Positions 1 through 64,000 of a DNA stretch of 64,000 bases are shown here, piece after piece; position 1 is the stretch's first letter; the number at the start of each line of letters is the position of its first letter. Under the pieces are notes generated by a model. It was not told the origin of the DNA and ran no database searches. It saw only the letters and a list, made by a program, of their open reading frames with translations. The position numbers and the translations under genes were made by a program. The stretch covers positions 2,394,001-2,458,000 of the forward strand of contig OX387608.1 of assembly GCA_947568835.1 (NCBI GenBank), in the 5' to 3' direction. The stretch comes from Protonemura montana. Its lineage: Eukaryota; Arthropoda; Insecta; Plecoptera; Nemouridae.

Positions 1-1003
1 TTTTATTTTATTTATTTATTTACATCTGTTAGAGTACATTATATCATAATGGGTAACGTTGTCGCAAATTAAAATTGAGTATCAGTCCATAAACTCGTCG
101 AGATTATAAAACACATTTGTAAGAAGGAAATCTTTCACAGCTCTCTTAAACTTGTTCCGAGAGTCGCAGGAAGTGATCGAAGGTGGGAGTCTATTAAAAA
201 CTTCCGTACCCCGGTTCAGGGGAAGTTGGTCCGAGGGCTTGAGACGGTGGGCATTTTGGTTCATTTTTTTAAAGCCTCTTGTATTATGCTCATGGATTGT
301 GCCTCGAGTTTCAAACAAGCTCTGGTTGTCCCAGACAAAAAGAGCCACTGCCAGGATGTATAGGCCACTTAATGTTAAAATTTTCAGCTGTCTAAACACC
401 TCTCTGCAGGATTGGCGATTGCTGATTCCGGCCATAGCCCGGACGATTTTCTTTTGTAGCTTAAAGACAGAGCCGCTCCGGGTTGAGCCGCCCCAGAAGA
501 CCACTGCGTACTGCAAAACAGCCTGAACTTGCGCAAAATAGACAGCTCGTACAGTCTTAGGGTAGCATGTATGACGTAGCGACCTGATGACATAGTATGC
601 CGACGCTAGCTTGCTTCGTAGCATGATCGCATGTTGATCCCATTTGAGATTGTGGTCAATTACTATCCCCAAGAAACTGGCGTGATTGACCATCTTTACA
701 GGCACATTCTGTAGTCTCTGGGTGCCTGCAGGGGAGAACATCACTAAAACTGTTTTCTCTAAGTTGAGGCTCAGCTTATTGGGTTTAAACCAATTATTCA
801 GCTCGTTCATGGCTCGGTTTAGTTTGCTTTCAAGTTCATGGGCATTCCCACCTTCAACCACTATCGTTGTGTCATCTGCAAACTGCACTATTGTCCCAAA
901 GGCTGATAGAGAGCTCGCAAGATCATTAACATAGATATTGAAAAATATTGTTACGTGTATATCAATCGTTGAGGTAAACATTGATGGAGATCTTTTGAGC
1001 ACG
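1..1003 (-). mobile_element. Non-LTR retrotransposon relic, 3' half of reverse transcriptase
   Basis: A minus-strand reading frame from about 1002 to 82 encodes the C-terminal half of a LINE-type reverse transcriptase. It includes the F-A-D-D catalytic box followed by TTIVVEGG, an N-x-x-KT motif (LNLEKTVLVMF) and the usual downstream region (LGIVIDHNLKWDQH, VFNRLPPSI). The T/A-rich stretch at 1-25 is the reverse complement of an A-rich 3' tail, so the element's 3' end lies at the left edge. The upstream part of ORF2 and any ORF1 are missing, so this is a 5'-truncated dead copy. It lies in the 3' intronic part of IFT140 or beyond. The clade (Jockey or CR1-like) cannot be decided here. Confidence 0.85.
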
Positions 1004-1624
1004 AAAAATCACAAAAGCAAGTTAATTTACGAGAAGTATCAAAATTAAATTTCATACGACAGTGGCTCCACTTAACGTGACGTTCCGGTACTCTGCATTT
1101 TTGTCGGTAAGGCAGTCATTTTGCGGCCATTTTTCACACAGAGACTGTAACATTGACGTTGTTTCTCTACCTAGAACCTACACTCAACGATTCTACCCTA
1201 CCTATATTTAAAGTGCTAGACCCGATTCACACATGCAAGCTTTGTATGCTTGGATTGTAAAATTAAATTAAAAAAAATAATAAAAATAATAAAGTTATTA
1301 TTATCCGGATTAATATCAATCTATATATACATTATCAAATATATTTTCGTTTTTGTATTGTATTAAAGTTACTGTTTCTTAATGAAGCCTAAATTGTCTA
1401 GTTTTTCCTACTGTAAAAAAAGGATCCCAGTGACAAAATTAAAATAAGTATAATTTACAATTAGACGACAATTAAAATAATGAAATTGATGAAATAATGA
1501 TGAATATGATGAATAATGAAATAATTTCAAATTAAATAATGAAATAAATAAATTGATAAATTGTTTTATAATGTTAACGAGTATTTAAGTAATTAATGTA
1601 TGTAATGAATTGTTTATCATTAAT

Positions 1625-2590
1625 TTAGCTGTTTGAATTGGACGAAAATAGCATGCAATTGAACCTGGACAAATGTGAAGTTGTTAGATTTGACAAGAAG
1701 AAGACAAAATGCAAAAGAGGATATGAACTTAAGGGAAAGGAGATAAAATGGAGCAAGGGATATAAATACCTAGGTGTATGATTGGACGAAAAATTGGATT
1801 GGAAAGGCCAAGTTGAAAGAGTGGCAACCAAAGGAATCCGGTGTTTGAACTTTGTGATGAGAATACTAAGGGGTACGCATAAATCGGTAAAGGCACAGGC
1901 ATACAAAACGCTGGTCAGGCCCATCTTGGAATATGGGGGTATGGTATGGGACCCATATCACATAGACCAGGTTAAAGCCGTCGAAAGGGTTCAGAGGATG
2001 GCGGCGAGGAGGGTCATGGGGAGGATGAAGAGGTGGCGCTGGGATGTAAACACCAGATCCCGTGTCAAGGAGAGCCCGAGCGCAATGATCCTGGAGCTGG
2101 GATGGGAAAACCTCAGCACTAGGAGGAGTAAAGCAAGGCTGTGTGGGCTGCACAAAGCCCTGAGCGCCCATCAAGGTTGGGCTGAGGTAGGGGCTGGCAT
2201 CGAGATAAGCCTCAGTCAGAGAAATGGCCAGGGGTTGAGGGAGAGAGGCTCCAGAACAGAAGTCGGCCGGAACTCCTTCCTGGCCAGAACCATTAGGGAG
2301 TGGAACCAGCTGGAATTCCCCATAAGGGAGAAAGCAAATCAATGTACAACAAAAAAGTTTAAGAGTAGGATAAATGCAGGCACCAACTGAAGTTCCTAGG
2401 AAAAAGTAAATGAATCTAGTAAATGAATCTAGTCTATCTATTACTGTAGATGTGGTATTATTCCTTGCCAATGTACACTATGTGCGCTTGTAAGATGTAA
2501 GATAAATTAAATTATGACAAGGTTAATATTATATTATAGAAATGTTATGTGCTAACCAATAAAAAAAATAAAAATAAAATAATGAAACTA
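1625..2590 (+). mobile_element. Non-LTR retrotransposon relic with internal stop
   Basis: Plus-strand frame from about 1630 to 2390 shows the thumb and C-terminal part of a LINE reverse transcriptase: MQLNLDKCEVVRF, YKYLGV, stop, LDEKLDWKGQVERV, then YKTLVRPILEYGGMVWDPY and a REWNQLEFP-type end. A TGA after the YLGV box breaks the frame at about 1780. An A-rich tail (2565-2585) follows. It is a different family from the relic at 1-1003, since spacing and wording of the shared motifs differ. It is a dead, 5'-truncated insertion. Confidence 0.85.
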
Positions 2591-2617
2591 CTGAAAGTAT
2601 GGTTAGGAGTGACTCAC

Positions 2618-5600
2618 CAGCCGCCAGCTCTCCATTGGCCGCCGCTAGGCAAGTGAAGGCATGTCCTGCGCTGGGATTGGTTGGCTCTAGAAGCTCGCTG
2701 TCGCCGGTGCTGAGATCCCAGAGACGCACCGATAACTCCCCCGTAGTCACGGCAACCACTCCTGGCGACGCCCACGCCAAGCTCGCTTCTCGGCCACGCC
2801 CCCCCAGCTGCAGCCAATCACAGACAAGCTCTTCTTAGACACATGCTTTTTGAGACATTTCAAGTGAATTTGATGAGAATGACAGATGTGCAAGAATCCA
2901 CAAGGCTGTAAAGCATGACAGGGTTCGAGTCCCTGTTTGGACATCAATTTTTGAGACGGTTATAGTGTTGATAATAACAAATTACCCCGCGCATTGCAAG
3001 CGTTTGCAATTTAAATAAGATTTCACATCAATTCTATAGAAAGACAATAATCCTTGTTTATTATTATGAACACTAAAACCTTCTCAAAAATGGATGCTCA
3101 AACGGGGACACGAACCCCGATCTCCGCCTGTCGCGGGTGTTGCTCTAACCAATTGAGCTACCTGGACACTGGCTTTTGGAGACGATTTTAGTGTATTTGA
3201 TGAGAATGACGTATCTCCAAGAAGTAGAACCATGAGGCTGTGAATACTCACAGTCACTCTGATTCTAGTGACGCTATATCACGTCACAACCTGTCAATCT
3301 CGAATAACTCCAATTTGACGTTGGATGCGTTGTTGTATTTAGATGAAATCGTATTTAAATTGCAAACGCTTGCAAGAACCATCTCAAAAATTGATGCCAA
3401 GTCCCTGTTTGTGCGATTCGATTTAAAGGCAACACTCCTTGTTTTAGTAATATATTTTGGGGTAACAAAACGTCACTGAATCGGTCCCAATTTATCGTAT
3501 CTTCCCGGCTTGTCAAGCTTGTGCCAAACCTTGACAGCAGTGACCGCAGTTAGCGCCCCGTCAGTGCCGACGGTGAAGTGCGTTAGCGCCAGCGCTTCTG
3601 AGAGTGTGACGAGCGTGTTGCCGCTCAACAGGGCGTGGCGCAATCCGTCGTCATGACTACAAGCCTCCACGCAAGCCCCGCCCACTCCAACGTGGAACGT
3701 GGAGTCTCGACAGCACGCGAAGATGCCGGGGCTCTCAGGGACCGTGCCTGGAACAGAACTGATCATGTGAATTATGGTCACCCACCCAATACCTGACTCA
3801 GAGCAGTGTTGCTTAACTTTCATCCCTCCAACCTCTCTCCCGAACAGATCTGGTCATGTGTATGATGGTCACCCATCCAATACCTGACCCAGCGCAATGT
3901 TGCTTAACTTTCATCCCTCCAACCTCTCTCCCGAACCAAACTGGTCAAGTGTATGATGGTCACCCATCCAATACCTGACTCAGCATAGTATTGCTTAACT
4001 TTCATCCCTCCAACCTCTCTCCCGAACCAAACTGGTCAAGTGTATGATGGTCACCCATCCAATACCTGACTCAGTGCAGTGTTGCTTAACTTTCATCCCT
4101 TCAACCTCTCTCCCGAACAGAACTGGTCATGTGTATGATGGTCACCCATCCAATACCTGACTCAGTGCAGTGTTGCTTAACTTTCATCCCTTCAACCTCT
4201 CTCCCGAACCAAACTGGTCATGTGTATAATGGTCATCCATCCAATACCTGACCCAGCGCAGTGTTGCTTAACTTGTTCCGAGGTCTCACCAGGCAAGGGT
4301 AGGCGTGCCGTTGTGCGAGGTCTCCAGTCTGAGAAGAGGTCCAGCGCTGCGTTGTCACCAGCAACTGCAGCCCGGGCAAGGCCGGTGACATCTGGTGCCA
4401 CCACGGCACGAACTAGAAGCGTACAGCACGGCTGTGCCAAGTCGACCACAAACGAGCACTGAAGTCCCTGCTGGACACCAAACATGGGGTCGATGCCACC
4501 ACCATTTTGTAGCGTTGTCGTATTTAAGGGGCATTACTCTTCAAAATTAATTTTTCCTATAGATTTGTTACTGTAGTATAAATTGAAATTGAACTTTTTT
4601 AAAGAATTTTCCAAAAATATGGATCTGCAATTAATTATCTAAGATTTCTAGCTTCTTGTGCGGTGCGATCTGCAAGCTGAGTACGATTCTCTTGTAGAGT
4701 ACCGTCTTTCCCTGTTGGTCAAAGTCGCCAAAAGCCTGTCCTCTCCCTACCCTATTCCCTATCCGCTCAGAGTGGCACTGCACGAAGATATGCGACATGC
4801 TAATTACATACCTGCGGTAATTCGCTTACCGTGGCTAAATGAATAAGCGTATCATAAAGCCAAATTATTTCAACACAGAGAAAGGATGGAGGACTTTGCT
4901 CAAATTTTTTGAATTTTATCTGATGAGAGGTTTGTCTAGGTGCTAGGGGTCGAAAAAGCACTACGGGTTATTCCTAATGAGAGTTTGTTTTCTAAGCACC
5001 CAAGCCGAAAAACGCGGACTTTGGCAATTTCTGCCTGGACAGCCGTGGACACACGAGTTTTTTTTTTTATAGTCTTTATGCCATTACTAAATCTTCCAAA
5101 TCTATGGTAAACATTAATTTTGAAAGGTAAATGCTCCTTTCAGGCGATCTTTGTCTGGTGACAAACCAATTTATGTTGTTTTAAATATTGAAAACCAGAA
5201 ATTGGCATAATTTTTTGATAGAAGATTTGAATGCCTACAGTTTGCAGCTCACAAAATGCCTCTCACTTGACGGGCATGAAGTTAGAAACTGAAGTTTGAA
5301 ACACAAGTTCTGCTCGAGTGTTTGAACAACAAGACCGAGAGGATCGCAGCAGATCATCAGACGATCTTAGACCCGGCACAGTCAGTGTTAATATTCTCAC
5401 GTTGCCCTTTCTAGAATCATTAATCAACATTCCAACCTAAAAATGTACCTTTGGTTTCACTTGTCACGTGAGCTTTGATTTTATGTTAAATAAATCCTGT
5501 CGATAGCGTGTTTCTATGTGTTTTTAATTACGAAATAGCTTTTTGCAAAAAACTATAGCTTTTTCTTAGCTTTATGTCATTTATGGGCAGGTTTTTACGT

Positions 5601-6422
5601 GGTGAAATGTAGACTAATGAGCTAGGACCGATTTTATGTCGGGCTTTGAGTGTTGTTGATAGAATTACTAGAATTTCTGGTAGATTACTCTTTCATTTAT
5701 AATTTGACTGGAAAAACCAACCTTATCTATATGCAATAACTATTCAAAGTGGTGATATTTACCTCCAAATTTCCTGTGTTTTATTAAGTACCTATGCATT
5801 TCCAAAGTGTTCTTGACCTTTTCATCAAACTAACATTCTGCATCTTTCAGGTGTCTGTCTCACACTATCTTTTAATTCTTCATTAGGCAGAACTCTTCAT
5901 AACGAGTTCTCTCAGAATTCCTTTCACTGCTAAATACAGCTAAACATAAATTTTCCAAATACAAAACCCAATTCTAGATTTCAGGAAAAGTGTACAAAAT
6001 ATAGCCAGTAAGTAAAAGCGAACCTGTGAGTCAAGCTTCCATGCGACGAGACACCCAGCAGCGTCAACAGTGATCAGCCGAGACGCTCCATCCCATTCAA
6101 CATTGTTAACAGCGGCTCTGTGCAGAGGGTCGGTATCGTCAAACTGTCCCGAACCTTTCCACAGACGCACTCGACCCGAATCCCAGCACGTGGCAAGCAG
6201 GTGCAGGATTGGGTGCCAACGTATGGCCGTGACTTGCGCTTCTGGGTCGCCGATATCGTTGACCGCATCGCCGGAATCTGCGTCGAAAACTGTCACATAA
6301 CCTCCACGCGCCTGGCTGTAGGAAGCAACTGCCACAGCAGGCTCACGAGCGTGAAACTCAGCAGACAGGTGAATTCCCAATGGATCAGGACTTGTCAGCT
6401 TCTGTTCCAAATAGAGCGACAT
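2618..6422 (-). CDS. IFT140: Intraflagellar transport protein IFT140, N-terminal part (3' exons outside window)
   Basis: Four exons read on the minus strand: 6024-6422 (ATG at 6422), 4290-4470, 3530-3747 and 2618-2807, with phases 0, 1, 0 and 1 agreeing at each junction, giving about 329 residues. IFT140 is a WD40/TPR subunit of the IFT-A complex, which drives retrograde transport in cilia and flagella. Exon 1 has WD40-type blades (VTAIRWHPILHLLATCW, AVNNVEWDGASRLITVD, CLVAWKLD). Exon 2 carries the family stretch DVTGLARAAVAGDNAALDLF. Across the exon 3/4 junction, VTAVK joins LGGRGREASL and leads to ELSVRLWDLSTGD, matching known IFT140 proteins in order. Exon 4 ends in an AG-GTGAGT donor at 2617, so the gene continues left. 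Intron 2 holds the 5S-derived repeats. The exact exon 3 donor was chosen by family comparison. Confidence 0.88.
2862..3030 (+). repeat. tRNA-hairpin repeat, fragment
   Basis: Contains the right side of the tRNA-hairpin family: box-B-like GGTTCGAGTCCC, the arm TTTTTGAGACGGTTATAGTGT, then an A+T stretch and the characteristic end GCAAGCGTTTGCAATTT. The left tRNA half is deleted. It lies in IFT140 intron 3, back to back with the copy at 3046-3385. Confidence 0.75.
3046..3385 (-). repeat. tRNA-hairpin repeat, near full length
   Basis: A complete copy on the minus strand. The tRNA-like core is 3096-3167, with acceptor, D and T arms all pairable. It is flanked by inverted arms (ACACTAAAACC... and ...GATTTTAGTGT), then the segment with the palindrome GTGACGCTATATCACGTCAC and the terminal palindrome TTGCAAACGCTTGCAA. 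Position 33 of the anticodon loop is not T, so this is not a working tRNA gene. Confidence 0.8.
3757..4289 (-). repeat. Tandem 91-bp repeat derived from 5S rRNA (about six units)
   Basis: On the minus strand each unit reads GTTAAGCAACACTGCGCTGG, then GTCAGGTATTGGATGGGTGA, then CC, followed by a non-5S filler ending in GGAGGGATGAAA. The conserved part matches the internal control region of animal 5S rRNA (box A around GTTAAGCAAC, box C around GGATGGGTGACC). Spacing of successive GTTAAGC motifs is 91 bp (for example 3811 to 3902). The array begins 10 bp from the IFT140 exon 3 acceptor and ends at the exon 2 donor, so it fills intron 2. Confidence 0.85.
4471..6023. other. IFT140 intron 1, nothing recognised
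   Basis: About 1.55 kb of A+T-rich sequence between IFT140 exons 1 and 2. I see no tandem repeat, no conserved reading frame and none of the window's repeat families. The short open frames in it show no family resemblance. Confidence 0.6.
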
Positions 6423-7552
6423 AGCTCAACTACAACTCAGCAACCATTTGACAAACTCTTGTTTACATGCAACAAATGTCAGTTGCCAAGGCAACCAATA
6501 GGTTATAGTTGTACCAACAACGAAAACTTTAAACTTGTTACTGACAACTTCTAAGTACACCTCTAAAGACATATGATAAATGAAGATAAAACTCGGTGAT
6601 AATTTTATTTTGTATTGATTATATTAAATCAGATAACCTTTATATCTCAGGCATAGTTTCACAATATTGTGTGTGCTGCTAATGCCTTGCGGTTGGTGTT
6701 TCTGCGCAGGACCCGAAAGAGCGCCAGTGTCCCATTATTCGTAAATGCAAATACTGCAGCAAGAATGTGATCGTACTTACCTCGATGACTGAAACAATTT
6801 TATTAATCAGGTAATTCATAATCTCAGCTTACAGGTAAAAATAACCTTTTAGCTGATCTCATCATACTTCAAATCCCCGAATCCTAGCACCAAAACTTAT
6901 AAAGTTGAAATAATCACATAGACACTTTGATATGGAAAGCTTTTTAATTTTAATCCAGGAATACAGGAGACAGGATTAATAGAAATAATTTTAGTCTACT
7001 TTTCGTAGACTACGTAGTTTTGCTGTTGCTTTTGCAGCATTATTTTCAGATACACGGTATTTACTATTTATTGAACAATGATCTGGTGTAGACCCGAATG
7101 TTTGTAGCTGGGGTTTACGCTGCTGTAGGCGAGGTCACGATCTGGAAAGTATTCAGGGCACACGCGACTTCTTGTAGAAAATGTATTTCCCTTTAAATTC
7201 CAAACAATACCTCCGGTCTTGTGGTGCTGAGCTCCGAGCTCCACGCAATTCCTGCATCTTCAGCACTTGGTAGTCCCTATTCGCATATATCCATAGCAAA
7301 ATTAAAACATTTCACCAGCGAAGCGCTAAATTAAAGCAAAACGTATTCACAGAAAAGCTCAAAGGCTCACATTCACTCAAGCTTTCAAAGAACTGAAAAT
7401 CAGGGACTCTCAAGATGGTGGCTTCGGGTTCGAAGCCTCTCAATGGCAACTGCTCTGCCTGTTCTTTGAGGAGCAGAGCACCGAGTGGCAGGAGAGAAAT
7501 CAAACATGTCAGGCATCGGTCAGTTTATTAAACACAATTAACGCGATCGCTT
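6423..7552. other. IFT140 - tektin-2 intergenic region
   Basis: This holds the IFT140 5' flank (right of 6422) and the tektin-2 3' flank. A minus-strand AATAAA polyadenylation signal for tektin-2 is at about 7524-7529, some 25 nt past its stop codon. No other gene or repeat family is recognised. Confidence 0.6.
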
Positions 7553-10500
7553 TTAGTCGACGCACTCTGCCTCCATCTTGGTCAGCTGGACAGAGATCGG
7601 CTTCAACGCCTTCGGATCTTTCTCCATCGTCAGCAGACGCTTGCGGGTGTCGATCACACGCAAGTCCGTCATCAGAGCGTGGAACTTGTTGTCCAGGTCC
7701 ACGTCAGTGCTGCGCATCGAGTCGTACAACTCCGTGTACATACCCCTGAAACACCTCATTGAAGTTAAGCAACACTGCGCTGGGTCAGGTATTGGATGGG
7801 TGACCATCATATACATGACCAGTTCTGTTTGGGAGAGAGGTTGAAGGGATGAAAGTTTAGCAACACTGCGCTGGGTCAGGTATTGGATGGGTGACCATCA
7901 TATACATGACCAGTTCTGTTCGGGAGAGAGGTTGGAGGGATGAAAGTTAGTACAGCAACTTCACTCGCCTTGCTTATCAACCTCTCGACAGCATGGATTT
8001 GTGGAGGAATCCTGTTGTTCTCGTTGGCGTCTGAGACACATCTGAAGCCTATAAACACGAGGTATGCTCACTTGGCCTTGTTGATTCGTTCGATGAGGTC
8101 TGCGCGAGTCTGGCGCAGAGTCCGCACCTCGTCCTTGAGACCCAACTGGCCGGGATCTTCGACGAGCTCTGGTCCGCTGCGTCCCATGCGGTTCTCAAGA
8201 CGAGTCGACGCCAGCTTCAATGCATTCGTCTTGCCACGGAGGGACTCCTCCAGCGTGGCAATCTCCATGGCGATCTGCGTCAACTCACTGCGCATCTAGA
8301 GCGGGACATGCAAATGGGAGATGGTGTGAATGACTGCAAATCTAGTTTTGGCAAAATTATGGATAATAATCTAATTAAATGTGTGCGTGTTGTTAAAAAA
8401 CCCTATTTTATGTTTTGAAAGCTTGCAAAGTAAGTTAAAATTATTGGTGATTTGCATAAATGTTGCAAATATCATAAATCGCTTGCAATCAACTGCGTGA
8501 TCTTGTCTAGGCTGGGGATGGAGAAAAATCGTCGTATTTTGACCATTTTCTCGCTTATCAAATATTAAATCGGCATGTTTTTGGTAACTACGTGACCGTA
8601 AAGACAACGCGCTCACGTTGACAAAACTTTAAACCTACTTTTGTATCAGAAAATGCCAAAAATGTACAAAAATAAATTTGCAACTGTGTTTTCTCGTAAT
8701 GTTTTGCATTTTCAACCATGAAGAAAGTGTCGTGTTGCATTTTACTTTAAATTTCGCAATTCCTGATTTAATTTCGAATACGAATCAACCATTATAGCTT
8801 TGCCAAAATTAGCGCAAATTGGCTAAAATTGTCGTAAACACTTTTTTGTGTCCAAGTTTTCCACCGACTGACCGACCAAGGAAACGCGCCAAGGAAACCG
8901 TGATTTTTATTTTATCTCAATTTTATTTTAACTTTGATCTCTGCATTTCCCTCGCTACGCCACGAATTCGACGGTGATATGAACAGAATGCATTGTTAGA
9001 AACTTTCCAATGTTTTTCCAACTTTCTTTTCTTTAATTTTTTAGTAATTTTCAAAATGTCACCGCTTGAACGCGTTCAAATTGCCGTCAAAATTTCACAG
9101 CGCAACGTAAACGCGAATTACAAACCGATCTAGCCCAAGAGCGCACGTTTTTAACCGAATTTCACGATTTTTAGAAAGATTTACGCCCGGCAATGAGGCA
9201 TCCCAGCCAGCCAGCCAGAGACAAACTAACTTAGGGATTTTATTAAAGGTTAACAGTGTGAATGACTGGCTGGATGGACCTACCCCCTTCCGCTGGTACT
9301 CGAGCTCGTTCTTGGCTCGCTGAATCTCGTAGACTTGCTTTCGAAGCGTGAAGTCCGTGAAGTCGTGCTGCCGCTTCAACGCGTTGAACGATCTGTCTCG
9401 CGCCGCGCACATCTCCTCGCGCAGCTCGATGGCTCGCGTGATGGCATCTTCTGAACGCTTCTTGTTGGCACGCGAAGTTTCCAACCACTCCTCATAGGGG
9501 CAGCAGCTGTTCGCAGGGAACACAATGTCAACTGATAGAAGGGAGGAGGGGAAACCCGGTGCCGGCACGTAGCCTACTCCTGTCGAAGACCAAGGGGACC
9601 ACCGGCTTAACGTCCCTTCCGAAGGACGGCACAATGCGAACAACAGGATTCCTCCACAAATCCATGCTGTCGAGAGGTTGATAAGCAAGGCGAGTGAAGT
9701 TGTTGAACTAACTTTCATCCCTCCAACATCTCTCCCGAACAGAACTGGTCATGTGTATGATGGTCACCCATCCAATACCTAAATCAGCGCAGTATTGCTT
9801 AACTTTCATCCCTCCAGCCTCTCTCCCGAACAGAACTGGCCATGTGTATTATGGTCACCTATCGAACACCTGACTCAGCGCAGTGTTGCTTAACTTTGGT
9901 GATCTCACGAGAACTGGTGTTTCTAACACGACAAACCATTCGGTTTGGAGGTATAAGAGGTATGAAAGGTATCAGAGGTATTGGAGGTATGGGGGGTATG
10001 GGAGGTATTGGAGGTATTGGAGGTATTGGATGTATTGGAGGTATGGGAGGTATTGGAGGCTCACTTATCGGGGGTGCGCAGTGGGTCTGGCTTGTAGCTC
10101 GTGCCAGCGCAGTTTCGATCAATGTCCAGGTTGTACATCTCAATCTCCCGAGCACCGTTCTTGTTGTTGATGTCAAGTTGAAGTTGGAACTCCTCGGCTC
10201 CGAGACGGTTCAACTGCACCCAAGACTCCTGGCACTTAGCGCTCACCAACGACTTCAACGCCTCCACCAGGTCGCGCTCCTGCCGGACAAACGACCACCA
10301 AATGCCACTTTTATTTACATATTTATGTATTACTACGGTACATTATATCTGTATGAGCTTAATTATAATGATAATGATATTATAGTATTTAATATATAAT
10401 CACAGATTATATAATGTAATATATTATAATACTATGTATGGGACGATAATTGTACCGCACGGTGTGCCAAGTTGTACCATTTTAATGACTTAATTAAGAC

Positions 10501-13500
10501 TAAAAGCACAGTACAAACTTAAAACAGATATATTATTCAACATTTATTATTATTCATTATGCTAAACTTATTTTATATCATGTTAATTTATAATTTAATC
10601 ATACGTGGTGCCAAAAATACACCTTAGACCTAGGAACTAGCATAGGCCAGATTGCCTACTAGCACGAACCACCGGTATACTTGTACTTAAGTTAGAAAAA
10701 ACAATGAAATAAATAAATAAAATAAATGGATACCACACAAACATCGGCCTCCAGTCTTTCCTTGGCTTTAGAACCACCAGGCTTTGGAACGACCTACCAG
10801 CTAAAAGCATGGACAACCTGCCCGGAAGAGGATCATTTAGACCATAAAATCAGACCATAAAATTAGCACATAGCAAATAGGTAGCACTAAGACTAACACT
10901 ACGGTACAAACTTGGTAATACGGATGTATTATTTAACATTTATTATTAATCATTATGCTTAACTTATTTTATATTCTGTTACTTTATTATGTAATCGTAC
11001 GTGGTGCCAAAAATACACCTTAGACCTAGGAACCAGCATAGGGCAGATTGCCTACTAGCACTAACCACCAGTATACTTGTACCTAAGTTAGAAAATCAAT
11101 AAAATAAATGAAAATAAGGTACCTTGTTGAGCTCGTCGTATGCATCGTCTTGGTTGAGATCGTTTCCTCGTCGCCCGTCCCGCAGCGTGATGCATTCGCT
11201 GACCACTGATAACGGAGTGTTGACAACCGTCTCCAGTGCAGCGTCGAGCGCGTTCTTCTCTACCTTCAACGTCATGATCTCCTTCTGCACGGCCTTCAGG
11301 CAACTCTCGAGGACCTCCTTCCAACGCGACACCTCTGTCAGTCTACACCAAACCAGAGATTGAAGACATCACAGGCCGATGTTGAAATTTTTTTTACCAA
11401 TTTTTTAAATCTTGAATGAAACTCTTGGCGAATGAAAAGGAAAATTTAAAAAAAAAAAACACAAAGAAGGCAAAAAATGATAGTTTTTAGACTCCTGTCT
11501 ACTTGATGTAACCTTAGCACTAGTTTTAACCAGTGGTGTAGTCGAGGGTATACGCGGGTATACGCCGTATACCCAAAACACTTTTTGACAACGAGCGTAT
11601 ACCCAAAAAAAATGTACAGGGTATACGCCCAATAAATACTCTTTGCAAAACTTTAAAATGCGTTTTGCAACGACAATTCTAAATCTCCCTACAACCTGCA
11701 CTATAAAAACTTGAAAAGCAAAGTTAATTCCGAAAAGTGGGTAGTCCGTGTAAAGTAGCGGTTCGTATGATCTGGATGGGTATGCAATGGTTTTTCCAAG
11801 CAATCAACGTACTCATTCAACCCACCCGAGGAAAGCGCGATTGCAGCTACCCCAACACCAAGTAGTAGTTTTAGTGTTGATAGGAATGAACTATCTATGA
11901 ACTATGACTAGTGAATAGACTAAAGGTAAAGAATTAACCCCCCCCCAGTACCTAACCTAGTGATGACCGCGGCATTTGGAACTCACAGTCTGATAACCCA
12001 GCGAGTACACAAAAAAAATGTAGGACTACACCACTGCTTTTCACACAAAACTATTTGAACTGTGTTTTGAATGCTAAGTGAAGAACAACTAAATTTCCCA
12101 AAGTTTTGTAACTTGTACCTGTTACTTTTTTGTTACTTATTACTTGTAAGAGCAAATGAACAAAAAAGCAATAGACAAAAAATGATTTGGCATAATCAAG
12201 TTGAATGCCGTAAATTAAACATTTTCTAACTGTTGTAATTAATAAATTAAATACAAATCAATTAAAAAAAAAATCGTTGGAATTGTTTTTCAGATGTTAT
12301 AAGTATTTTGTCGTCGTGAAATCGAAACTGAAATGTCATTCTTGAGTTGCTAGCAGTGCGGTCTGTTAGATCCCTCATGGGCTACACGTTATCTATTTTT
12401 TTTGTTTATTAATAGCTTTGGTAGGACCATAATTACCTGAGGCTACTACAATTACAATAATGTTTGTAGAATTTACAATATAATTACATAGAATTTTGTG
12501 GTTAGTTTATAAATTTACAGTGGTATTTCACATTTTTTGGAAATGTAGTCATTATATCATAGGGCAGCGCATTCCAGTCTAATTGATCGGGCCAAGAAGT
12601 CATGTTGGAGGATCACCCCCAGAGACTTGGCTGATGTTGTTTTGTTTAGGGGTAGGTTGTTTAAAGAGTACGATGTTAAGATTTCAGGCCGCGTCTTCGT
12701 GAAGCTAAGTATTAATTATATTGGTGGAGTGAAGGCAGGTTATTGAGTAGATTCAAATTTAACCTAACCTAACCTAACCTAACATTACGTCTACCATCAC
12801 ACCTGTCGTTGAGTCGCAGGTTGGTCTGATACGTGTTCCACTTGCTCGCGATGTTACCCTCGGTACGCATCCGCCGCGAGTCGTGACGCAGCTTGTACGA
12901 GTCGTCGTTCATCTTGGCCGCACCGTCCTGGATCTCTTTCAGACGTTTGATGAACGCTATCTTTGGAATGTGTTCCATTGGCTTCTCGTACGCAACACAA
13001 AGCATCTTGGCAGGGTCGTTGGCCGCTACCTCCAGCCCTGCATGCACAGGATCGGGGGAATTTGATGAGAATGACGGATCCCTAATGAGTTGAACCAAGA
13101 GGCTGTGAATACACTAAAATCGTCTCAAAAAGCCAGTGTCCAAGTAGCTCAATGGTTTAGAGCAACACCCGCGATAGGTGAAGATCGGGGATCGAGTCCC
13201 CGTTTGGGCAACAATTTTTGAGACGATTATAATGTTCATAATAATAAAAAACAATTGATGTTTTGTAACTGTTTGATGGTCACAAACATGGCCTTGGCCT
13301 CCTGGTTGGTGCAGTCATCTTCAGGACCTGAGACTAATACCAGGTCCAAACATAAGCTTCACCAATATTAACCAACAGAAATGAATCACTCGGCCTCAAC
13401 AGCTGTTTGCAAGTACGAACTCCACGATGTATTTAACATTGATTGGTACTTACATTGTTTTTCTTGCAAAACGTAAAAGCAGAGATGAGATTCTTACCTT

Positions 13501-13510
13501 TCTCCGCCAT
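7553..13510 (-). CDS. TEKT2: Tektin-2, axonemal microtubule inner filament protein
   Basis: Seven exons: 13498-13510, 12795-13037, 11123-11334, 10065-10279, 9284-9506, 8072-8295 and 7553-7745. All splice phases agree and give 440 residues, close to human tektin-2 (430). Tektins are coiled-coil proteins that polymerise inside doublet microtubules of cilia and sperm flagella. Assignment to tektin-2 rests on SRWKEVLESCLK, PLSVVSECITLRDGRRG, the TSYKPDPLRTPD block, RAKNELEYQRK and KLASTRLENR, which follow the tektin-2 order. The start exon has only 13 coding bases (MAEKG). The tektin signature (normally RPNVELCRD) is degenerate here, reading RSGPELVED. The exon 2 donor is placed at G-GTAGAC (12794) because it restores the RCDEVSRWKE junction; an alternative AG-GTGTGA nearby is out of phase. 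The gene lies in tandem with IFT140, another ciliary gene. Confidence 0.92.
7746..8048 (+). repeat. 5S-derived 91-bp repeats (two units) plus SINE-like body fragment
   Basis: In tektin-2 intron 6, two copies of the 91-bp 5S-like unit run on the plus strand from about 7757. They are followed by the body shared with the element at 55040-55802 (ACTTCACTCGCCTTGCTTAT ... GGATTTGTGGAGGAATCCTG). The body is cut short at about 8025 and the tail is absent. Confidence 0.75.
8296..9283. other. Tektin-2 intron 5, nothing recognised
   Basis: Nearly 1 kb of A+T-rich sequence without a clear repeat or coding signal. Confidence 0.55.
9507..9945 (-). repeat. 5S-headed SINE-like element, minus orientation
   Basis: Reading the minus strand, the order is: 5S-like head (GTTAGAAACACCAGTTCTCG, then TGAGATCACCAAAGTTAAGC), 91-bp 5S units down to 9712, then the body (TTGCTTATCAACCTCTCGAC, GGAGGAATCCTGTTGTTCGC, GTGCCGGCACCGGGTTTCCC) to about 9530. 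The ATCA-type tail seen at 55790 is missing. It lies in tektin-2 intron 4, beside exon 5. Confidence 0.75.
9946..10062. repeat. Short tandem repeat based on GGAGGTATT / GGAGGTATG
   Basis: About twelve imperfect copies of a 9-bp unit end 3 bp from the exon 4 splice donor of tektin-2 (donor GT at 10063-10064 on the minus strand). Translation gives a Gly/Ile/Met-rich open frame that is an artefact of the repeat. Confidence 0.8.
10430..11110 (+). mobile_element. Two tandem copies of a retroelement 3' end
   Basis: Segments at about 10490-10725 and 10875-11105 are near-identical. Both contain ATTATGCT(A/T)AACTTATTTT, CGTGGTGCCAAAAATACACC, TTAGACCTAGGAAC and TTGCCTACTAGCAC, and both end in an AATAAATAAA-rich tail. 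Between them, 10730-10850 reads as a truncated reverse-transcriptase end (RLWNDLPAKSMDNLP). This looks like a tandem or nested 5'-truncated non-LTR insertion in tektin-2 intron 3. Confidence 0.65.
11335..12794. other. Tektin-2 intron 2 with repeat fragments
   Basis: The intron holds a broken copy of the foldback/ribozyme-type repeat (about 11480-11535 and 12040-12145), interrupted by unrelated sequence with a CCCCCCC run at 11939-11946. It also has a retroelement 3' end at about 12395-12735 on the minus strand (DWNALPYDI-type frame) and four tandem AACCT units at 12763-12782. No gene was seen. Confidence 0.6.
12763..12783. repeat. Short interstitial (AACCT/TTAGG)4 tract
   Basis: Four tandem AACCT units, the complement of the arthropod telomere repeat TTAGG, lie just inside tektin-2 intron 2, 12 bp from the exon 2 donor. 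Chance is possible for so short a tract. Confidence 0.6.
13050..13250 (+). repeat. tRNA-hairpin repeat in tektin-2 intron 1
   Basis: tRNA-like core at 13138-13209 between inverted arms (ACACTAAAATCGTCTCAAAA and TTTTTGAGACGATTATAATG). The element starts about 15-20 bp from the exon 2 acceptor (exon edge 13037), so part of that acceptor's upstream region comes from the repeat. Confidence 0.85.
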
Positions 13511-13794
13511 CGCTTCAGCGCGGGATCAAACTCGTTGCGTTCTGTTAAATTAAGTAGCTTCGCTTGCAGCAAACAACACTAGGATTTGTCAGGGATTTGA
13601 TTCTAGGAGGACAAGAAATTTTAAGGATTTTTTTAACTGAAGACAAAATAGTGATGAAAAAAATGTGAAAACCCGGTATCCTTGGAGATGTGAGCAACAA
13701 TCGATGGAACATTTGTAAGTAATTATTATTGTGTTCATTATTTATTGTGTTGAAAAACAACTCTGGGATATATTTATATGAAATATGATTTAAA

Positions 13795-13915
13795 TTGCAA
13801 ACGCTTGCAATGCACGGGGTATTTTTTATTATTATGAACACTGTAAACGTCTCAAAAAATGTCCTCGTTAGGGCATCAATGTTTTGAGACTTATAGTGTT
13901 CAAAATAATAAAAAA
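13795..13915. repeat. Collapsed tRNA-hairpin repeat (arms only)
   Basis: The terminal palindrome TTGCAAACGCTTGCAA and both inverted arms (ACACTGTAAACGTCTCAAAA / TTTTGAGACTTATAGTGTTC) remain, but the tRNA-like core is reduced to about 20 bp. It lies between tektin-2 and PRMT7. Confidence 0.75.
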
Positions 13916-14070
13916 ACTCTGGGCAGATTTCACCAACACCGTTTATATATAACGCCGATATAATTATGGGCTTAAACCCCGAATCAATTCACTAAAGATC
14001 TTCACAGCTTTGCTCGACCGCAGAAGTCCACGCTTCACTCCACACCAAAGTTTCACTCGACACCAAAGTT

Positions 14071-15560
14071 TCACTCGATTTTGAAGCTAAACTTGACGTC
14101 CCCCCGGTCGAACTCCGTCGCAAAACGTAGAGAGTTCAGCTCGTTGACTTGTCTTCCATGCTTCAAGAAGTGAACGCCTTGACGCGTGTGAATGTCCCAC
14201 GACACTTTGTGGGCGTGCGTTGGTGTGCGTAGCGGGCCGGTCGTAACTATGTGTGTGCCACGCCCATTAAGGTCCCAGCCCACCCAAAGTACAACCCCAT
14301 GGCACAAGCCATGTCTGCAACAGAAGCATCATCTGTGTAAGCTTTATCTGTGCTAGTCTTTGCCTCATAAGGATGGAATATCTGTGCAAGCTTTATCTGT
14401 GGTAGTCTTTGCCTCATAAGGATGGAATATCTATGCAAGCTTTATCTGTGTTAGTCTTTGCCTCATAAGGATGGAATATCTGTGCAAGCTTTATCTGTGG
14501 TAGTCTTTGCCTCATAAGGATGGAATATCTATGCAAGCTTTATCTGTGTTAGTCTTTGCCTCATAAGGATGGAATATCTGTGCAAGCTTCATCTGTACCT
14601 GAGTGCAACTGTTCCCGCTAGCCCTGTGGCCATCTCAGCCTCGGTGTCCTTGGAGAAGTCGAAGTGGAACGCTTGGAACGGCTCTCCGAGTGGAACGCAC
14701 GGATACTCCCAGAGAGGTTGGGCTTCGACCGGGCTGTCACTGATGTCGCTGGACTTATCGATGAGCTCGTCAAACAGCGACATTGTGAAACCTTCGACCG
14801 ATCTGCGGATTTCAAATCGCTTACTAAGACCACACTTATAACGGCCCAATATTTTCTGATATTTTGAAAAGTGTTTGAAGAATAGACAGAGATATCTTGT
14901 GTGAAGGATTTACACAAATTAGTTGATAGAGCGATCATGACCTAGCAAGCAACGTGGTCGCACATAACCTCACATAACCGGAGCTAGTCTCCGGGTCTCT
15001 ACGGTAACGTAAGCGAGAACGTACTCGAGCGGAGAGCGAATCTTCCACAAGTCGTCGAACTGAACTGGCATCGCCCACACGACGGCCTTGGCAGGTACCA
15101 CGTCTTTGATCCTGTTCTGCGGCAGAACGGCTTGCAGTTCCTGCTTCAGGTACCAGAACGACACGTTCTGCCAGGGCAGCAGGGCGGCCGTGAAGTGCGG
15201 CTCACCGAGCACCAGCGAGATCTGTGTGTGGAACGTTCATTTTGTGTTTAAATTGTCAAAATGACAATCATAAGTAGCTTAAGTCAGGTGATTGCTTTTA
15301 GACTCATGTCTACTTGATGTAACCTTAGCACTAGTTTTGACAAAAACTATCCGAACTGGGTTTTCAATGCTACGTAAAGAACAACTAAATTTCCCAATGT
15401 TTCGTAACATGTACTAGTTACTTCTTCAAGAGTAAGAGCAGTCCTGACAATTTTCTGATAGCAAAAAAACCACATAAAATTATAACAATTACCAGTGATG
15501 TTTTCGTAAAATTTGTAGTGGGGGTACGCAAAAATGATTTTTTTTTGTGTCGGTGGGCCG

Positions 15561-15594
<34 letters not shown>

Positions 15595-18500
15595 AGAGAG
15601 GATACGCAAGGCGAATGCACCGAAAGAGTGGGAAATAGCTTCGGGCTCCAAGTAAATTTTTCTTCTAAGGTTTCTTTTGGAGCCAATCTACGAGTTTACG
15701 ATGAAGTTGGACTTGGAATGACATGGTCAGAACTGTATTTTTAATTACGTAATGATTTTAAGAAATTTAAATTAATGCCGCCCTCTCATGTCTACACCTT
15801 CTTACATTGTTGCAGTCTTTAAATTTGGTGGGGATTCGGGAATCTGGTAAAAGAAAGTCAATCATTTTAATCCAATACTGGTTTTAATTTTTGTTGAAAC
15901 TATCCATAGATACGCGCGTACTTTCGCGTTGAGGAGATTACATCAGTTTCCACAATGACTCTTTTTCATTGAGCTCCTTGCTGCTGCGTGATGCGACGTT
16001 AGTGGTGTCTTCAACTTCCCCCAAACCGAATTTTGGTTTTTTAGGAGGAGCAAGGCCCCAAAGGGAACGCAAACCCACTTGCTTCCTCTTCTGCATCTTG
16101 AATTGAACTAACTCGTCCAGTGTGACTCGTATGTGGCATTTTGGTTATTGTTTGTAATTTTGTCTTTCCTGCGAATTCTTATTATTTGACGCGGGCTTGC
16201 TTCTGAGAGCTTGCATCGTCATGCGACGCCGCGAAAGCGGCTACCGACTTCCCTAAGTGATAACAGTAATATGATTCTAACTAACCCCTTTGTTGCGAGT
16301 CGCGACGCCGACATAGTTCCAGCCTACCTACTCTTAGTACGTTCGCATACAGTGGCATTCTTGGTAGTTTTATTTTTAAGTAAGTGGTTTATTAGGAATG
16401 AAACCTGGGATATTTTCGTCTTGAAAATAAAGAAGTGCACGATTTTTCAAATAATTATAATTTAATACTGCGTTCCCGTGCGTTCACCTGCGTTCCCTCA
16501 AAAATTCAAAGTGGGGGTACGGCCATAAATAAAATTAATAGTGGGTGGACTGCGTACACCCGCGTGTATTGACCAATACATCACTGACAATTACCTAGTT
16601 CAAGCATCCTAAATGCATCTAAATAAAAAAATCAGGGTCAATAACTCAAAAAACTAACATATTTTTTATTTTCTACAATGAAATCTTGAACAAATTGGCG
16701 TTTTTTACTAACTAACCAATTGTGTGAATGGAAAAAGGGTCGGGTTTTACCGAAACCAATTTTTCGGGCAAAAATGATGATGCCATAAAAAAATGGGTTA
16801 GAGCAACACCCGCGATAGGTGGAGATCGGGGTGCGAGTCCCCGTTTGGACATCAATTTTTGAGACGGTTATAGTGTTCATAATAATAAAATACCCCACGC
16901 ATTGCAAGCGTTTGCAATTTAAATCAGAAAATAAAACAATTTACTACTTAGTGTTTGGTTGGGGAACTCAAAACACATGTTGCCCAAATCTGTTTTAATA
17001 AAATAATATAAGAATAATTACTGCCGCCAGTTCTTGCGTTGTACTACATTGCAACAATGGCATGTTCCCACCACACTAGTATTACCACTGATTACCACTA
17101 TACCATCAGAATTATTATTATCATTATTACTATATTAGTATTATCATTAATATTACTTTTATGTACTACCCTGACGATCCCAAACGGGATTCATGGCTTG
17201 TATGTTATTTTTTATTTAAGCCAATAAAGGAAATCAATCAATCAAAGCAATGCATAAGAAGATAGACTAAAATTAGTTGAAACTTTTCAATATAATCTCT
17301 CAATCACCACACTCTTCACATCATTATGAGTTAATTGTGTATTGATCATACCAATACATAAATATTAAATATATAACAAGTAAATTTTATTTAAAGATAT
17401 CAATCTAATCAATATTGATCAAATCAATCAAAATTGACCCACCTCGTGTTTGATCTCCTCTGCCCCCCGTATCTCCGTAATGCGACCGCTCAAGCCTGGA
17501 TTGCTCTCCAGGTACGCGCTTATCAACCGTTTCGACGCAAAGTTGTCGTCCATGCAGTAGACATGCTCCGCCCCCAGCTGGGCGGCGGCCAGACCGAGCA
17601 GGGTGCAGTTACCGAGACACACAGCGGCGGAGTCCGATTTCACCAGGTCTCGTACAACGGCAAGGTACGAGTCGTGACGTGATGAGTCGTTCATTGCTCC
17701 GAATCTCGTGCGACTCATGGCAACGTGCAGGCCGCACGAACAGATGGGTGAAAGCCGGTCGGCAGGAGTCAAACTGTTCCCAGGGGGATTTAAAAATATT
17801 AGTCTAAAAGTTGTCCAATAGCAAATATTGTAATAAGAAAAACTATTTGAACTGGGTTTTGAATGCTAAGTAAAGGGCTTCTAAATTTAATTTAATTTAA
17901 ATTTAGAAGCCCTTTACTTAGCATTCGAAACCCAGTTCAAATAGTTTTTCTTAAAACTAGTGCTTTGGATAAATCAAGTAGACATAAGTCTAAAAACCAT
18001 CAGCAAATATTGTATTTGAGTGAAGGCCTGAGTACTTGAGTATAGTCCTTCATATCAAGTGCCCATCACTCAAAACCTTCACTATCTCAGAATTTGGCGA
18101 AATTTTCAGGAGGTTTAGAACACCGGAAATAAAAATCCCTTTCTTAATGTTTTTTCCATACGCCTAGCGGTTTTCCCGTGGCAGGGGATGGAAAGACCAA
18201 ACACTTTACTTTTTGCCCCGCACGGCCATTCACTATATTCACTGTAGCGTTTGAACAAATAAACTTAAAAGAATGGGACTAGTTTTAAAATCATAATCGT
18301 GCTTTAATTAACAAGAAAAAATACGTTAATTGCTTACTTATCAAGTTTAGGAGTGGAAAAAATCCACCCTTAAATTTCAACCCTTAATAACTCGAAAAAG
18401 GATTTTTTTTCTTAACGTGTTTTTTTTTCAAGTGTCTCCCGCTTATTATCTCTTCATTTAAAAAAATGAATCATCAACAGCCATACGATCAGAAGTTACG

Positions 18501-21500
18501 ATTTAGCAACATTAAACGCCGACTAAGCAAGATTTAAATGGCGTTGGTGAAATCGGTCTTTAGTCTGATTTTATCGTGAATGTAAAAAACCTTGCTGCGT
18601 TACACATTGCGATCCAAATTTTTTGATCGATTTCACCAACGTCAGGTTAAACTTGGTCAGGAATTCGATCTTCAAACCAAGTTTGTATGCCAAGTACAAC
18701 TCAATGTTGTATGCTGACGTGTATGAAATGTGAAGCCTGTTGTGACAAATAGCAAAGCAAAAAGGTCATTCATCCTACGCAAGTTCTCGATCCTTTGCTG
18801 ATTCTGGTTTCCTATTACCGTTGAGTGTAGGTTATAGGTAGAGAAACAACGTCAATGTTACAGTCTCTGCGTGAAAGATGGCCGCCAAATGGCCGCGTCG
18901 TCCCCGAGCGACCAACGAAGCCCGACTCACGTGAGATCCGTCTTCAGCGAGAACCACAGAGAGTACTCGTCGTGGCAGCCGATGAGCGCCACCTCTTGTC
19001 CACGTTCCACCGCCACCTCGTGCGGCAGGAAGTAGACGCCCTGCATCCAGTGGTCCCGCCATGGGATCTTGCCACTCTGCCGAGAGTAACATGTCAATCT
19101 ATTAACACTTTATTATAACTTTATTATATATATATATGGATGCTACGTTTATTTATGTTTGTAAAGCCAGTTATGATTTATTAAATACAATTATTATGAA
19201 CACTATAACTGTCTCAAAAATTGATGTCCAAACGGGGACTCGAACCCCGATCTCCACCTGTCGCGGGTGTTGCTCTAACCCATTGAGCTACTTGGACACT
19301 GGCTTTTTGAGTCGATTTTAGTGTTTTTAATGAGTATTCACAGCCTCTTGGTTCTACTCCTTGGAGATCTGTCATTCTCATCAAATACACTAAAATCGTC
19401 TCAAAAAGCCAGTGACCAAGTAGCTCAATGGGTTAGAGCAAAACCCGCGACAGGTGGAGATCGGGGTTCGAGTCCCCATTTGGGCATCAATTTTTGAGAC
19501 GGTTATAGTGTTCATAATAACAAAATACTCCGCGCATTGTAAGCGTTTGCAATTTAAATAAGATTTCCTCTAATATCGGTACGCTCATCAAAAGACGAGG
19601 TTGCAACCAATTTTGTCAAGTTGCTCACCCTGTCCTTGTCGGGATGCGCCCAGACGGGCGCGCAGCTCAACACGGTCTCATTCTCGGTATCCATGACGAT
19701 GTCCCACCAAACAAACACGACCTGCGCCACGCCATCGCGATCCGCACGGAGCAGCGACGTAGACGAGTCATTACACGGCAACAAACCACGCCCCGACCAG
19801 TCGAACCTGTAGCCAATCAGAGAGAAGCTCTTATTATTAATATTCACATAAGAACTTGAAAATTAGACCCTCAACAACATTAAAATAACATAATTTAGTC
19901 GTTAAACACCAGAAAACAATTGACATCAACGTAGGCAGCAGCGTGTTTTTACGTGAACACCGGCGTTGGTGAAATGATTGTCTCGAAGTCGGCTTCATCC
20001 AACTGGCTGAGCTGGATGTCGTGAACGGCTGCGGAACCCGGACAGCAGTTGACGGATTCGGGCGACTCAAGCACGACTCTGCCCTCGAACTCGATCGGTT
20101 CGAGCTTGTTCCATCGCCGGGCAAGACGGCTCGAAACAACCTGGGCGTACATCGTACTCGAAGTCGGCACCACGATGCAATCGCTCTGTAATACGACATA
20201 ATATGACGATGATTTTAACTGAAAATACCAATGTATATAAATATAAAATTTTAGACTTGTCTCCATGCTCTTACAGATGATATGTCCTATGAATGTTTTC
20301 TTCGGAAAAACGGAAATAAAGGAACAATTCAATTCAACGTTTATGTACCCATAATTATAATTTATGTGTTGGTCTATGGACTATAGTTGTGAATATACAG
20401 TCCATGTGTACCTATGTACCTACGGTTCTATGCAGTATGTACCTTACCACAGTGCAGCAGCAAATGCACATTTGTAAGAGAAAAAATAAATACAAATAAA
20501 TACAAATAAATCGTGTCATCGCTTTCATTCATTACTCGACTCTGATTGGTCCATTGCAAACATGGTCAAGTAAGTTATTCACTGTCACAGTTCTTATCCA
20601 AATCTTATCAGTTTGTTTTCCGCATTCTCCAGAACAGGGGACAGTTTTCCTATTCACTTATAATAAGTTACGCTTGATTCAAGCAGCAAATGCAAAGAAG
20701 GTATCTGATATTGATGCAATTCACAGGCTACTTTTTAATGTTAAACCTGTCAGTTTTCTGCCCCTACATTTTCTGTCTTGCAAGCAGATCTTTTGTCTTT
20801 GTCTTGGCATGTTTTAACAATCCCTCTCCACCGTCCGTTGCAGTGGTTAATTTGAAACTTAAAAGGTGGGTACGCTCTCAATAGAATTCAGGTGCTGTTC
20901 TAGATCGTGTGTTTTCTTGGGAACAAGGAAGCTGTGCCAAAAAGCGAAAAGCATTGAAACAATTTCTATACTCTCGATATCCTTTGTCGGCGCTGCCTGA
21001 CAAAGGGTAGCGTTGCCAGAGCTTAGCTAAGCTTAGCCTTGCTATTGCCTTGCGTGGTTTTTTTAGAATTTAAAGATTCTGTGAATATAGCTACATTCTG
21101 CTGAATGACATTTCCAAATAATATTTAATATTATCACTGACTATCAATTTATTAGTAAATTAGCGAATAACTCTGAAGGCGATGCCAGTTGTTCGGCACA
21201 CGATTAAATTATTAAGTTAAACAAGAAGTGAAACTGACAAATATTTTGAATCAATGCCAGTTTGTCGCTTGTTTTCGTGATTGTCAGAAATAGCGGATAT
21301 TAATTAAGTTTTCGACATCGATCTCATTCTTGGTATCACAGAGTTGGCATGAAGTTGGTGTTCTAAAACTGAATGAATTTTGTGCTCGGCAACAATGTAC
21401 AGTACTGGTAATTCTAAAGCAACAAAATAGATGGAACTCTGCTGGGAATAACAGGAATAGTCTGACATAGAAGCCTATTTCACAGATGCCGTAAATCTTC

Positions 21501-22968
21501 CTTAGTCGGCGTTTAAGTGAGGTTTTAGGCCAAAATTAATTATCCCTGTTTAGCAGACATTTTGAAAGAAAGTTTAGATAAATACACAAAAAGATGTATA
21601 TTTGAATTTGGTGATGATACAGGAAAGCTTTTGTCACGTCACATAAAAGAAATTTTATTTAGCAGCCGTCACTATTTTCTCTCTGTCCAAATCACCGTTT
21701 AATATTTTAACCTGGAAGGACAGCGTTTAACTTTTAAACTGTCATTTGGAGATCAAAGTAAGAAGTCCCATTGATATTTTGTTCGTAATTCCAAATCAAC
21801 AAATATTCCGTTTCGAAGCAAACATATTGTTAAAAACTATTTTATTCTTGTTCTTCTTGTGTTGTCTGAGTTTCTTGGTTTTCAATTATTAAAATATCAA
21901 CGTTTTAAAGCTTCTTAAGGCGTTTAAGAGGGTTTTAAACGCAGTTTGTGAAATCGGCCCTAAGCCAGTTAACCTTGTATGTTCTAAAATGCATGTGGGC
22001 AAAACATTATTACAGACCAGTAAATTTTACTATCGTAGAAAAATTGGCCACTGTGGTCAAACATTTAAAATTCCAATGCCAGGTTGATGAGCTGTAGTTT
22101 TTTTTTATTAAATGTTTTTCCATGCAAGAGTTTCCAGAAGGCTGTTTGTTGCTGATGCCAAAAGTGAAAACTGTTTTGTTGCTTGTGGTTCAGGAATGGA
22201 TTTCTTGAAAGAAGATAAAGAAACATTGTCTCAATGGAAATGTGGTAAGGTGTAGTAAAAACAGTATTTACCTCCAAAAGCTCTTGATGTGCATGGTTAA
22301 AAGTACTGATTGCTCCTTCTCCAATCAATTCCGTGTCAAACACTTCGGTCACCAAAATATTTGCCCTCCGTTTCATGTCTCCGTTCTCGCCAACCTTCAG
22401 CTCAGTCGAACGCTTGCGGATCACTTCTATTTTGCCACTGAACCCATTCTCGGCAATTATTTTCACGGCACAATCTGCCATAGGTTGAAATGCCTACAAA
22501 TTAAATAGCAAAATTATACATAAATTTCTTAAAATGCAATCAAATTGAAATCTAATAGCTTAGTTAAGCCTAAGTTTAATACCTCACAGGCCACAACTGA
22601 GTCAGCACCACATTTGACAGCCATCATTGACAGGAGTCCAGTACCTGTGCCAATATCAAGAACATTTGCTCTCTTCCCTAGCTTATGCATCTTTTCAACA
22701 GCCCGTCTAATGCCAATATAGTACTTTTTGTTCTAGAAAAAAACAAACAAGAAAACATTCACTTTGGCCAATGATTCTGTAGATTGTAACAAAATATAAA
22801 TAATTAGTTTGTAGAGAATAACTAATGTTCAGTTACCCTTTCACTGTCATGGAGCATATCTGCAAACGCTGAACGTGCAATCTCTTGATGAAAATCATAA
22901 TTTTCGTCTTGAATCTCCCACTCTTCTTTCCCGGTGATGGGATTTAGGCAATTTGTAAAGACACTCAT
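14071..22968 (-). CDS. PRMT7: Protein arginine N-methyltransferase 7
   Basis: Ten coding exons: 22837-22968, 22583-22732, 22272-22493, 19953-20185, 19629-19806, 18931-19076, 17443-17773, 15025-15221, 14599-14802 and 14071-14314. All phases agree and give 678 residues, near the 692 of human. PRMT7 makes monomethyl-arginine on histones, snRNP and other proteins and has two tandem methyltransferase modules. The first module shows [19 protein letters not shown]-like sequence, motif [16 protein letters not shown], the double-E loop [13 protein letters not shown] and the WRDHWMQG loop. The second module (from exon 7) retains [40 protein letters not shown] and [15 protein letters not shown]. The start is the ATG at 22968 ([10 protein letters not shown]). 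The frame stays open upstream to an acceptor at 23017, so a short 5' coding or UTR exon is possible. The 5' end is divergent to the Uev1A gene. Confidence 0.95.
14315..14598. repeat. Tandem repeat, about 61-bp unit, in PRMT7 intron 9
   Basis: Copies of TCTGTG(C/G)TAGTCTTTGCCTC, then ATAAGGATGGAATATCT(G/A)TG, then CAAGCTTTA recur about five times between 14336 and 14592 with a spacing near 61 bp. The array runs up to the donor of exon 9. Confidence 0.8.
15562..15593 (+). repeat. Poly-G run (32 nt)
   Basis: Thirty-two consecutive G on the plus strand (C in the PRMT7 transcript strand). Length may be unreliable in an assembly. It gives long Gly or Pro frames that are not coding. Confidence 0.9.
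16798..16925 (+). repeat. tRNA-hairpin repeat, 5'-truncated
   Basis: Starts inside the D arm (GGTTAGAGCAACACCCGCGA), keeps the T arm, the arm TTTTTGAGACGGTTATAGTG and the terminal palindrome GCAAGCGTTTGC. Confidence 0.8.
17820..18005. repeat. Foldback repeat (hairpin) in PRMT7 intron 6
   Basis: AACTATTTGAACTGGGTTTT, then GAATGCTAAGTAAAGGGCTT at about 17843-17880, is followed directly by its reverse complement to about 17945, then the TCAAGTAGACATAAGTCTAA tail. Left and right arms are about 55 bp with almost no loop. The ribozyme-like core found in longer copies is absent. Confidence 0.8.
18475..18660. repeat. Short copy of the GATTTCACCAACG-type repeat
   Basis: TAAGCAAGATTTAAATGGCG, then TTGGTGAAATCGG, faces GATCGATTTCACCAACGTCA in inverted orientation. 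This is an imperfect hairpin related to the longer copies at 21485, 39160, 49250 and 62770. Confidence 0.6.
19185..19565. repeat. Inverted pair of tRNA-hairpin repeats
   Basis: A minus-strand core at 19226-19297 and a plus-strand core at 19414-19485 lie head to head around a shared middle segment (TATTCACAGCCTCTTGGTTC). The whole region forms a large imperfect palindrome in PRMT7 intron 5. Confidence 0.85.
20186..22271. other. PRMT7 intron 3, mostly unassigned
   Basis: A 2.1-kb intron. Its right third (about 21485-21965) is a copy of the GATTTCACCAACG-type repeat, with the shared strings TTAGCAGCCGTCACTATTTT and TCTCTCTGTCCAAATCACCG. The remainder shows no recognised element. Confidence 0.6.
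21485..21970 (+). repeat. Interspersed repeat, GATTTCACCAACG family
   Basis: Shares TCTCTCTGTCCAAATCACCG, TTTAATATTTTAACCTGGAA and AAGTAAGAAGTCCCATTGAT with the copies at 39160-39665 (inverted), 49250-49665 and 62770-63325 (inverted). No reading frame is conserved, so it is probably a non-autonomous element of about 450-500 bp. Confidence 0.75.
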
Positions 22969-23016
22969 CTTTCTTCGAGTGGTTGACAATACTCGTAAAA
23001 CCAATGACCGTAAGAT

Positions 23017-23761
23017 CTAAAAGAAAATCAGCTTTTAATAAAATTGAGACCGGTTCACATGGACCTGTTTCAGTCTTTATGGACGATGCTGTACCATGTG
23101 GATATGTATTCTGGCTGCTTATGTTATAATCTAAAATAAAAGAAGACCCTCCTAGGGTACTACTCCTTTCAGAGAAATTAATAATGATAAAACTACGAAT
23201 ATGACACACATTTCAGGACATGCAACCTCGTATATACCCCACGATTGCATTTAAAAACACTATTTTACCATGAGGTCACTACCGCGACGTCCATTTTAGC
23301 ACCAACAGTGCTGCTAACATAGAAAACCTCAATAGACAGCAATGACGTTTACGCGGAGCATTTAAATTATTTGTTTCACTCGATTTAATGCAAGAATATA
23401 TTGGAAATAAGGCTTACAAAAATCAAAAAGTCTAAAATAAAATACTTTCATATTTCATTCATGTTTTATTTTCTTGCAGTTTTGAGCTGCGGCTACTTTT
23501 TGTTACGATAATTCGTTGAGTTACGCTGACAGCAGTTGGTACTAAACTGCAGAGTAGTGTCGGATTTTCGGTGTATGACTCGTCTAGGAAAAAGTCCTTG
23601 CAATTACTCATTTCGCGTCCGCCTCCAGACGAGAACAGCATTTCATTAGTCGCATACATTTTTTGTGTTTGTCTCAAACCTAAACGTATTGGTTTTTTTT
23701 ATCGCTTCCACCGAGTTTTTCTTCGTTTTATATTAACTTTTAGGCCTTGCCCATTAGAACT
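23017..23761. promoter_or_regulatory. Divergent PRMT7 / Uev1A promoter region
   Basis: The PRMT7 first recognised exon (acceptor at 23017) and the Uev1A start codon (23762, plus) diverge. A possible PRMT7 5' UTR exon lies at about 23270-23310 on the minus strand (donor-like ATG-GTAAAA). No TATA box stands out. The 745-bp stretch holds no recognised repeat. Confidence 0.5.
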
Positions 23762-25072
23762 ATGGCTGGCAACACTGGCGTCGTGGGTTAGTTTAAGCTT
23801 CAGATTATTTTTTGATCGATATCCGATTAAGTACAATACGATTTAAATAACGCTCGTTTCGGTGAAACATTCCAGATATTGCTAGTGATTTCCTCCCCTT
23901 CTCCAAGTCTTCACTGGGTTACCTATCCTTCAAAGACCGGCACAATAACAGGCTGCCCTACCTGTGTCAATCCCTCACTCACACCCGCCATTTCCGTGAA
24001 AATGTGTCTCCAACATTTAATTCAGGAACACTCGATACCTAACGCAAACTCCCAGTGAAACTTAATCATCAAGTTTAGAGATTTTTAGATTACAGACAAG
24101 TCGTTAGATATTTCAATAACCTTGAGTTGAGCTCCTGAATAGAGCTTAGCCCCAATGCATGACCTTACCACTGAAGGGTCAGGATTTGATAATTTTATGG
24201 CAGTGGCTGGAAATAAATGTATACCAAGGTATCAACGTTTTCTTGAATCATTTTCAGTCGTACCACGAAACTTCCGACTACTAGAAGAACTCGAGCAAGG
24301 TCAGAAAGGTGTCGGGGATGGAACAATCAGCTGGGGTCTGGAGAATGACGATGACATGACTCTTACAAACTGGACAGGAATGATAATCGGTCCTCCTAGG
24401 GTAAGCACCTGGCTAATGAATATTGTCCATTAACAAAGAACGTGGAAATATTCTCAAATGATGTGTATTGGTTTTGCAGACGCCGTATGAAAACCGAATG
24501 TACAGTCTTCGAATTGAATGCGGCCAAAGATATCCAGACGAATGCCCTACAACAAAGTTTCTGTCGAGAATCAATATGAATTGTGTGAACAATTCCAATG
24601 GGGTGGTAAGTTAAAGTTGCTCTTTGCATTTAGTTAATGCATGGACAGTTTTGATTGCACCGTGTAGGTATCGTAGTTACTTCTTGCTTAGCTGTAAGCA
24701 CTCATATCTTGAAAACCTAGAGCATATTTCACAAGCGATTGGCAACAGATAGAGCTAAAATGATGGCAGTTACAATTTATCCAATGGTGAGCTATAAGCT
24801 CCAATTCATCCAATAGTGTAGTGTCTTTGTGATCAAGCAAAACTGATGGTTTGTCCACGCTAAAACTGCATCCCGGCTATCAGCCGTTAGTTTCTAGATG
24901 AAAACAATGAGACTTTGTGTTTGTTTTGCAGGTGGATACTAGGATTGTGCCCGTGCTCGGGAGATGGCAGAGGGAATACACGATAAAGACTGTCCTCCAA
25001 GAGCTGCGAAGGATCATGACGCTAAAGGAGAACATGAAACTCTCCCAACCGCCAGAGGGCAGTTCGTTTTAG
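23762..25072 (+). CDS. Uev1A: Ubiquitin-conjugating E2 variant (Uev1A / UBE2V type)
   Basis: Four exons: 23762-23786 (MAGNTGVV), 24258-24400, 24480-24605 and 24932-25072. Phases 1, 0 and 0 agree, giving 144 residues as in the family (about 145). UEV proteins are catalytically inactive E2 folds that pair with Ubc13 to build K63-linked ubiquitin chains for DNA-damage tolerance and immune signalling. Diagnostic stretches are [20 protein letters not shown], the [18 protein letters not shown] block, [19 protein letters not shown] and [20 protein letters not shown]. The E2 active-site Cys is lacking, as expected. Exon 1 codes only 25 nt; it was chosen because its G-GTTAGT donor and phase join cleanly to the exon 2 acceptor and give a family-like N-terminus. 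Exon 3 reads [11 protein letters not shown] where other members have a variable loop. Confidence 0.95.
23875..24140 (+). mobile_element. Reverse-transcriptase 3'-end relic in Uev1A intron 1
   Basis: One frame reads [20 protein letters not shown], then [20 protein letters not shown], then a stop. This is the style of the C-terminus of LINE ORF2. It is short, with no clear tail. Confidence 0.45.
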
Positions 25073-26337
25073 CGACAATCGAAGATCGGATCGGCAACGT
25101 TTGGGCTTGGAAAATAACTTGATACGTTTTCACAACAGTCGTAACTGAAAAAAAAGAAAAAAAGGATAAAATCAAAAAAAAAATAATCACAGATTCCGAA
25201 AATAAATTGTTGGGAATTAAGTTAGGGCGCATTGTTGAAAGACGAAGCGTTTGCCAGCCACAAGTTGTAGGTTACACAGCACTAGGGATATTGTTTACAC
25301 CCCCGCGCGACCTCTGCTTGGAGGGAACAAAACGGCACGCAAAGCAACTCTCATGTTCGCCGTGCCTATGTAAATATTTTTACCTTTTTTTTTCTAGATC
25401 CCTCGCAGGTTGCAAGGCAAGCATTTTGATGTCGAGTCATTTTTATGTTGACAACAAGGTTATCAAAATATTATTGTTTTAATTTTTCTACTATACTACT
25501 TATTCAAGTTTTTTTTTTTTCACGTGTCATATCCCAGTTATGCTGTTATACAAATAATTTGACTGAGTTTTTATCTAGTGTCACTCTTGATTATTAATGC
25601 TAAAAGAAAATGTACCCAACGGTAGATAGGACTGTTAGACGATACCTCCACTATAAAACTCCCGCAACATTTTAACGCTTAATATTTAAACTGTGGGTGG
25701 CCAACTCCCCCTACTCCACCTGTTTTGTCGCTTGTAAAAGTAATTAATTGTAAGGAAATAAACAAAATTATATAAAGATTAAGAAGGAAAACAAAACATT
25801 TAATGCTTTGCAAAATGCAGTACTCAAAATTGATGCGAGCATGATTAGCCACAGGTTGAAAAGCGATCTGGGTCTTGTGTTCCGATGTCTGAAAGCACGG
25901 CTCACAAAGCCCGGGCAGAAGCAAAGTCTATTGACAACTTACATGTGTTGCTAGATTGATAATTGATTTCTGAATAAAGCTTTTGAAAATAAAGAAAAGT
26001 GACACGGCTCATTTCCTAGTAACACAAAGATAACAATTTTATTATCAGTTTCAACGACAGCACATAATCGTGTCAAAATACTGGGCAGCGGCTTCAATAA
26101 GCAGGTAAACAAGTTCATAAGTTACTTCAATTTAATATCAACATCATTTAGATATTTACAACAACGCAGGTCTTGCGAGTTCGTGTCGACAAAATCGAAA
26201 CATAAATCACAAGTACATGGATTAAAAAGAGGCTCGAGACAATGTATAACTGTATTTTTTTTCAACTACATTTTATTTCTTTTATCCCCAGAATGCAATC
26301 CTACTCTTAGTTTCCTCGGTGCACCAAATTAAAATGT
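25073..26337. other. Convergent 3' region of Uev1A and cytochrome c1
   Basis: The Uev1A 3' UTR has an AATAAA at about 25200. The cytochrome c1 3' UTR on the minus strand has an AATAAA near 26273-26278. Between them no gene or repeat family is recognised. Confidence 0.55.
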
Positions 26338-29300
26338 CTAGCTCTTTGGCGCTGGCGGTTTGAATGCCAGCTTGCGGCTCTTCATGACGCTCCACTTGTG
26401 GCGTTTGATGTAATAGGCGACTGCAGTTAGCAACGAGAACATCATTAAAGCCTGGAATCAGAGGGAAACATCTTCGTTATAGTCTAGAGAACATTTACAT
26501 AGGGCATTAACTGATAAAACACTCCATGATCGATGCTGATATCTATCAAATTGAATGATTAACTGGCAAATCTATCATATTATCCAAATACAATGCGATA
26601 TTTTTTACTCAAAACATTTACTAAGAACAGCGTTCGCACTGTATTTGGTGTGGATTTTATATCTGAGTTTTTCCTCTAACTTCTGCCTTAAATATATTGA
26701 CTCGGTCATTTTCAGACCACAGTTGTGTCTTCAGTTCTATGCTATTACAGAAATAACGATCGAAGAAATGCAATTCCGTGGATGAACGAGCCGTGTAGTC
26801 CTGTCGAAGCAGTATCAATCCGGCGTCGGTAGTTATACTAGGAGTCTGTCCCGTGCTGGGATGTTTACTCAAAGACTAGACTGCGCAGGTCTTGGTTTCT
26901 GAAGAGAACGTTTATTTGACTTGAATTGTTAAGCTAATTTTGTAGGTTCAAAGTATCAATTGAGTTACTGCGATTGATGGAACTTAGAACTGGTTGACAC
27001 GCTGCACAAAACACGATGTGAACCATTTAGTTGTGTTATTTGGTGAACAAGATGTTCAAAATATTATAAAAACCATCAGATTTCATATATTTGAGTGAAA
27101 CATGAATAAGTATATCTATCTAATTGTTGGAGTGGTCAAGGTTTTAAGTGGATATGGAGGTAGTTTATATTTCTGCTGTTCAATGCTATTGTTAATTGGC
27201 AAGGACAGGCAAGTCCACGACCCACAACAGCTGTCAACAAAGAGCCCCCGCGAGGAGCATGCTACGTACTTTAATGGCCATGGCCTTGCGCTGATCGTGC
27301 TCCGGCTCAGAGCACCACTTAAGGAACGAGCCGACGTCTTTGGCCAGCTGGCTTGCGGTGGCGGGCGTGCCATCGGAATACTCCAAGACCTACGGGTAAC
27401 AGAAAGACGATTGCTTTGAAGCACAGGCAAGTCGACAAAATATGAGCTCATACCAAACTGAAGGATAATCTGTCGCTAGATTCCCCATCGAAATCACGCT
27501 GTTAAGTTCTAGCCAAAGCTACTTTTGTGCTACGTTGAAGCTTGGCTTATCAAACTCTTTCTAGTCGAGATTTGGGTCCCAGAACTGTTGCCTTAGACGT
27601 TTGACTCGAAGCACGAGCTTGGAAACAGCTGTGCATGAGCATTAACAGTGATACAAACCTTGTATAAGCTCGTACACCTGGTCTTAGTTTTAGTTATTTC
27701 TTAGTTTAGTTCAGGTTAAATGGACAAGATGTAAGCAAAACTTGACACTGTTTGTAAGAAAGTCCTTTAACACTAAGAAAGTACCCAGTAACTTGTATTT
27801 GAGATGCAAACATACGCAATTTGCATGAAATTTTATCGTTATGAACACAGCTACCCTTTCGAAACGTGCCCAATTGGGGACTTGAACCCTGGTCTCCAGC
27901 TTTGGTGAATGTTGCTCTAGCCAACTGTGCTGATTGGACATAAGTCGTATTACAGAGGAAATTAGTACATTGATGTGGCTGACAGATATCCAAGGAGAAG
28001 AACCGTAAGGCTGGGAATGCTTGCAAAACACTCTGCCAAACGTAATGATTTGTAATTGATGGGCGCAGCAAAATCACCAATTTCATGTAACCCAGAAAAA
28101 AATAACTTGTGTTTGTTTGTTCGCGCTCTATCATCCAAACGTCTGCACCAATTTGGACCAAATTTGCACGGCACATATTTGAGTTCTTAACTAAGGCTGA
28201 GTTTGATTTTCAGCAAAATCAGTCCAATAGTTTTTAAACTATCGAAATTTATGAAAATTTTCAGATTTTGGGTCAACTTTGATGGGTTTTACTGCCAAAA
28301 GTATTTTAGATTTTTGTACCAATCTTTAATAATAATATACAAAACGCATCGAAATGAAGCTATTTCAAAGTTTTTAACAGCATACTTAATTTAGTTTACT
28401 TTTAATTTGTAATTTTCTGGCAAAATGTTGTGCATTAAAGCTGTTGCGAATTGGAGATAATTCGCTTCAGAATAATGCTTGTTATTCTGCATGACATACG
28501 TAGTCACAGATGTTTCGAGCTAGATCAACCAAAGGTGCAGCCTGATATTAGAGTCCTCGATTGGGGTAAAAATATTTGTGAGGGTAGCCAAGTGTTGATA
28601 ACAGTGTAATCAAACGTTATATACCTCGTTGTAAAGCGCCTGCGCCATGCTGATGGCTCCTCCGGGGAAGTACGGGTTGTAGTATTGTCCCTCGCGCAGG
28701 TTCACACCCGCGGGAGCATCGCAGTACCCGGTGAGCAGCGCGAAGATGTAGTCTTCCCCTCCGTGTCTAGCCGAGACAATGTAGCTCAGGTCGGGCGGGT
28801 AAGAGCCGTTGTTGGCCGCACGAGCTGCCTCCTCATTGGCGTACGGGTTCGGGAAATAGTCGGAAAGTTTTCCCGGCCGGTCGAAATAGTTGCCAGCGTC
28901 ATCCGGTCCATCACGCACCTGGAGTACGTTGTGATCAATTAGATGGCTGAATCACCAACTGAATTCTTGGTGAAACTATAGAAGCAAACTGTCGTCGATC
29001 GAAAGTAACTAATTTATCCCTAAATTAGTCTAAAAAGAATAGTTTAGTTAGGTTGTAAAGCTTGCAATCATTTAGTTGTCCTAGGCTCAACCGCTCTGTA
29101 CACAGGCAGGGTTTAAATTTTTAAACCGGGAGTTATCATGTCAAGTTGAGCTAGTAGCTCTTAGCCTATTGCAAGTTAAAAAATAAAAAAGAGAAGTTGT
29201 GCAGGCTATGGATCGACATTAGACACTTACCATTTGTTCCTCTGCTTCAGCCTTTGCCTCCGCCTCAGTATGAGACACGCCAACCAAATTGCGGTAAGCG

Positions 29301-30138
29301 ATGAATCGCATGCTGTGGCAAGCTGCACAGACTTGTTTGTACACTTCATAACCTCGACGGACACTGAAAACAAATGAGTTTTGTTTCAGACGAGTTGGAC
29401 ATTAATTTCGTTGTAGATTTGATGCAATTAAAGAATCTACTTAAAAGCTATCCTGAAATTAAGTACGAAATGTAATGTACCTAGAATGGTCTAAAGAGGA
29501 AAAGTAGCCCGAGTGACTCCATGCATTCTTCGGCGGATGAAGTTCAAGTTCAGACGCCTTGACGGATCGGTCCAGGGCAAACAGCAATGCTCCTGTCCCA
29601 CCAGTCAAAACTCCAATTGTTGCAAGGAGCTGAAATAATGGTACATTGGCAATGAGAAATAGTATATTTTCATACATTGGAAAGAGCAATGAAAGGTATA
29701 AATGCAGCATACTAACCTTTTTGCGACCCTGGGCCCAACTATTTGCAGTGGAAAAACTGCTCACCTGGAAAAGAACCAGGGGTTACAACTTAACTAAGGA
29801 ATTTGTTGGAAAACTCCTGCATACGTTCAAACGTTCAATCCAAACGTTCAATTGGCAAAGCTATTATACCACAGTTATTAGGGAATCTTTGTCTCAAGAT
29901 TAGCAGGCCTTACACCGCTCGGCTCAGGGCACTAAGTAGCAGACGGAAATTTTGCAATGGAGGTGGGTTGATCACTTTTTTGAAAAAGTTCATTGAAAGG
30001 TGGAAGGCAGAAAACAACTCAAAGTGAAATATCTAAGCGTAAGTATGGCAATAAATTAACACCTACCTGGTGCCCTAGAACACCATGGTTAGGTTTCAAG
30101 AGGCCAGCTCTGCAAAATCTTCCCACTGTCGCCGCCAT
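26338..30138 (-). CDS. CYC1: Cytochrome c1, haem subunit of respiratory complex III
   Basis: Seven exons: 30067-30138, 29717-29764, 29481-29629, 29231-29363, 28625-28918, 27270-27389 and 26338-26451. Phases agree and give 309 residues (human 325). Cytochrome c1 carries electrons from the Rieske protein to cytochrome c on the outer face of the inner mitochondrial membrane. The N-terminus ([14 protein letters not shown]) is presequence-like, and a hydrophobic stretch ([20 protein letters not shown]) follows in exon 3. The haem motif is CAACH in exon 4, the axial Met region is [12 protein letters not shown] (exon 5/6), and EYSDGTPAT and [13 protein letters not shown] follow. Exon 7 carries the membrane anchor and the conserved [19 protein letters not shown] tail. 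It is divergent from LSM14 across 346 bp. Confidence 0.97.
27830..28035 (-). repeat. Diverged tRNA-hairpin repeat
   Basis: The core at about 27866-27940 reads as an altered tRNA-like unit on the minus strand (GGTTCAAGTCCCCAATTGGG). Flanking sequence keeps the family's order (GACAGATATCCAAGGAGAAG, then AACCGTAAGGCTGGGAATGC). It is more diverged than other copies, hence older or a subfamily. It lies in cytochrome c1 intron 5. Confidence 0.65.
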
Positions 30139-30484
30139 TGTGGGCAAAAGGCTGGATATTTCAGACTAGTAAGTCAAAATGTGTTATACATTCATGAATT
30201 TGATAAATAAACTAAAATTTGATTTTTGTTTTCCTTCGCCGCTAAAACATGCAAAATTTATGAAGAACGCTGCAATTTGGTCGTAATGAAAACTTAAAAT
30301 ATTTTTAAAGAAATAAAGTCGACAAAATTATATGAACGTATTTGGTACGGAAGTTGCTGGTTTGAACTTGAGGAATATTCGCTTTATCAGTCGTCAGTTG
30401 TGTCAGAGCAAATTTGTTTCATTTCTGATGGAGAAGTGATTCCGTGAATATCTCAGCAATCGGGATAGATAGAAGGATATAATC
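30139..30484. promoter_or_regulatory. Bidirectional promoter between cytochrome c1 and LSM14
   Basis: 346 bp separate the two start codons, which point away from each other. The region is A+T-rich with no recognised repeat. It must hold both 5' UTRs and core promoters. No TATA box is evident at a convincing position. Confidence 0.6.
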
Positions 30485-33400
30485 ATGAGTGCTGGAATGC
30501 CCGAGCTGGGCAGTAAAATCAGCTTAATATCAAAAGCAGATATTCGGTACGAAGGCAGATTATTTACGGTCGATCCTCAGGAATGCACAATCGCTTTAGC
30601 CAATGGTGAGTATCAAATATGGATGCTTCTTTTTCGTTGTAATTCGCCGGAGACGCAACTCCATTAATGATAACAAGTTCCGTGGGACTGATAATTACAC
30701 GATAGCATTTGGAATGCACATTTTCTAGTAAAACATGTAAATTGGTTTTGAAATGGGGGCGAGCCTGCTGTCAAACTCTTTGTCACTTGCATTAGCTCGT
30801 CCCAATGTCTTCGACCATTTGTACACTAACAGCCATTGTCTATTCTTCTGTTTCAGTTCGATCTTTTGGCACAGAAGATCGGGAAGCGGAATGCTTGGTT
30901 GCACCTCAAAATCAGGTGTACGATTACATCTTGTTCCGTGGATCTGACATCAAAGACATTCGTGTAGTGAATAATATCGGACCTATACCCAATGACCCCG
31001 CGATTGTTCAGCTCTCCGTGCCACAAAGCATCGGATCGCAGCCGTACCAACCTTCAGGGTTCAATCACCCTGTCATGGGACACATGGGACATGGAATGCC
31101 CCAGTACCCCCAGTATGGGCAAATGGGTCCAATTGGAGGAATGCCTTCGGGGATGGCACCTGGAATGGGAATGTATCGAGACCCTCGAATGATGCAGAAA
31201 CAGCCAAGTGAGTTGGTCAACCCGGTCCACGTACAAGAACATGCAGCCCACAAGGACCAAGGTATGAGAGATGATCTGTTTTTGCTCAAATTGCTTGCGG
31301 GTTCTCGCGCATGGTTCTCTGGTAGCACTGCTTGACGCTTTCTGCAGGTGTGGCAAATTAGTAAAGAATGAAATAACTAGTCAGATGCAGCATTTGGTCT
31401 CATACACGCTGCAATGAATATCATTAATAGCAATTAGTGGACTTGCCTTTAAAATCCATTCCCAAGCCTTCTGATACCTTCCAGTGACAATAGGTTCGAT
31501 GGGGATTCCCACTCTTTTTGAATGGGCATGATTTGGTTGGGGGTCTAAATGTGTTGTCTGGGAGAGGTTACGGAATGACAAAAGTCGGGTTTCTGCCCAG
31601 AAGATCAAGCTAGTTTGTGAATGCGACCTTTGTAATGGCTTATTTCTTTGCTGACCTTAATTAGCCAAAGTACATTTGAACTAGCTACCTGTTCCAATAC
31701 CTGTTCAACCCTTTTGAAAAAGTAGCAACTAGCAATTCTTTCCTGTCTCCTATACCTCTATTAACTTAATGGCTTGCCCCTGAATTCTTTTACTGTGATC
31801 TGATGCGTTATATTCCAAAGCAAGTTGCATGTTGCAAATTTTTATACTTGCTTGTCTGTACGCTGGGGAAAGGGATTTTTTCATTTCTATACTTACTGCA
31901 TTACATTTCTTCAATTTCACTTAACTTCTAGCATTTTTTTGTGGTCTTGTCAATATTTTGTTAAAAAAAAAAAAAAAAAAAAAAACACTTAACGTAGAAT
32001 GTGAAATAAAGCCACTGTGTCAAATGCCTTCTCCTTATTCTTGCTGTTGTGTGAATTCCGCAACCAAAAACCACTAAGTGTAAACGTCAAACGAAAGAGA
32101 GCCAAGAAAATTATAACCGAAGCAAGGCAAGAACAGTGACTTTCGCAAGCCCACTCCAACAATATCGGCATCGTAGTTGTTGCATTGCCGAGCCGTCCCA
32201 CGCTTGCTTGTATCGCGATTGTTGGAGTGGGTGTCCCGCTTGGTCCTTAGACGGACTGCGCCGAGCTTGGCGGTAAGCGCGGCTAGAGGTTCCAGTGGTT
32301 CAGCTAATGTTCTAGAATTCATCGGTGGTTCGAGGACTGTGACCCCGACGATGATGGCGCCGATCCGCAAGTCTCCCACCGTTGACCAAGGAGTGCAGGT
32401 ACGTTCAAGTATTATATTATTACACTAGGATGGGCATTTGAAGATAATGAATTTCATGATTTTTAGAAGTGATGTACTTCTTGTAATCAAATTGTAAGCG
32501 TCTTCAAAGGCTCATTCTCAACTACCGTATGACATATGGTGGGTCTTGGAGTTTCAAGCACTGATCTCATTTAACCTGGATAGCGCTTGTTCTAGAGAAA
32601 CTCTGAAGCCAAGACTGCCATCTCGAGAGTTCAAGTTCTCTCAAGGAAACTTGCTGTATCGAGTATTTTCATAAGTAGTTTGACCACCTGGCTGGATCCT
32701 ATGCTCTATCCAGGTTATTTGAGATCAACTGGTTGGATCTTATGCTCTATCCAGGTTATTTGAGATCAGCTGGCTGGATCCTATGCTCTATCCAGGTTAT
32801 TTGAGATCAGCTGGCTGGATCCTATGTTCTATCCAGGTTATTTAAGATCAGCTGGCTGGATCCTATGCTCTATCCAGGTTATTTGAGATCAACTGGCTGG
32901 ATCCTAGGCTCTATCAGGGTTATTTGAGATCAGCTGGCTGGATCCTATGATCTATCCAGGTTATTTGAGATCAGCTGGCTGGATCCTATGATCTATCCAG
33001 GTTATTTGAGATCACCTGACTGGATCCTATGCTCTATCCAGGTTATTTGAGATCAGCTGGCTGGATCCTATGCTCTATACATTTTATTTGAGATCAGCTG
33101 GCTGGATCCTATGTTCTATTCAGGTTATTTGAGATCAGCTGGCTGGATCCTATGCTCTATCCAGGTTATTTGAGATCAGCTGGCTGGATCCTATGCTCTA
33201 TCCAGGTTATTTGAGATCAGCTGGCTGGATCCTATGCTCTATCCAGGTTATTTGAGATCAGCTGGCTGGATCCTATGCTCTTTACATGTTATTTGAGATC
33301 AGTAAGTTGCTATGATGATATTTCACATAAACTATGGTCTTCTTTTCCCGTCTGAAGACCCGTGTTGATAAAATATGTGACTGAGCAATGTCTTAAATCC

Positions 33401-36400
33401 ACTGTTTGCGTTTTATTAGCTTAACAAATAATTATAGGGTCATTCCATGTCAACTAGGACCACCCTTGACCTTGACCGACTCAGAATTTCATGAAATTCG
33501 GCACACTTGTTCAGAATGTTGGTTTGAGTAAAAGTATTTTTTTGTTTGTTTTTTACTCGAAGAGTTCAAAAGTTACAGGGGGTTGAAGTTCGGGTGTTTT
33601 CACCCCCCGCGCGCGTATCACCGTCACATTATATACTTTATCTCGGGTTGTATGACAGCTACAGAGTTCCAGGAGAGCTCATCTGAAAGCTTATTAAATT
33701 CTCTACTTGAATATATAATAATATGTACCACTTGGTGTACAGCTAATTTATCTTGATTTTCTACATCTGCATTTTCAAAAAACGCCACTGGAAAAAACCC
33801 TCCCCTTTCATTTACCTAAAAAAAATGTATTAATGTTGCCAACATATGTATGAATATTTGTGCCAAAATTCAGAGTTGGCCCTTCACAGGTTTTCAAGAA
33901 AAAAAATATCTTGTGTAAAAAAGTTTTTTATCAGGCAGTTCCAGAGCATAGATCCTATACCCACAATGCATAACAGCTCAGGCTTTTATCAACATGGTGA
34001 GTAATGCTCATTTTACATTTGATTGTGTTTGTTCCACTTTTCAATACACGTTTATTCTTGAAAGCACACTTTCATCAAGTGACATGTTGAAACTAGAAAT
34101 GTGTGCAGAAGTCAAAAACTTATAATTTCTTGTCTGAACCTCATACTTGATAACCTGCATTAGTTTCTCTTCACATATTGAAGAGTGTGGTAGTGAATTT
34201 ATTGTCCACACCCTTAACATTTTTTGTGTTTGTATAACTAAACAATGTGTTCAGTTGGACAGTTCTTCAAAGAAGAGTGTGAAGAACATATGCACATTAC
34301 TGGCAATAAGTTCCACAATCTCCAGATATTTATTTCTGTATGTTAAATTAATTGATGTCAATCTTTTACCTCTGTGTGTGCCAGTGTGTGTTTTAAAAGG
34401 ATCACAGCACGACTTGTTGCCAAGGCAATAATGTACAAGAAATGTATTTTCATGTAACTGCACACTGATGTAATATTTTCACATTTTGAACGCAATGCTC
34501 ATAAAATTTGATTGTCACTTTCCAAGTTGCCAGTAATGTGCATATGTTCTTCACACTCTTCTTTGAAGAACTGTCCAACTGAACACATTGTTTAGTTGTA
34601 CAAACACAAAAAATGTTAAGGGTGTGGGCAATAAATTCACTACCACACTCTTCAATATGTGAAGAGAAACTAATGCAGGTTATCAAGTATGAGGTTCAGA
34701 CAAGAAATTATAAGTTTTTGACTTCTGCACACATTTCTAGTTTCAACATGTCACTTGATGAAAGTGTGCTTTCAAGAATAAACGTGTATTGAAAAGTGGA
34801 ACAAACACAATCAAATGTAAAATGAGCATTACTCACCATGTTGATAAAAGCCTGAGCTGTTATGCATTGTGGGTATAGGATCTATGCTCTGGAACTGCCT
34901 GATAAAAAACTTTTTTACACAAGATATTTTTTTTCTTGAAAACCTGTGAAGGGCCAACTCTGAATTTTGGCACAAATATTCATACATATGTTGGCAACAT
35001 TAATACATTTTTTTTAGGTAAATGAAAGGGGAGGGTTTTTTCCAGTGGCGTTTTTTGAAAATGCAGATGTAGAAAATCAAGATAAATTAGCTGTACACCA
35101 AGTGGTACATATTATTATATATTCAAGTAGAGAATTTAATAAGCTTTCAGATGAGCTCTCCTGGAACTCTGTAGCTGTCATACAACCCGAGATAAAGTAT
35201 ATAATGTGACGGTGATACGCGCGCGGGGGGTGAAAACACCCGAACTTCAACCCCCTGTAACTTTTGAACTCTTCGAGTAAAAAACAAACAAAAAAATACT
35301 TTTACTCAAACCAACATTCTGAACAAGTGTGCCGAATTTCATGAAATTCTGAGTCGGTCAAGGTCAAAACTCATTTAAAGTGGTCCTATTTCACATGGAA
35401 TGACCCTATATTGAGATGTCTCTTGAATCACTAGTCTCTTGGCTTTGTTAGTATCTTCAAATAGCTTGGCCAGCCGGCATTCTTTGCCGTGTTGAATTGT
35501 GGTGGCCATATTCTATCGGTCGAAGTTAGAACTAATCATAATGCGGCATCAACATTAATAAATTGCCTAAACCGATACCACAGACATACCAAGGACATTC
35601 CAGTTAAAATAATGTGCGATTAACTTGAACGTGGAGGGGAGGAGGCACAAAATATAGACGATAGCAATCATTTTTATTCAAGTGTAGTTGTAAGCTTGAT
35701 TGAGGGATAAAACTCGGAACTTCGATCACTAGAAGTTTATCACTATTTTGGATCGAGGACGAGAGTTCGAGGTATGAATGTTTAAAATGTCAAACGTTGT
35801 GTTTAAACTTGTGTCCGTCTCTTTGTTTGCCAGGTGAGCCACATGAGCCCTCCGAAGGATGATCACAGCAAGGTACAACAACTTCAGCGGCAGACGTCGC
35901 AGGGCTCGGTGAGCAGGCCGCCGCCCACTCAACAGCAACGAGATCCTCGCGAAGTGAAACGAGATGGAAACTCTCAGCAAGCAAGGTACGTGCATTTAGA
36001 GTGTGATGGGCGGCATGGTCTGGCATAGGAGGTTCAATGGTAGATTCAACGTTTGGTAGCCATGGAGATGCTGAGATCACCTGACAGAGCTTCTCAATTC
36101 TGCTATCTTATGTTACCACGGGTATATCATAGCCTAGCATAGGAGGTTCAATGGTAGATTCAACGTTTGGTAGCCATGGAGATGCTGAGATCGCCTGACA
36201 GAGCCTCTCAATTCTGCTATCTTATGTTACCACGGGTATATCATAGCCTAGCATAGGAGGTTCAATGGTAGATTCAACGTTTGGTAGCCATGGAGATGCT
36301 GAGATCGCCTGACAGAGCTTCTCAATTCTGCTATCTTATGTTACCACGGGTATATCATGGCCTAGCATAGGAGGTTCAATGGTAGATTCAACGTTTGGTA

Positions 36401-39400
36401 GCCATGGAGATGCTGAGATCGCCTGACAGAGCTTCTCAATTCTGCTATCTTATGTTACCACGGGTATATCATGGCCTAGCATAGGAGGTTCAATGGTAGA
36501 TTCAACGTTTGGTAGCCATGGAGATGCTGAGATCGCCTGACAGAGCTTCTCAATTCTGCTATCTTATGTTACCATGGGTATATCATGGCCTATTATAGGA
36601 GGTTCAATGGTAGATTCAACGTTTGGTAGCCATGGAGATGCTGAGATCGCCTGACAGAGCTTCTCAATTCTGCTATCTTATGTTACCACGGGTATATCAT
36701 GGCCTATTAAAGGAGGTTCAATGGTACATTCAACTCTTAGTGGCCATGGAGATGCTGAGATCCTGATTCTATTGAATTTGCATCGCATGGCAAACCCAAC
36801 TTTCCTTATGTTAATTTGCTTGGTGCAAGCTAATGTCCCACCGCTCAGAGTTAAGGAAATCCCAGTTAAGACAATGCTGTGTTTTCTTCTCTCAGGGAGC
36901 ACATCCCGCGGGAACAACATCCTAGAGATCAGCGTGAACAGCACCAGCGTGAGAATCGGGAGCAACATCCCCGGGAGCAGCATCCCCGGGAGCAACATCC
37001 CCGTGAACAACATCCCCGTGAACAACATCCCCGTGAACAACATCCCCGTGAACAACAGGTGAGGCCCTCTTCGCTCTCGAAGTTATACTAAACCATCGAG
37101 CCGATTTAATTAAATAGAATCACCACAACAGAATCATAGAAGAACCATTATTTAGCTTTTGAATTGGTCCTGCTGATCTGATTGTGAAATCGGTTTAGCA
37201 GCTCGGTATGGTTGTATGCTAATGAGATGGATCTATAGCGAAGTGATTTAAGAAGCAAGATTTGAGTGCTTTGCAGTGATGATACGTAACATAAACCTTG
37301 GTCTTCTTTTCCCGTCGGAAGTATTCTGTCGATGACTATGTTTCTGAGCAAAGTTTGGGTGAAATTCTAAACGCAGGGAATTGATTGGTCATGGGCGACT
37401 ACGAGTTATTTCATCTTGCGCCAGACAAAGAAGACTCTTGCTTTTTTGTCGAATCTGTTTCAAGTTCTATTCAGCATATTGTAAGATTGCCACGAAACTG
37501 GTATGTTTAATTTAACCCGTTGCTAATGCCATGAAGTAGCAGTGAAGTAACGATGTCTCTGATATTGATCGTCTTAATTTAGATGCCTGGTTCTGTGGCG
37601 GCCGCTCGGGGCAACGCGTGGGTGACCCGTGGCGGCGGCGGCGTACGAAGGGGGCGCGGTCGAGGGGGCAGCGGAGGCAATGTCCCGCCCGGGGGCGGAA
37701 ACCCCAGCTTCACCCGGCCCCTGCCTCCCACTGGGCCGCCCGGTGGCAAACCCAAGAACGTGCTCAAGTTTGAAAACGACTACGACTTCGAGCAAGCCAA
37801 CACGGAGTTCGAGGAACTGCGCACGCAGCTGGCCAAGGTCAAAGTCGGTGAGTTTGCTTGGAGATGCGTTCGACTTTAAAGCCTGTCTGTTGCTGGAATT
37901 GTTTGTCCCATGTTGCTCCCGAATCATGCGGTCTAGCTGAAATTTAGACTCGATCAATTTGCAAGTCTGTACGTCCCTAAGTATTTCGATTAGTCGTTTA
38001 AGCACATAGCCCCTAAGAATACCGAAGATATTTTTTGACCACAATGACCAGGAACAGTGGACTGCTTGGAAAAAAATAATTTTTGGTATGGTACTAGTTG
38101 CTGATTCTAGAGCACATCAAAAATACTATTTTGAAATTTCAAGTTTAGTTCAGAAAGGGCAGTGTACGGTGATGCCAACTTATGAATGTATAGAATATAA
38201 CTAACTGAGTGCATGGACCACACTTTGTGTTGGTCGGCCTGGCGTGGTACTGAGCTTGGTTCGCGATTGTGCAGACGGAACGGAGGCAGAGTCTGTGGTG
38301 GCTCCGGTCAACGAGGCCAACGAGAAGGTGAACGGAGATGCGACGGACAAGAAGGACGACTCGGGCAACGAGACGGCGACGCCGGAGGATAATCTCGAGG
38401 ACATCGAGCACGACGCTGGGTTCTACGACAAAACCAAGTCTTTCTTTGACAACATCAGCTGCGAGGCCGTCGAGAGGAGCAAGGGGTGAGTAAAGCTTCC
38501 CACGTTCACCTTTACTTGGTTCAAACTAGCTTTAAAGGTCACATTCAGTTTTACCAGTTTTAGCAAAGGTTAAAAGAAAGTCTGTTATTACACAAATAAT
38601 ATTATTACTCGACATTTGAATGTGTTATTTATTGAAGAAAACATTGTTCTTTTTAGATGAAATCTTATTCAAATTGCAAACGCTTGCAATGCGCGGGGTA
38701 TTTTATTATTATCGACACTAAAACTCTCTAAAAAATTGATGCTCAAACAGGGACTCGAACCCCTATATCCACCTGTCGCGGGTGTTGCTCTAACCAATTG
38801 GTGTCCAAGTAGCTCAATTGGTTAGAGTAACACCCGCGACAGGTGGAGATCGGGGTTCGAGTCCCTGTTTGGACATCAATTTTTGAGACGTTATAGTGTT
38901 TATAATAATTTAAAAAAATATATTGTTCAGTTGCATTAAAGAAATAAACGAAATTTATTTTGTTGCTAATTTAATTGAAGACATAATTGATGGCTTATTT
39001 CAGTTCAGCCAAACGTTTGCTTCTGGTTGTAACTTTGTGCTGACAATTGTAAATTTACTGTTTATTGTGCGTTGACTTTTACTTGCCCTCGATTTCGGGA
39101 ATACCTCGTCTCGAGTCTAAACAGAGTTAAACCCGATGTCGTTGAAAACCTGACTGGGGCCGATTCTCAAACACCGTTTGGTTGTGATTTTAACCTGCGC
39201 AGTAATTTGCTTTAAAACAATGGTATTTTAATAATTGCAAACCAAGAAACTATGGCAACACACGAAGAACAAGAATAAAATAGTTTTTAACAATGTGTTT
39301 GCTTCGAAACGGAATATTTGGTGACTTGGAAATACAAACAAAATATCAATGGGACTTCTTGCTTTGACCTCCAAATGACAGTTGAAAAGTTAAACCCCAT

Positions 39401-41028
39401 CCTTCCAGATTCAAATATTAAACGGTGATTTGGACAGAGAGAAAATAGTGACGGCTGCTAAATAAAATGTCTTTTATGTGACGGGACAAAGCCTTCCTGT
39501 ATCATTACCAAATTCAAATTTACATTTTTTTTGTGTATTTATCTTCAAATCCTCTTTCAAATCTTTCAAAATGTTGGCTTAACGGGTAAAATGAATTTTG
39601 GCCTAAAACCTCGTTTAAACACCGATTAAGCAAGATTTAAATGGCGTCGGTGAAATCAGTCCTCAGCCAGGAGAAGCATTTCTGATTTTGGGATAACTTA
39701 TGATGTTGGTTCTTTTAAGCGACCCACTGGCTTGTGGTGGTCATCTAAAAGCTAACCCACTATCGGCGTGGCACAAAGCCAGGTTCAAGCACTGAGCGAC
39801 GAATAATCAACCGGTCGCTGCTTAAATTGAGTTTAATTTCACACTTAGGCTGAACATATTAATTGGGAAAGTAAAGGGAAAGTACGAAACTTAAGAAAAA
39901 CTATTTGAACTGGGTTTTGAATGCTTAGTAAAGGGCTACTAAATTTCCCGACGTTTCGCAACATATACTAGCTACTTCTTCAGAGGTTTGAGCAGTCCTG
40001 ACAATTTTACAATAACAAAAAACCACATAGAATTATAACAATTACCTAGTAAAAGCATTACCTAGTTCAAGTGCTTAGGATAAATCAAGTAGACATGAGT
40101 CTAAAAACCATCATAGTATGAAACTTACCGAGCTGTGAGTGGCAGGCCGCGATATTAGCAGCTTGTTTGTTAATGTTTCGGCCGTTGCCTTTATCACTGG
40201 AGAGAAGTTCCGTGCTGTGGGGTAGGGGTTGGGTGGAATGAATTGGGTTGGGAGAGTGGGCAACAATGCGGGATCCAAACGAGGCTTCAAACTTAGGATG
40301 AAATCTTATTTAAATTGCAAGCGCTTGCAATGCGCGGGGTATTTTATTATTAACAACACTAACCGTCTCAAAAATTGATGCCCAAACGCGGACTCGAATC
40401 CCGATCTCCACCTTTCGCGGGTGTTGCTCTGAACCATTGAGCTACTTGGACACTTGCTTTTTGAGATGATTTTAGTGTATTTGATGAGAATGACAGTTCT
40501 CCAAGAAGTAGAACCAAGAGGCTGTGAATACTCACAGTCACTCTGATTCTAGTGACGCTATATCACGTCACAACCTGTCAAACTCGAATAACTCCAAATT
40601 GACGTTGGATTCGTTGCTGTATTAGGATGAACTCTTATTTAAATTGCAAACGCTTGCAATGCGCGGGGTATTTTATTATTCCTGCCAAAAATGTGCTATC
40701 GAGTAGCTCCCGAAGTTTGCACGGTTGTGTTGATTTTGCCACTGCTGTAACGTCCCCTCGTTCCGCCAGCCGATCCCAGCGCACGGACTGGCGCACGGAA
40801 CGCAAGCTCAACTCCGAGACGTTCGGCGTCGCGTCTGCTCGTCGCGGCGGTTTCCGCGGTCGCGGCGGCTTCTACAACCGCGGCGCTGGCGGCGGAGTCT
40901 TCCGTGGCGCAGGGGGCGGATCCATCTACCGCGGCAACTTCAACCGTCACCGCGGAGGCGTGCAGAGGGGCGGAGCTCACGCTATACCGCCGCTCATCCG
41001 CCCGCAGCAGGTCGCCGAGGTGAAGTAG
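30485..41028 (+). CDS. LSM14: LSM14 / Trailer hitch (Scd6 family) mRNP protein
   Basis: Exons: 30485-30605, 30857-31261 (or a donor at 31207), about 32304-32398 (acceptor uncertain, possibly 32193), 35834-35985, 36896-37058, 37583-37847, 38275-38485 and 40770-41028. Predicted length is about 540-590 residues. LSM14 proteins act in P-bodies, binding DDX6/Me31B and eIF4E partners to repress or store mRNAs. Visible parts: N-terminal Lsm domain ([19 protein letters not shown] ... [14 protein letters not shown]), the [14 protein letters not shown] motif, an FDF-type box ([19 protein letters not shown]), the FFD box ([13 protein letters not shown]), the TFG-like box ([13 protein letters not shown]) and a C-terminal RGG region. 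Exon 5 is unusual: it encodes tandem REQHP repeats. Intron 3 contains a 41-bp minisatellite and a 2-kb palindromic element; intron 4 has a 114-bp tandem repeat. Confidence 0.93.
31262..32303. other. LSM14 intron 2 region
   Basis: No repeat family was recognised apart from a 22-nt A run near 31963-31984. The exon 3 acceptor is ambiguous between 32193 and 32304; both give phase 1. Confidence 0.5.
32688..33303 (+). repeat. 41-bp minisatellite (about 15 copies)
   Basis: Unit: GGATCCTATGCTCTATCCAG, then GTTATTTGAGATCAGCTGGC, then T. Units differ by scattered point changes. It lies in LSM14 intron 3, 130 bp left of the palindromic element. Confidence 0.92.
33435..35408. mobile_element. Palindromic (foldback) transposon-like element, 1974 bp
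   Basis: Two arms of about 870 bp (33435-34306 and 34526-35408) are near-perfect reverse complements around a spacer of about 220 bp. The ends are TAGGGTCATTCCATGT and ACATGGAATGACCCTA, each flanked by TA, which fits a TA target-site duplication. No transposase-like frame is present; the paired open frames in the arms are mirror images of each other. The outer 40 bp of the right arm has an extra few bases relative to the left. It lies within LSM14 intron 3. Confidence 0.85.
36029..36770 (+). repeat. 114-bp tandem repeat (six full copies plus partial)
   Basis: GGTTCAATGGTAGATTCAAC starts at 36031, 36145, 36259, 36373, 36487, 36601 and 36715 (last copy partial and diverged), a constant 114-bp step. 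Copies are nearly identical except the final one, suggesting recent homogenisation. It lies in LSM14 intron 4, between the exon 4 donor and exon 5. Confidence 0.95.
36896..37058 (+). repeat. Coding 15-bp repeat: REQHP pentapeptides in LSM14 exon 5
   Basis: The exon encodes about nine tandem R-E-Q-H-P or close units, first imperfect ([21 protein letters not shown]), then near-identical CGTGAACAACATCCC or CGGGAGCAACATCCC units. The exon is in phase on both sides (AG acceptor at 36894-36895, GTGAGG donor at 37059), so repeat length can vary without frameshift. Confidence 0.9.
37059..37582. other. LSM14 intron 5, nothing recognised
   Basis: About 520 bp without a repeat or coding signal that I can name. 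Confidence 0.5.
38645..38915. repeat. Head-to-head tRNA-hairpin pair
   Basis: A minus-strand partial core (about 38741-38800) runs straight into a plus-strand full core (38803-38874), joined at the acceptor stem. Together they make a nearly perfect palindrome flanked by both arms. Confidence 0.85.
39160..39670 (-). repeat. Interspersed repeat, GATTTCACCAACG family
   Basis: Inverted relative to the copies at 21485 and 49250. Shows CGGTGATTTGGACAGAGAGA, AAAATAGTGACGGCTGCTAA and the end AGCAAGATTTAAATGGCGTC. It lies in LSM14 intron 7. Confidence 0.75.
39888..40115 (-). repeat. Foldback-family repeat with hammerhead-like core
   Basis: Plus strand reads AACTATTTGAACTGGGTTTT ... TTTCCCGACGTTTCGCAACA ... 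CTTCAGAGGTTTGAGCAGTC ... TCAAGTAGACATGAGTCTAA. On the minus strand (about 40008 to 39945) the order is GTC, an AGG...CCT stem, CTGAAGA, a GTAGC/GTTGC stem, GAAAC, as in hammerhead ribozymes. The ends are shared with copies at 15288, 45001, 59375 and 62885. Confidence 0.7.
40300..40685 (-). repeat. tRNA-hairpin repeat, near full length
   Basis: Core 40380-40451 on the minus strand, flanked by arms, the GTGACGCTATATCACGTCAC palindrome and, at both outer ends, TTGCAAACGCTTGCAA or TTGCAAGCGCTTGCAA. The right end lies 85 bp before LSM14 exon 8. Confidence 0.88.
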
Positions 41029-42394
41029 AGCGGAGTAGAAGTGCGGTTATTTTTGTTTCGCGAATCGAGCGGAGGTTTTCGAGTGGCCTCGCTGGCGGCG
41101 AGGTTGCTTTCGTCGCTGGAAACTGCACGGCGGAAAGAGCTTTGGAAGTGAATGCAAGTTTATTTTGTTGTGTTTGTGAGCCTGTGGAGGGGGGCAGGGC
41201 TCGAGTTTGGCTTTCAAGATGGACGCGTGTGAAACGAGGATTGTATCCCGATGTGGAAGTGTTGGTTGCCCTGCCTCCGAAGGCGACGATTATCGAGAAG
41301 ACTTAGAAACGTTGGGTCGAGTGTGCGGCACTAACAATTAGGTTAATTTAGTCGACGTTGCTTTCGATGGTTTTGCGTAACGGAGGGAATCGTATCTTTT
41401 CTCGGTGTTTGTTGGGACGCGACGGGGGAATCTGTGCCGGAATTTAGTTATTGATCTGGAACTCTGCCTGAACGGCCAATGGAATGATCTGAAAAGCTAG
41501 GAGCGTTGACCCTGCTTAGCGCAATGTGGGTCAGGTTGCTAAAAGCCGCCCGCCTTCTGTTCAAAGAACATGATCAGTTTTTTTTTTTTTTAATCGCTGA
41601 GGATTGAAAGCAGCTCTTTTTTACCCGGTTTTCCCCGTTTCTCGAGCGCGCTTGAATTATTCTCTGGTTTCTGTCTACGGTATTATCTTTCGTTTACTGG
41701 TTTTGTTAATTGGCGGGATATCGTCGCGGCGACGGCAGCTCGATTGGTGTTGCCAACAATTTGTCAGCTGTTTTTGAAGCGGATTCTTTTCGGTTTCGGA
41801 AAAAACTCTTTGCGTCTGTTTCGACGGAGACGCTCGCAATCGAAACAAACTTTGAAATCCGGTGAAGTTCCGTGCGCGGAAGTTATTTTGAGGTTATAGA
41901 GTTTAGGAGACGGAACGTCGTCGTAGGATTTATTTATTATCTCATTCCCCCGAGTGCAACGCGCTATGTGATATGCGGTGTTCGCGCCTGGAGAGCTGGG
42001 CCGGGTTTAATTCACCGCCCGACTCGCTGCTAACGACTCAACGATAGATGAGACGTGTAATAATGACAAAAAGATATGTGGATTTTTGTACAAATAAGAT
42101 TGATAAAATAATGAAATACTTTTGAGTAAGCAGCAATATTGTCGAGTTTTTAGTTGGTGATTTTAACCTATCCCTGGATGCCTATCCCTGTGACTCTTCC
42201 TCTTACCTTTCTCATAGCAGCTGGTTAGCACAATAAATAGGAACATAACGAACTGATTTATCAGTAAAAACCCACGTTTTATTTCAGTGGAGAAATTGTC
42301 TCCTGTTGTTACAACTCAAGTTATTTCAGTGCATCCACAGTTTTAAAGTTTGTCTTTTTGGTTAGCCTGGCTTAGTTTTGCTTGTAAGTAGGTT
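41029..42394. other. Convergent 3' UTR region of LSM14 and SDR copy 1
   Basis: The LSM14 3' UTR follows the TAG at 41026-41028, has a moderately G+C-rich first 1 kb, and AATAAA-like signals near 42105 and 42232. SDR copy 1 on the minus strand has AATAAA at about 42276-42281. The two transcripts may overlap by a few tens of bases. No repeat was seen. Confidence 0.5.
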
Positions 42395-45300
42395 TCATCG
42401 GACGGATTTGAGGTAGTTTGAAGCTCCTTTCTGGCACGGAAACGTGAAGTGGAAGATGTCTCCGGCTTCGACGATGTAACAGCTGGCAGAAGTCCCGTAT
42501 TTGATGACGTACACGCCTGCCTTGCCGACCTCCATAGCGCTACAAAGGTAGGGACTGGGTAAGTACGTTGTTTCCATGTGACGAGGTAGTCTGAGCATAC
42601 GAGTTCAGTTATAGCAACTAAGAAGTGGACTCCAAAGGGAACTATTTTTTAGGCTGAATTTTTGATGTGTGAACAGACAAATTTGTGGTGAATGTTTGTC
42701 AGCTTGTCAATGTTTCATCTATCTTCAAAAAATGTAGATGACATTAGCTAGCTGAATATTATAGAGAATGAAACACAAGAAAAATTGGAGTAAGTTGGCA
42801 GACTTGCCGTAAGCTGGTTGTGTGTAAATAGTCTGAAAAAGTGCCATGCTTTGACTAACCCCTTCATATGATTTTAAATTGGGGCATAAATTAGGCTCAT
42901 TATATTTCTTAACACAATTGTTTCCCTGCTATGGCAGTATTGCACTTACGTCTGGCATGGCATCTCTTTGAAAGTCTTCATGGTGTCGATGCCCATCTTG
43001 ATGCTGAGGCACCTGTCTTCAACGTCGGAAGACTGAGCCGTCTTCGTAAGACCGGGACAGAGAGCCAACACTCGCAGGTTTGTGTTTTCAAAGTGGTAGG
43101 CGTCCTATGAAAATATAAAGCTGGTTGGATTACAAATTGTTGGTTTCTTTACTGATTGGTGATCTACTTGATTGTGACGAGTTTATTTTTGTGGATGAAG
43201 ATGCATGTTTCCTGGCTCTGGCAAAGTCTCTAGGTATTTATTCATTTCAAACCCAGGATAATCAAATAGTAAATGTATAGGTCAGGTCAGTTGTTTAGCC
43301 TAGATACACAGTTGTATTTAGAGAAGATGTAGAAACATATTTTTGATGATTTCAGGCAGGATATGACAGAATAACTATATAAATAAAGAGGTAAATAAGG
43401 TAAAATTTATGTATATAATAATTATAAGTGTTTGTACATAGAATGTGGTGCCAGGATGTGTGGTTCTACGTGGTATTGGTCGTGGAGGATAGGTATTCAT
43501 CTAGGGAGTAGAAGGGGTTTTGTTTTGTAGAAGCAAAAAGCATGTGGAATTTACGTTAGGGGAAACCCATGCAGTAAGTTGAAGGGTGGGCATTGATGCC
43601 GCCTGATCGCTAATTGATACTAGTCAAATCCAAGTCACATCCAAACAGATGACTTCAAGACACAGTTTACAAGAATTCGAGAAGGTTCTTGTCATTGTGG
43701 CCTTGTGGAGGAATTACTATACCAGATTTGTAAGTGCTATCAGCTTTGAGATTTGCACTTTGCAAGGTTAATTTATAGTTCCAAGGACTTAAGCAATAAG
43801 TAGAATAGAAAATCTCTTATCTAATTTCAGAAGTCCACTACACGTTATTTATTTTCTTGTATAACCAGTATTGTAAAGCAAAATAGCCCTTACCCCGAAA
43901 CACCTGGTAATTCCGATAACTCCGTGCTTTGTTGCCGTGTAGATGGGTATGGTAGGTTGCGGAATCATCCCAAAAATTCCGGCAATGTTGACCACCACGC
44001 CACCCTTGCCTTTGTTGCACGATCCATCCTTGGCCATATACTTCATTGCTAGAATTGTTCCTCTAGTGACTGATTTCTGAAATGTGAAGACCCTCTTTGT
44101 GAACAAGCCCTGCATGTAGACATGTCTGGCATTCATTTGACAGGTCAGTTATTTTATGATTTCCTACAAGATTAGTGTCGACTTGGAGCTCCCAGCATTT
44201 GTCGTTCAGGATGCCAGCACCGTTGACCATAATGTCAATCCTTTGGAATCTGGCAATCGACTCTTTCATCAGACCTATAGCAAGAGACAGAATCATTCCA
44301 GAGTTCGGCCTCATTTTATTGCACTATCTGCCAGTTTTTTAACTCGTTTGTTATGGTTCTAAACACCTACTCTCAAACTGATTGTTACAGTTGACATCAA
44401 CTTCGTAGTACACTGCCTTTCCTTGACCAAACTCTTCATTCAGTTTGTCAACAGCCTCTTCTCCTTCACAAGGACTATTCGAAGCCAGGATCGCTTTCTG
44501 CAAGTCAAACCATATATTATTTTAGTTGTTGCCCGGCTGCTGATATTCAAATTACCGAGTTTGTGTTCACAGCTATCAAAGCTCTAATAATTTTACAGCT
44601 GAATTATACAAACCAAAGTCTAGAATTGTTGCTCTCAAAGCAAAATATGCTTGTCCAATGGTCTACACATTTTTAACACTCTACATTGCATTGTGATCAG
44701 CTTACAACAAAGAAATCAATCGAAAAAAAAGCAACAGATTAAACATTGGCTCATGACAGATGGCAAACAGGTTTGTATCAAAACAGTGAATCGCAATGTG
44801 AGATACCAACCTGTAGACCCGCACAGAGCAGTTGCTGTGCGATTGCATATCCAATGCCCGATGAACCTCCCGTGATGAGCGCAATCTTGCACGCGGGCTC
44901 CATCAGCGAAATCTCTTTGCCAGACGCCGAACTGAAAGCAACGAGGATGGGACCGTGTGTCTATTTATGAACCCAGACAAATTGCACAGTTATGATTGTT
45001 TTTAGACTCATGTCTACTTGATTTATCCTTAGCACAAGTTTTTAGAAAAACTATTTAAACTGGGTTTTGAATGCTAAGTAAAGGGCTACTAAATTTCCCG
45101 ACGTTTCGTAACATATACTAGTTACTTCTTCAGAGGTTTGAGCAGTCCTCAAACTGACTGCTCAGTCCTCAGACTGCTCAAACCTCTGAAGAAGTAACTA
45201 ATATATGTTACGAAACGTCGGGAAATTTAGTAGCCCTTTACTTTGCATTCAAAACCCAGTTTAAATAGTTTTTCTAAAAATTGCACAGTTTGTTTGCAAA

Positions 45301-45718
45301 TCACTAATGAATGATTCTGATTTGCTCGCACCATTTCTTCACCGGCGGAGGGGGCGTGCACGAATCAGGGGGGGGACTGCACTTGCTGCTGAAGTATTGG
45401 CTCGCTCCAAATCTTCCCGTTGTGTGTCTGGAAAGTAATTATTGATAAGAAATCATTGACCATGTCTCAGCCTTCAAACTGTCTCAGAATGATCTAACAG
45501 TTTGGCGTGTTGGAAACACCGGTTCTCGTAAGATCACCAAAGTTGAGCAACACTGCGCTGGGTCAGGTATTGGATGGGTGACCACTGAACGGTTTGGCTT
45601 GTCGGAAACACCGGTTCTCGTGAGATCACCGAAGTTAAGCAACACGGTAAAATGTCCTATGTACGACAACGTGGGTGAGTTGTACTTACCGCGTGATCGT
45701 TCTAGCAAGCGGCAGCAT
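42395..45718 (-). CDS. SDR copy 1: short-chain dehydrogenase/reductase with Cys/Pro N-terminal spacer
   Basis: Eight exons: 45690-45718, 45332-45427, 44811-44931, 44371-44497, 44168-44274, 43894-44076, 42950-43104 and 42395-42539. All phases agree and give 320 residues. The fold is a classical SDR of the 15-hydroxyprostaglandin-dehydrogenase / insect alcohol-dehydrogenase type: dinucleotide motif TGGSSGIG, VNGAG (usually NNAG), the conserved Asn in DTNL, Y-TAT-K (IYTATKHGVIG) and CPG. The Ser expected 13 residues before the catalytic Tyr is Gly (VVNIAGIFG), and the acidic NAD-selecting residue after strand 2 is replaced (AILASN). The N-terminus MLPLARTITRHTTGRFGAS is basic and hydroxyl-rich like a mitochondrial presequence, followed by a spacer CSPPPDSCTPPPPVKKC. 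First of four tandem copies. Substrate unknown; the missing Ser argues against normal dehydrogenase activity. Confidence 0.9.
45001..45285. repeat. Foldback hairpin with two opposed hammerhead-like cores
   Basis: GACTCATGTCTACTTGATTT, then AACTATTTAAACTGGGTTTT ... CCCGACGTTTCGTAACATAT ... CTTCAGAGGTTTGAGCAGTC runs to 45150, then reverses (CTGCTCAAACCTCTGAAGAA ... TTACGAAACGTCGGGAAATT) to about 45280. Arms are about 115 bp. It sits in SDR copy 1 intron 2, between the Cys/Pro exon and the first SDR-domain exon. Confidence 0.88.
45495..45660 (+). repeat. Two 5S rRNA-like heads in tandem
   Basis: Twice in a row: GGAAACACCGGTTCTCGT, then (A/G)AGATCACC(A/G)AAGTT(A/G)AGCA. The first copy continues through GGTCAGGTATTGGATGGGTG, then ACC (5S box C). 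These are the 5' part of the 5S-derived repeat, in SDR copy 1 intron 1. Confidence 0.8.
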
Positions 45719-46159
45719 CGTCGTGGTCTGGCGGGACTTTTCTGTTGAGGTACGAAACTGCTTGTGCTTAGAATTTTGAGGCCGAAAGGGATTTTGTCTG
45801 GATGTGAATTTTCAAAACATCGTTGCCAAAGTTACTACCAGCGACAGTTTACTGCTGCTGTTTAACACATTGTCGGGCACTTATATTGTGAAGCTGATTA
45901 TGAAAAATGGTTGCTTAGATACAAACATCTCTTTCTTTGGCAATAAAAGAATAAAAAACAACTTAATATTGCTAAATACCTTCATAACAAGTACTTGTAT
46001 ATTGTGTTATACAAATATTATTGGTTAGAATACCAAAAGTCAGAATCAATTCCAATTTTTATATTTTAGATTGACATTTTGCTATTTTTATCAAAAGCTT
46101 TTCATTTTTTTCAGTTTCTTTGAAGTCTTGAGCAGTGGAAGGTAAAGTTGTTCGTTAGG
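45719..46159. promoter_or_regulatory. Upstream region of SDR copy 1 / 3' flank of SDR copy 2
   Basis: About 440 bp between the start codon of copy 1 and the stop codon of copy 2, both minus. It must contain the copy 1 promoter and copy 2 polyadenylation site. No repeat is recognised, and I see no clear core promoter motif. Confidence 0.45.
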
Positions 46160-49100
46160 TCATCGGAAGCTCTTGATGCACTGGCTGGCATCCTTCTGGC
46201 ACGGGAACGTGAAGATGGACAGGTCCCCACCCTCCATGATGTAGCACCCAGAGGACTTGCCATACTTGACGAGGAAGACGGCAGCCTTGCCAACCTCGTC
46301 AGCCCTGCCCAAACAAACAGGCCTTGCTTTGATTGCTGCTCATTTTAATAGTACAAGAAAGTTCATCTTACTGACAACTTTCAGATCTTTTGTAGCAAAT
46401 CATTGGAAGCTCTAACCAATTGAGCTATTTGGACACTTGCTTTTTGACAGGATTTTCTATTTGAAATCTTATTTAAATTGCAAACGCTTGCAATGTGCGG
46501 GGTATTTTATTATTATGAACACTAAAACCGGCTCAAAATTTGATGCCCAAACAGGGACTCGAACCCCGATCTCCACCTGTCGCGGGTGTTGCTCTAACCA
46601 ATTGAGCTACTTGGACACTGGCTTTTTGAGACAATTTTAAGGTATTTGACAGGGACCCGAACCGAAATGATTAAAGGTTCTGGTTCCGGTTCCGGTTCCT
46701 AATTTTTTCTAATTAGGGTTCTGGTTCTGGTTCCGGTTTTACGTTTTTAAAGGTTCCGGTTTCGGTTCTGGTTCCATATTGTGAAGAGGGGTTCCGGTTC
46801 CGGTTCCTAATTTTCTCAAATAAGGGTTCTGATTCCGGCATTAAGTTAAAAAAGGTTCCGGTTCCACTTGATAAATAAAGCGTTATTTTTTTAAATTTTG
46901 CTGTTGTACAGGTTCAAGTTTTAGTGGTTTTTAGTGACACTTAGTTTTGTTTTTCCATCTGCCAGGGACAGGTCTTTTTCCTCACATTGGGACTGAAAGC
47001 ACACGAAGCCAGTTGCATAAAAGATAGGGGTGTAACGAAGTCGTAATAATTTTTTTGATTCAATTTCTCTGCACCAGTAGAGTTACACAGTACTACTATG
47101 TACGGAGTAAAAAAGGCAGTCTAGTCCATCTCTATAAGACAAAGCATGCACGACAAGAGGTTAGTTTGTTTGAGGCTTTCAAGTAAAAAATGTAAAGAAA
47201 TGGATTTACGGTTACACTCTGATGGGGACAGGCAAAGGGTTATTTCACACTAGACATAAAATTAACTATAAACTAGATAAACCAGCTTTTCAAAATTATA
47301 AAAGGGGGCCCACCTATGCGGGTTGTGAGCTTTATAGGGCATTGCCGGTGGATCTTCAAATCAAAAAGGACAAGAAATTCAAAATTGTGCTCAAGAATTT
47401 TCTACTTGAAAAATGTTTTTCTACTGTAAAGATTTTTATTGTATAAGGTAGAGACAATGAAAAATTGTAGTGTAAATGTAAATATTATAGTACCTAAAAA
47501 TGTTGCTATAGATACATAAGACGTATATGTTGTTTAAAATGTCTTGTGTTTTCCCCAAACAAAATCGTGGATACAAGATGAGTCAATGGATGTTTTCGGA
47601 ACAAACCAGTGAAACGTTTTTTTTTAGCGTGGAAAAATTAAAAACAAAAAAGTTGTAAACATAATAAGCAAATAATTTTAATAGGAATTTCTGAAATCTC
47701 AATATAACTTCGAAACCTTTATGGAACCTTTAAGGAACCGAAAAGAACCCATGATTTAATAAGGGTTCCGGTTCCGGTTCTTGGAAATTAATAATAACGG
47801 TTCTGGTTCCGGTTTCGGTTCCAAGAAAATACGGGTTTTTTCGGGTTCCGGTTCCGGTTTCGGTTCCGGTTCGGGTCCCTGGTATTTGATGAGAATGACA
47901 GATCTCCAAGGAGTAAAACCAAGAGGCTGTAAATACTCAGTCACTCTGATTCTAGTGACGCTATATCACGTCACAACCTGTCAATTTCCAGTAACTCCAA
48001 TTACGCAAAGTAGTTTATAATTACGAACTCTTATAACGAGCTCGTGTAAACATACGTCTGTTGTGGCAGTGAAATGATCTCCTTGGCCGTGTCGATGCCC
48101 ATGATGGGCGTGAGGCACTTTTGTTCAACGTCGACGATATGTTTGGTTTTCGTCACTCCGGGACAAAGCGCCAGCACTCGCAGATTTGTGTCCTCGAAAT
48201 GGTACTTGGTCTGCAAACCAAAGCAAATCAACATCAAAACAATCGAATACAGGTTTGAGATTTTACAACATGCTACCGGATTTTTTTAAAATTATTAACA
48301 ACACTAAAACCGCCTCTAAAACCGTGTTTTGTGACGGTTATAGTATTTTTAGTAATAAAATACCCCGCGCATTGCAAGCGTTTGCAATTTGAATCAGATT
48401 TCATCCTAATGCTACCGGAAGATTTTAAAAAGATGTCATTTTTAATCTACAAGACGAAATTAAGGAAGTTACTAATGGATAATGAATTGTATAGCACTGA
48501 TGAGTTTGTAATACATATAAGTAATGAGACAACTTATTAATTATCTATAAGAAATAATGTATATATATATATATGTATTTGATCTTTTTATATCTGTGTT
48601 TATGTATGTCTTTTCAATCTCAATAGAAGATTGGACAATAAACAATTTAAATAAATAAAAAATAAATAAAAAAACACTTAATCAATTGAAGACTTGAACA
48701 GGTTTGCAACAGGCTTAAAGAAGGAGGAATTCAGGTGTTGGAACAAATTGCCAGTACTATGTTGGTACTATATGAAGTGAATGACTCGATGAAGGTATCT
48801 CACCCCAAAAGATCGAGTGAGTCCAATGACCCCGTGTTTAGTTGCCGTGAGAATCGGCACCGTCTCGTGAGGAATCATTCCCGCGATGCCGGCGATGTTG
48901 ATGATGACTCCGCCCTTCCCTGAACTGCACGAGCCGTTCTTGGCCAGGAACTTCATGGCAAGCACCATGCCGCGGACTGTCGCTTTCTGAGACAATAAAC
49001 GCGGTCAATTGTAGCACGAAGCATTGACTCGTTGCGGTGAAGATATCTTAAGATATCAATTATTAATATTATTATGTAATAATTTAACAGCATTATTATG

Positions 49101-52100
49101 TACTGTTATTTATTCTATATCAATATGTTCCTTTTATGTTGTGTAACCTTCTTGGTATGTGTGATCCCATAGCCTGATAGCTAAAAAATATATTCATTCT
49201 CAGTAGGCGCTGGTTTGACCCAATTTGAATCTCTAATCTACAAAACACTCAAGGCTGATTTCATCAAAGCCATTTAAATCTTGCGTAATGGGCATTTAAG
49301 GGAGGTTTTGAGACAAAATTTATTTTCCCTGATAAGCCAACATTTTGAAATAATTGAGAGGGATTGTTAAGATAAGTACACGAAAAAGATGTAATTTTAA
49401 TTTGGTGATGACTCAGAATGGCTTTTTCCTGTCACATAAAAGAAATTTAATTTAGCAGCCGTCACTATTTTCTCTCTGTCCAAATCACCGTTTAATATTT
49501 AAACCTGGAAGGATGGGGTTTAACTTTTAAACTGTCATTTGGAGGTCAAAGTAAGAAGTCCCATTAACATTTTGTTTGTATTTCCAAGTCTCCAAATATT
49601 CCGTTTCAGAGAAAACACATTGGTAAAAACTATTGTATTGTAAACTATTGAAAAAACTACTTGTTCATTCTTGTTCAAAGAAAATTCATGGGGAATGATA
49701 TCCAATGTTTTACCAAGTTCGTGTCACATTCCAACTCCCACGCCTTGTCGTTAAGAATGCCAGCCGCATTCACCATGATGTCCACTCGGTTGTACTTATC
49801 CAGCGACTCCTTTATCAGACCTGCAGTCCACAGAACATTGCATTCACTCACAGAACTCTTCGACAGGAGGAGGCTATGTACCGGCACCAAGTTTCCCATC
49901 CTCCCTTCTAGGCTAGGTAAGATTCATCATCATCCACTCATTCACCGACGCCATTAGACCAGTGCCACATGACCCGTTATTAAAACAGTGCATCGTTAAA
50001 CACAATAATCATCAGAAGTTGCTGTGTTCATGTACAATAAACTGCTTATTGCTATTTTATTATTATGAACACTGAAACCGTCTCAAAAATTGATGCCCAA
50101 ACGGGTAAATCCCCATTGGGCAACAATTTTTGAGACGGTTAGTGTTCATAATAATAAAATACCCTGTGTATTGCAAGCGTTTTCAATTTAAAAAAGATTT
50201 TATCTTAATGCTTATTGCTAGTTTTTGTAATTACGATGTGAAGGAGCTCACATTCAAACTGGTTGTTGCAATTGACGTCGACTTCGTAGTATACTGCTTT
50301 GCCCTGACCAAACTCGTTGTTCAAAGAGTCCACGGCGTGTTCTCCTTCACAGGAACTGTTGGACGCGAGGATGGCTTTCTGCAAAAAATGTCGACGTTGA
50401 ATTCGTTACATGATATCTGACGGAGCATTGTATATATTAGGAATAAATTACTCATTCGTGCGCGGCTTGGTATCAAGTTATTGACTTCATCTTCCGAGTT
50501 TATCTTGTGAGCTTTGAAACTTGTCACTTTGATATAACAAAATTGATTAAATTCACAATATCCACAATATTCACAAAATTGAAATATCTATTTACAATAT
50601 CCAGCCTCTTGGCATCCTATTCACAATATCCAGCCTCTTGCCACCCTATTCACAATATCCAGCCTCTTGGCATCCTATTCACAATATCCAGCCTCTTGGC
50701 ATCCTATTCACAATATCCAGCCTCTTGGCATCCTATCCACAATATCCAGCCTCTTGCCACCCTATTCACAATATCCAGTCTCTTGGCATCCTATTCACAA
50801 TATCCAGCATCTTGGCACCCTATTTACAATATCCAGCCTCTTGGCATCCTATTTACAATATCCAGCCTCTTGGCACCCTATTCACAATATCCAGTCTCTT
50901 GACATCCTATTCTCAATATCCAGCCTCTGGGCATCCTATTTACAATATCCAGCCTCTTGGCATCCTATTCACAATATCCAGCCTCTTGGCACCCTATTCA
51001 CAATATCCAGCCTCTTGGCACACTATTCACAATATCCAGCCTCTTGACATCCTATTCACAATATCCAGTCTCTTGACATCCTATTCACAATATCCAGCCT
51101 CTTGACATCCTATTCACAATATCCAGCCTCTTGGTACCCTATTCACAATATCCAGCCTCTTGGCATCCTATTCACAATATCCAGCCTCTTGGCATCCTAT
51201 TCACAATATCCAGCCTCTTGGCACCCTATTCACAATATCCAGCCTCTTGACATCCTATTCACAATATCCAGCCTCTACGCACCCTATTCACAATATCCAG
51301 CCTCTTGGCACCCTATTTACAATATCCAGCCTCTTGGCATCCTATTTACAATATCCAGCCTCTTGGCACCCTATTCACAATATCCAGTCTCTTGACATCC
51401 TATTCTCAATATCCAGCCTCTGGGCATCCTATTTACAATATCCAGCCTCTTGGCATCCTATTCACAATATCCAGCCTCTTGGCACCCTATTCACAATATC
51501 CAGCCTCTTGGCACACTATTCACAATATCCAGCCTCTTGACATCCTATTCACAATATCCAGTCTCTTGACATCCTATTCACAATATCCAGCCTCTTGACA
51601 TCCTATTCACAATATCCAGCCTCTTGGTACCCTATTCACAATATCCAGCCTCTTGGCATCCTATTCACAATATCCAGCCTCTTGGCATCCTATTCACAAT
51701 ATCCAGCCTCTTGGCACCCTATTCACAATATCCAGCCTCTTAACACCCTATTCACAATATCCAGCCTCTTGGCATCCTATTCACAATATCCAGCCTCTTG
51801 ACATCCTATTCACAATATCCAGCCTCTACGCACCCTATTCACAATATCCAGCCTCTTGGCACCCTATTCACAATATCCAGCCTCTTGGCATCCTATTCAC
51901 AATATCCAGCCTCTTGGCATCCTATTCACAATATCCAGCCTCTTGGCAACCTATTCACAATATCCAGCCTCTTGGCACCCTATTCACAATATCCAGCCTC
52001 TTGGCACCCTATTCACAATATCCAGCCTCTTGGCACCCTATTCACAATATCCAGCCTCTTGGCATCCTATTCACAATATCCAGCCTCTTGGCACCCTATT

Positions 52101-53423
52101 CACAATATTCAGCCTCTTGGCATCCTATTCACAATATTCAGCCTCTTGGCATCCTATTCACAATATCCAGCCTCTTGGCATCCTATTCACAATATTCAGC
52201 CTCTTGGTATGCTTTTTACAATACCCAGCCTCTTGGCATCCTGTTCACAATGAAAGTCAAGTAAGTAGTAAAGAATGTTAGCGCGTTGCCAGCTGTTTTA
52301 CCTGCAACCCTGCACAGAGCAATTGTCTTGCAATCGCCAGTCCAATGCCCGATGAACCTCCCGTGATGAGAGCAATCTTGCATGCTGGCTCCATGAACGC
52401 TTTCTGCTTCTCAATCGCTGAGCTGCACTCGATCAGAAAGACACATGTACGTTCATTTGTTAGAATGCTTTGCTTTTTGCTACTAGAGTGTAGTCCGCTA
52501 TTTGGCTATTGTCCTGGGTATACTCTATGGTAATAGTGATGAAGCGCTGGAAAATTAAACAAATATATACAACGTTTAATAACAAATGGACAAGTGACAA
52601 GTTCTGCATACTTGAATTCTGTCGGCAATACTTTATTGCATCACTTACCTTTGACTAGATTACTTGGTTTCAAAGCTATCTCTGCGGACTTTGAATTGTA
52701 TTTGTGTGATATTTTTATCAACACTATAATTTTTGAGACGGTTATAGTGTTGATAATAATAAAATATCCCGCACATTGCAAGCGTTTGCAATTTAAAATA
52801 AGATTTCATCCTAATGTATTTGTATTATATTCCATTACTAAAGTAACTTGATGGAAGAAACCAACATTTTTTTATGTTTTTTAACATCTGTGTTACCATT
52901 TCTTCTCCTGTGGCGCTGGAGGGGGGCATGTTGGAGGAGGGGAGCAGGAACTGCCAGCACGAACCGACGCCAGCCTGCCGATATGAAACCTGCAAAGAAC
53001 CATTGTATTTTATTATTATGAACAATATAACCGTCTCAAAAATTGATGCCCAAACGGGGATTTGAACCTCGATCTCCACCTATCGCGGGTGTTGCTCTAA
53101 CCCATTGAGCTACTTGGACACTGACATTGTGAGATGATTTTAGTGTATTTGACAGGTTGTGACGTGATATAGCGTCACTAGAATCAGAGTGACTGTGAGT
53201 ATTCACAGCCTCTTGGTTCTACTCCTTGGAGATCCGTCATTCGCATACCAGCAACTTTGAGAATACTTTTTTTGTGCGATGATAAGCTTGTTCATGACTG
53301 TATTACTGCAGCCTCCCCAGCCAATGATTCCATTCTGTTCACACTTTGTAATGCTGGACCAAGGCAAATCTGCGTTCAATTGTAAATGTCTTACCTTGCA
53401 AAGGACCTCCCCAGCGGTAACAT
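46160..53423 (-). CDS. SDR copy 2: short-chain dehydrogenase/reductase with Cys/Pro N-terminal spacer
   Basis: Eight exons: 53395-53423, 52897-52989, 52302-52422, 50252-50378, 49714-49820, 48804-48986, 48056-48210 and 46160-46304. The exon sizes equal copy 1 except exon 2, which is 3 nt shorter; 319 residues. N-terminus MLPLGRSFARFHIGRLAS is presequence-like; spacer SCSPPPTCPPPAPQEKKC; then MEPACKIALITGGSSGIG. Active-site region: VNAAG, VIINIAGIAGMIP (Gly where Ser is expected), ILTATKHGVIG. The expected catalytic Tyr is Leu here (P-I-L-TATK), so copy 2 has lost both Ser and Tyr. CPG motif and C-terminal block (KYGKSSGCYIMEGGDLSIF) are retained. Introns carry a hAT-like element, tRNA-hairpin repeats and a 1.7-kb 29-bp minisatellite. 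Confidence 0.9.
46400..46649 (-). repeat. tRNA-hairpin repeat, left part, split by a transposon
   Basis: Core 46545-46616 on the minus strand and the arm up to GGTATTTGA. The copy resumes at 47882 after the hAT-like insertion (GTATTTGATGAGAATGACAG ... to about 47990). Confidence 0.9.
46650..47881. mobile_element. hAT-like non-autonomous DNA transposon, 1232 bp, with 8-bp target duplication
   Basis: Terminal inverted repeats CAGGGACCCGAACCG (left) and CGGTTCGGGTCCCTG (right) match over 15 bp. The element is bounded by the perfect 8-bp duplication GTATTTGA (46642-46649 and 47882-47889). Both subterminal regions are dense in GGTTCC/GGTTCTGG hexamer-type repeats, likely transposase-binding arrays. 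No transposase frame is present. Inside, 47222-47520 is a reverse-transcriptase 3' end (YRALPVDLQ ... LKNFLLEKCF), captured or inserted. TSD length and CAGG-type ends are those of the hAT superfamily. Confidence 0.9.
47222..47520 (+). mobile_element. Non-LTR reverse-transcriptase 3'-end relic inside the hAT-like element
   Basis: Frame 47222-47446: ELYRALPVDLQIKKDKKFKI, then VLKNFLLEKCFSTVKIF, then stop, a typical LINE ORF2 end. It is nested in the transposon. Confidence 0.6.
48275..48410. repeat. Collapsed tRNA-hairpin repeat
   Basis: Arms AACACTAAAACCGCC and TGACGGTTATAGTATTTTTA plus the end ATTGCAAGCGTTTGCAATTT remain, with no tRNA-like core. Confidence 0.7.
48411..48665 (+). mobile_element. 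Retroelement 3' end with A-rich tail
   Basis: Frame MLPEDFKKMSFLIYKTKLRK, then LLMDNELYSTDEF, then stop resembles LINE ORF2 C-termini. An AAATAAATAAAAAATAAATA tail follows at about 48645-48670. It lies in SDR copy 2 intron 6. Confidence 0.6.
49250..49665 (+). repeat. Interspersed repeat, GATTTCACCAACG family
   Basis: GATTTCATCAAAGCCATTTA, then AATCTTGCGTAATGGGCATT ... TTTAGCAGCCGTCACTATTT ... AAGTAAGAAGTCCCATTAAC, collinear with the copy at 21485. It ends about 50 bp before SDR copy 2 exon 5. Confidence 0.75.
49850..50005 (+). repeat. Tail part of the 5S-headed SINE-like element
   Basis: TACCGGCACCAAGTTTCCCA ... ATTCATCATCATCCACTCAT ... CCATTAGACCAGTGCCACAT ... CATCGTTAAACACAATAATC. This matches the 3' part of the full element at 55040-55802; the 5S head is absent. 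Confidence 0.75.
50055..50205. repeat. Collapsed tRNA-hairpin repeat
   Basis: ATTATGAACACTGAAACCGT, then CTCAAAAATTG faces CAATTTTTGAGACGGTTAGT with only about 30 bp of core left between. The end palindrome is present to 50195. Confidence 0.8.
50588..52252 (+). repeat. 29-bp minisatellite, about 57 copies, with higher-order structure
   Basis: Unit: CACAATATCCAGCCTCTTGG, then CATCCTATT. Variant positions (CATC/CACC, GGCA/GACA, GGTA) form a pattern. A marked variant block (TCTCAATATCCAGCCTCTGG) occurs at 50911 and again at 51404, 493 bp or exactly 17 units apart, with matching neighbours. It fills most of SDR copy 2 intron 3. The unit has no stop codon in any plus frame, hence long artefact frames. 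Confidence 0.97.
52715..52815 (+). repeat. tRNA-hairpin repeat, right end only
   Basis: ATTTTTGAGACGGTTATAGT, TGATAATAATAAAATATCCC and GCAAGCGTTTGCAATTT; lacks the tRNA-like core. Confidence 0.75.
53000..53245 (-). repeat. tRNA-hairpin repeat with internally inverted segment
   Basis: Core 53048-53119 on the minus strand. Beyond the arm, the segment with the GTGACGTGATATAGCGTCAC palindrome and CACAGCCTCTTGGTTCTACT is in the opposite orientation to that in the copies at 3046 and 40300. It lies in SDR copy 2 intron 1. Confidence 0.85.
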
Positions 53424-53958
53424 AATGCTGCCCGGAAAGGTGTTGCGTGTGCCTTGTTACTTGTTTATTGACTGTGAATTTTGAGTTTGGAGGCCGAAAC
53501 GAGGATTTTCTTGAACTTGTAATTCCACATTGTTGCCACAGTTACGATGCCAAAAATTGCAACTATTTTTACTTGAAGATTTCTTGTTTGTTGTTTTGGC
53601 AAGTAACAGTAACAGGTTTGACACTAAAATCGTCTCAAAAAGCCAGTATCCAAGTAGCTCAATGGTTTAGAGCAACACCCGCGACAGGTGGAGATCGGGG
53701 TTCGAGTCCCCGTTTGGGCATCAATTTTTGAGATGGTAGTAGTGTTCATAATAATAAAAAAATGTGCCATGTCTTCGCAGGAATGATTGAAAATCGCACA
53801 GTTTGCAACGAAATAAATCACTTGGAGTGATTGTAACATCTTTAATGGACAACAGATACACGAGAGGTTTATGAGGCACGTTGCGAGAATTTAACAATGT
53901 GTCCAGCTTGGCTGCGTTCATCGAGGCTCGTCTCCCGCTGCCAGAGTTTCGACTTTGT
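53424..53958. promoter_or_regulatory. Upstream region of SDR copy 2 / 3' flank of SDR copy 3, with tRNA-hairpin repeat
   Basis: Copy 2 start at 53423 and copy 3 stop at 53959, both minus. A plus-strand tRNA-hairpin repeat occupies 53620-53760 (core 53648-53719, with box A TAGCTCAATGG and box B GGTTCGAGTCC). The rest holds no recognised motif. Confidence 0.6.
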
Positions 53959-56900
53959 CTAGCAGACGGAAGTCAAGAAGTTAGCCGATGAATGTTGCTC
54001 GGGGAACGTGAAGTGGAAGATCTCGCCAGCCTCCACGATGTAGCAGCTGGACGAAGTGCCGATCTTGAGGACGTGGACAGCGGCCTTCCCTACTTCGTGC
54101 GCCCTGCCGATAAGATTAAAAAAAAAATTTTGCTGTGTCCCCATTTTGCTTTGGGCGATTGCTTTACACTAAATTGCCTCTGCCTTACACTATCAAAGAT
54201 TGCTTCACACTACATCGCCTCTGCCTTACACTATCAAAGATTGTGCAGCCCGTTGCAAGCAACAAGAATCTCTGATGTGCGGACATGCAAGGATTCATGC
54301 AAGGATCAACAATGTCGGAAGGTAGAATGCATTGTTCAGCTTTTCGACTGGCATAATGCTGTCATGCTTGGTAGTTAGTTGGTTTGACATTCCAAGATGG
54401 AATCGAGAAGAGAGAGAGAGGCAGTAAAAAGACCGGCACGAAAGTAAGATTGTGACGATCAAAAACTCTGCCGTGAAATGCAGATAGAGAAAGAAGAGCA
54501 GGTTGCATTCCCACTAGAAGTGAGTTTGCTAAATCTGCGATAGGGCTATCAATTAGTCTACGTGGGAGCAGGAATTGAAGTAGATGCAGGAATTTCTAGC
54601 TCTGGGAGGAGCATTTCCGTTAGAATGTCCACATGAGAGAGCAATGGTCGTACAGTTTTTTAAAAGGGCTATCTGTCGTCAATTGCCGATTAGAAGCAAG
54701 GAGGCGTTACTTCAGTGTACATCGAGGAGGGTTCCGTTGAAAGTTCTTGTTGTTCTTGTTGGTTCTTGTGGTCTAGAGTTGGTTAGATTAGTTCAGGTTA
54801 CATATTGACCTTTGAAGCGGCAGCGCGTGGATCTTTTTGACGGAGTCGACGCCCATGCGAGCGCTGAGAGACTTGAGCTCAACGTTCTCCAGCTGGCCCG
54901 TTGTGGTCACCCCTGGACAGAGGGCCAGCACGCGAAGACAGGTCTTCTTGAAGTGGTACGGGTCCTGTATAAGATGGAGAAACTCAGTACAAACATTCCA
55001 ACACAATTTCACTTAGAAACAAACCTCAAACTGCAAGTGAAACACCGGTCCTCGTGAGATCACCCAAGTTAAGCAACACTGCGCTGAGTCAGGTATTGGA
55101 TGGGTGACCATTATACACATGACTAGTTCTATTCGGGAGAGAGGTTGGAGGGATATAAGTTAAGCGACACTGCACTGGGTCAGGTATTGGATGGATGACC
55201 ATCATACACATGACCACTTCTGTTTGGGAGAAAGGTTGGAGGGATGAAAGTTAAGTAACACTGCACTGGGTCAGGTATTGGATGGTTGATCATCATACAC
55301 ATGACCAGTTCTGTTCGGGAGAGAGGTTGGAGGGATGAAAGTTAAGCAACACTGCACTGGGTCAGGTATTGGATGGGTGACCATCATACACATGACCAGT
55401 TCTGTTCGGGAGAGAGGTTGGAGGGATAAATGTTAAGCAACACTGCGCTGGGTCAGGTATTGGATGGGTGACCATCATATACATGACCAGTTCTGTTCGG
55501 GAGAGAGGTTGGAGTGATGAAAGTTAGTACAGTAACTTCACTCGCCTTGCTTATCAACCTCTCGACAGCATGGATTTGTGGAGGAATCCTGCTGTTCGAG
55601 TTGTACCGTCCTTCGGAAGTGACGTTAATCCAGTGGTTCCCTTGGTGCTCTTCGGCACGTGCCGGCACCGGGTTTCCCCTCCTCTCTTCTAAACTATATT
55701 GGGTTCATCATCATCCACTCATTACAGACGCCATTAGACCAGTGCCACATGACCCATTATCAAAACATTGCGTCGTTAAACACCACAAATCAATCAATCA
55801 AGTATAAAGGTTAAAGCAGACGAGCGTGGTGCTTACCCCGAATGATCGGGTGAGTCCGATGATGCCGTGGTTGCTAGCGCTGTAGACAGGTGCGGTCTCC
55901 GCTGGAATCATGCCGGAGATCCCAGTGACGTTGAGTACGACGCCACCGTTTCCCTTGCAGCACAAACCATCCTTCGCCATGTACTTCATGGCCAGGATGA
56001 CTCCCCTAGCCGTTGCCTTCTGTAACCAAGCCAAGCGTTCTATCAAAACAACTTCAATAGCAGGCTCAAACTGCCTCCGCAATACTCGGTCAAATTTTTA
56101 TTAAATTAAATTAAATTTTAGAAATATAATGTGTATCCCATTATTATGAACACATGGTAACAGTCTCAAAAATTGATGACCAAACGTGGACTTGAACCCC
56201 GATCTCCACCTGTTGCGGGTGTTGCTCTGACCCATTGAGCCACTTGGACACTGGCTTTTTGAGACGATTTTAGTGTATTTGATGAGAATGACGGATCTCC
56301 AAGGAGTAGGACCAAGAGGCTGTGAATACTCAGAGTCACTCTGATTCTAGTGACGCTATATCACGTCACAACCTGTCAATCTCGAGTAACTACAATTTTA
56401 CGTTGGATTCGTTGCTGTATTAGGATGAAATCTTATTTAAATTGCAAACGCTTGCAATTCCCCGGGGTATTTTACCACGTCACCGTCCCAAAAAGCCAGT
56501 GTCCAAGTAGCTCAATTGGTTAGAGCAACACCCACGACAGGTGAAGATCGGGGTTTAAGTTCCCGTTTGAGCATCAATTTTTGAGACGGTTATAGTGTTG
56601 ATAATAATAAAATACTCCGCGCATTGCAAGCGTTTGCAATTTCGATCAGATTTCATCTAAAAGTGTCTCCCAGGCCGCCGTATTATTATCCTGGCACATG
56701 AGGACGTCTTCTTACAAGATTGGTGTCGATCTCGAGGTCCCAGCATCGGTCGTTCATCATCCCGGCCGAGTTTACCATGATGTCAATCCGGGAGAACCGG
56801 GATATTGTCTCCCTCATCAAGGCTGGAAACAAAACCACGTCTCAATTCAGGATGGGAAGATCAAGGGATGGATCATTAGTATTATTATTTCTATAAAATA

Positions 56901-59900
56901 TGTATTATCATTATTACTCTAGAATATTATCATTATACCTTTATTTTAATTTTATTAAGATTACCACTTCTGAATTAGATAGGTACCTACTAAGTCCACT
57001 ATTATTAATAACCCTACCACAGAGTAGGACCAACTATTACTTTATTATGAGGTACTGTACTGATCGTAGTCTTAATCACTATTATTATTATTAAATTTTA
57101 CATCACTGTTTACAGTTCCATATGTAAACTTATTCTATAAGACCATACAATTACCATGTAACTTGTCAGTAGCCAAACAAATAAATCAAAAACAAAGGAT
57201 TCAATTCATTTGCATTAATCCAAATATTTTTTGTAAAAAATAAAAAAAAAACCTAGCATCCTTCACATTAAAATTACGGCCCACTATGAAGATTCAACTG
57301 AAAAAATGAGTAAATAATAAAACAAACCGCAAGACTGCTCAGATAAAGTGATGTATTCCCACATCAACACATGGATTTAGTTAAATAAATAAAAAAAAAA
57401 CCTATATATAGTTCCTAGAATAGTTTCTTACCACATCCCAAACCATATACAATTGTAAGATGAAATTAAAAATATCAAATATCAATTACACTTGTTCTCA
57501 ATTACCTAGTAAACTCTAGAATCCAAGATGAATATTAGAGTTATCATTGGAGTGTAACGTTGAAGGTTCTTGGGCTTAGTTTGATTGTTACTTAAAATGA
57601 ATGCCAAACCTTCAAACTGTTTGTTGCAGTTAACGTCGACATCGTAGAAGACGGCCTTGTTTTGTCCAAACTCCTCGTTCAGTGATTTCACCGCCGCCTC
57701 CCCCTCGAGTGAATTGTTGGACGCAAGGACTGCTTTCTGTGAGAAGCGAGAACCACTTGGGTCGGTCCATGTCTTGAATTATCGATATTTTGAGTCGTTA
57801 TTATTTACTTAAAGAGGTTCTTTAAAAAGGACGGCAGCAAGCGCCATTGGGTGGCATCTACCGTTACTACGTGTTGTCGGCCTCGTTTGCTCAGCAGCAA
57901 GCGCCATCGGGTGGCACCTACCGTTACCACGTGTTGCCGGCCTCGTTTGCTCAGCAGCAAGCGCCATCTGGTGGCACCTACCGTTACCACGTGTTGCCGG
58001 CCTCGTTTGCTCAGCAGCAAGCGCCATCTGGTGGCACCTAACGTTACCACGTGTTGCCGGTCTCGTTTGCTCAGCAGCAAGCGCCATCGGGTGGCACCTA
58101 CCGTTACCACGTGTTGCCGGCCTCGTTTGCTCAGCAGCAAGCGCCATCTGGTGGCACCTACCGTTACCACGTGTTGCCGGCCTCGTTTGCTCAGCAGCAA
58201 GTTTAACATCAGCGCTGGCTCTCTAATAACTCAACAACACTACCGACCTTGAGTCCAGCGCAGAGCAGCTGTTGAGCTGTCGCCAACCCGATCCCAGACG
58301 TGCCTCCCGTGATGAGCGCGATCTTGCATGCGGGCTCCATGAGTACCAACTCCTTGCCGGTGCTGCCAACCAAACAACAGATAGAGACAGAATCATAGAC
58401 CGTCCATCAGTGCCGGTCTTTCAGCGGCACGTTAAGAAATTAACAGACTGCAGTGTTTTTTGGTTTTCTGGCATTTCCACTAGGGAGCAAAAACCAGCAA
58501 GCGTATGAATTGGAAAGGAAGCTAGACTGGAGCTTCCTTTCCAATTAACAGACTGTTAACAAACAGAAAACGTCTTTTCATTGGTTTTAATTACAAATTA
58601 ACGTACCGTTAGGTTCTTATCGACCACTGTAAAATGGGCACTTAGTATGGGAATCACTAAAAAAACAGGCTAAAGAAGGTGGATTTTTATCGTTTTAAAG
58701 TATTGATGGGAAATAAATGGGGGTTGGAGGGAATTGAATAAGAAAGTGAACGAGACGGAAGAAAATATAGACATCGAAGACAATTCTCGAGTCAGTTTTG
58801 ATTTAAAACAAAAACGGAGGCAAATTCTCTTGTTTTTAATATGGACCGCTAAAGAATGTGACTTATTAGAAGAAAGAAACGTGAATGAAGGAAAAAAATG
58901 ACAAGGACGAATTTCAAAAACTTTTACCCCCATCGTCCTATCGAGTGTGTTCTATAAATATGGACAGCAGCAAAGTCCAACGGAAATGTTAGGGGAAATA
59001 GGTTGGGCGTCTTTAGAGAATAGGAGGACGGTGGTCAAGATGTGCATCGTGTACAAGGCAATGACCGGGCAAGAAGCACGGTGTGAAATAAGTGTTCACA
59101 GCTGGAAAATGCCCAGCGTCTGGGCAGGCTGGACCACCGCATGAAGTTCACAGAGACAGGCCATCGAACCAACGCTGGAAAGGCACTCATTTGTGTCGCG
59201 CCGTGACTCATGGCCGTCAAATGTTTTCAAATGTCCAAGTTTTCAAGGAAAATATTGTAAATAATTATGTAAACTACTGAAATGTAAAATCTTAGTCACA
59301 GGGCATAAAGCCCAGAACTAATTAAACCCAATAAATAAAAATAAATAAAATAAAAAGTATCAAACTCTTACCATGATTGTTTTTAGACTCATGTCTATTT
59401 GATGTAAACTTAGCACTAGTTTTAACAAAAACTATTTCAACTGGGTTTTGAATGCTTAAAGGGGGTACAAGCTACAAAATGTTGAGAAATTTATTTGTCC
59501 TTTACTTAGCATTCAAAAACCAGTTGAAATAGTTTTTGTTAAAACTCTTACCATCTTTTTGGGGGCGGGTCTGGACAGTAGGTGTTGCTTGGTGGCGCTG
59601 GAGGCGGCGGTGGCGGGCAGCAGATATTCCTCGGGGGCGGTGGTGGTGGGGGCGGCGGTCCACACGGGTTTTTACGCGGGGGCGGTGGCGGAGGTCCCTT
59701 GCACTGCTTGGGTTTACGAGGCGGACAGCACTTGCGACCAGGTGGCTTTGGGGGCGGACAGCATGGACTGGCTGGGGGTGTCGGCGGTGGAGAGGGGCAG
59801 CAGTTCTTTGGGGGCGGGTCAGGTGGGTTGCATGGCTTGGGCTTGGGGGCGGGAGGGGGGCAGCACTTCTTTGGTTTTGGGGGCGGGGGTGGGGGCGGGC

Positions 59901-60421
59901 AACACTTGGTGCTGAAGACGTAAGCAAAGCCGAGACGACCATGAGAGAACCTGTGAAGGATTTTAGAAGAGTTGTTCTGCCGGCTAACAGAATGGAGTGG
60001 GTCGCGGCCCACTAACCTAACCTAACCTGGTTACAGAACTCGTTCATAGTTGATGCTTTTTAACATTGTAAACAAATTCAAAATGTTTAAAAATGACCAA
60101 AAATTGATATTATTACTATGAAGACTATTCTCGACATCAATTTCTGAGACGTTTATACTGTTCATAATAATAAAATACCCACGCATTGCAAGCGTTTGCA
60201 ATTTAAATTAGACTTCAAATAAAAATTGAGATCTTAGTATTGTAAATTTTAAACTATTTTATGTATTTTATATCGAATTGTCTAGTATGTTTATTTGTAA
60301 TATTTTGCTTGCAAACTGTCCAACCATAAATTTATCTGGTTGTCATTATTATTTTAGTGGAACAGTTTGGAATTAATTAATCAAGTACCCACCATGTGCT
60401 TGTCCTTCCAAAGGGTAGCAT
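53959..60421 (-). CDS. SDR copy 3: short-chain dehydrogenase/reductase with long Cys/Pro-rich N-terminal region
   Basis: Eight exons: 60393-60421, 59552-59950, 58248-58362, 57610-57736, 56716-56822, 55837-56019, 54810-54964 and 53959-54103. Phases agree; 419 residues. Exon 1 (MLPFGRTST) was found by its 29-nt length, phase and resemblance to copies 1 and 2. Exon 2 is 399 nt instead of 93-96: after FSHGRLGFAYVFSTK come more than 110 residues made almost only of Cys, Pro, Lys and Asn (CCPPPPPPPKPKKCCPPP, then further CCPP units). Then ELVLMEPACKIALITGGTSG starts the SDR domain. Active-site region: VNSAG, VVLNVTGISGMIP (Gly for Ser), VYSASNHGIIG; here the catalytic Lys of YxxxK is Asn. CPG is kept. 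Probably mitochondrial and not an active dehydrogenase (inference). Confidence 0.9.
54104..54809. other. SDR copy 3 intron 7, nothing recognised
   Basis: About 700 bp without a known repeat, except a small local duplication (TGCCTCTGCCTTACACTATC twice near 54177-54240) and a GA-rich stretch near 54400. Confidence 0.5.
55040..55802 (+). mobile_element. 5S rRNA-headed SINE-like element with tandem head
   Basis: Starts with the 5S-like head (AACACCGGTCCTCGTGAGAT, then CACCCAAGTTAAGCAACACT). The 91-bp unit containing the 5S internal promoter then repeats five times (to about 55520). The body (AACTTCACTCGCCTTGCTTA ... GGCACGTGCCGGCACCGGGT) follows, and the 3' tail (CGTCGTTAAACACCACAAAT, then CAATCAATCAA) completes it. 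The ATCA-type tail suggests a LINE partner with the same 3' end. It lies in SDR copy 3 intron 6, ending 35 bp before the exon 6 donor. Confidence 0.85.
56140..56660. repeat. Inverted pair of tRNA-hairpin repeats
   Basis: Minus-strand core 56178-56249 with a complete right side (GTGACGCTATATCACGTCAC palindrome, TTGCAAACGCTTGCAA), followed at 56470 by a plus-strand copy with core 56501-56572. It lies in SDR copy 3 intron 5, ending 55 bp before exon 5. Confidence 0.88.
56850..57200. other. A+T-rich tract, probable retroelement tail
   Basis: ATTATTATTTCT-type simple sequence and phrases like those at 17080-17160 (ATTATTATCATTATTACT). It may be an untranslated tail of the same retroelement family; weakly supported. 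Confidence 0.4.
57838..58203. repeat. 60-bp minisatellite, six copies
   Basis: Unit: GCGCCATCGGGTGGCACCTA, then CCGTTACCACGTGTTGCCGG, then CCTCGTTTGCTCAGCAGCAA, repeating exactly every 60 bp with a few point changes. Since 60 is a multiple of 3, frames stay open in both directions, but it lies inside SDR copy 3 intron 3, 45 bp from the exon 3 donor. Confidence 0.95.
58935..59360 (+). mobile_element. Non-LTR retroelement 3' end
   Basis: Frame with EIGWASLENRRTVVKMCIVY, then KAMTGQEA, typical of LINE ORF2 C-termini, ending with AATAAATAAAAATAAATAAA at about 59328-59350. It lies in SDR copy 3 intron 2. Confidence 0.7.
59375..59548. repeat. Foldback repeat abutting the Cys/Pro exon donor
   Basis: GATTGTTTTTAGACTCATGT ... 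AACTATTTCAACTGGGTTTT, then GAATGCTTAAAG, reverses to CTTTACTTAGCATTCAAAAA, then CCAGTTGAAATAGTTTTTGT. The right arm ends only a few bases from the splice donor of SDR copy 3 exon 2 (donor GT at 59550-59551, minus). Confidence 0.8.
60125..60220 (+). repeat. tRNA-hairpin repeat, right end only
   Basis: GACATCAATTTCTGAGACGT, TTATACTGTTCATAATAATA and GCAAGCGTTTGCAATTTAAA; lacks the core. It is in SDR copy 3 intron 1. Confidence 0.7.
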
Positions 60422-62485
60422 CTTCACTCGGTTCACAGCCAGGAGGCACTGAAGTTGATTCACTCGAAATTTCAATTACTAAGGTCCAATGGGAAATTTT
60501 GACTGAATTTATGACGAAATTTTTGACTGAATTTTTGATGAAATTTTTTACTTTAATTTTGACAGCTTGGTAACCAATGTTACTACAACAATATTACTTT
60601 TTAGTGCAGTTTAGTCTTCCGAGAATGTTGTTCATTTTGTTTCATATTCTCTCTGCATTTGACACGCTATTGTTTAACGAAAATGTCTTTCTGACGTCTT
60701 TTCGGTTCCATTTATGGCCGACCGAACTCTTTAGGAAAGTGAGCAATTGTATTCTACTTGGTACATAAATTCATCTGTTGAACACAGCTTTCTAAATCTT
60801 GCCGTATTGCCAGAACTTAGCAGTTGACTTCGTTGAGCTCATTTAACCTATCAAAATATTCCGGGAGCAGCTGGACTGGAAATAAAAATTGGCTTGGGGG
60901 ATATTTTATTCATAGATCAGCTTGAAATGTTGTTTTTATTAGAAGTTACGACAAAAATGACAAGTATTGTACACTACAGCAATTGCTTATAGCTACATGC
61001 TATCTCTTCTAGCTACGTACTCGGTAGGTGAACATAAAGGGTGTTGTACTTCGGTTAAAAGGACTCAATCCCCGTTTCACGGAGATCATTTTCCGTGCTC
61101 GACTTTCTCTCAATATAAAATCGGACACTGACAGCAATAAATTACAAAATACATTCATCTCGGGTACCAAAACGTGTTAGAAAAGGTTTCCATTCATTGG
61201 ACTAGGGCCAGACATCACGTAAATATCGCAGACAAAACTTAAATATGATTAACAACTTATCAAACTACCGTAAAACAATTCAATAATTCGTAATCACATA
61301 GACATAACACTCATACACTCTGATTAGTTACAATATCTGGTTAGTATTATTATTATTTGTTCGTTTTAAAATTAATTCAAACATTATTTTTCGAGTGCTA
61401 TCAAAATATCACGCTTTAAATTCTTAGAAGCAATACGTGTACATAAACAAGTGAAGTTTTGGAATATTCAATACTTTGTACTAGCAAAGTGGTTCTTTAA
61501 ATCTTATTTTAAAACTTTAAGTGATAAAAACAAATATTATATTCGTTTAGAACCTTTAGATTTCTTAACAAGCTAGATACGAGTTAATTGTAATGATTTT
61601 AGAAGCTCCTCTAAGTTATCAACATTGCTTAAATTCCGGTATAGACACGTTATGGTAAAAGCTGTTCACATATTTTCTACATTGACGCTTAACCAGTCGC
61701 TACTGCTAGCAAATTTGTTCAGGCTACCCTCCAATCAGCATGCTTTAGAAGGTAGGTGGAACCATAAGAACCTACCCTAACCTTAATACGCTAAATTAGC
61801 ATCTTATATGGCACAACATATGATACACGAGAAATACACAATAATCAATAGAGTTTCATACAGTAATCGCCAGGCATGGAAAGAGGTCGTAGAATCTGCC
61901 AACAAATCGGGAACAAAACTGGATTTCTGTGCTTGCACTTGTCTTTACATTCACATTTCTGGAAATTAACTTTCGTTTCTTATTTGACCAAAGCAGCATT
62001 TATCTGTCACTTTTGACACAGAGCCAGCTGTTTTATAAGCAGCTGTTTTTACAAGCACTTGATGCAGCCGATTTAAGCGTTAGCGTATGTTCGCTTGCCT
62101 TTTGATCTCGCAAGTCACGTAAGCCATTTGTTCCATCTTTCCCGGCACCAAGGTGCCTGATTTTAAAACCTTATCGACATGACTTGATTCCAGTTTTGCT
62201 GCCTATGCCTTACAATAGGCAGCAAGCAGGAGACGAGAAATGCACCTCAACTAACCAGCTGTTTGGATATCCATGTCCGTTCAGGAACCGTTCAGGCACC
62301 AAACGGAACGCAACTGCAAAACCTTGCCCAACTTTGAACTATGAGTACGAAATTCCAGGGCCATCTTAACTGTCTGCAGATGGCAACGTGAGTCTAGCCT
62401 AATAGGTACAAGTTTGAACACTTGTTTAACTTTTGGTTATTTAAGGTTATTTCAGGTCATATGAGATCAGCGGACTGGTATAGAC
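60422..62485. other. SDR copy 3 upstream region and SDR copy 4 3' region
   Basis: About 2 kb of A+T-rich sequence. It should include the copy 3 promoter at its left end and the copy 4 3' UTR at its right end. No repeat family of this window and no coding exon are recognised. Confidence 0.5.
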
Positions 62486-63674
62486 CTAGTGGGCCAGGAA
62501 ACTTATTTCCCGCGCTGGTTCATTGTTTTCCACGAGCCACACGCTTCCGCTGGCTGCCTTCTGAAGCACATGAATCAACGCACGTGCCACATGCTCGTTC
62601 CTGTGGATACGGAACAAACAGTCAGTCCGAGGGAAATATCGTTGTCATATGCGACTTGATTCCATCGATTTGAGGTTAGCTTCGAATTTGTAGCTTTAGA
62701 CAACGAGACTCAGCACTGACGTTAAAGCTGTGAAAATTACTGGTCGACAACTACAACGATGGAAATATTTCTGACCAAAGCCGTTTAAAACGCTTTTAAA
62801 CAACATTTGGGGTAATTTTCAATCGATACAGTAATTTGCTTTGAAATGCAGACATTAAAGCTAAAAATTCTAGACAACAATGAGAAAAGTACTTGGTATT
62901 CAAAACCCAGTTGAAATAGTTTTTGTTCAAACTAGTGCTGAGGCTAAATCAAGTAGACATGGGTCTAAAAACAATCATACAAGAAAAATACTTTTTAAAA
63001 GTGTAGTTTTTAACAAACGGAATATTTGGTGACTTGGAAATACAAACAAAATATCAATGGGACTTCTTACTTTGACCTCCAAATGACAGTTTAAAAGTTA
63101 AACCCCGGCCTTCAAGGTTAAAATATTAAACGGTGATTTGGACAGAGAGAAAATAGTGACGGCTGCAAAATAAAAGTTATTTTATTTGACAGGACAAAGC
63201 CTTCCTGAATCATCACCAAATTCAAATTTAAATTTACATATTTTTTTGTGTATTTATCTCAACATTCTCTTTGAAATATTTCAAAATGTCTGCTAAACGG
63301 GGACAGGACAAAGCGAAATCGGTCAAGTCGAGACATCGATGGCGTACTCACTTCTGCGGCACCAAATTAGCCATGTCTCTCTTCCACGCTCGTTCGTAGT
63401 CCCCGGAGAGCAGCATCTTCTTGACGTCCGGTCCCGCGTCGGCGGCCGCGGGGCAGACAGAGACGACCCTGACCCCGGTGACGTTGGCGTGGAACGAGTC
63501 TCCGAACGCGCGAGTGAAGCCCACGATGGCGTGCTTCGTTGCCGTGTAGATCGGGACGCTGACGTACGGCCGGACACAAACGTTGGAGCCCGTGTTGACC
63601 ACGGTACCCCCGCGACCGCCGCGATCCTTGCCCATGAAACGTTGGGCAAGCAGCGTGCCACGAATCACACCGTT
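62486..63674 (-). CDS. SDR copy 4 (3' part; 5' exons outside window), divergent paralogue
   Basis: Two exons visible: 63352-63674 and 62486-62600, joined in phase (AA-G), coding the last 145 residues. The first exon has GTLLAQRFMGKDRGGRGG, TVVNTGSNVCVRPYVSVPIY, TATKHAIVGFTRAF and VVSVCPAAADAG; the last has NEHVARALIHVLQKAASGSV, then WLVENNEP, like the C-terminal end of 15-PGDH-type SDRs. The Ser 13 residues before the catalytic Tyr is present (N-T-G-S), as are Tyr and Lys, so unlike copies 1-3 this copy could be an active enzyme. Two blocks that are separate exons in copies 1-3 are fused here without an intron. Whether it has the Cys/Pro N-terminus cannot be seen. Confidence 0.85.
62770..63330 (-). 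repeat. Interspersed repeat, GATTTCACCAACG family, with foldback-repeat fragment
   Basis: The segment contains a piece of the foldback repeat at 62890-62985 (ATTCAAAACCCAGTTGAAAT ... TCAAGTAGACATGGGTCTAA). Then comes the GATTTCACC family body (AACGGTGATTTGGACAGAGA, AAATAGTGACGGCTGCAAAA) to about 63330, some 20 bp from the SDR copy 4 exon edge. Confidence 0.75.
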
Positions 63675-63754
63675 CTAATGATAATAATAATAATAATAAA
63701 TGAATGGGTCACATTCATATCAGTAATATTCTGGGGGCAAAGCCGTTGACAGGT

Positions 63755-64000
63755 ACAACTATTCTCAATATCCAGCCTCTTGGCATCCTATTCACAATAT
63801 CCAGACTCTTAGCATCCTATTCACAATATCCAGCCTCTTGGCATCCTATTCACAATATCCAGCCTCTTGGCATCCTATTCACAATATCCAGCCTCTTGGC
63901 ACCCTATTCACAATATCCAGCCTCTTGGCACCCTATTCACAATATCCAGCCTCTTAGCACCCTATTCACAATATCCAGCCTCTTGGCACACTATTCACAA
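63755..64000 (+). repeat. 29-bp minisatellite, at least 8 copies, running off the right edge
   Basis: Same unit as at 50588-52252 (CACAATATCCAGCCTCTTGG, then CATCCTATT). It lies in the intron of SDR copy 4 upstream of its 63352-63674 exon. Confidence 0.95.

Follow-up and report, generated by a model that had tools for sequence, protein, structure and literature searches.

Stonefly genes predicted to encode SDR-type proteins with altered catalytic residues behind a basic leader and a Cys/Pro-rich arm

Background

Among insects, the contents of sperm mitochondria are best understood for Drosophila; dead aminopeptidases, the S-Laps, are a major component there (PMC6388916). Import signals are predicted in all eight S-Laps, their catalytic residues are changed, and their place is the paracrystalline material of sperm (PMC6388916). 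Crystallomitin of Notonecta comprises proteins of 52 and 55 kDa, the molecular identity of which remained unresolved according to the authors (PMC6388916). Cys/Pro-rich sperm proteins form a disulfide capsule in mammals (PMC9956255, PMC10645079); the Mst(3)CGP proteins of Drosophila contain Cys-Gly-Pro repeats and are described as male-specific, and Mst84D gene deletion results in abnormal axonemes and malformed nebenkern derivatives (PMC10645079).

The locus described here lies in a window of 64 kb, i.e., the whole stretch of DNA analyzed, from the stonefly Protonemura montana. The COX1 of this 258.5-Mb assembly matches Nemouridae best (99%); the other stonefly families among the matches listed by name reach 98% or less. 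The nearest solved sequence relatives of its predicted proteins are 15-hydroxyprostaglandin dehydrogenase and Drosophila photoreceptor dehydrogenase (PDB 8fd8, 5ilg), which have the same fold. Searches of the open-licence literature by title or start of abstract retrieved no description of an insect protein combining a leader, a Cys/Pro segment and an SDR, and a literature search on stonefly sperm gave no paper by title.

Results and discussion

Gene models

Three complete neighboring genes, all on the minus strand, were rebuilt from the DNA: gene A (42395-45718, 320 aa), gene B (46160-53423, 319 aa) and gene C (53959-60421, 419 aa), each predicted to consist of eight exons. Exon 1 comprises 29 nt in each gene, exon 2 comprises 96, 93 and 399 nt, and exon 3 comprises 121, 121 and 115 nt in A, B and C, respectively; exons 4 to 8 measure 127, 107, 183, 155 and 145 nt in all three. 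Intron phases are identical, all 21 introns are of the GT-AG type, and a Cys codon is split at the junction of exons 2 and 3 (TG/T in A, TG/C in B and C). In the predicted splicing, the 29-nt exon and the Cys/Pro exon join in frame to the MEPACKIALITGG exon in each gene. The rebuilt models thus bear out the initial annotation, which had proposed three complete minus-strand genes sharing one eight-exon plan and its phases, with the two upstream exons spliced in phase (TG to C/T).

In gene A, exon 1 (45690..45718; MLPLARTIT..) is followed by the Cys/Pro exon 2 (45332..45427; ..SSKCSPPPDSCTPPPPVKK), flanked by the acceptor ttccag and the donor gtgcgagc, and by exon 3 (44811..44931; CSASGKEISLMEPACKIALITGG..), exon 4 (44371..44497), exon 5 (44168..44274), exon 6 with the active-site region (43894..44076), exon 7 (42950..43104) and exon 8 with the stop codon (42395..42539). 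The respective exons of gene B are located at 53395..53423 (MLPLGRSFA..), 52897..52989 (Cys/Pro exon, ..GSSCSPPPTCPPPAPQEKK), 52302..52422 (CSAIEKQKAFMEPACKIALITGG..), 50252..50378, 49714..49820, 48804..48986 (active-site region), 48056..48210 and 46160..46304 (with stop). Gene C has its exon 1 at 60393..60421 (MLPFGRTST..), an expanded Cys/Pro exon at 59552..59950, exon 3 at 58248..58362 (CTGKELVLMEPACKIALITGG..), and exons 4 to 8 at 57610..57736, 56716..56822, 55837..56019 (active-site region), 54810..54964 (donor gtcaatat, weak by eye) and 53959..54103 (with stop). The exon-1 signature (an MLP(L/F)-type ATG, 29 nt, then GT) matched three sites on both strands of the window, namely those of A, B and C; since it was built from these three genes, the matches demonstrate rarity only.

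The neighboring gene D had been taken for a fourth, partial copy. It is indeed an SDR gene that continues past the window, to about position 65241 in window numbering, but its five exons do not follow the eight-exon plan. D is a conventional SDR with a MDVKGKIALVTGG start and one GC-AG intron. Its exon 5 with the stop codon (62486..62600) and its exon 4 (63352..63674), in which Ser, Tyr and Lys are kept and no intron occurs at the place of intron 6 of A-C, lie on the minus strand within the window, and exons 1-3 lie beyond its end. The model of D contains neither leader nor arm; as anticipated for canonical relatives, D and the Bradysia protein P0001 begin at the nucleotide-binding motif. Phylogenetically, D is nearer to Bradysia P0001 (support 99/97) than to A-C, and a grouping of A-C, D and Bradysia is present in the best tree at a support of 20/44, which neither establishes nor rejects it. 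A simple origin of A-C by duplication of D was discarded: the AU test rejected a clade consisting of A-C and D alone (p 0.017), and the partner of D is Bradysia. When the genome was searched with protein A, the exons of the A-D cluster were matched; elsewhere, only weak SDR matches, the best at 8e-5, were among the 31 matches listed from 30 candidates.

SDR fold and catalytic residues

All three proteins match Pfam PF00106 with E values of 1.2e-36 or better, only SDR-type families scored above the cut-off, and the glycine-rich motif TGGxxGIG, which fits the TGxxxGxG of the SDR fold, is retained; by predicted fold, A-C are members of the 15-PGDH-like classical SDR superfamily. Ratios of dN/dS of 0.08-0.15 in the SDR domain, with dS near saturation, indicate that this fold is under purifying selection.

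The residues discussed in the following are called catalytic because we take Asn-Ser-Tyr-Lys to be the catalytic positions of SDRs; likewise, the acidic residue after beta-2 is presumed to be the NAD-type position. In the alignment, the catalytic Ser is replaced by Gly in all three proteins (NIAGIFG in A). Besides, the catalytic Tyr is Leu in B (PILTATKHG) and the catalytic Lys is Asn in C (VYSASNHG); A keeps both Tyr and Lys (YTATK), and the catalytic Asn is retained throughout. The NAD-type acidic residue is absent from A-C, which have Ser (or Ala, by alignment) at this position as compared to Asp in the others. All of these residues are intact in the seven other sequences of the same alignment, D included, and a Ser residue 12-14 positions before YxxxK was found, using a loose pattern, in 206 of 223 retrieved relatives. 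Active 15-PGDH-like SDRs are recognized by a complete catalytic set and the NAD-type acidic residue; A-C have an incomplete set and lack the latter. As all three proteins lack the catalytic Ser and the NAD-type Asp, and B and C each lack one more catalytic residue, "dehydrogenase" names the fold of these proteins and not a likely activity. Judged from these replacements, A-C very probably are no longer enzymes, but A, with Tyr and Lys kept, might retain weak activity. By parsimony, Ser would have been lost first, in the ancestor of A-C, followed by Tyr in one copy and Lys in another.

The N-terminal extension

Within the first 16 codons of A-C, pN/pS is 0.31 in the proposed frame, as compared to 0.71 and 2.82 when the alternative frames are read, and a value this low was reached by none of 5000 column shuffles. 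This frame test upholds the earlier view that the extension is coding and indicates that it is genuine coding sequence. As to the presequence proposed for it, the charge is as expected: the first 25 residues contain three to four Arg/Lys and no acidic residue, and within the first 26 residues, again free of acidic ones, the net charge is +4, +4 and +3 in A, B and C. The amphipathic character, however, is no better than that of shuffled sequences, the helical hydrophobic moment of the leaders ranking at fractions of 0.26, 0.59 and 0.85.

The extension of C spans 150 aa with 17 Cys and 63 Pro, and those of A and B have just three Cys each; the predicted masses of the proteins are 34-45 kDa. Cys accounts for 46 of 1069 residues in the SDR domains that carry the extension and for 67 of 3117 in those of 12 other sequences, an enrichment with a Fisher p of 0.0004 that is approximate because the sequences are related to one another. 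The Cys/Pro arm had no Pfam match above the cut-off, a comparison which for a low-complexity segment is not a fair homology test. With the low-complexity arm of C as query, its own locus was the sole match among the 10 candidates scored in the whole genome. The pattern CCPPPP occurs 58 times in the genome, as compared to 12 times for the reversed control, and 35 of the 58 matches are pure poly-C after two Cys codons. Frames were read at 30 of the 58 loci, and none was judged to encode a second Cys/Pro protein of the A-C type, a weak negative since A and B themselves would not match the pattern; of the other 28 loci, two lie within C itself.

A beetle protein of matching layout

A predicted hypothetical protein of the ladybird Cryptolaemus montrouzieri (HHI36_000884, P0242; 429 aa) comprises a basic leader, a Cys/Pro-rich arm and a 15-PGDH-type SDR in one continuous chain, and shares 37% identity with A over 78% of A. 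Its extension of 171 aa contains 33 Cys and 72 Pro. The start is likewise basic and acid-free, and the hydrophobic moment of the leader is likewise not above shuffles (0.79); on inspection, neither this leader nor those of A-C have a hydrophobic run that would suggest secretion. The layout, initially thought to mark a lineage-specific family, is therefore not confined to the stonefly lineage. Unlike A-C, the single beetle protein seen has an intact active site with Asp, Asn, Ser, Tyr and Lys, so the Cys/Pro arm does not demand a dead enzyme. With respect to a single origin of the layout, a clade of A-C and Cryptolaemus was not rejected (AU p 0.41), its branch being unresolved in the tree.

Proposed role

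We tentatively suggest, with somewhat more doubt than confidence, that A-C are structural pseudoenzymes, i.e., SDR bricks with a leader and a Cys/Pro arm, located most likely in the mitochondrial derivative of sperm. The basic leader (exons 1-2) would take the proteins into mitochondria and most likely be removed thereafter; the SDR fold would serve as an oligomerizing brick, and the Cys/Pro arms (exon 2) would link the bricks, probably via disulfides, into a stable structural matrix. The sperm derivative would be the likeliest place by analogy with Drosophila S-Lap and mammalian SMCP, the link between Cys/Pro and sperm being one of composition.

A somewhat unlikely alternative is that structural or scaffolding pseudoenzymes act outside sperm mitochondria, for example in cytoplasmic sperm-tail fibers or another tissue, the leader being no import signal. 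The leader is recognized by its composition, and the male-specific Mst(3)CGP proteins, with axonemes as well as nebenkern derivatives affected by Mst84D deletion (PMC10645079), provide a precedent; the basic, acid-free start shared by A-C and the beetle protein and the lack of a secreted-type hydrophobic run argue against it. It is improbable that A-C are active mitochondrial SDRs in which the extension merely targets or tethers a working oxidoreductase of the 15-PGDH/PDH group: the strong Pfam match, the retained glycine-rich motif and the intact residues of the beetle protein of the same layout would agree with activity, but the replacement of Ser and loss of the NAD-type Asp in all three, and the loss of Tyr in B and Lys in C, argue against it.

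SDRs commonly form oligomers, and the intact relative D adjoins A-C; dead subunits might thus join and steer an active SDR such as D in mixed oligomers. We consider such a regulatory role very improbable, as D, devoid of leader and arm, would be separated from A-C by compartment should the leader be functional, and is closer to its Bradysia relative than to A-C. Hardly credible, finally, is an annotation artefact in which exons 1-2 are parts of other transcripts, MEPAC being the true start of the proteins. An ATG is present there and canonical relatives begin at this place, but the coding-type constraint in the proposed frame, the agreement of all three genes in phases and in the split Cys codon, and the continuous beetle protein with its equal order of parts speak against it.

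A broader, on the whole unlikely, extrapolation would be that mitochondrial structural proteins with SDR fold, import leader and disulfide-forming Cys/Pro arm form a class, not described before, that is common to insects as distant as stoneflies and beetles, that the stonefly pseudoenzymes build the sperm mitochondrial matrix, and that insect orders recruited different enzymes, an SDR here and an aminopeptidase in flies, for one structural job. A-C provide named genes, in an order far from flies, for asking whether other insects recruited other enzymes for this role, and a natural case of a probable stepwise loss of catalysis with the fold still under selection.

Comparison with known systems

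In the solved chains 8fd8 and 5ilg, the match to A-C begins at residue 5-16, so these relatives have no comparable extension, and in the alignments to 8fd8 the positions at which A-C differ are occupied by the catalytic Ser, Tyr and Lys as well as by an Asp. The predicted masses of A-C do not fit those of crystallomitin from Notonecta, 52 and 55 kDa (PMC6388916). In their Cys/Pro-rich composition, the sperm proteins SMCP of mammals and Mst(3)CGP of Drosophila resemble the arm of A-C; unlike for A-C, the available portions of the respective articles mention no fusion to an enzyme fold (PMC9956255, PMC10645079). The words cysteine and proline are absent from the main text of the S-Lap article (PMC6388916). 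The S-Laps have the fold of M17 peptidases and A-C that of SDRs, and the structural role of the S-Laps was demonstrated by experiment (PMC6388916), whereas that of A-C is inferred. Nevertheless, the S-Laps, proposed here as a working model, are like A-C a multigene set of enzyme-derived proteins in which catalytic residues have changed and an import leader is predicted (PMC6388916).

Gene models and coding status of the first exons

The assembly carrying the window (contig C11, 2394001–2458000) comprises 258.5 Mb in 34 contigs. Its mitochondrial COX1 shares 98–99% identity with that of several nemourid genera, and 97–98% with Taeniopterygidae and Capniidae among the matches listed, which places the source stonefly in or near Nemouridae. 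Joining exons by hand from the window DNA resulted in three neighbouring, complete minus-strand genes, A, B and C, which encode predicted proteins of 320, 319 and 419 aa (starting with MLPLARTITR, MLPLGRSFAR and MLPFGRTSTW, respectively) that combine a 15-PGDH-type SDR fold with a leader and a Cys/Pro-rich arm. The eight-exon plan with identical phases, as proposed in the initial annotation, was borne out in these models, as were the 29-nt exon 1 of all three genes and the in-phase splice of exon 2 to exon 3, where the split codon reads Cys in each case. Exon lengths differ among A, B and C in exons 2 (96, 93 and 399 nt, minus strand) and 3 (121, 121 and 115 nt, minus strand) alone, by multiples of three. 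All 21 introns are bounded by GT-AG; by eye, the donors of A exon 2 (gtgcgagc), C exon 4 (gtttggca) and C exon 7 (gtcaatat) look weak.

Over the first 16 codons, pN/pS (three pairs pooled) was 0.31 in the proposed frame, as compared to 0.71 and 2.82 in the other two; the lowest value obtained from 5000 column shuffles was 0.40. The exon-1 signature occurs at three sites in the window, corresponding to A, B and C; having been built from the same genes, it indicates rarity alone.

Active site and selection

Catalytic positions, which we take to be those generally recognized in SDRs, were compared in an alignment of A–C with the neighbouring SDR gene D, the Cryptolaemus montrouzieri hypothetical protein HHI36_000884 (P0242), two Hetaerina domains, and sequences from Bradysia, Cataglyphis and Clarias. 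In A, B and C alike, Gly stands in place of the catalytic Ser; in addition, B has Leu for Tyr, and C has Asn for Lys. The catalytic Asn is retained in all three. The acidic residue marking NAD preference is Ser in A–C in this alignment, and Ala in another one. The seven other sequences, including D and Cryptolaemus, all retain Asp, Asn, Ser, Tyr and Lys. Pairings of A, B and C with solved 15-PGDH chains gave the same active-site changes, and a loose pattern found Ser 12–14 residues ahead of YxxxK in 206 of 223 relatives, namely the best 120 of 188 matches to A and 103 further proteins out of 114 from a search with the A–C alignment.

The SDR domains of A–C are under purifying selection (dN/dS of 0.12, 0.08 and 0.15, at dS values of 1.9–2.8, which are near saturation). 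Since catalytic residues have changed while purifying selection persists, the fold was kept and catalysis very probably lost. By parsimony, the loss of Ser would have come first, in the common ancestor of A–C, with B losing Tyr and C losing Lys afterwards.

Leader and Cys/Pro arm

In A and B, the extension ahead of the SDR domain is 50–51 residues long and includes 3 Cys and 8 Pro; that of C is 150 residues long, of which 17 are Cys and 63 are Pro. The extension had been interpreted as a mitochondrial presequence followed by a spacer. The first 26 residues lack acidic side chains and carry net charges of +4 (A), +4 (B) and +3 (C). Their highest hydrophobic moment over 14 residues, however, was equalled by 26%, 59% and 85% of shuffles, respectively; for comparison, 79% of shuffles matched P0242, and 45% matched D, which has no leader. 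A presequence is thus plausible by charge and unsupported by helical amphipathicity. All three leaders contain a G-R-(F/L) motif followed by G or A, which we presume to resemble an MPP site. A Pfam scan of the arm detected no family above cut-off, the one sub-threshold match being PF12242 in B (E 0.06, from residue 41). SDR domains bearing the extension are richer in Cys (46 of 1069 residues) than 12 others of at least 240 residues (67 of 3117), two shorter domains being left out.

The ladybird relative and gene D

P0242 was absent among the best 120 of 188 matches to A alone. The search with the A–C alignment, which scored 8000 candidates (its upper limit), yielded at least 114 proteins, P0242 among them; as it relies on word matches, it does not amount to a survey of all insects. 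Like A–C, this protein combines a basic, acid-free leader (6 basic and 0 acidic residues in the first 30), a Cys/Pro-rich extension (171 residues, 33 Cys, 72 Pro) and a 15-PGDH-type SDR in the same order; unlike A–C, its catalytic residues are intact. Among the 223 retrieved relatives, it alone has six or more Cys within 60 residues (18). The layout can therefore no longer be called lineage-specific. A clade of A–C and Cryptolaemus, a group chosen by trait, was not rejected (AU p 0.41), in trees that do not resolve a single origin. A clade of A–C and D alone, chosen by place, was rejected (AU p 0.017).

Gene D, previously regarded as a fourth partial copy, is indeed an SDR gene beside A–C, but has five exons rather than eight and lacks the intron 6 found in A–C. 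Its product starts with MDVKGKIALVTGG, and the gene extends to about 65241 in window numbering, past the window end. D groups with the Bradysia SDR P0001 (support 99/97), and the D model and P0001 have a common start point; D may still have an upstream exon. Its intron 2 (64778–64869, beyond the window end) shows an apparent GC-AG pair (donor gcacgtac) in an otherwise conventional SDR gene.

In the damselfly Hetaerina americana, P0241 (580 aa) contains two tandem SDR domains separated by a linker, perhaps reflecting two adjoining genes merged by annotation; if so, this would suggest that this SDR group is clustered in Odonata too.

Repeats and other features

A 29-bp minisatellite unit, CTATTCACAATATCCAGCCTCTTGGCAYC, occupies most of B intron 3 (50588–52251, 57 copies) and recurs within a D intron (63759–64000, continuing past the window end); its long open frames on the plus strand can mimic a coding repeat. 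Introns of C contain a 91-bp tandem repeat (55066–55526, 5.1 copies), whose unit is similar to sequence within A intron 1, and a 60-bp tandem repeat (57834–58201, 6.1 copies). Adjoining A, a plus-strand open frame rich in RGG-type repeats (40603–41028) may belong to a gene for an RNA-binding protein. Elsewhere in the assembly, a 25.9-Mb contig (C4) harbors two COX1 copies, at 5760925–5762262 and 5776811–5777755, with 99.84% (over 4338 bp) and 99.88% (over 2434 bp) identity to the mitochondrial contig. Their starts are 15,886 bases apart, approximately one mitochondrial contig (15,885); either mitochondrial DNA was recently inserted in tandem into the nuclear genome, or the contig is misassembled.

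Comparison with sperm mitochondrial proteins

Enzyme-derived proteins with import leaders, the sperm leucyl aminopeptidases (S-Laps), are established building material of Drosophila sperm mitochondria; import signals are predicted in all eight, catalytic residues are changed, the proteins occur in SDS-resistant sperm pellets, and mutants are male-sterile (PMC6388916). The same sperm mitochondrial material also includes other enzymes, Bb8 glutamate dehydrogenase and catalases (reviewed in PMC11012351), and Culex sperm, too, contain S-Lap orthologues in abundance (PMC9934393). The mammalian sperm mitochondrial capsule consists of disulfide-joined Cys- and Pro-rich proteins (PMC9956255), and Cys-Gly-Pro proteins are important to Drosophila axonemes and nebenkern derivatives (PMC10645079). 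Because A–C unite the S-Lap-type trait and the Cys/Pro-rich trait in one protein, we propose that they may be imported into mitochondria, where the leader would be cleaved, the SDR fold would mediate oligomerisation, and the arm would provide cross-links; sperm would be the probable site. The reported 52 and 55 kDa of the Notonecta protein crystallomitin (PMC6388916) count against simple identity with A–C, which have predicted masses of 34–45 kDa. Dead enzymes that serve a structural role in sperm are known, as are sperm proteins rich in Cys and Pro; listings of the open-licence literature searched contained no fusion of these traits with an SDR.
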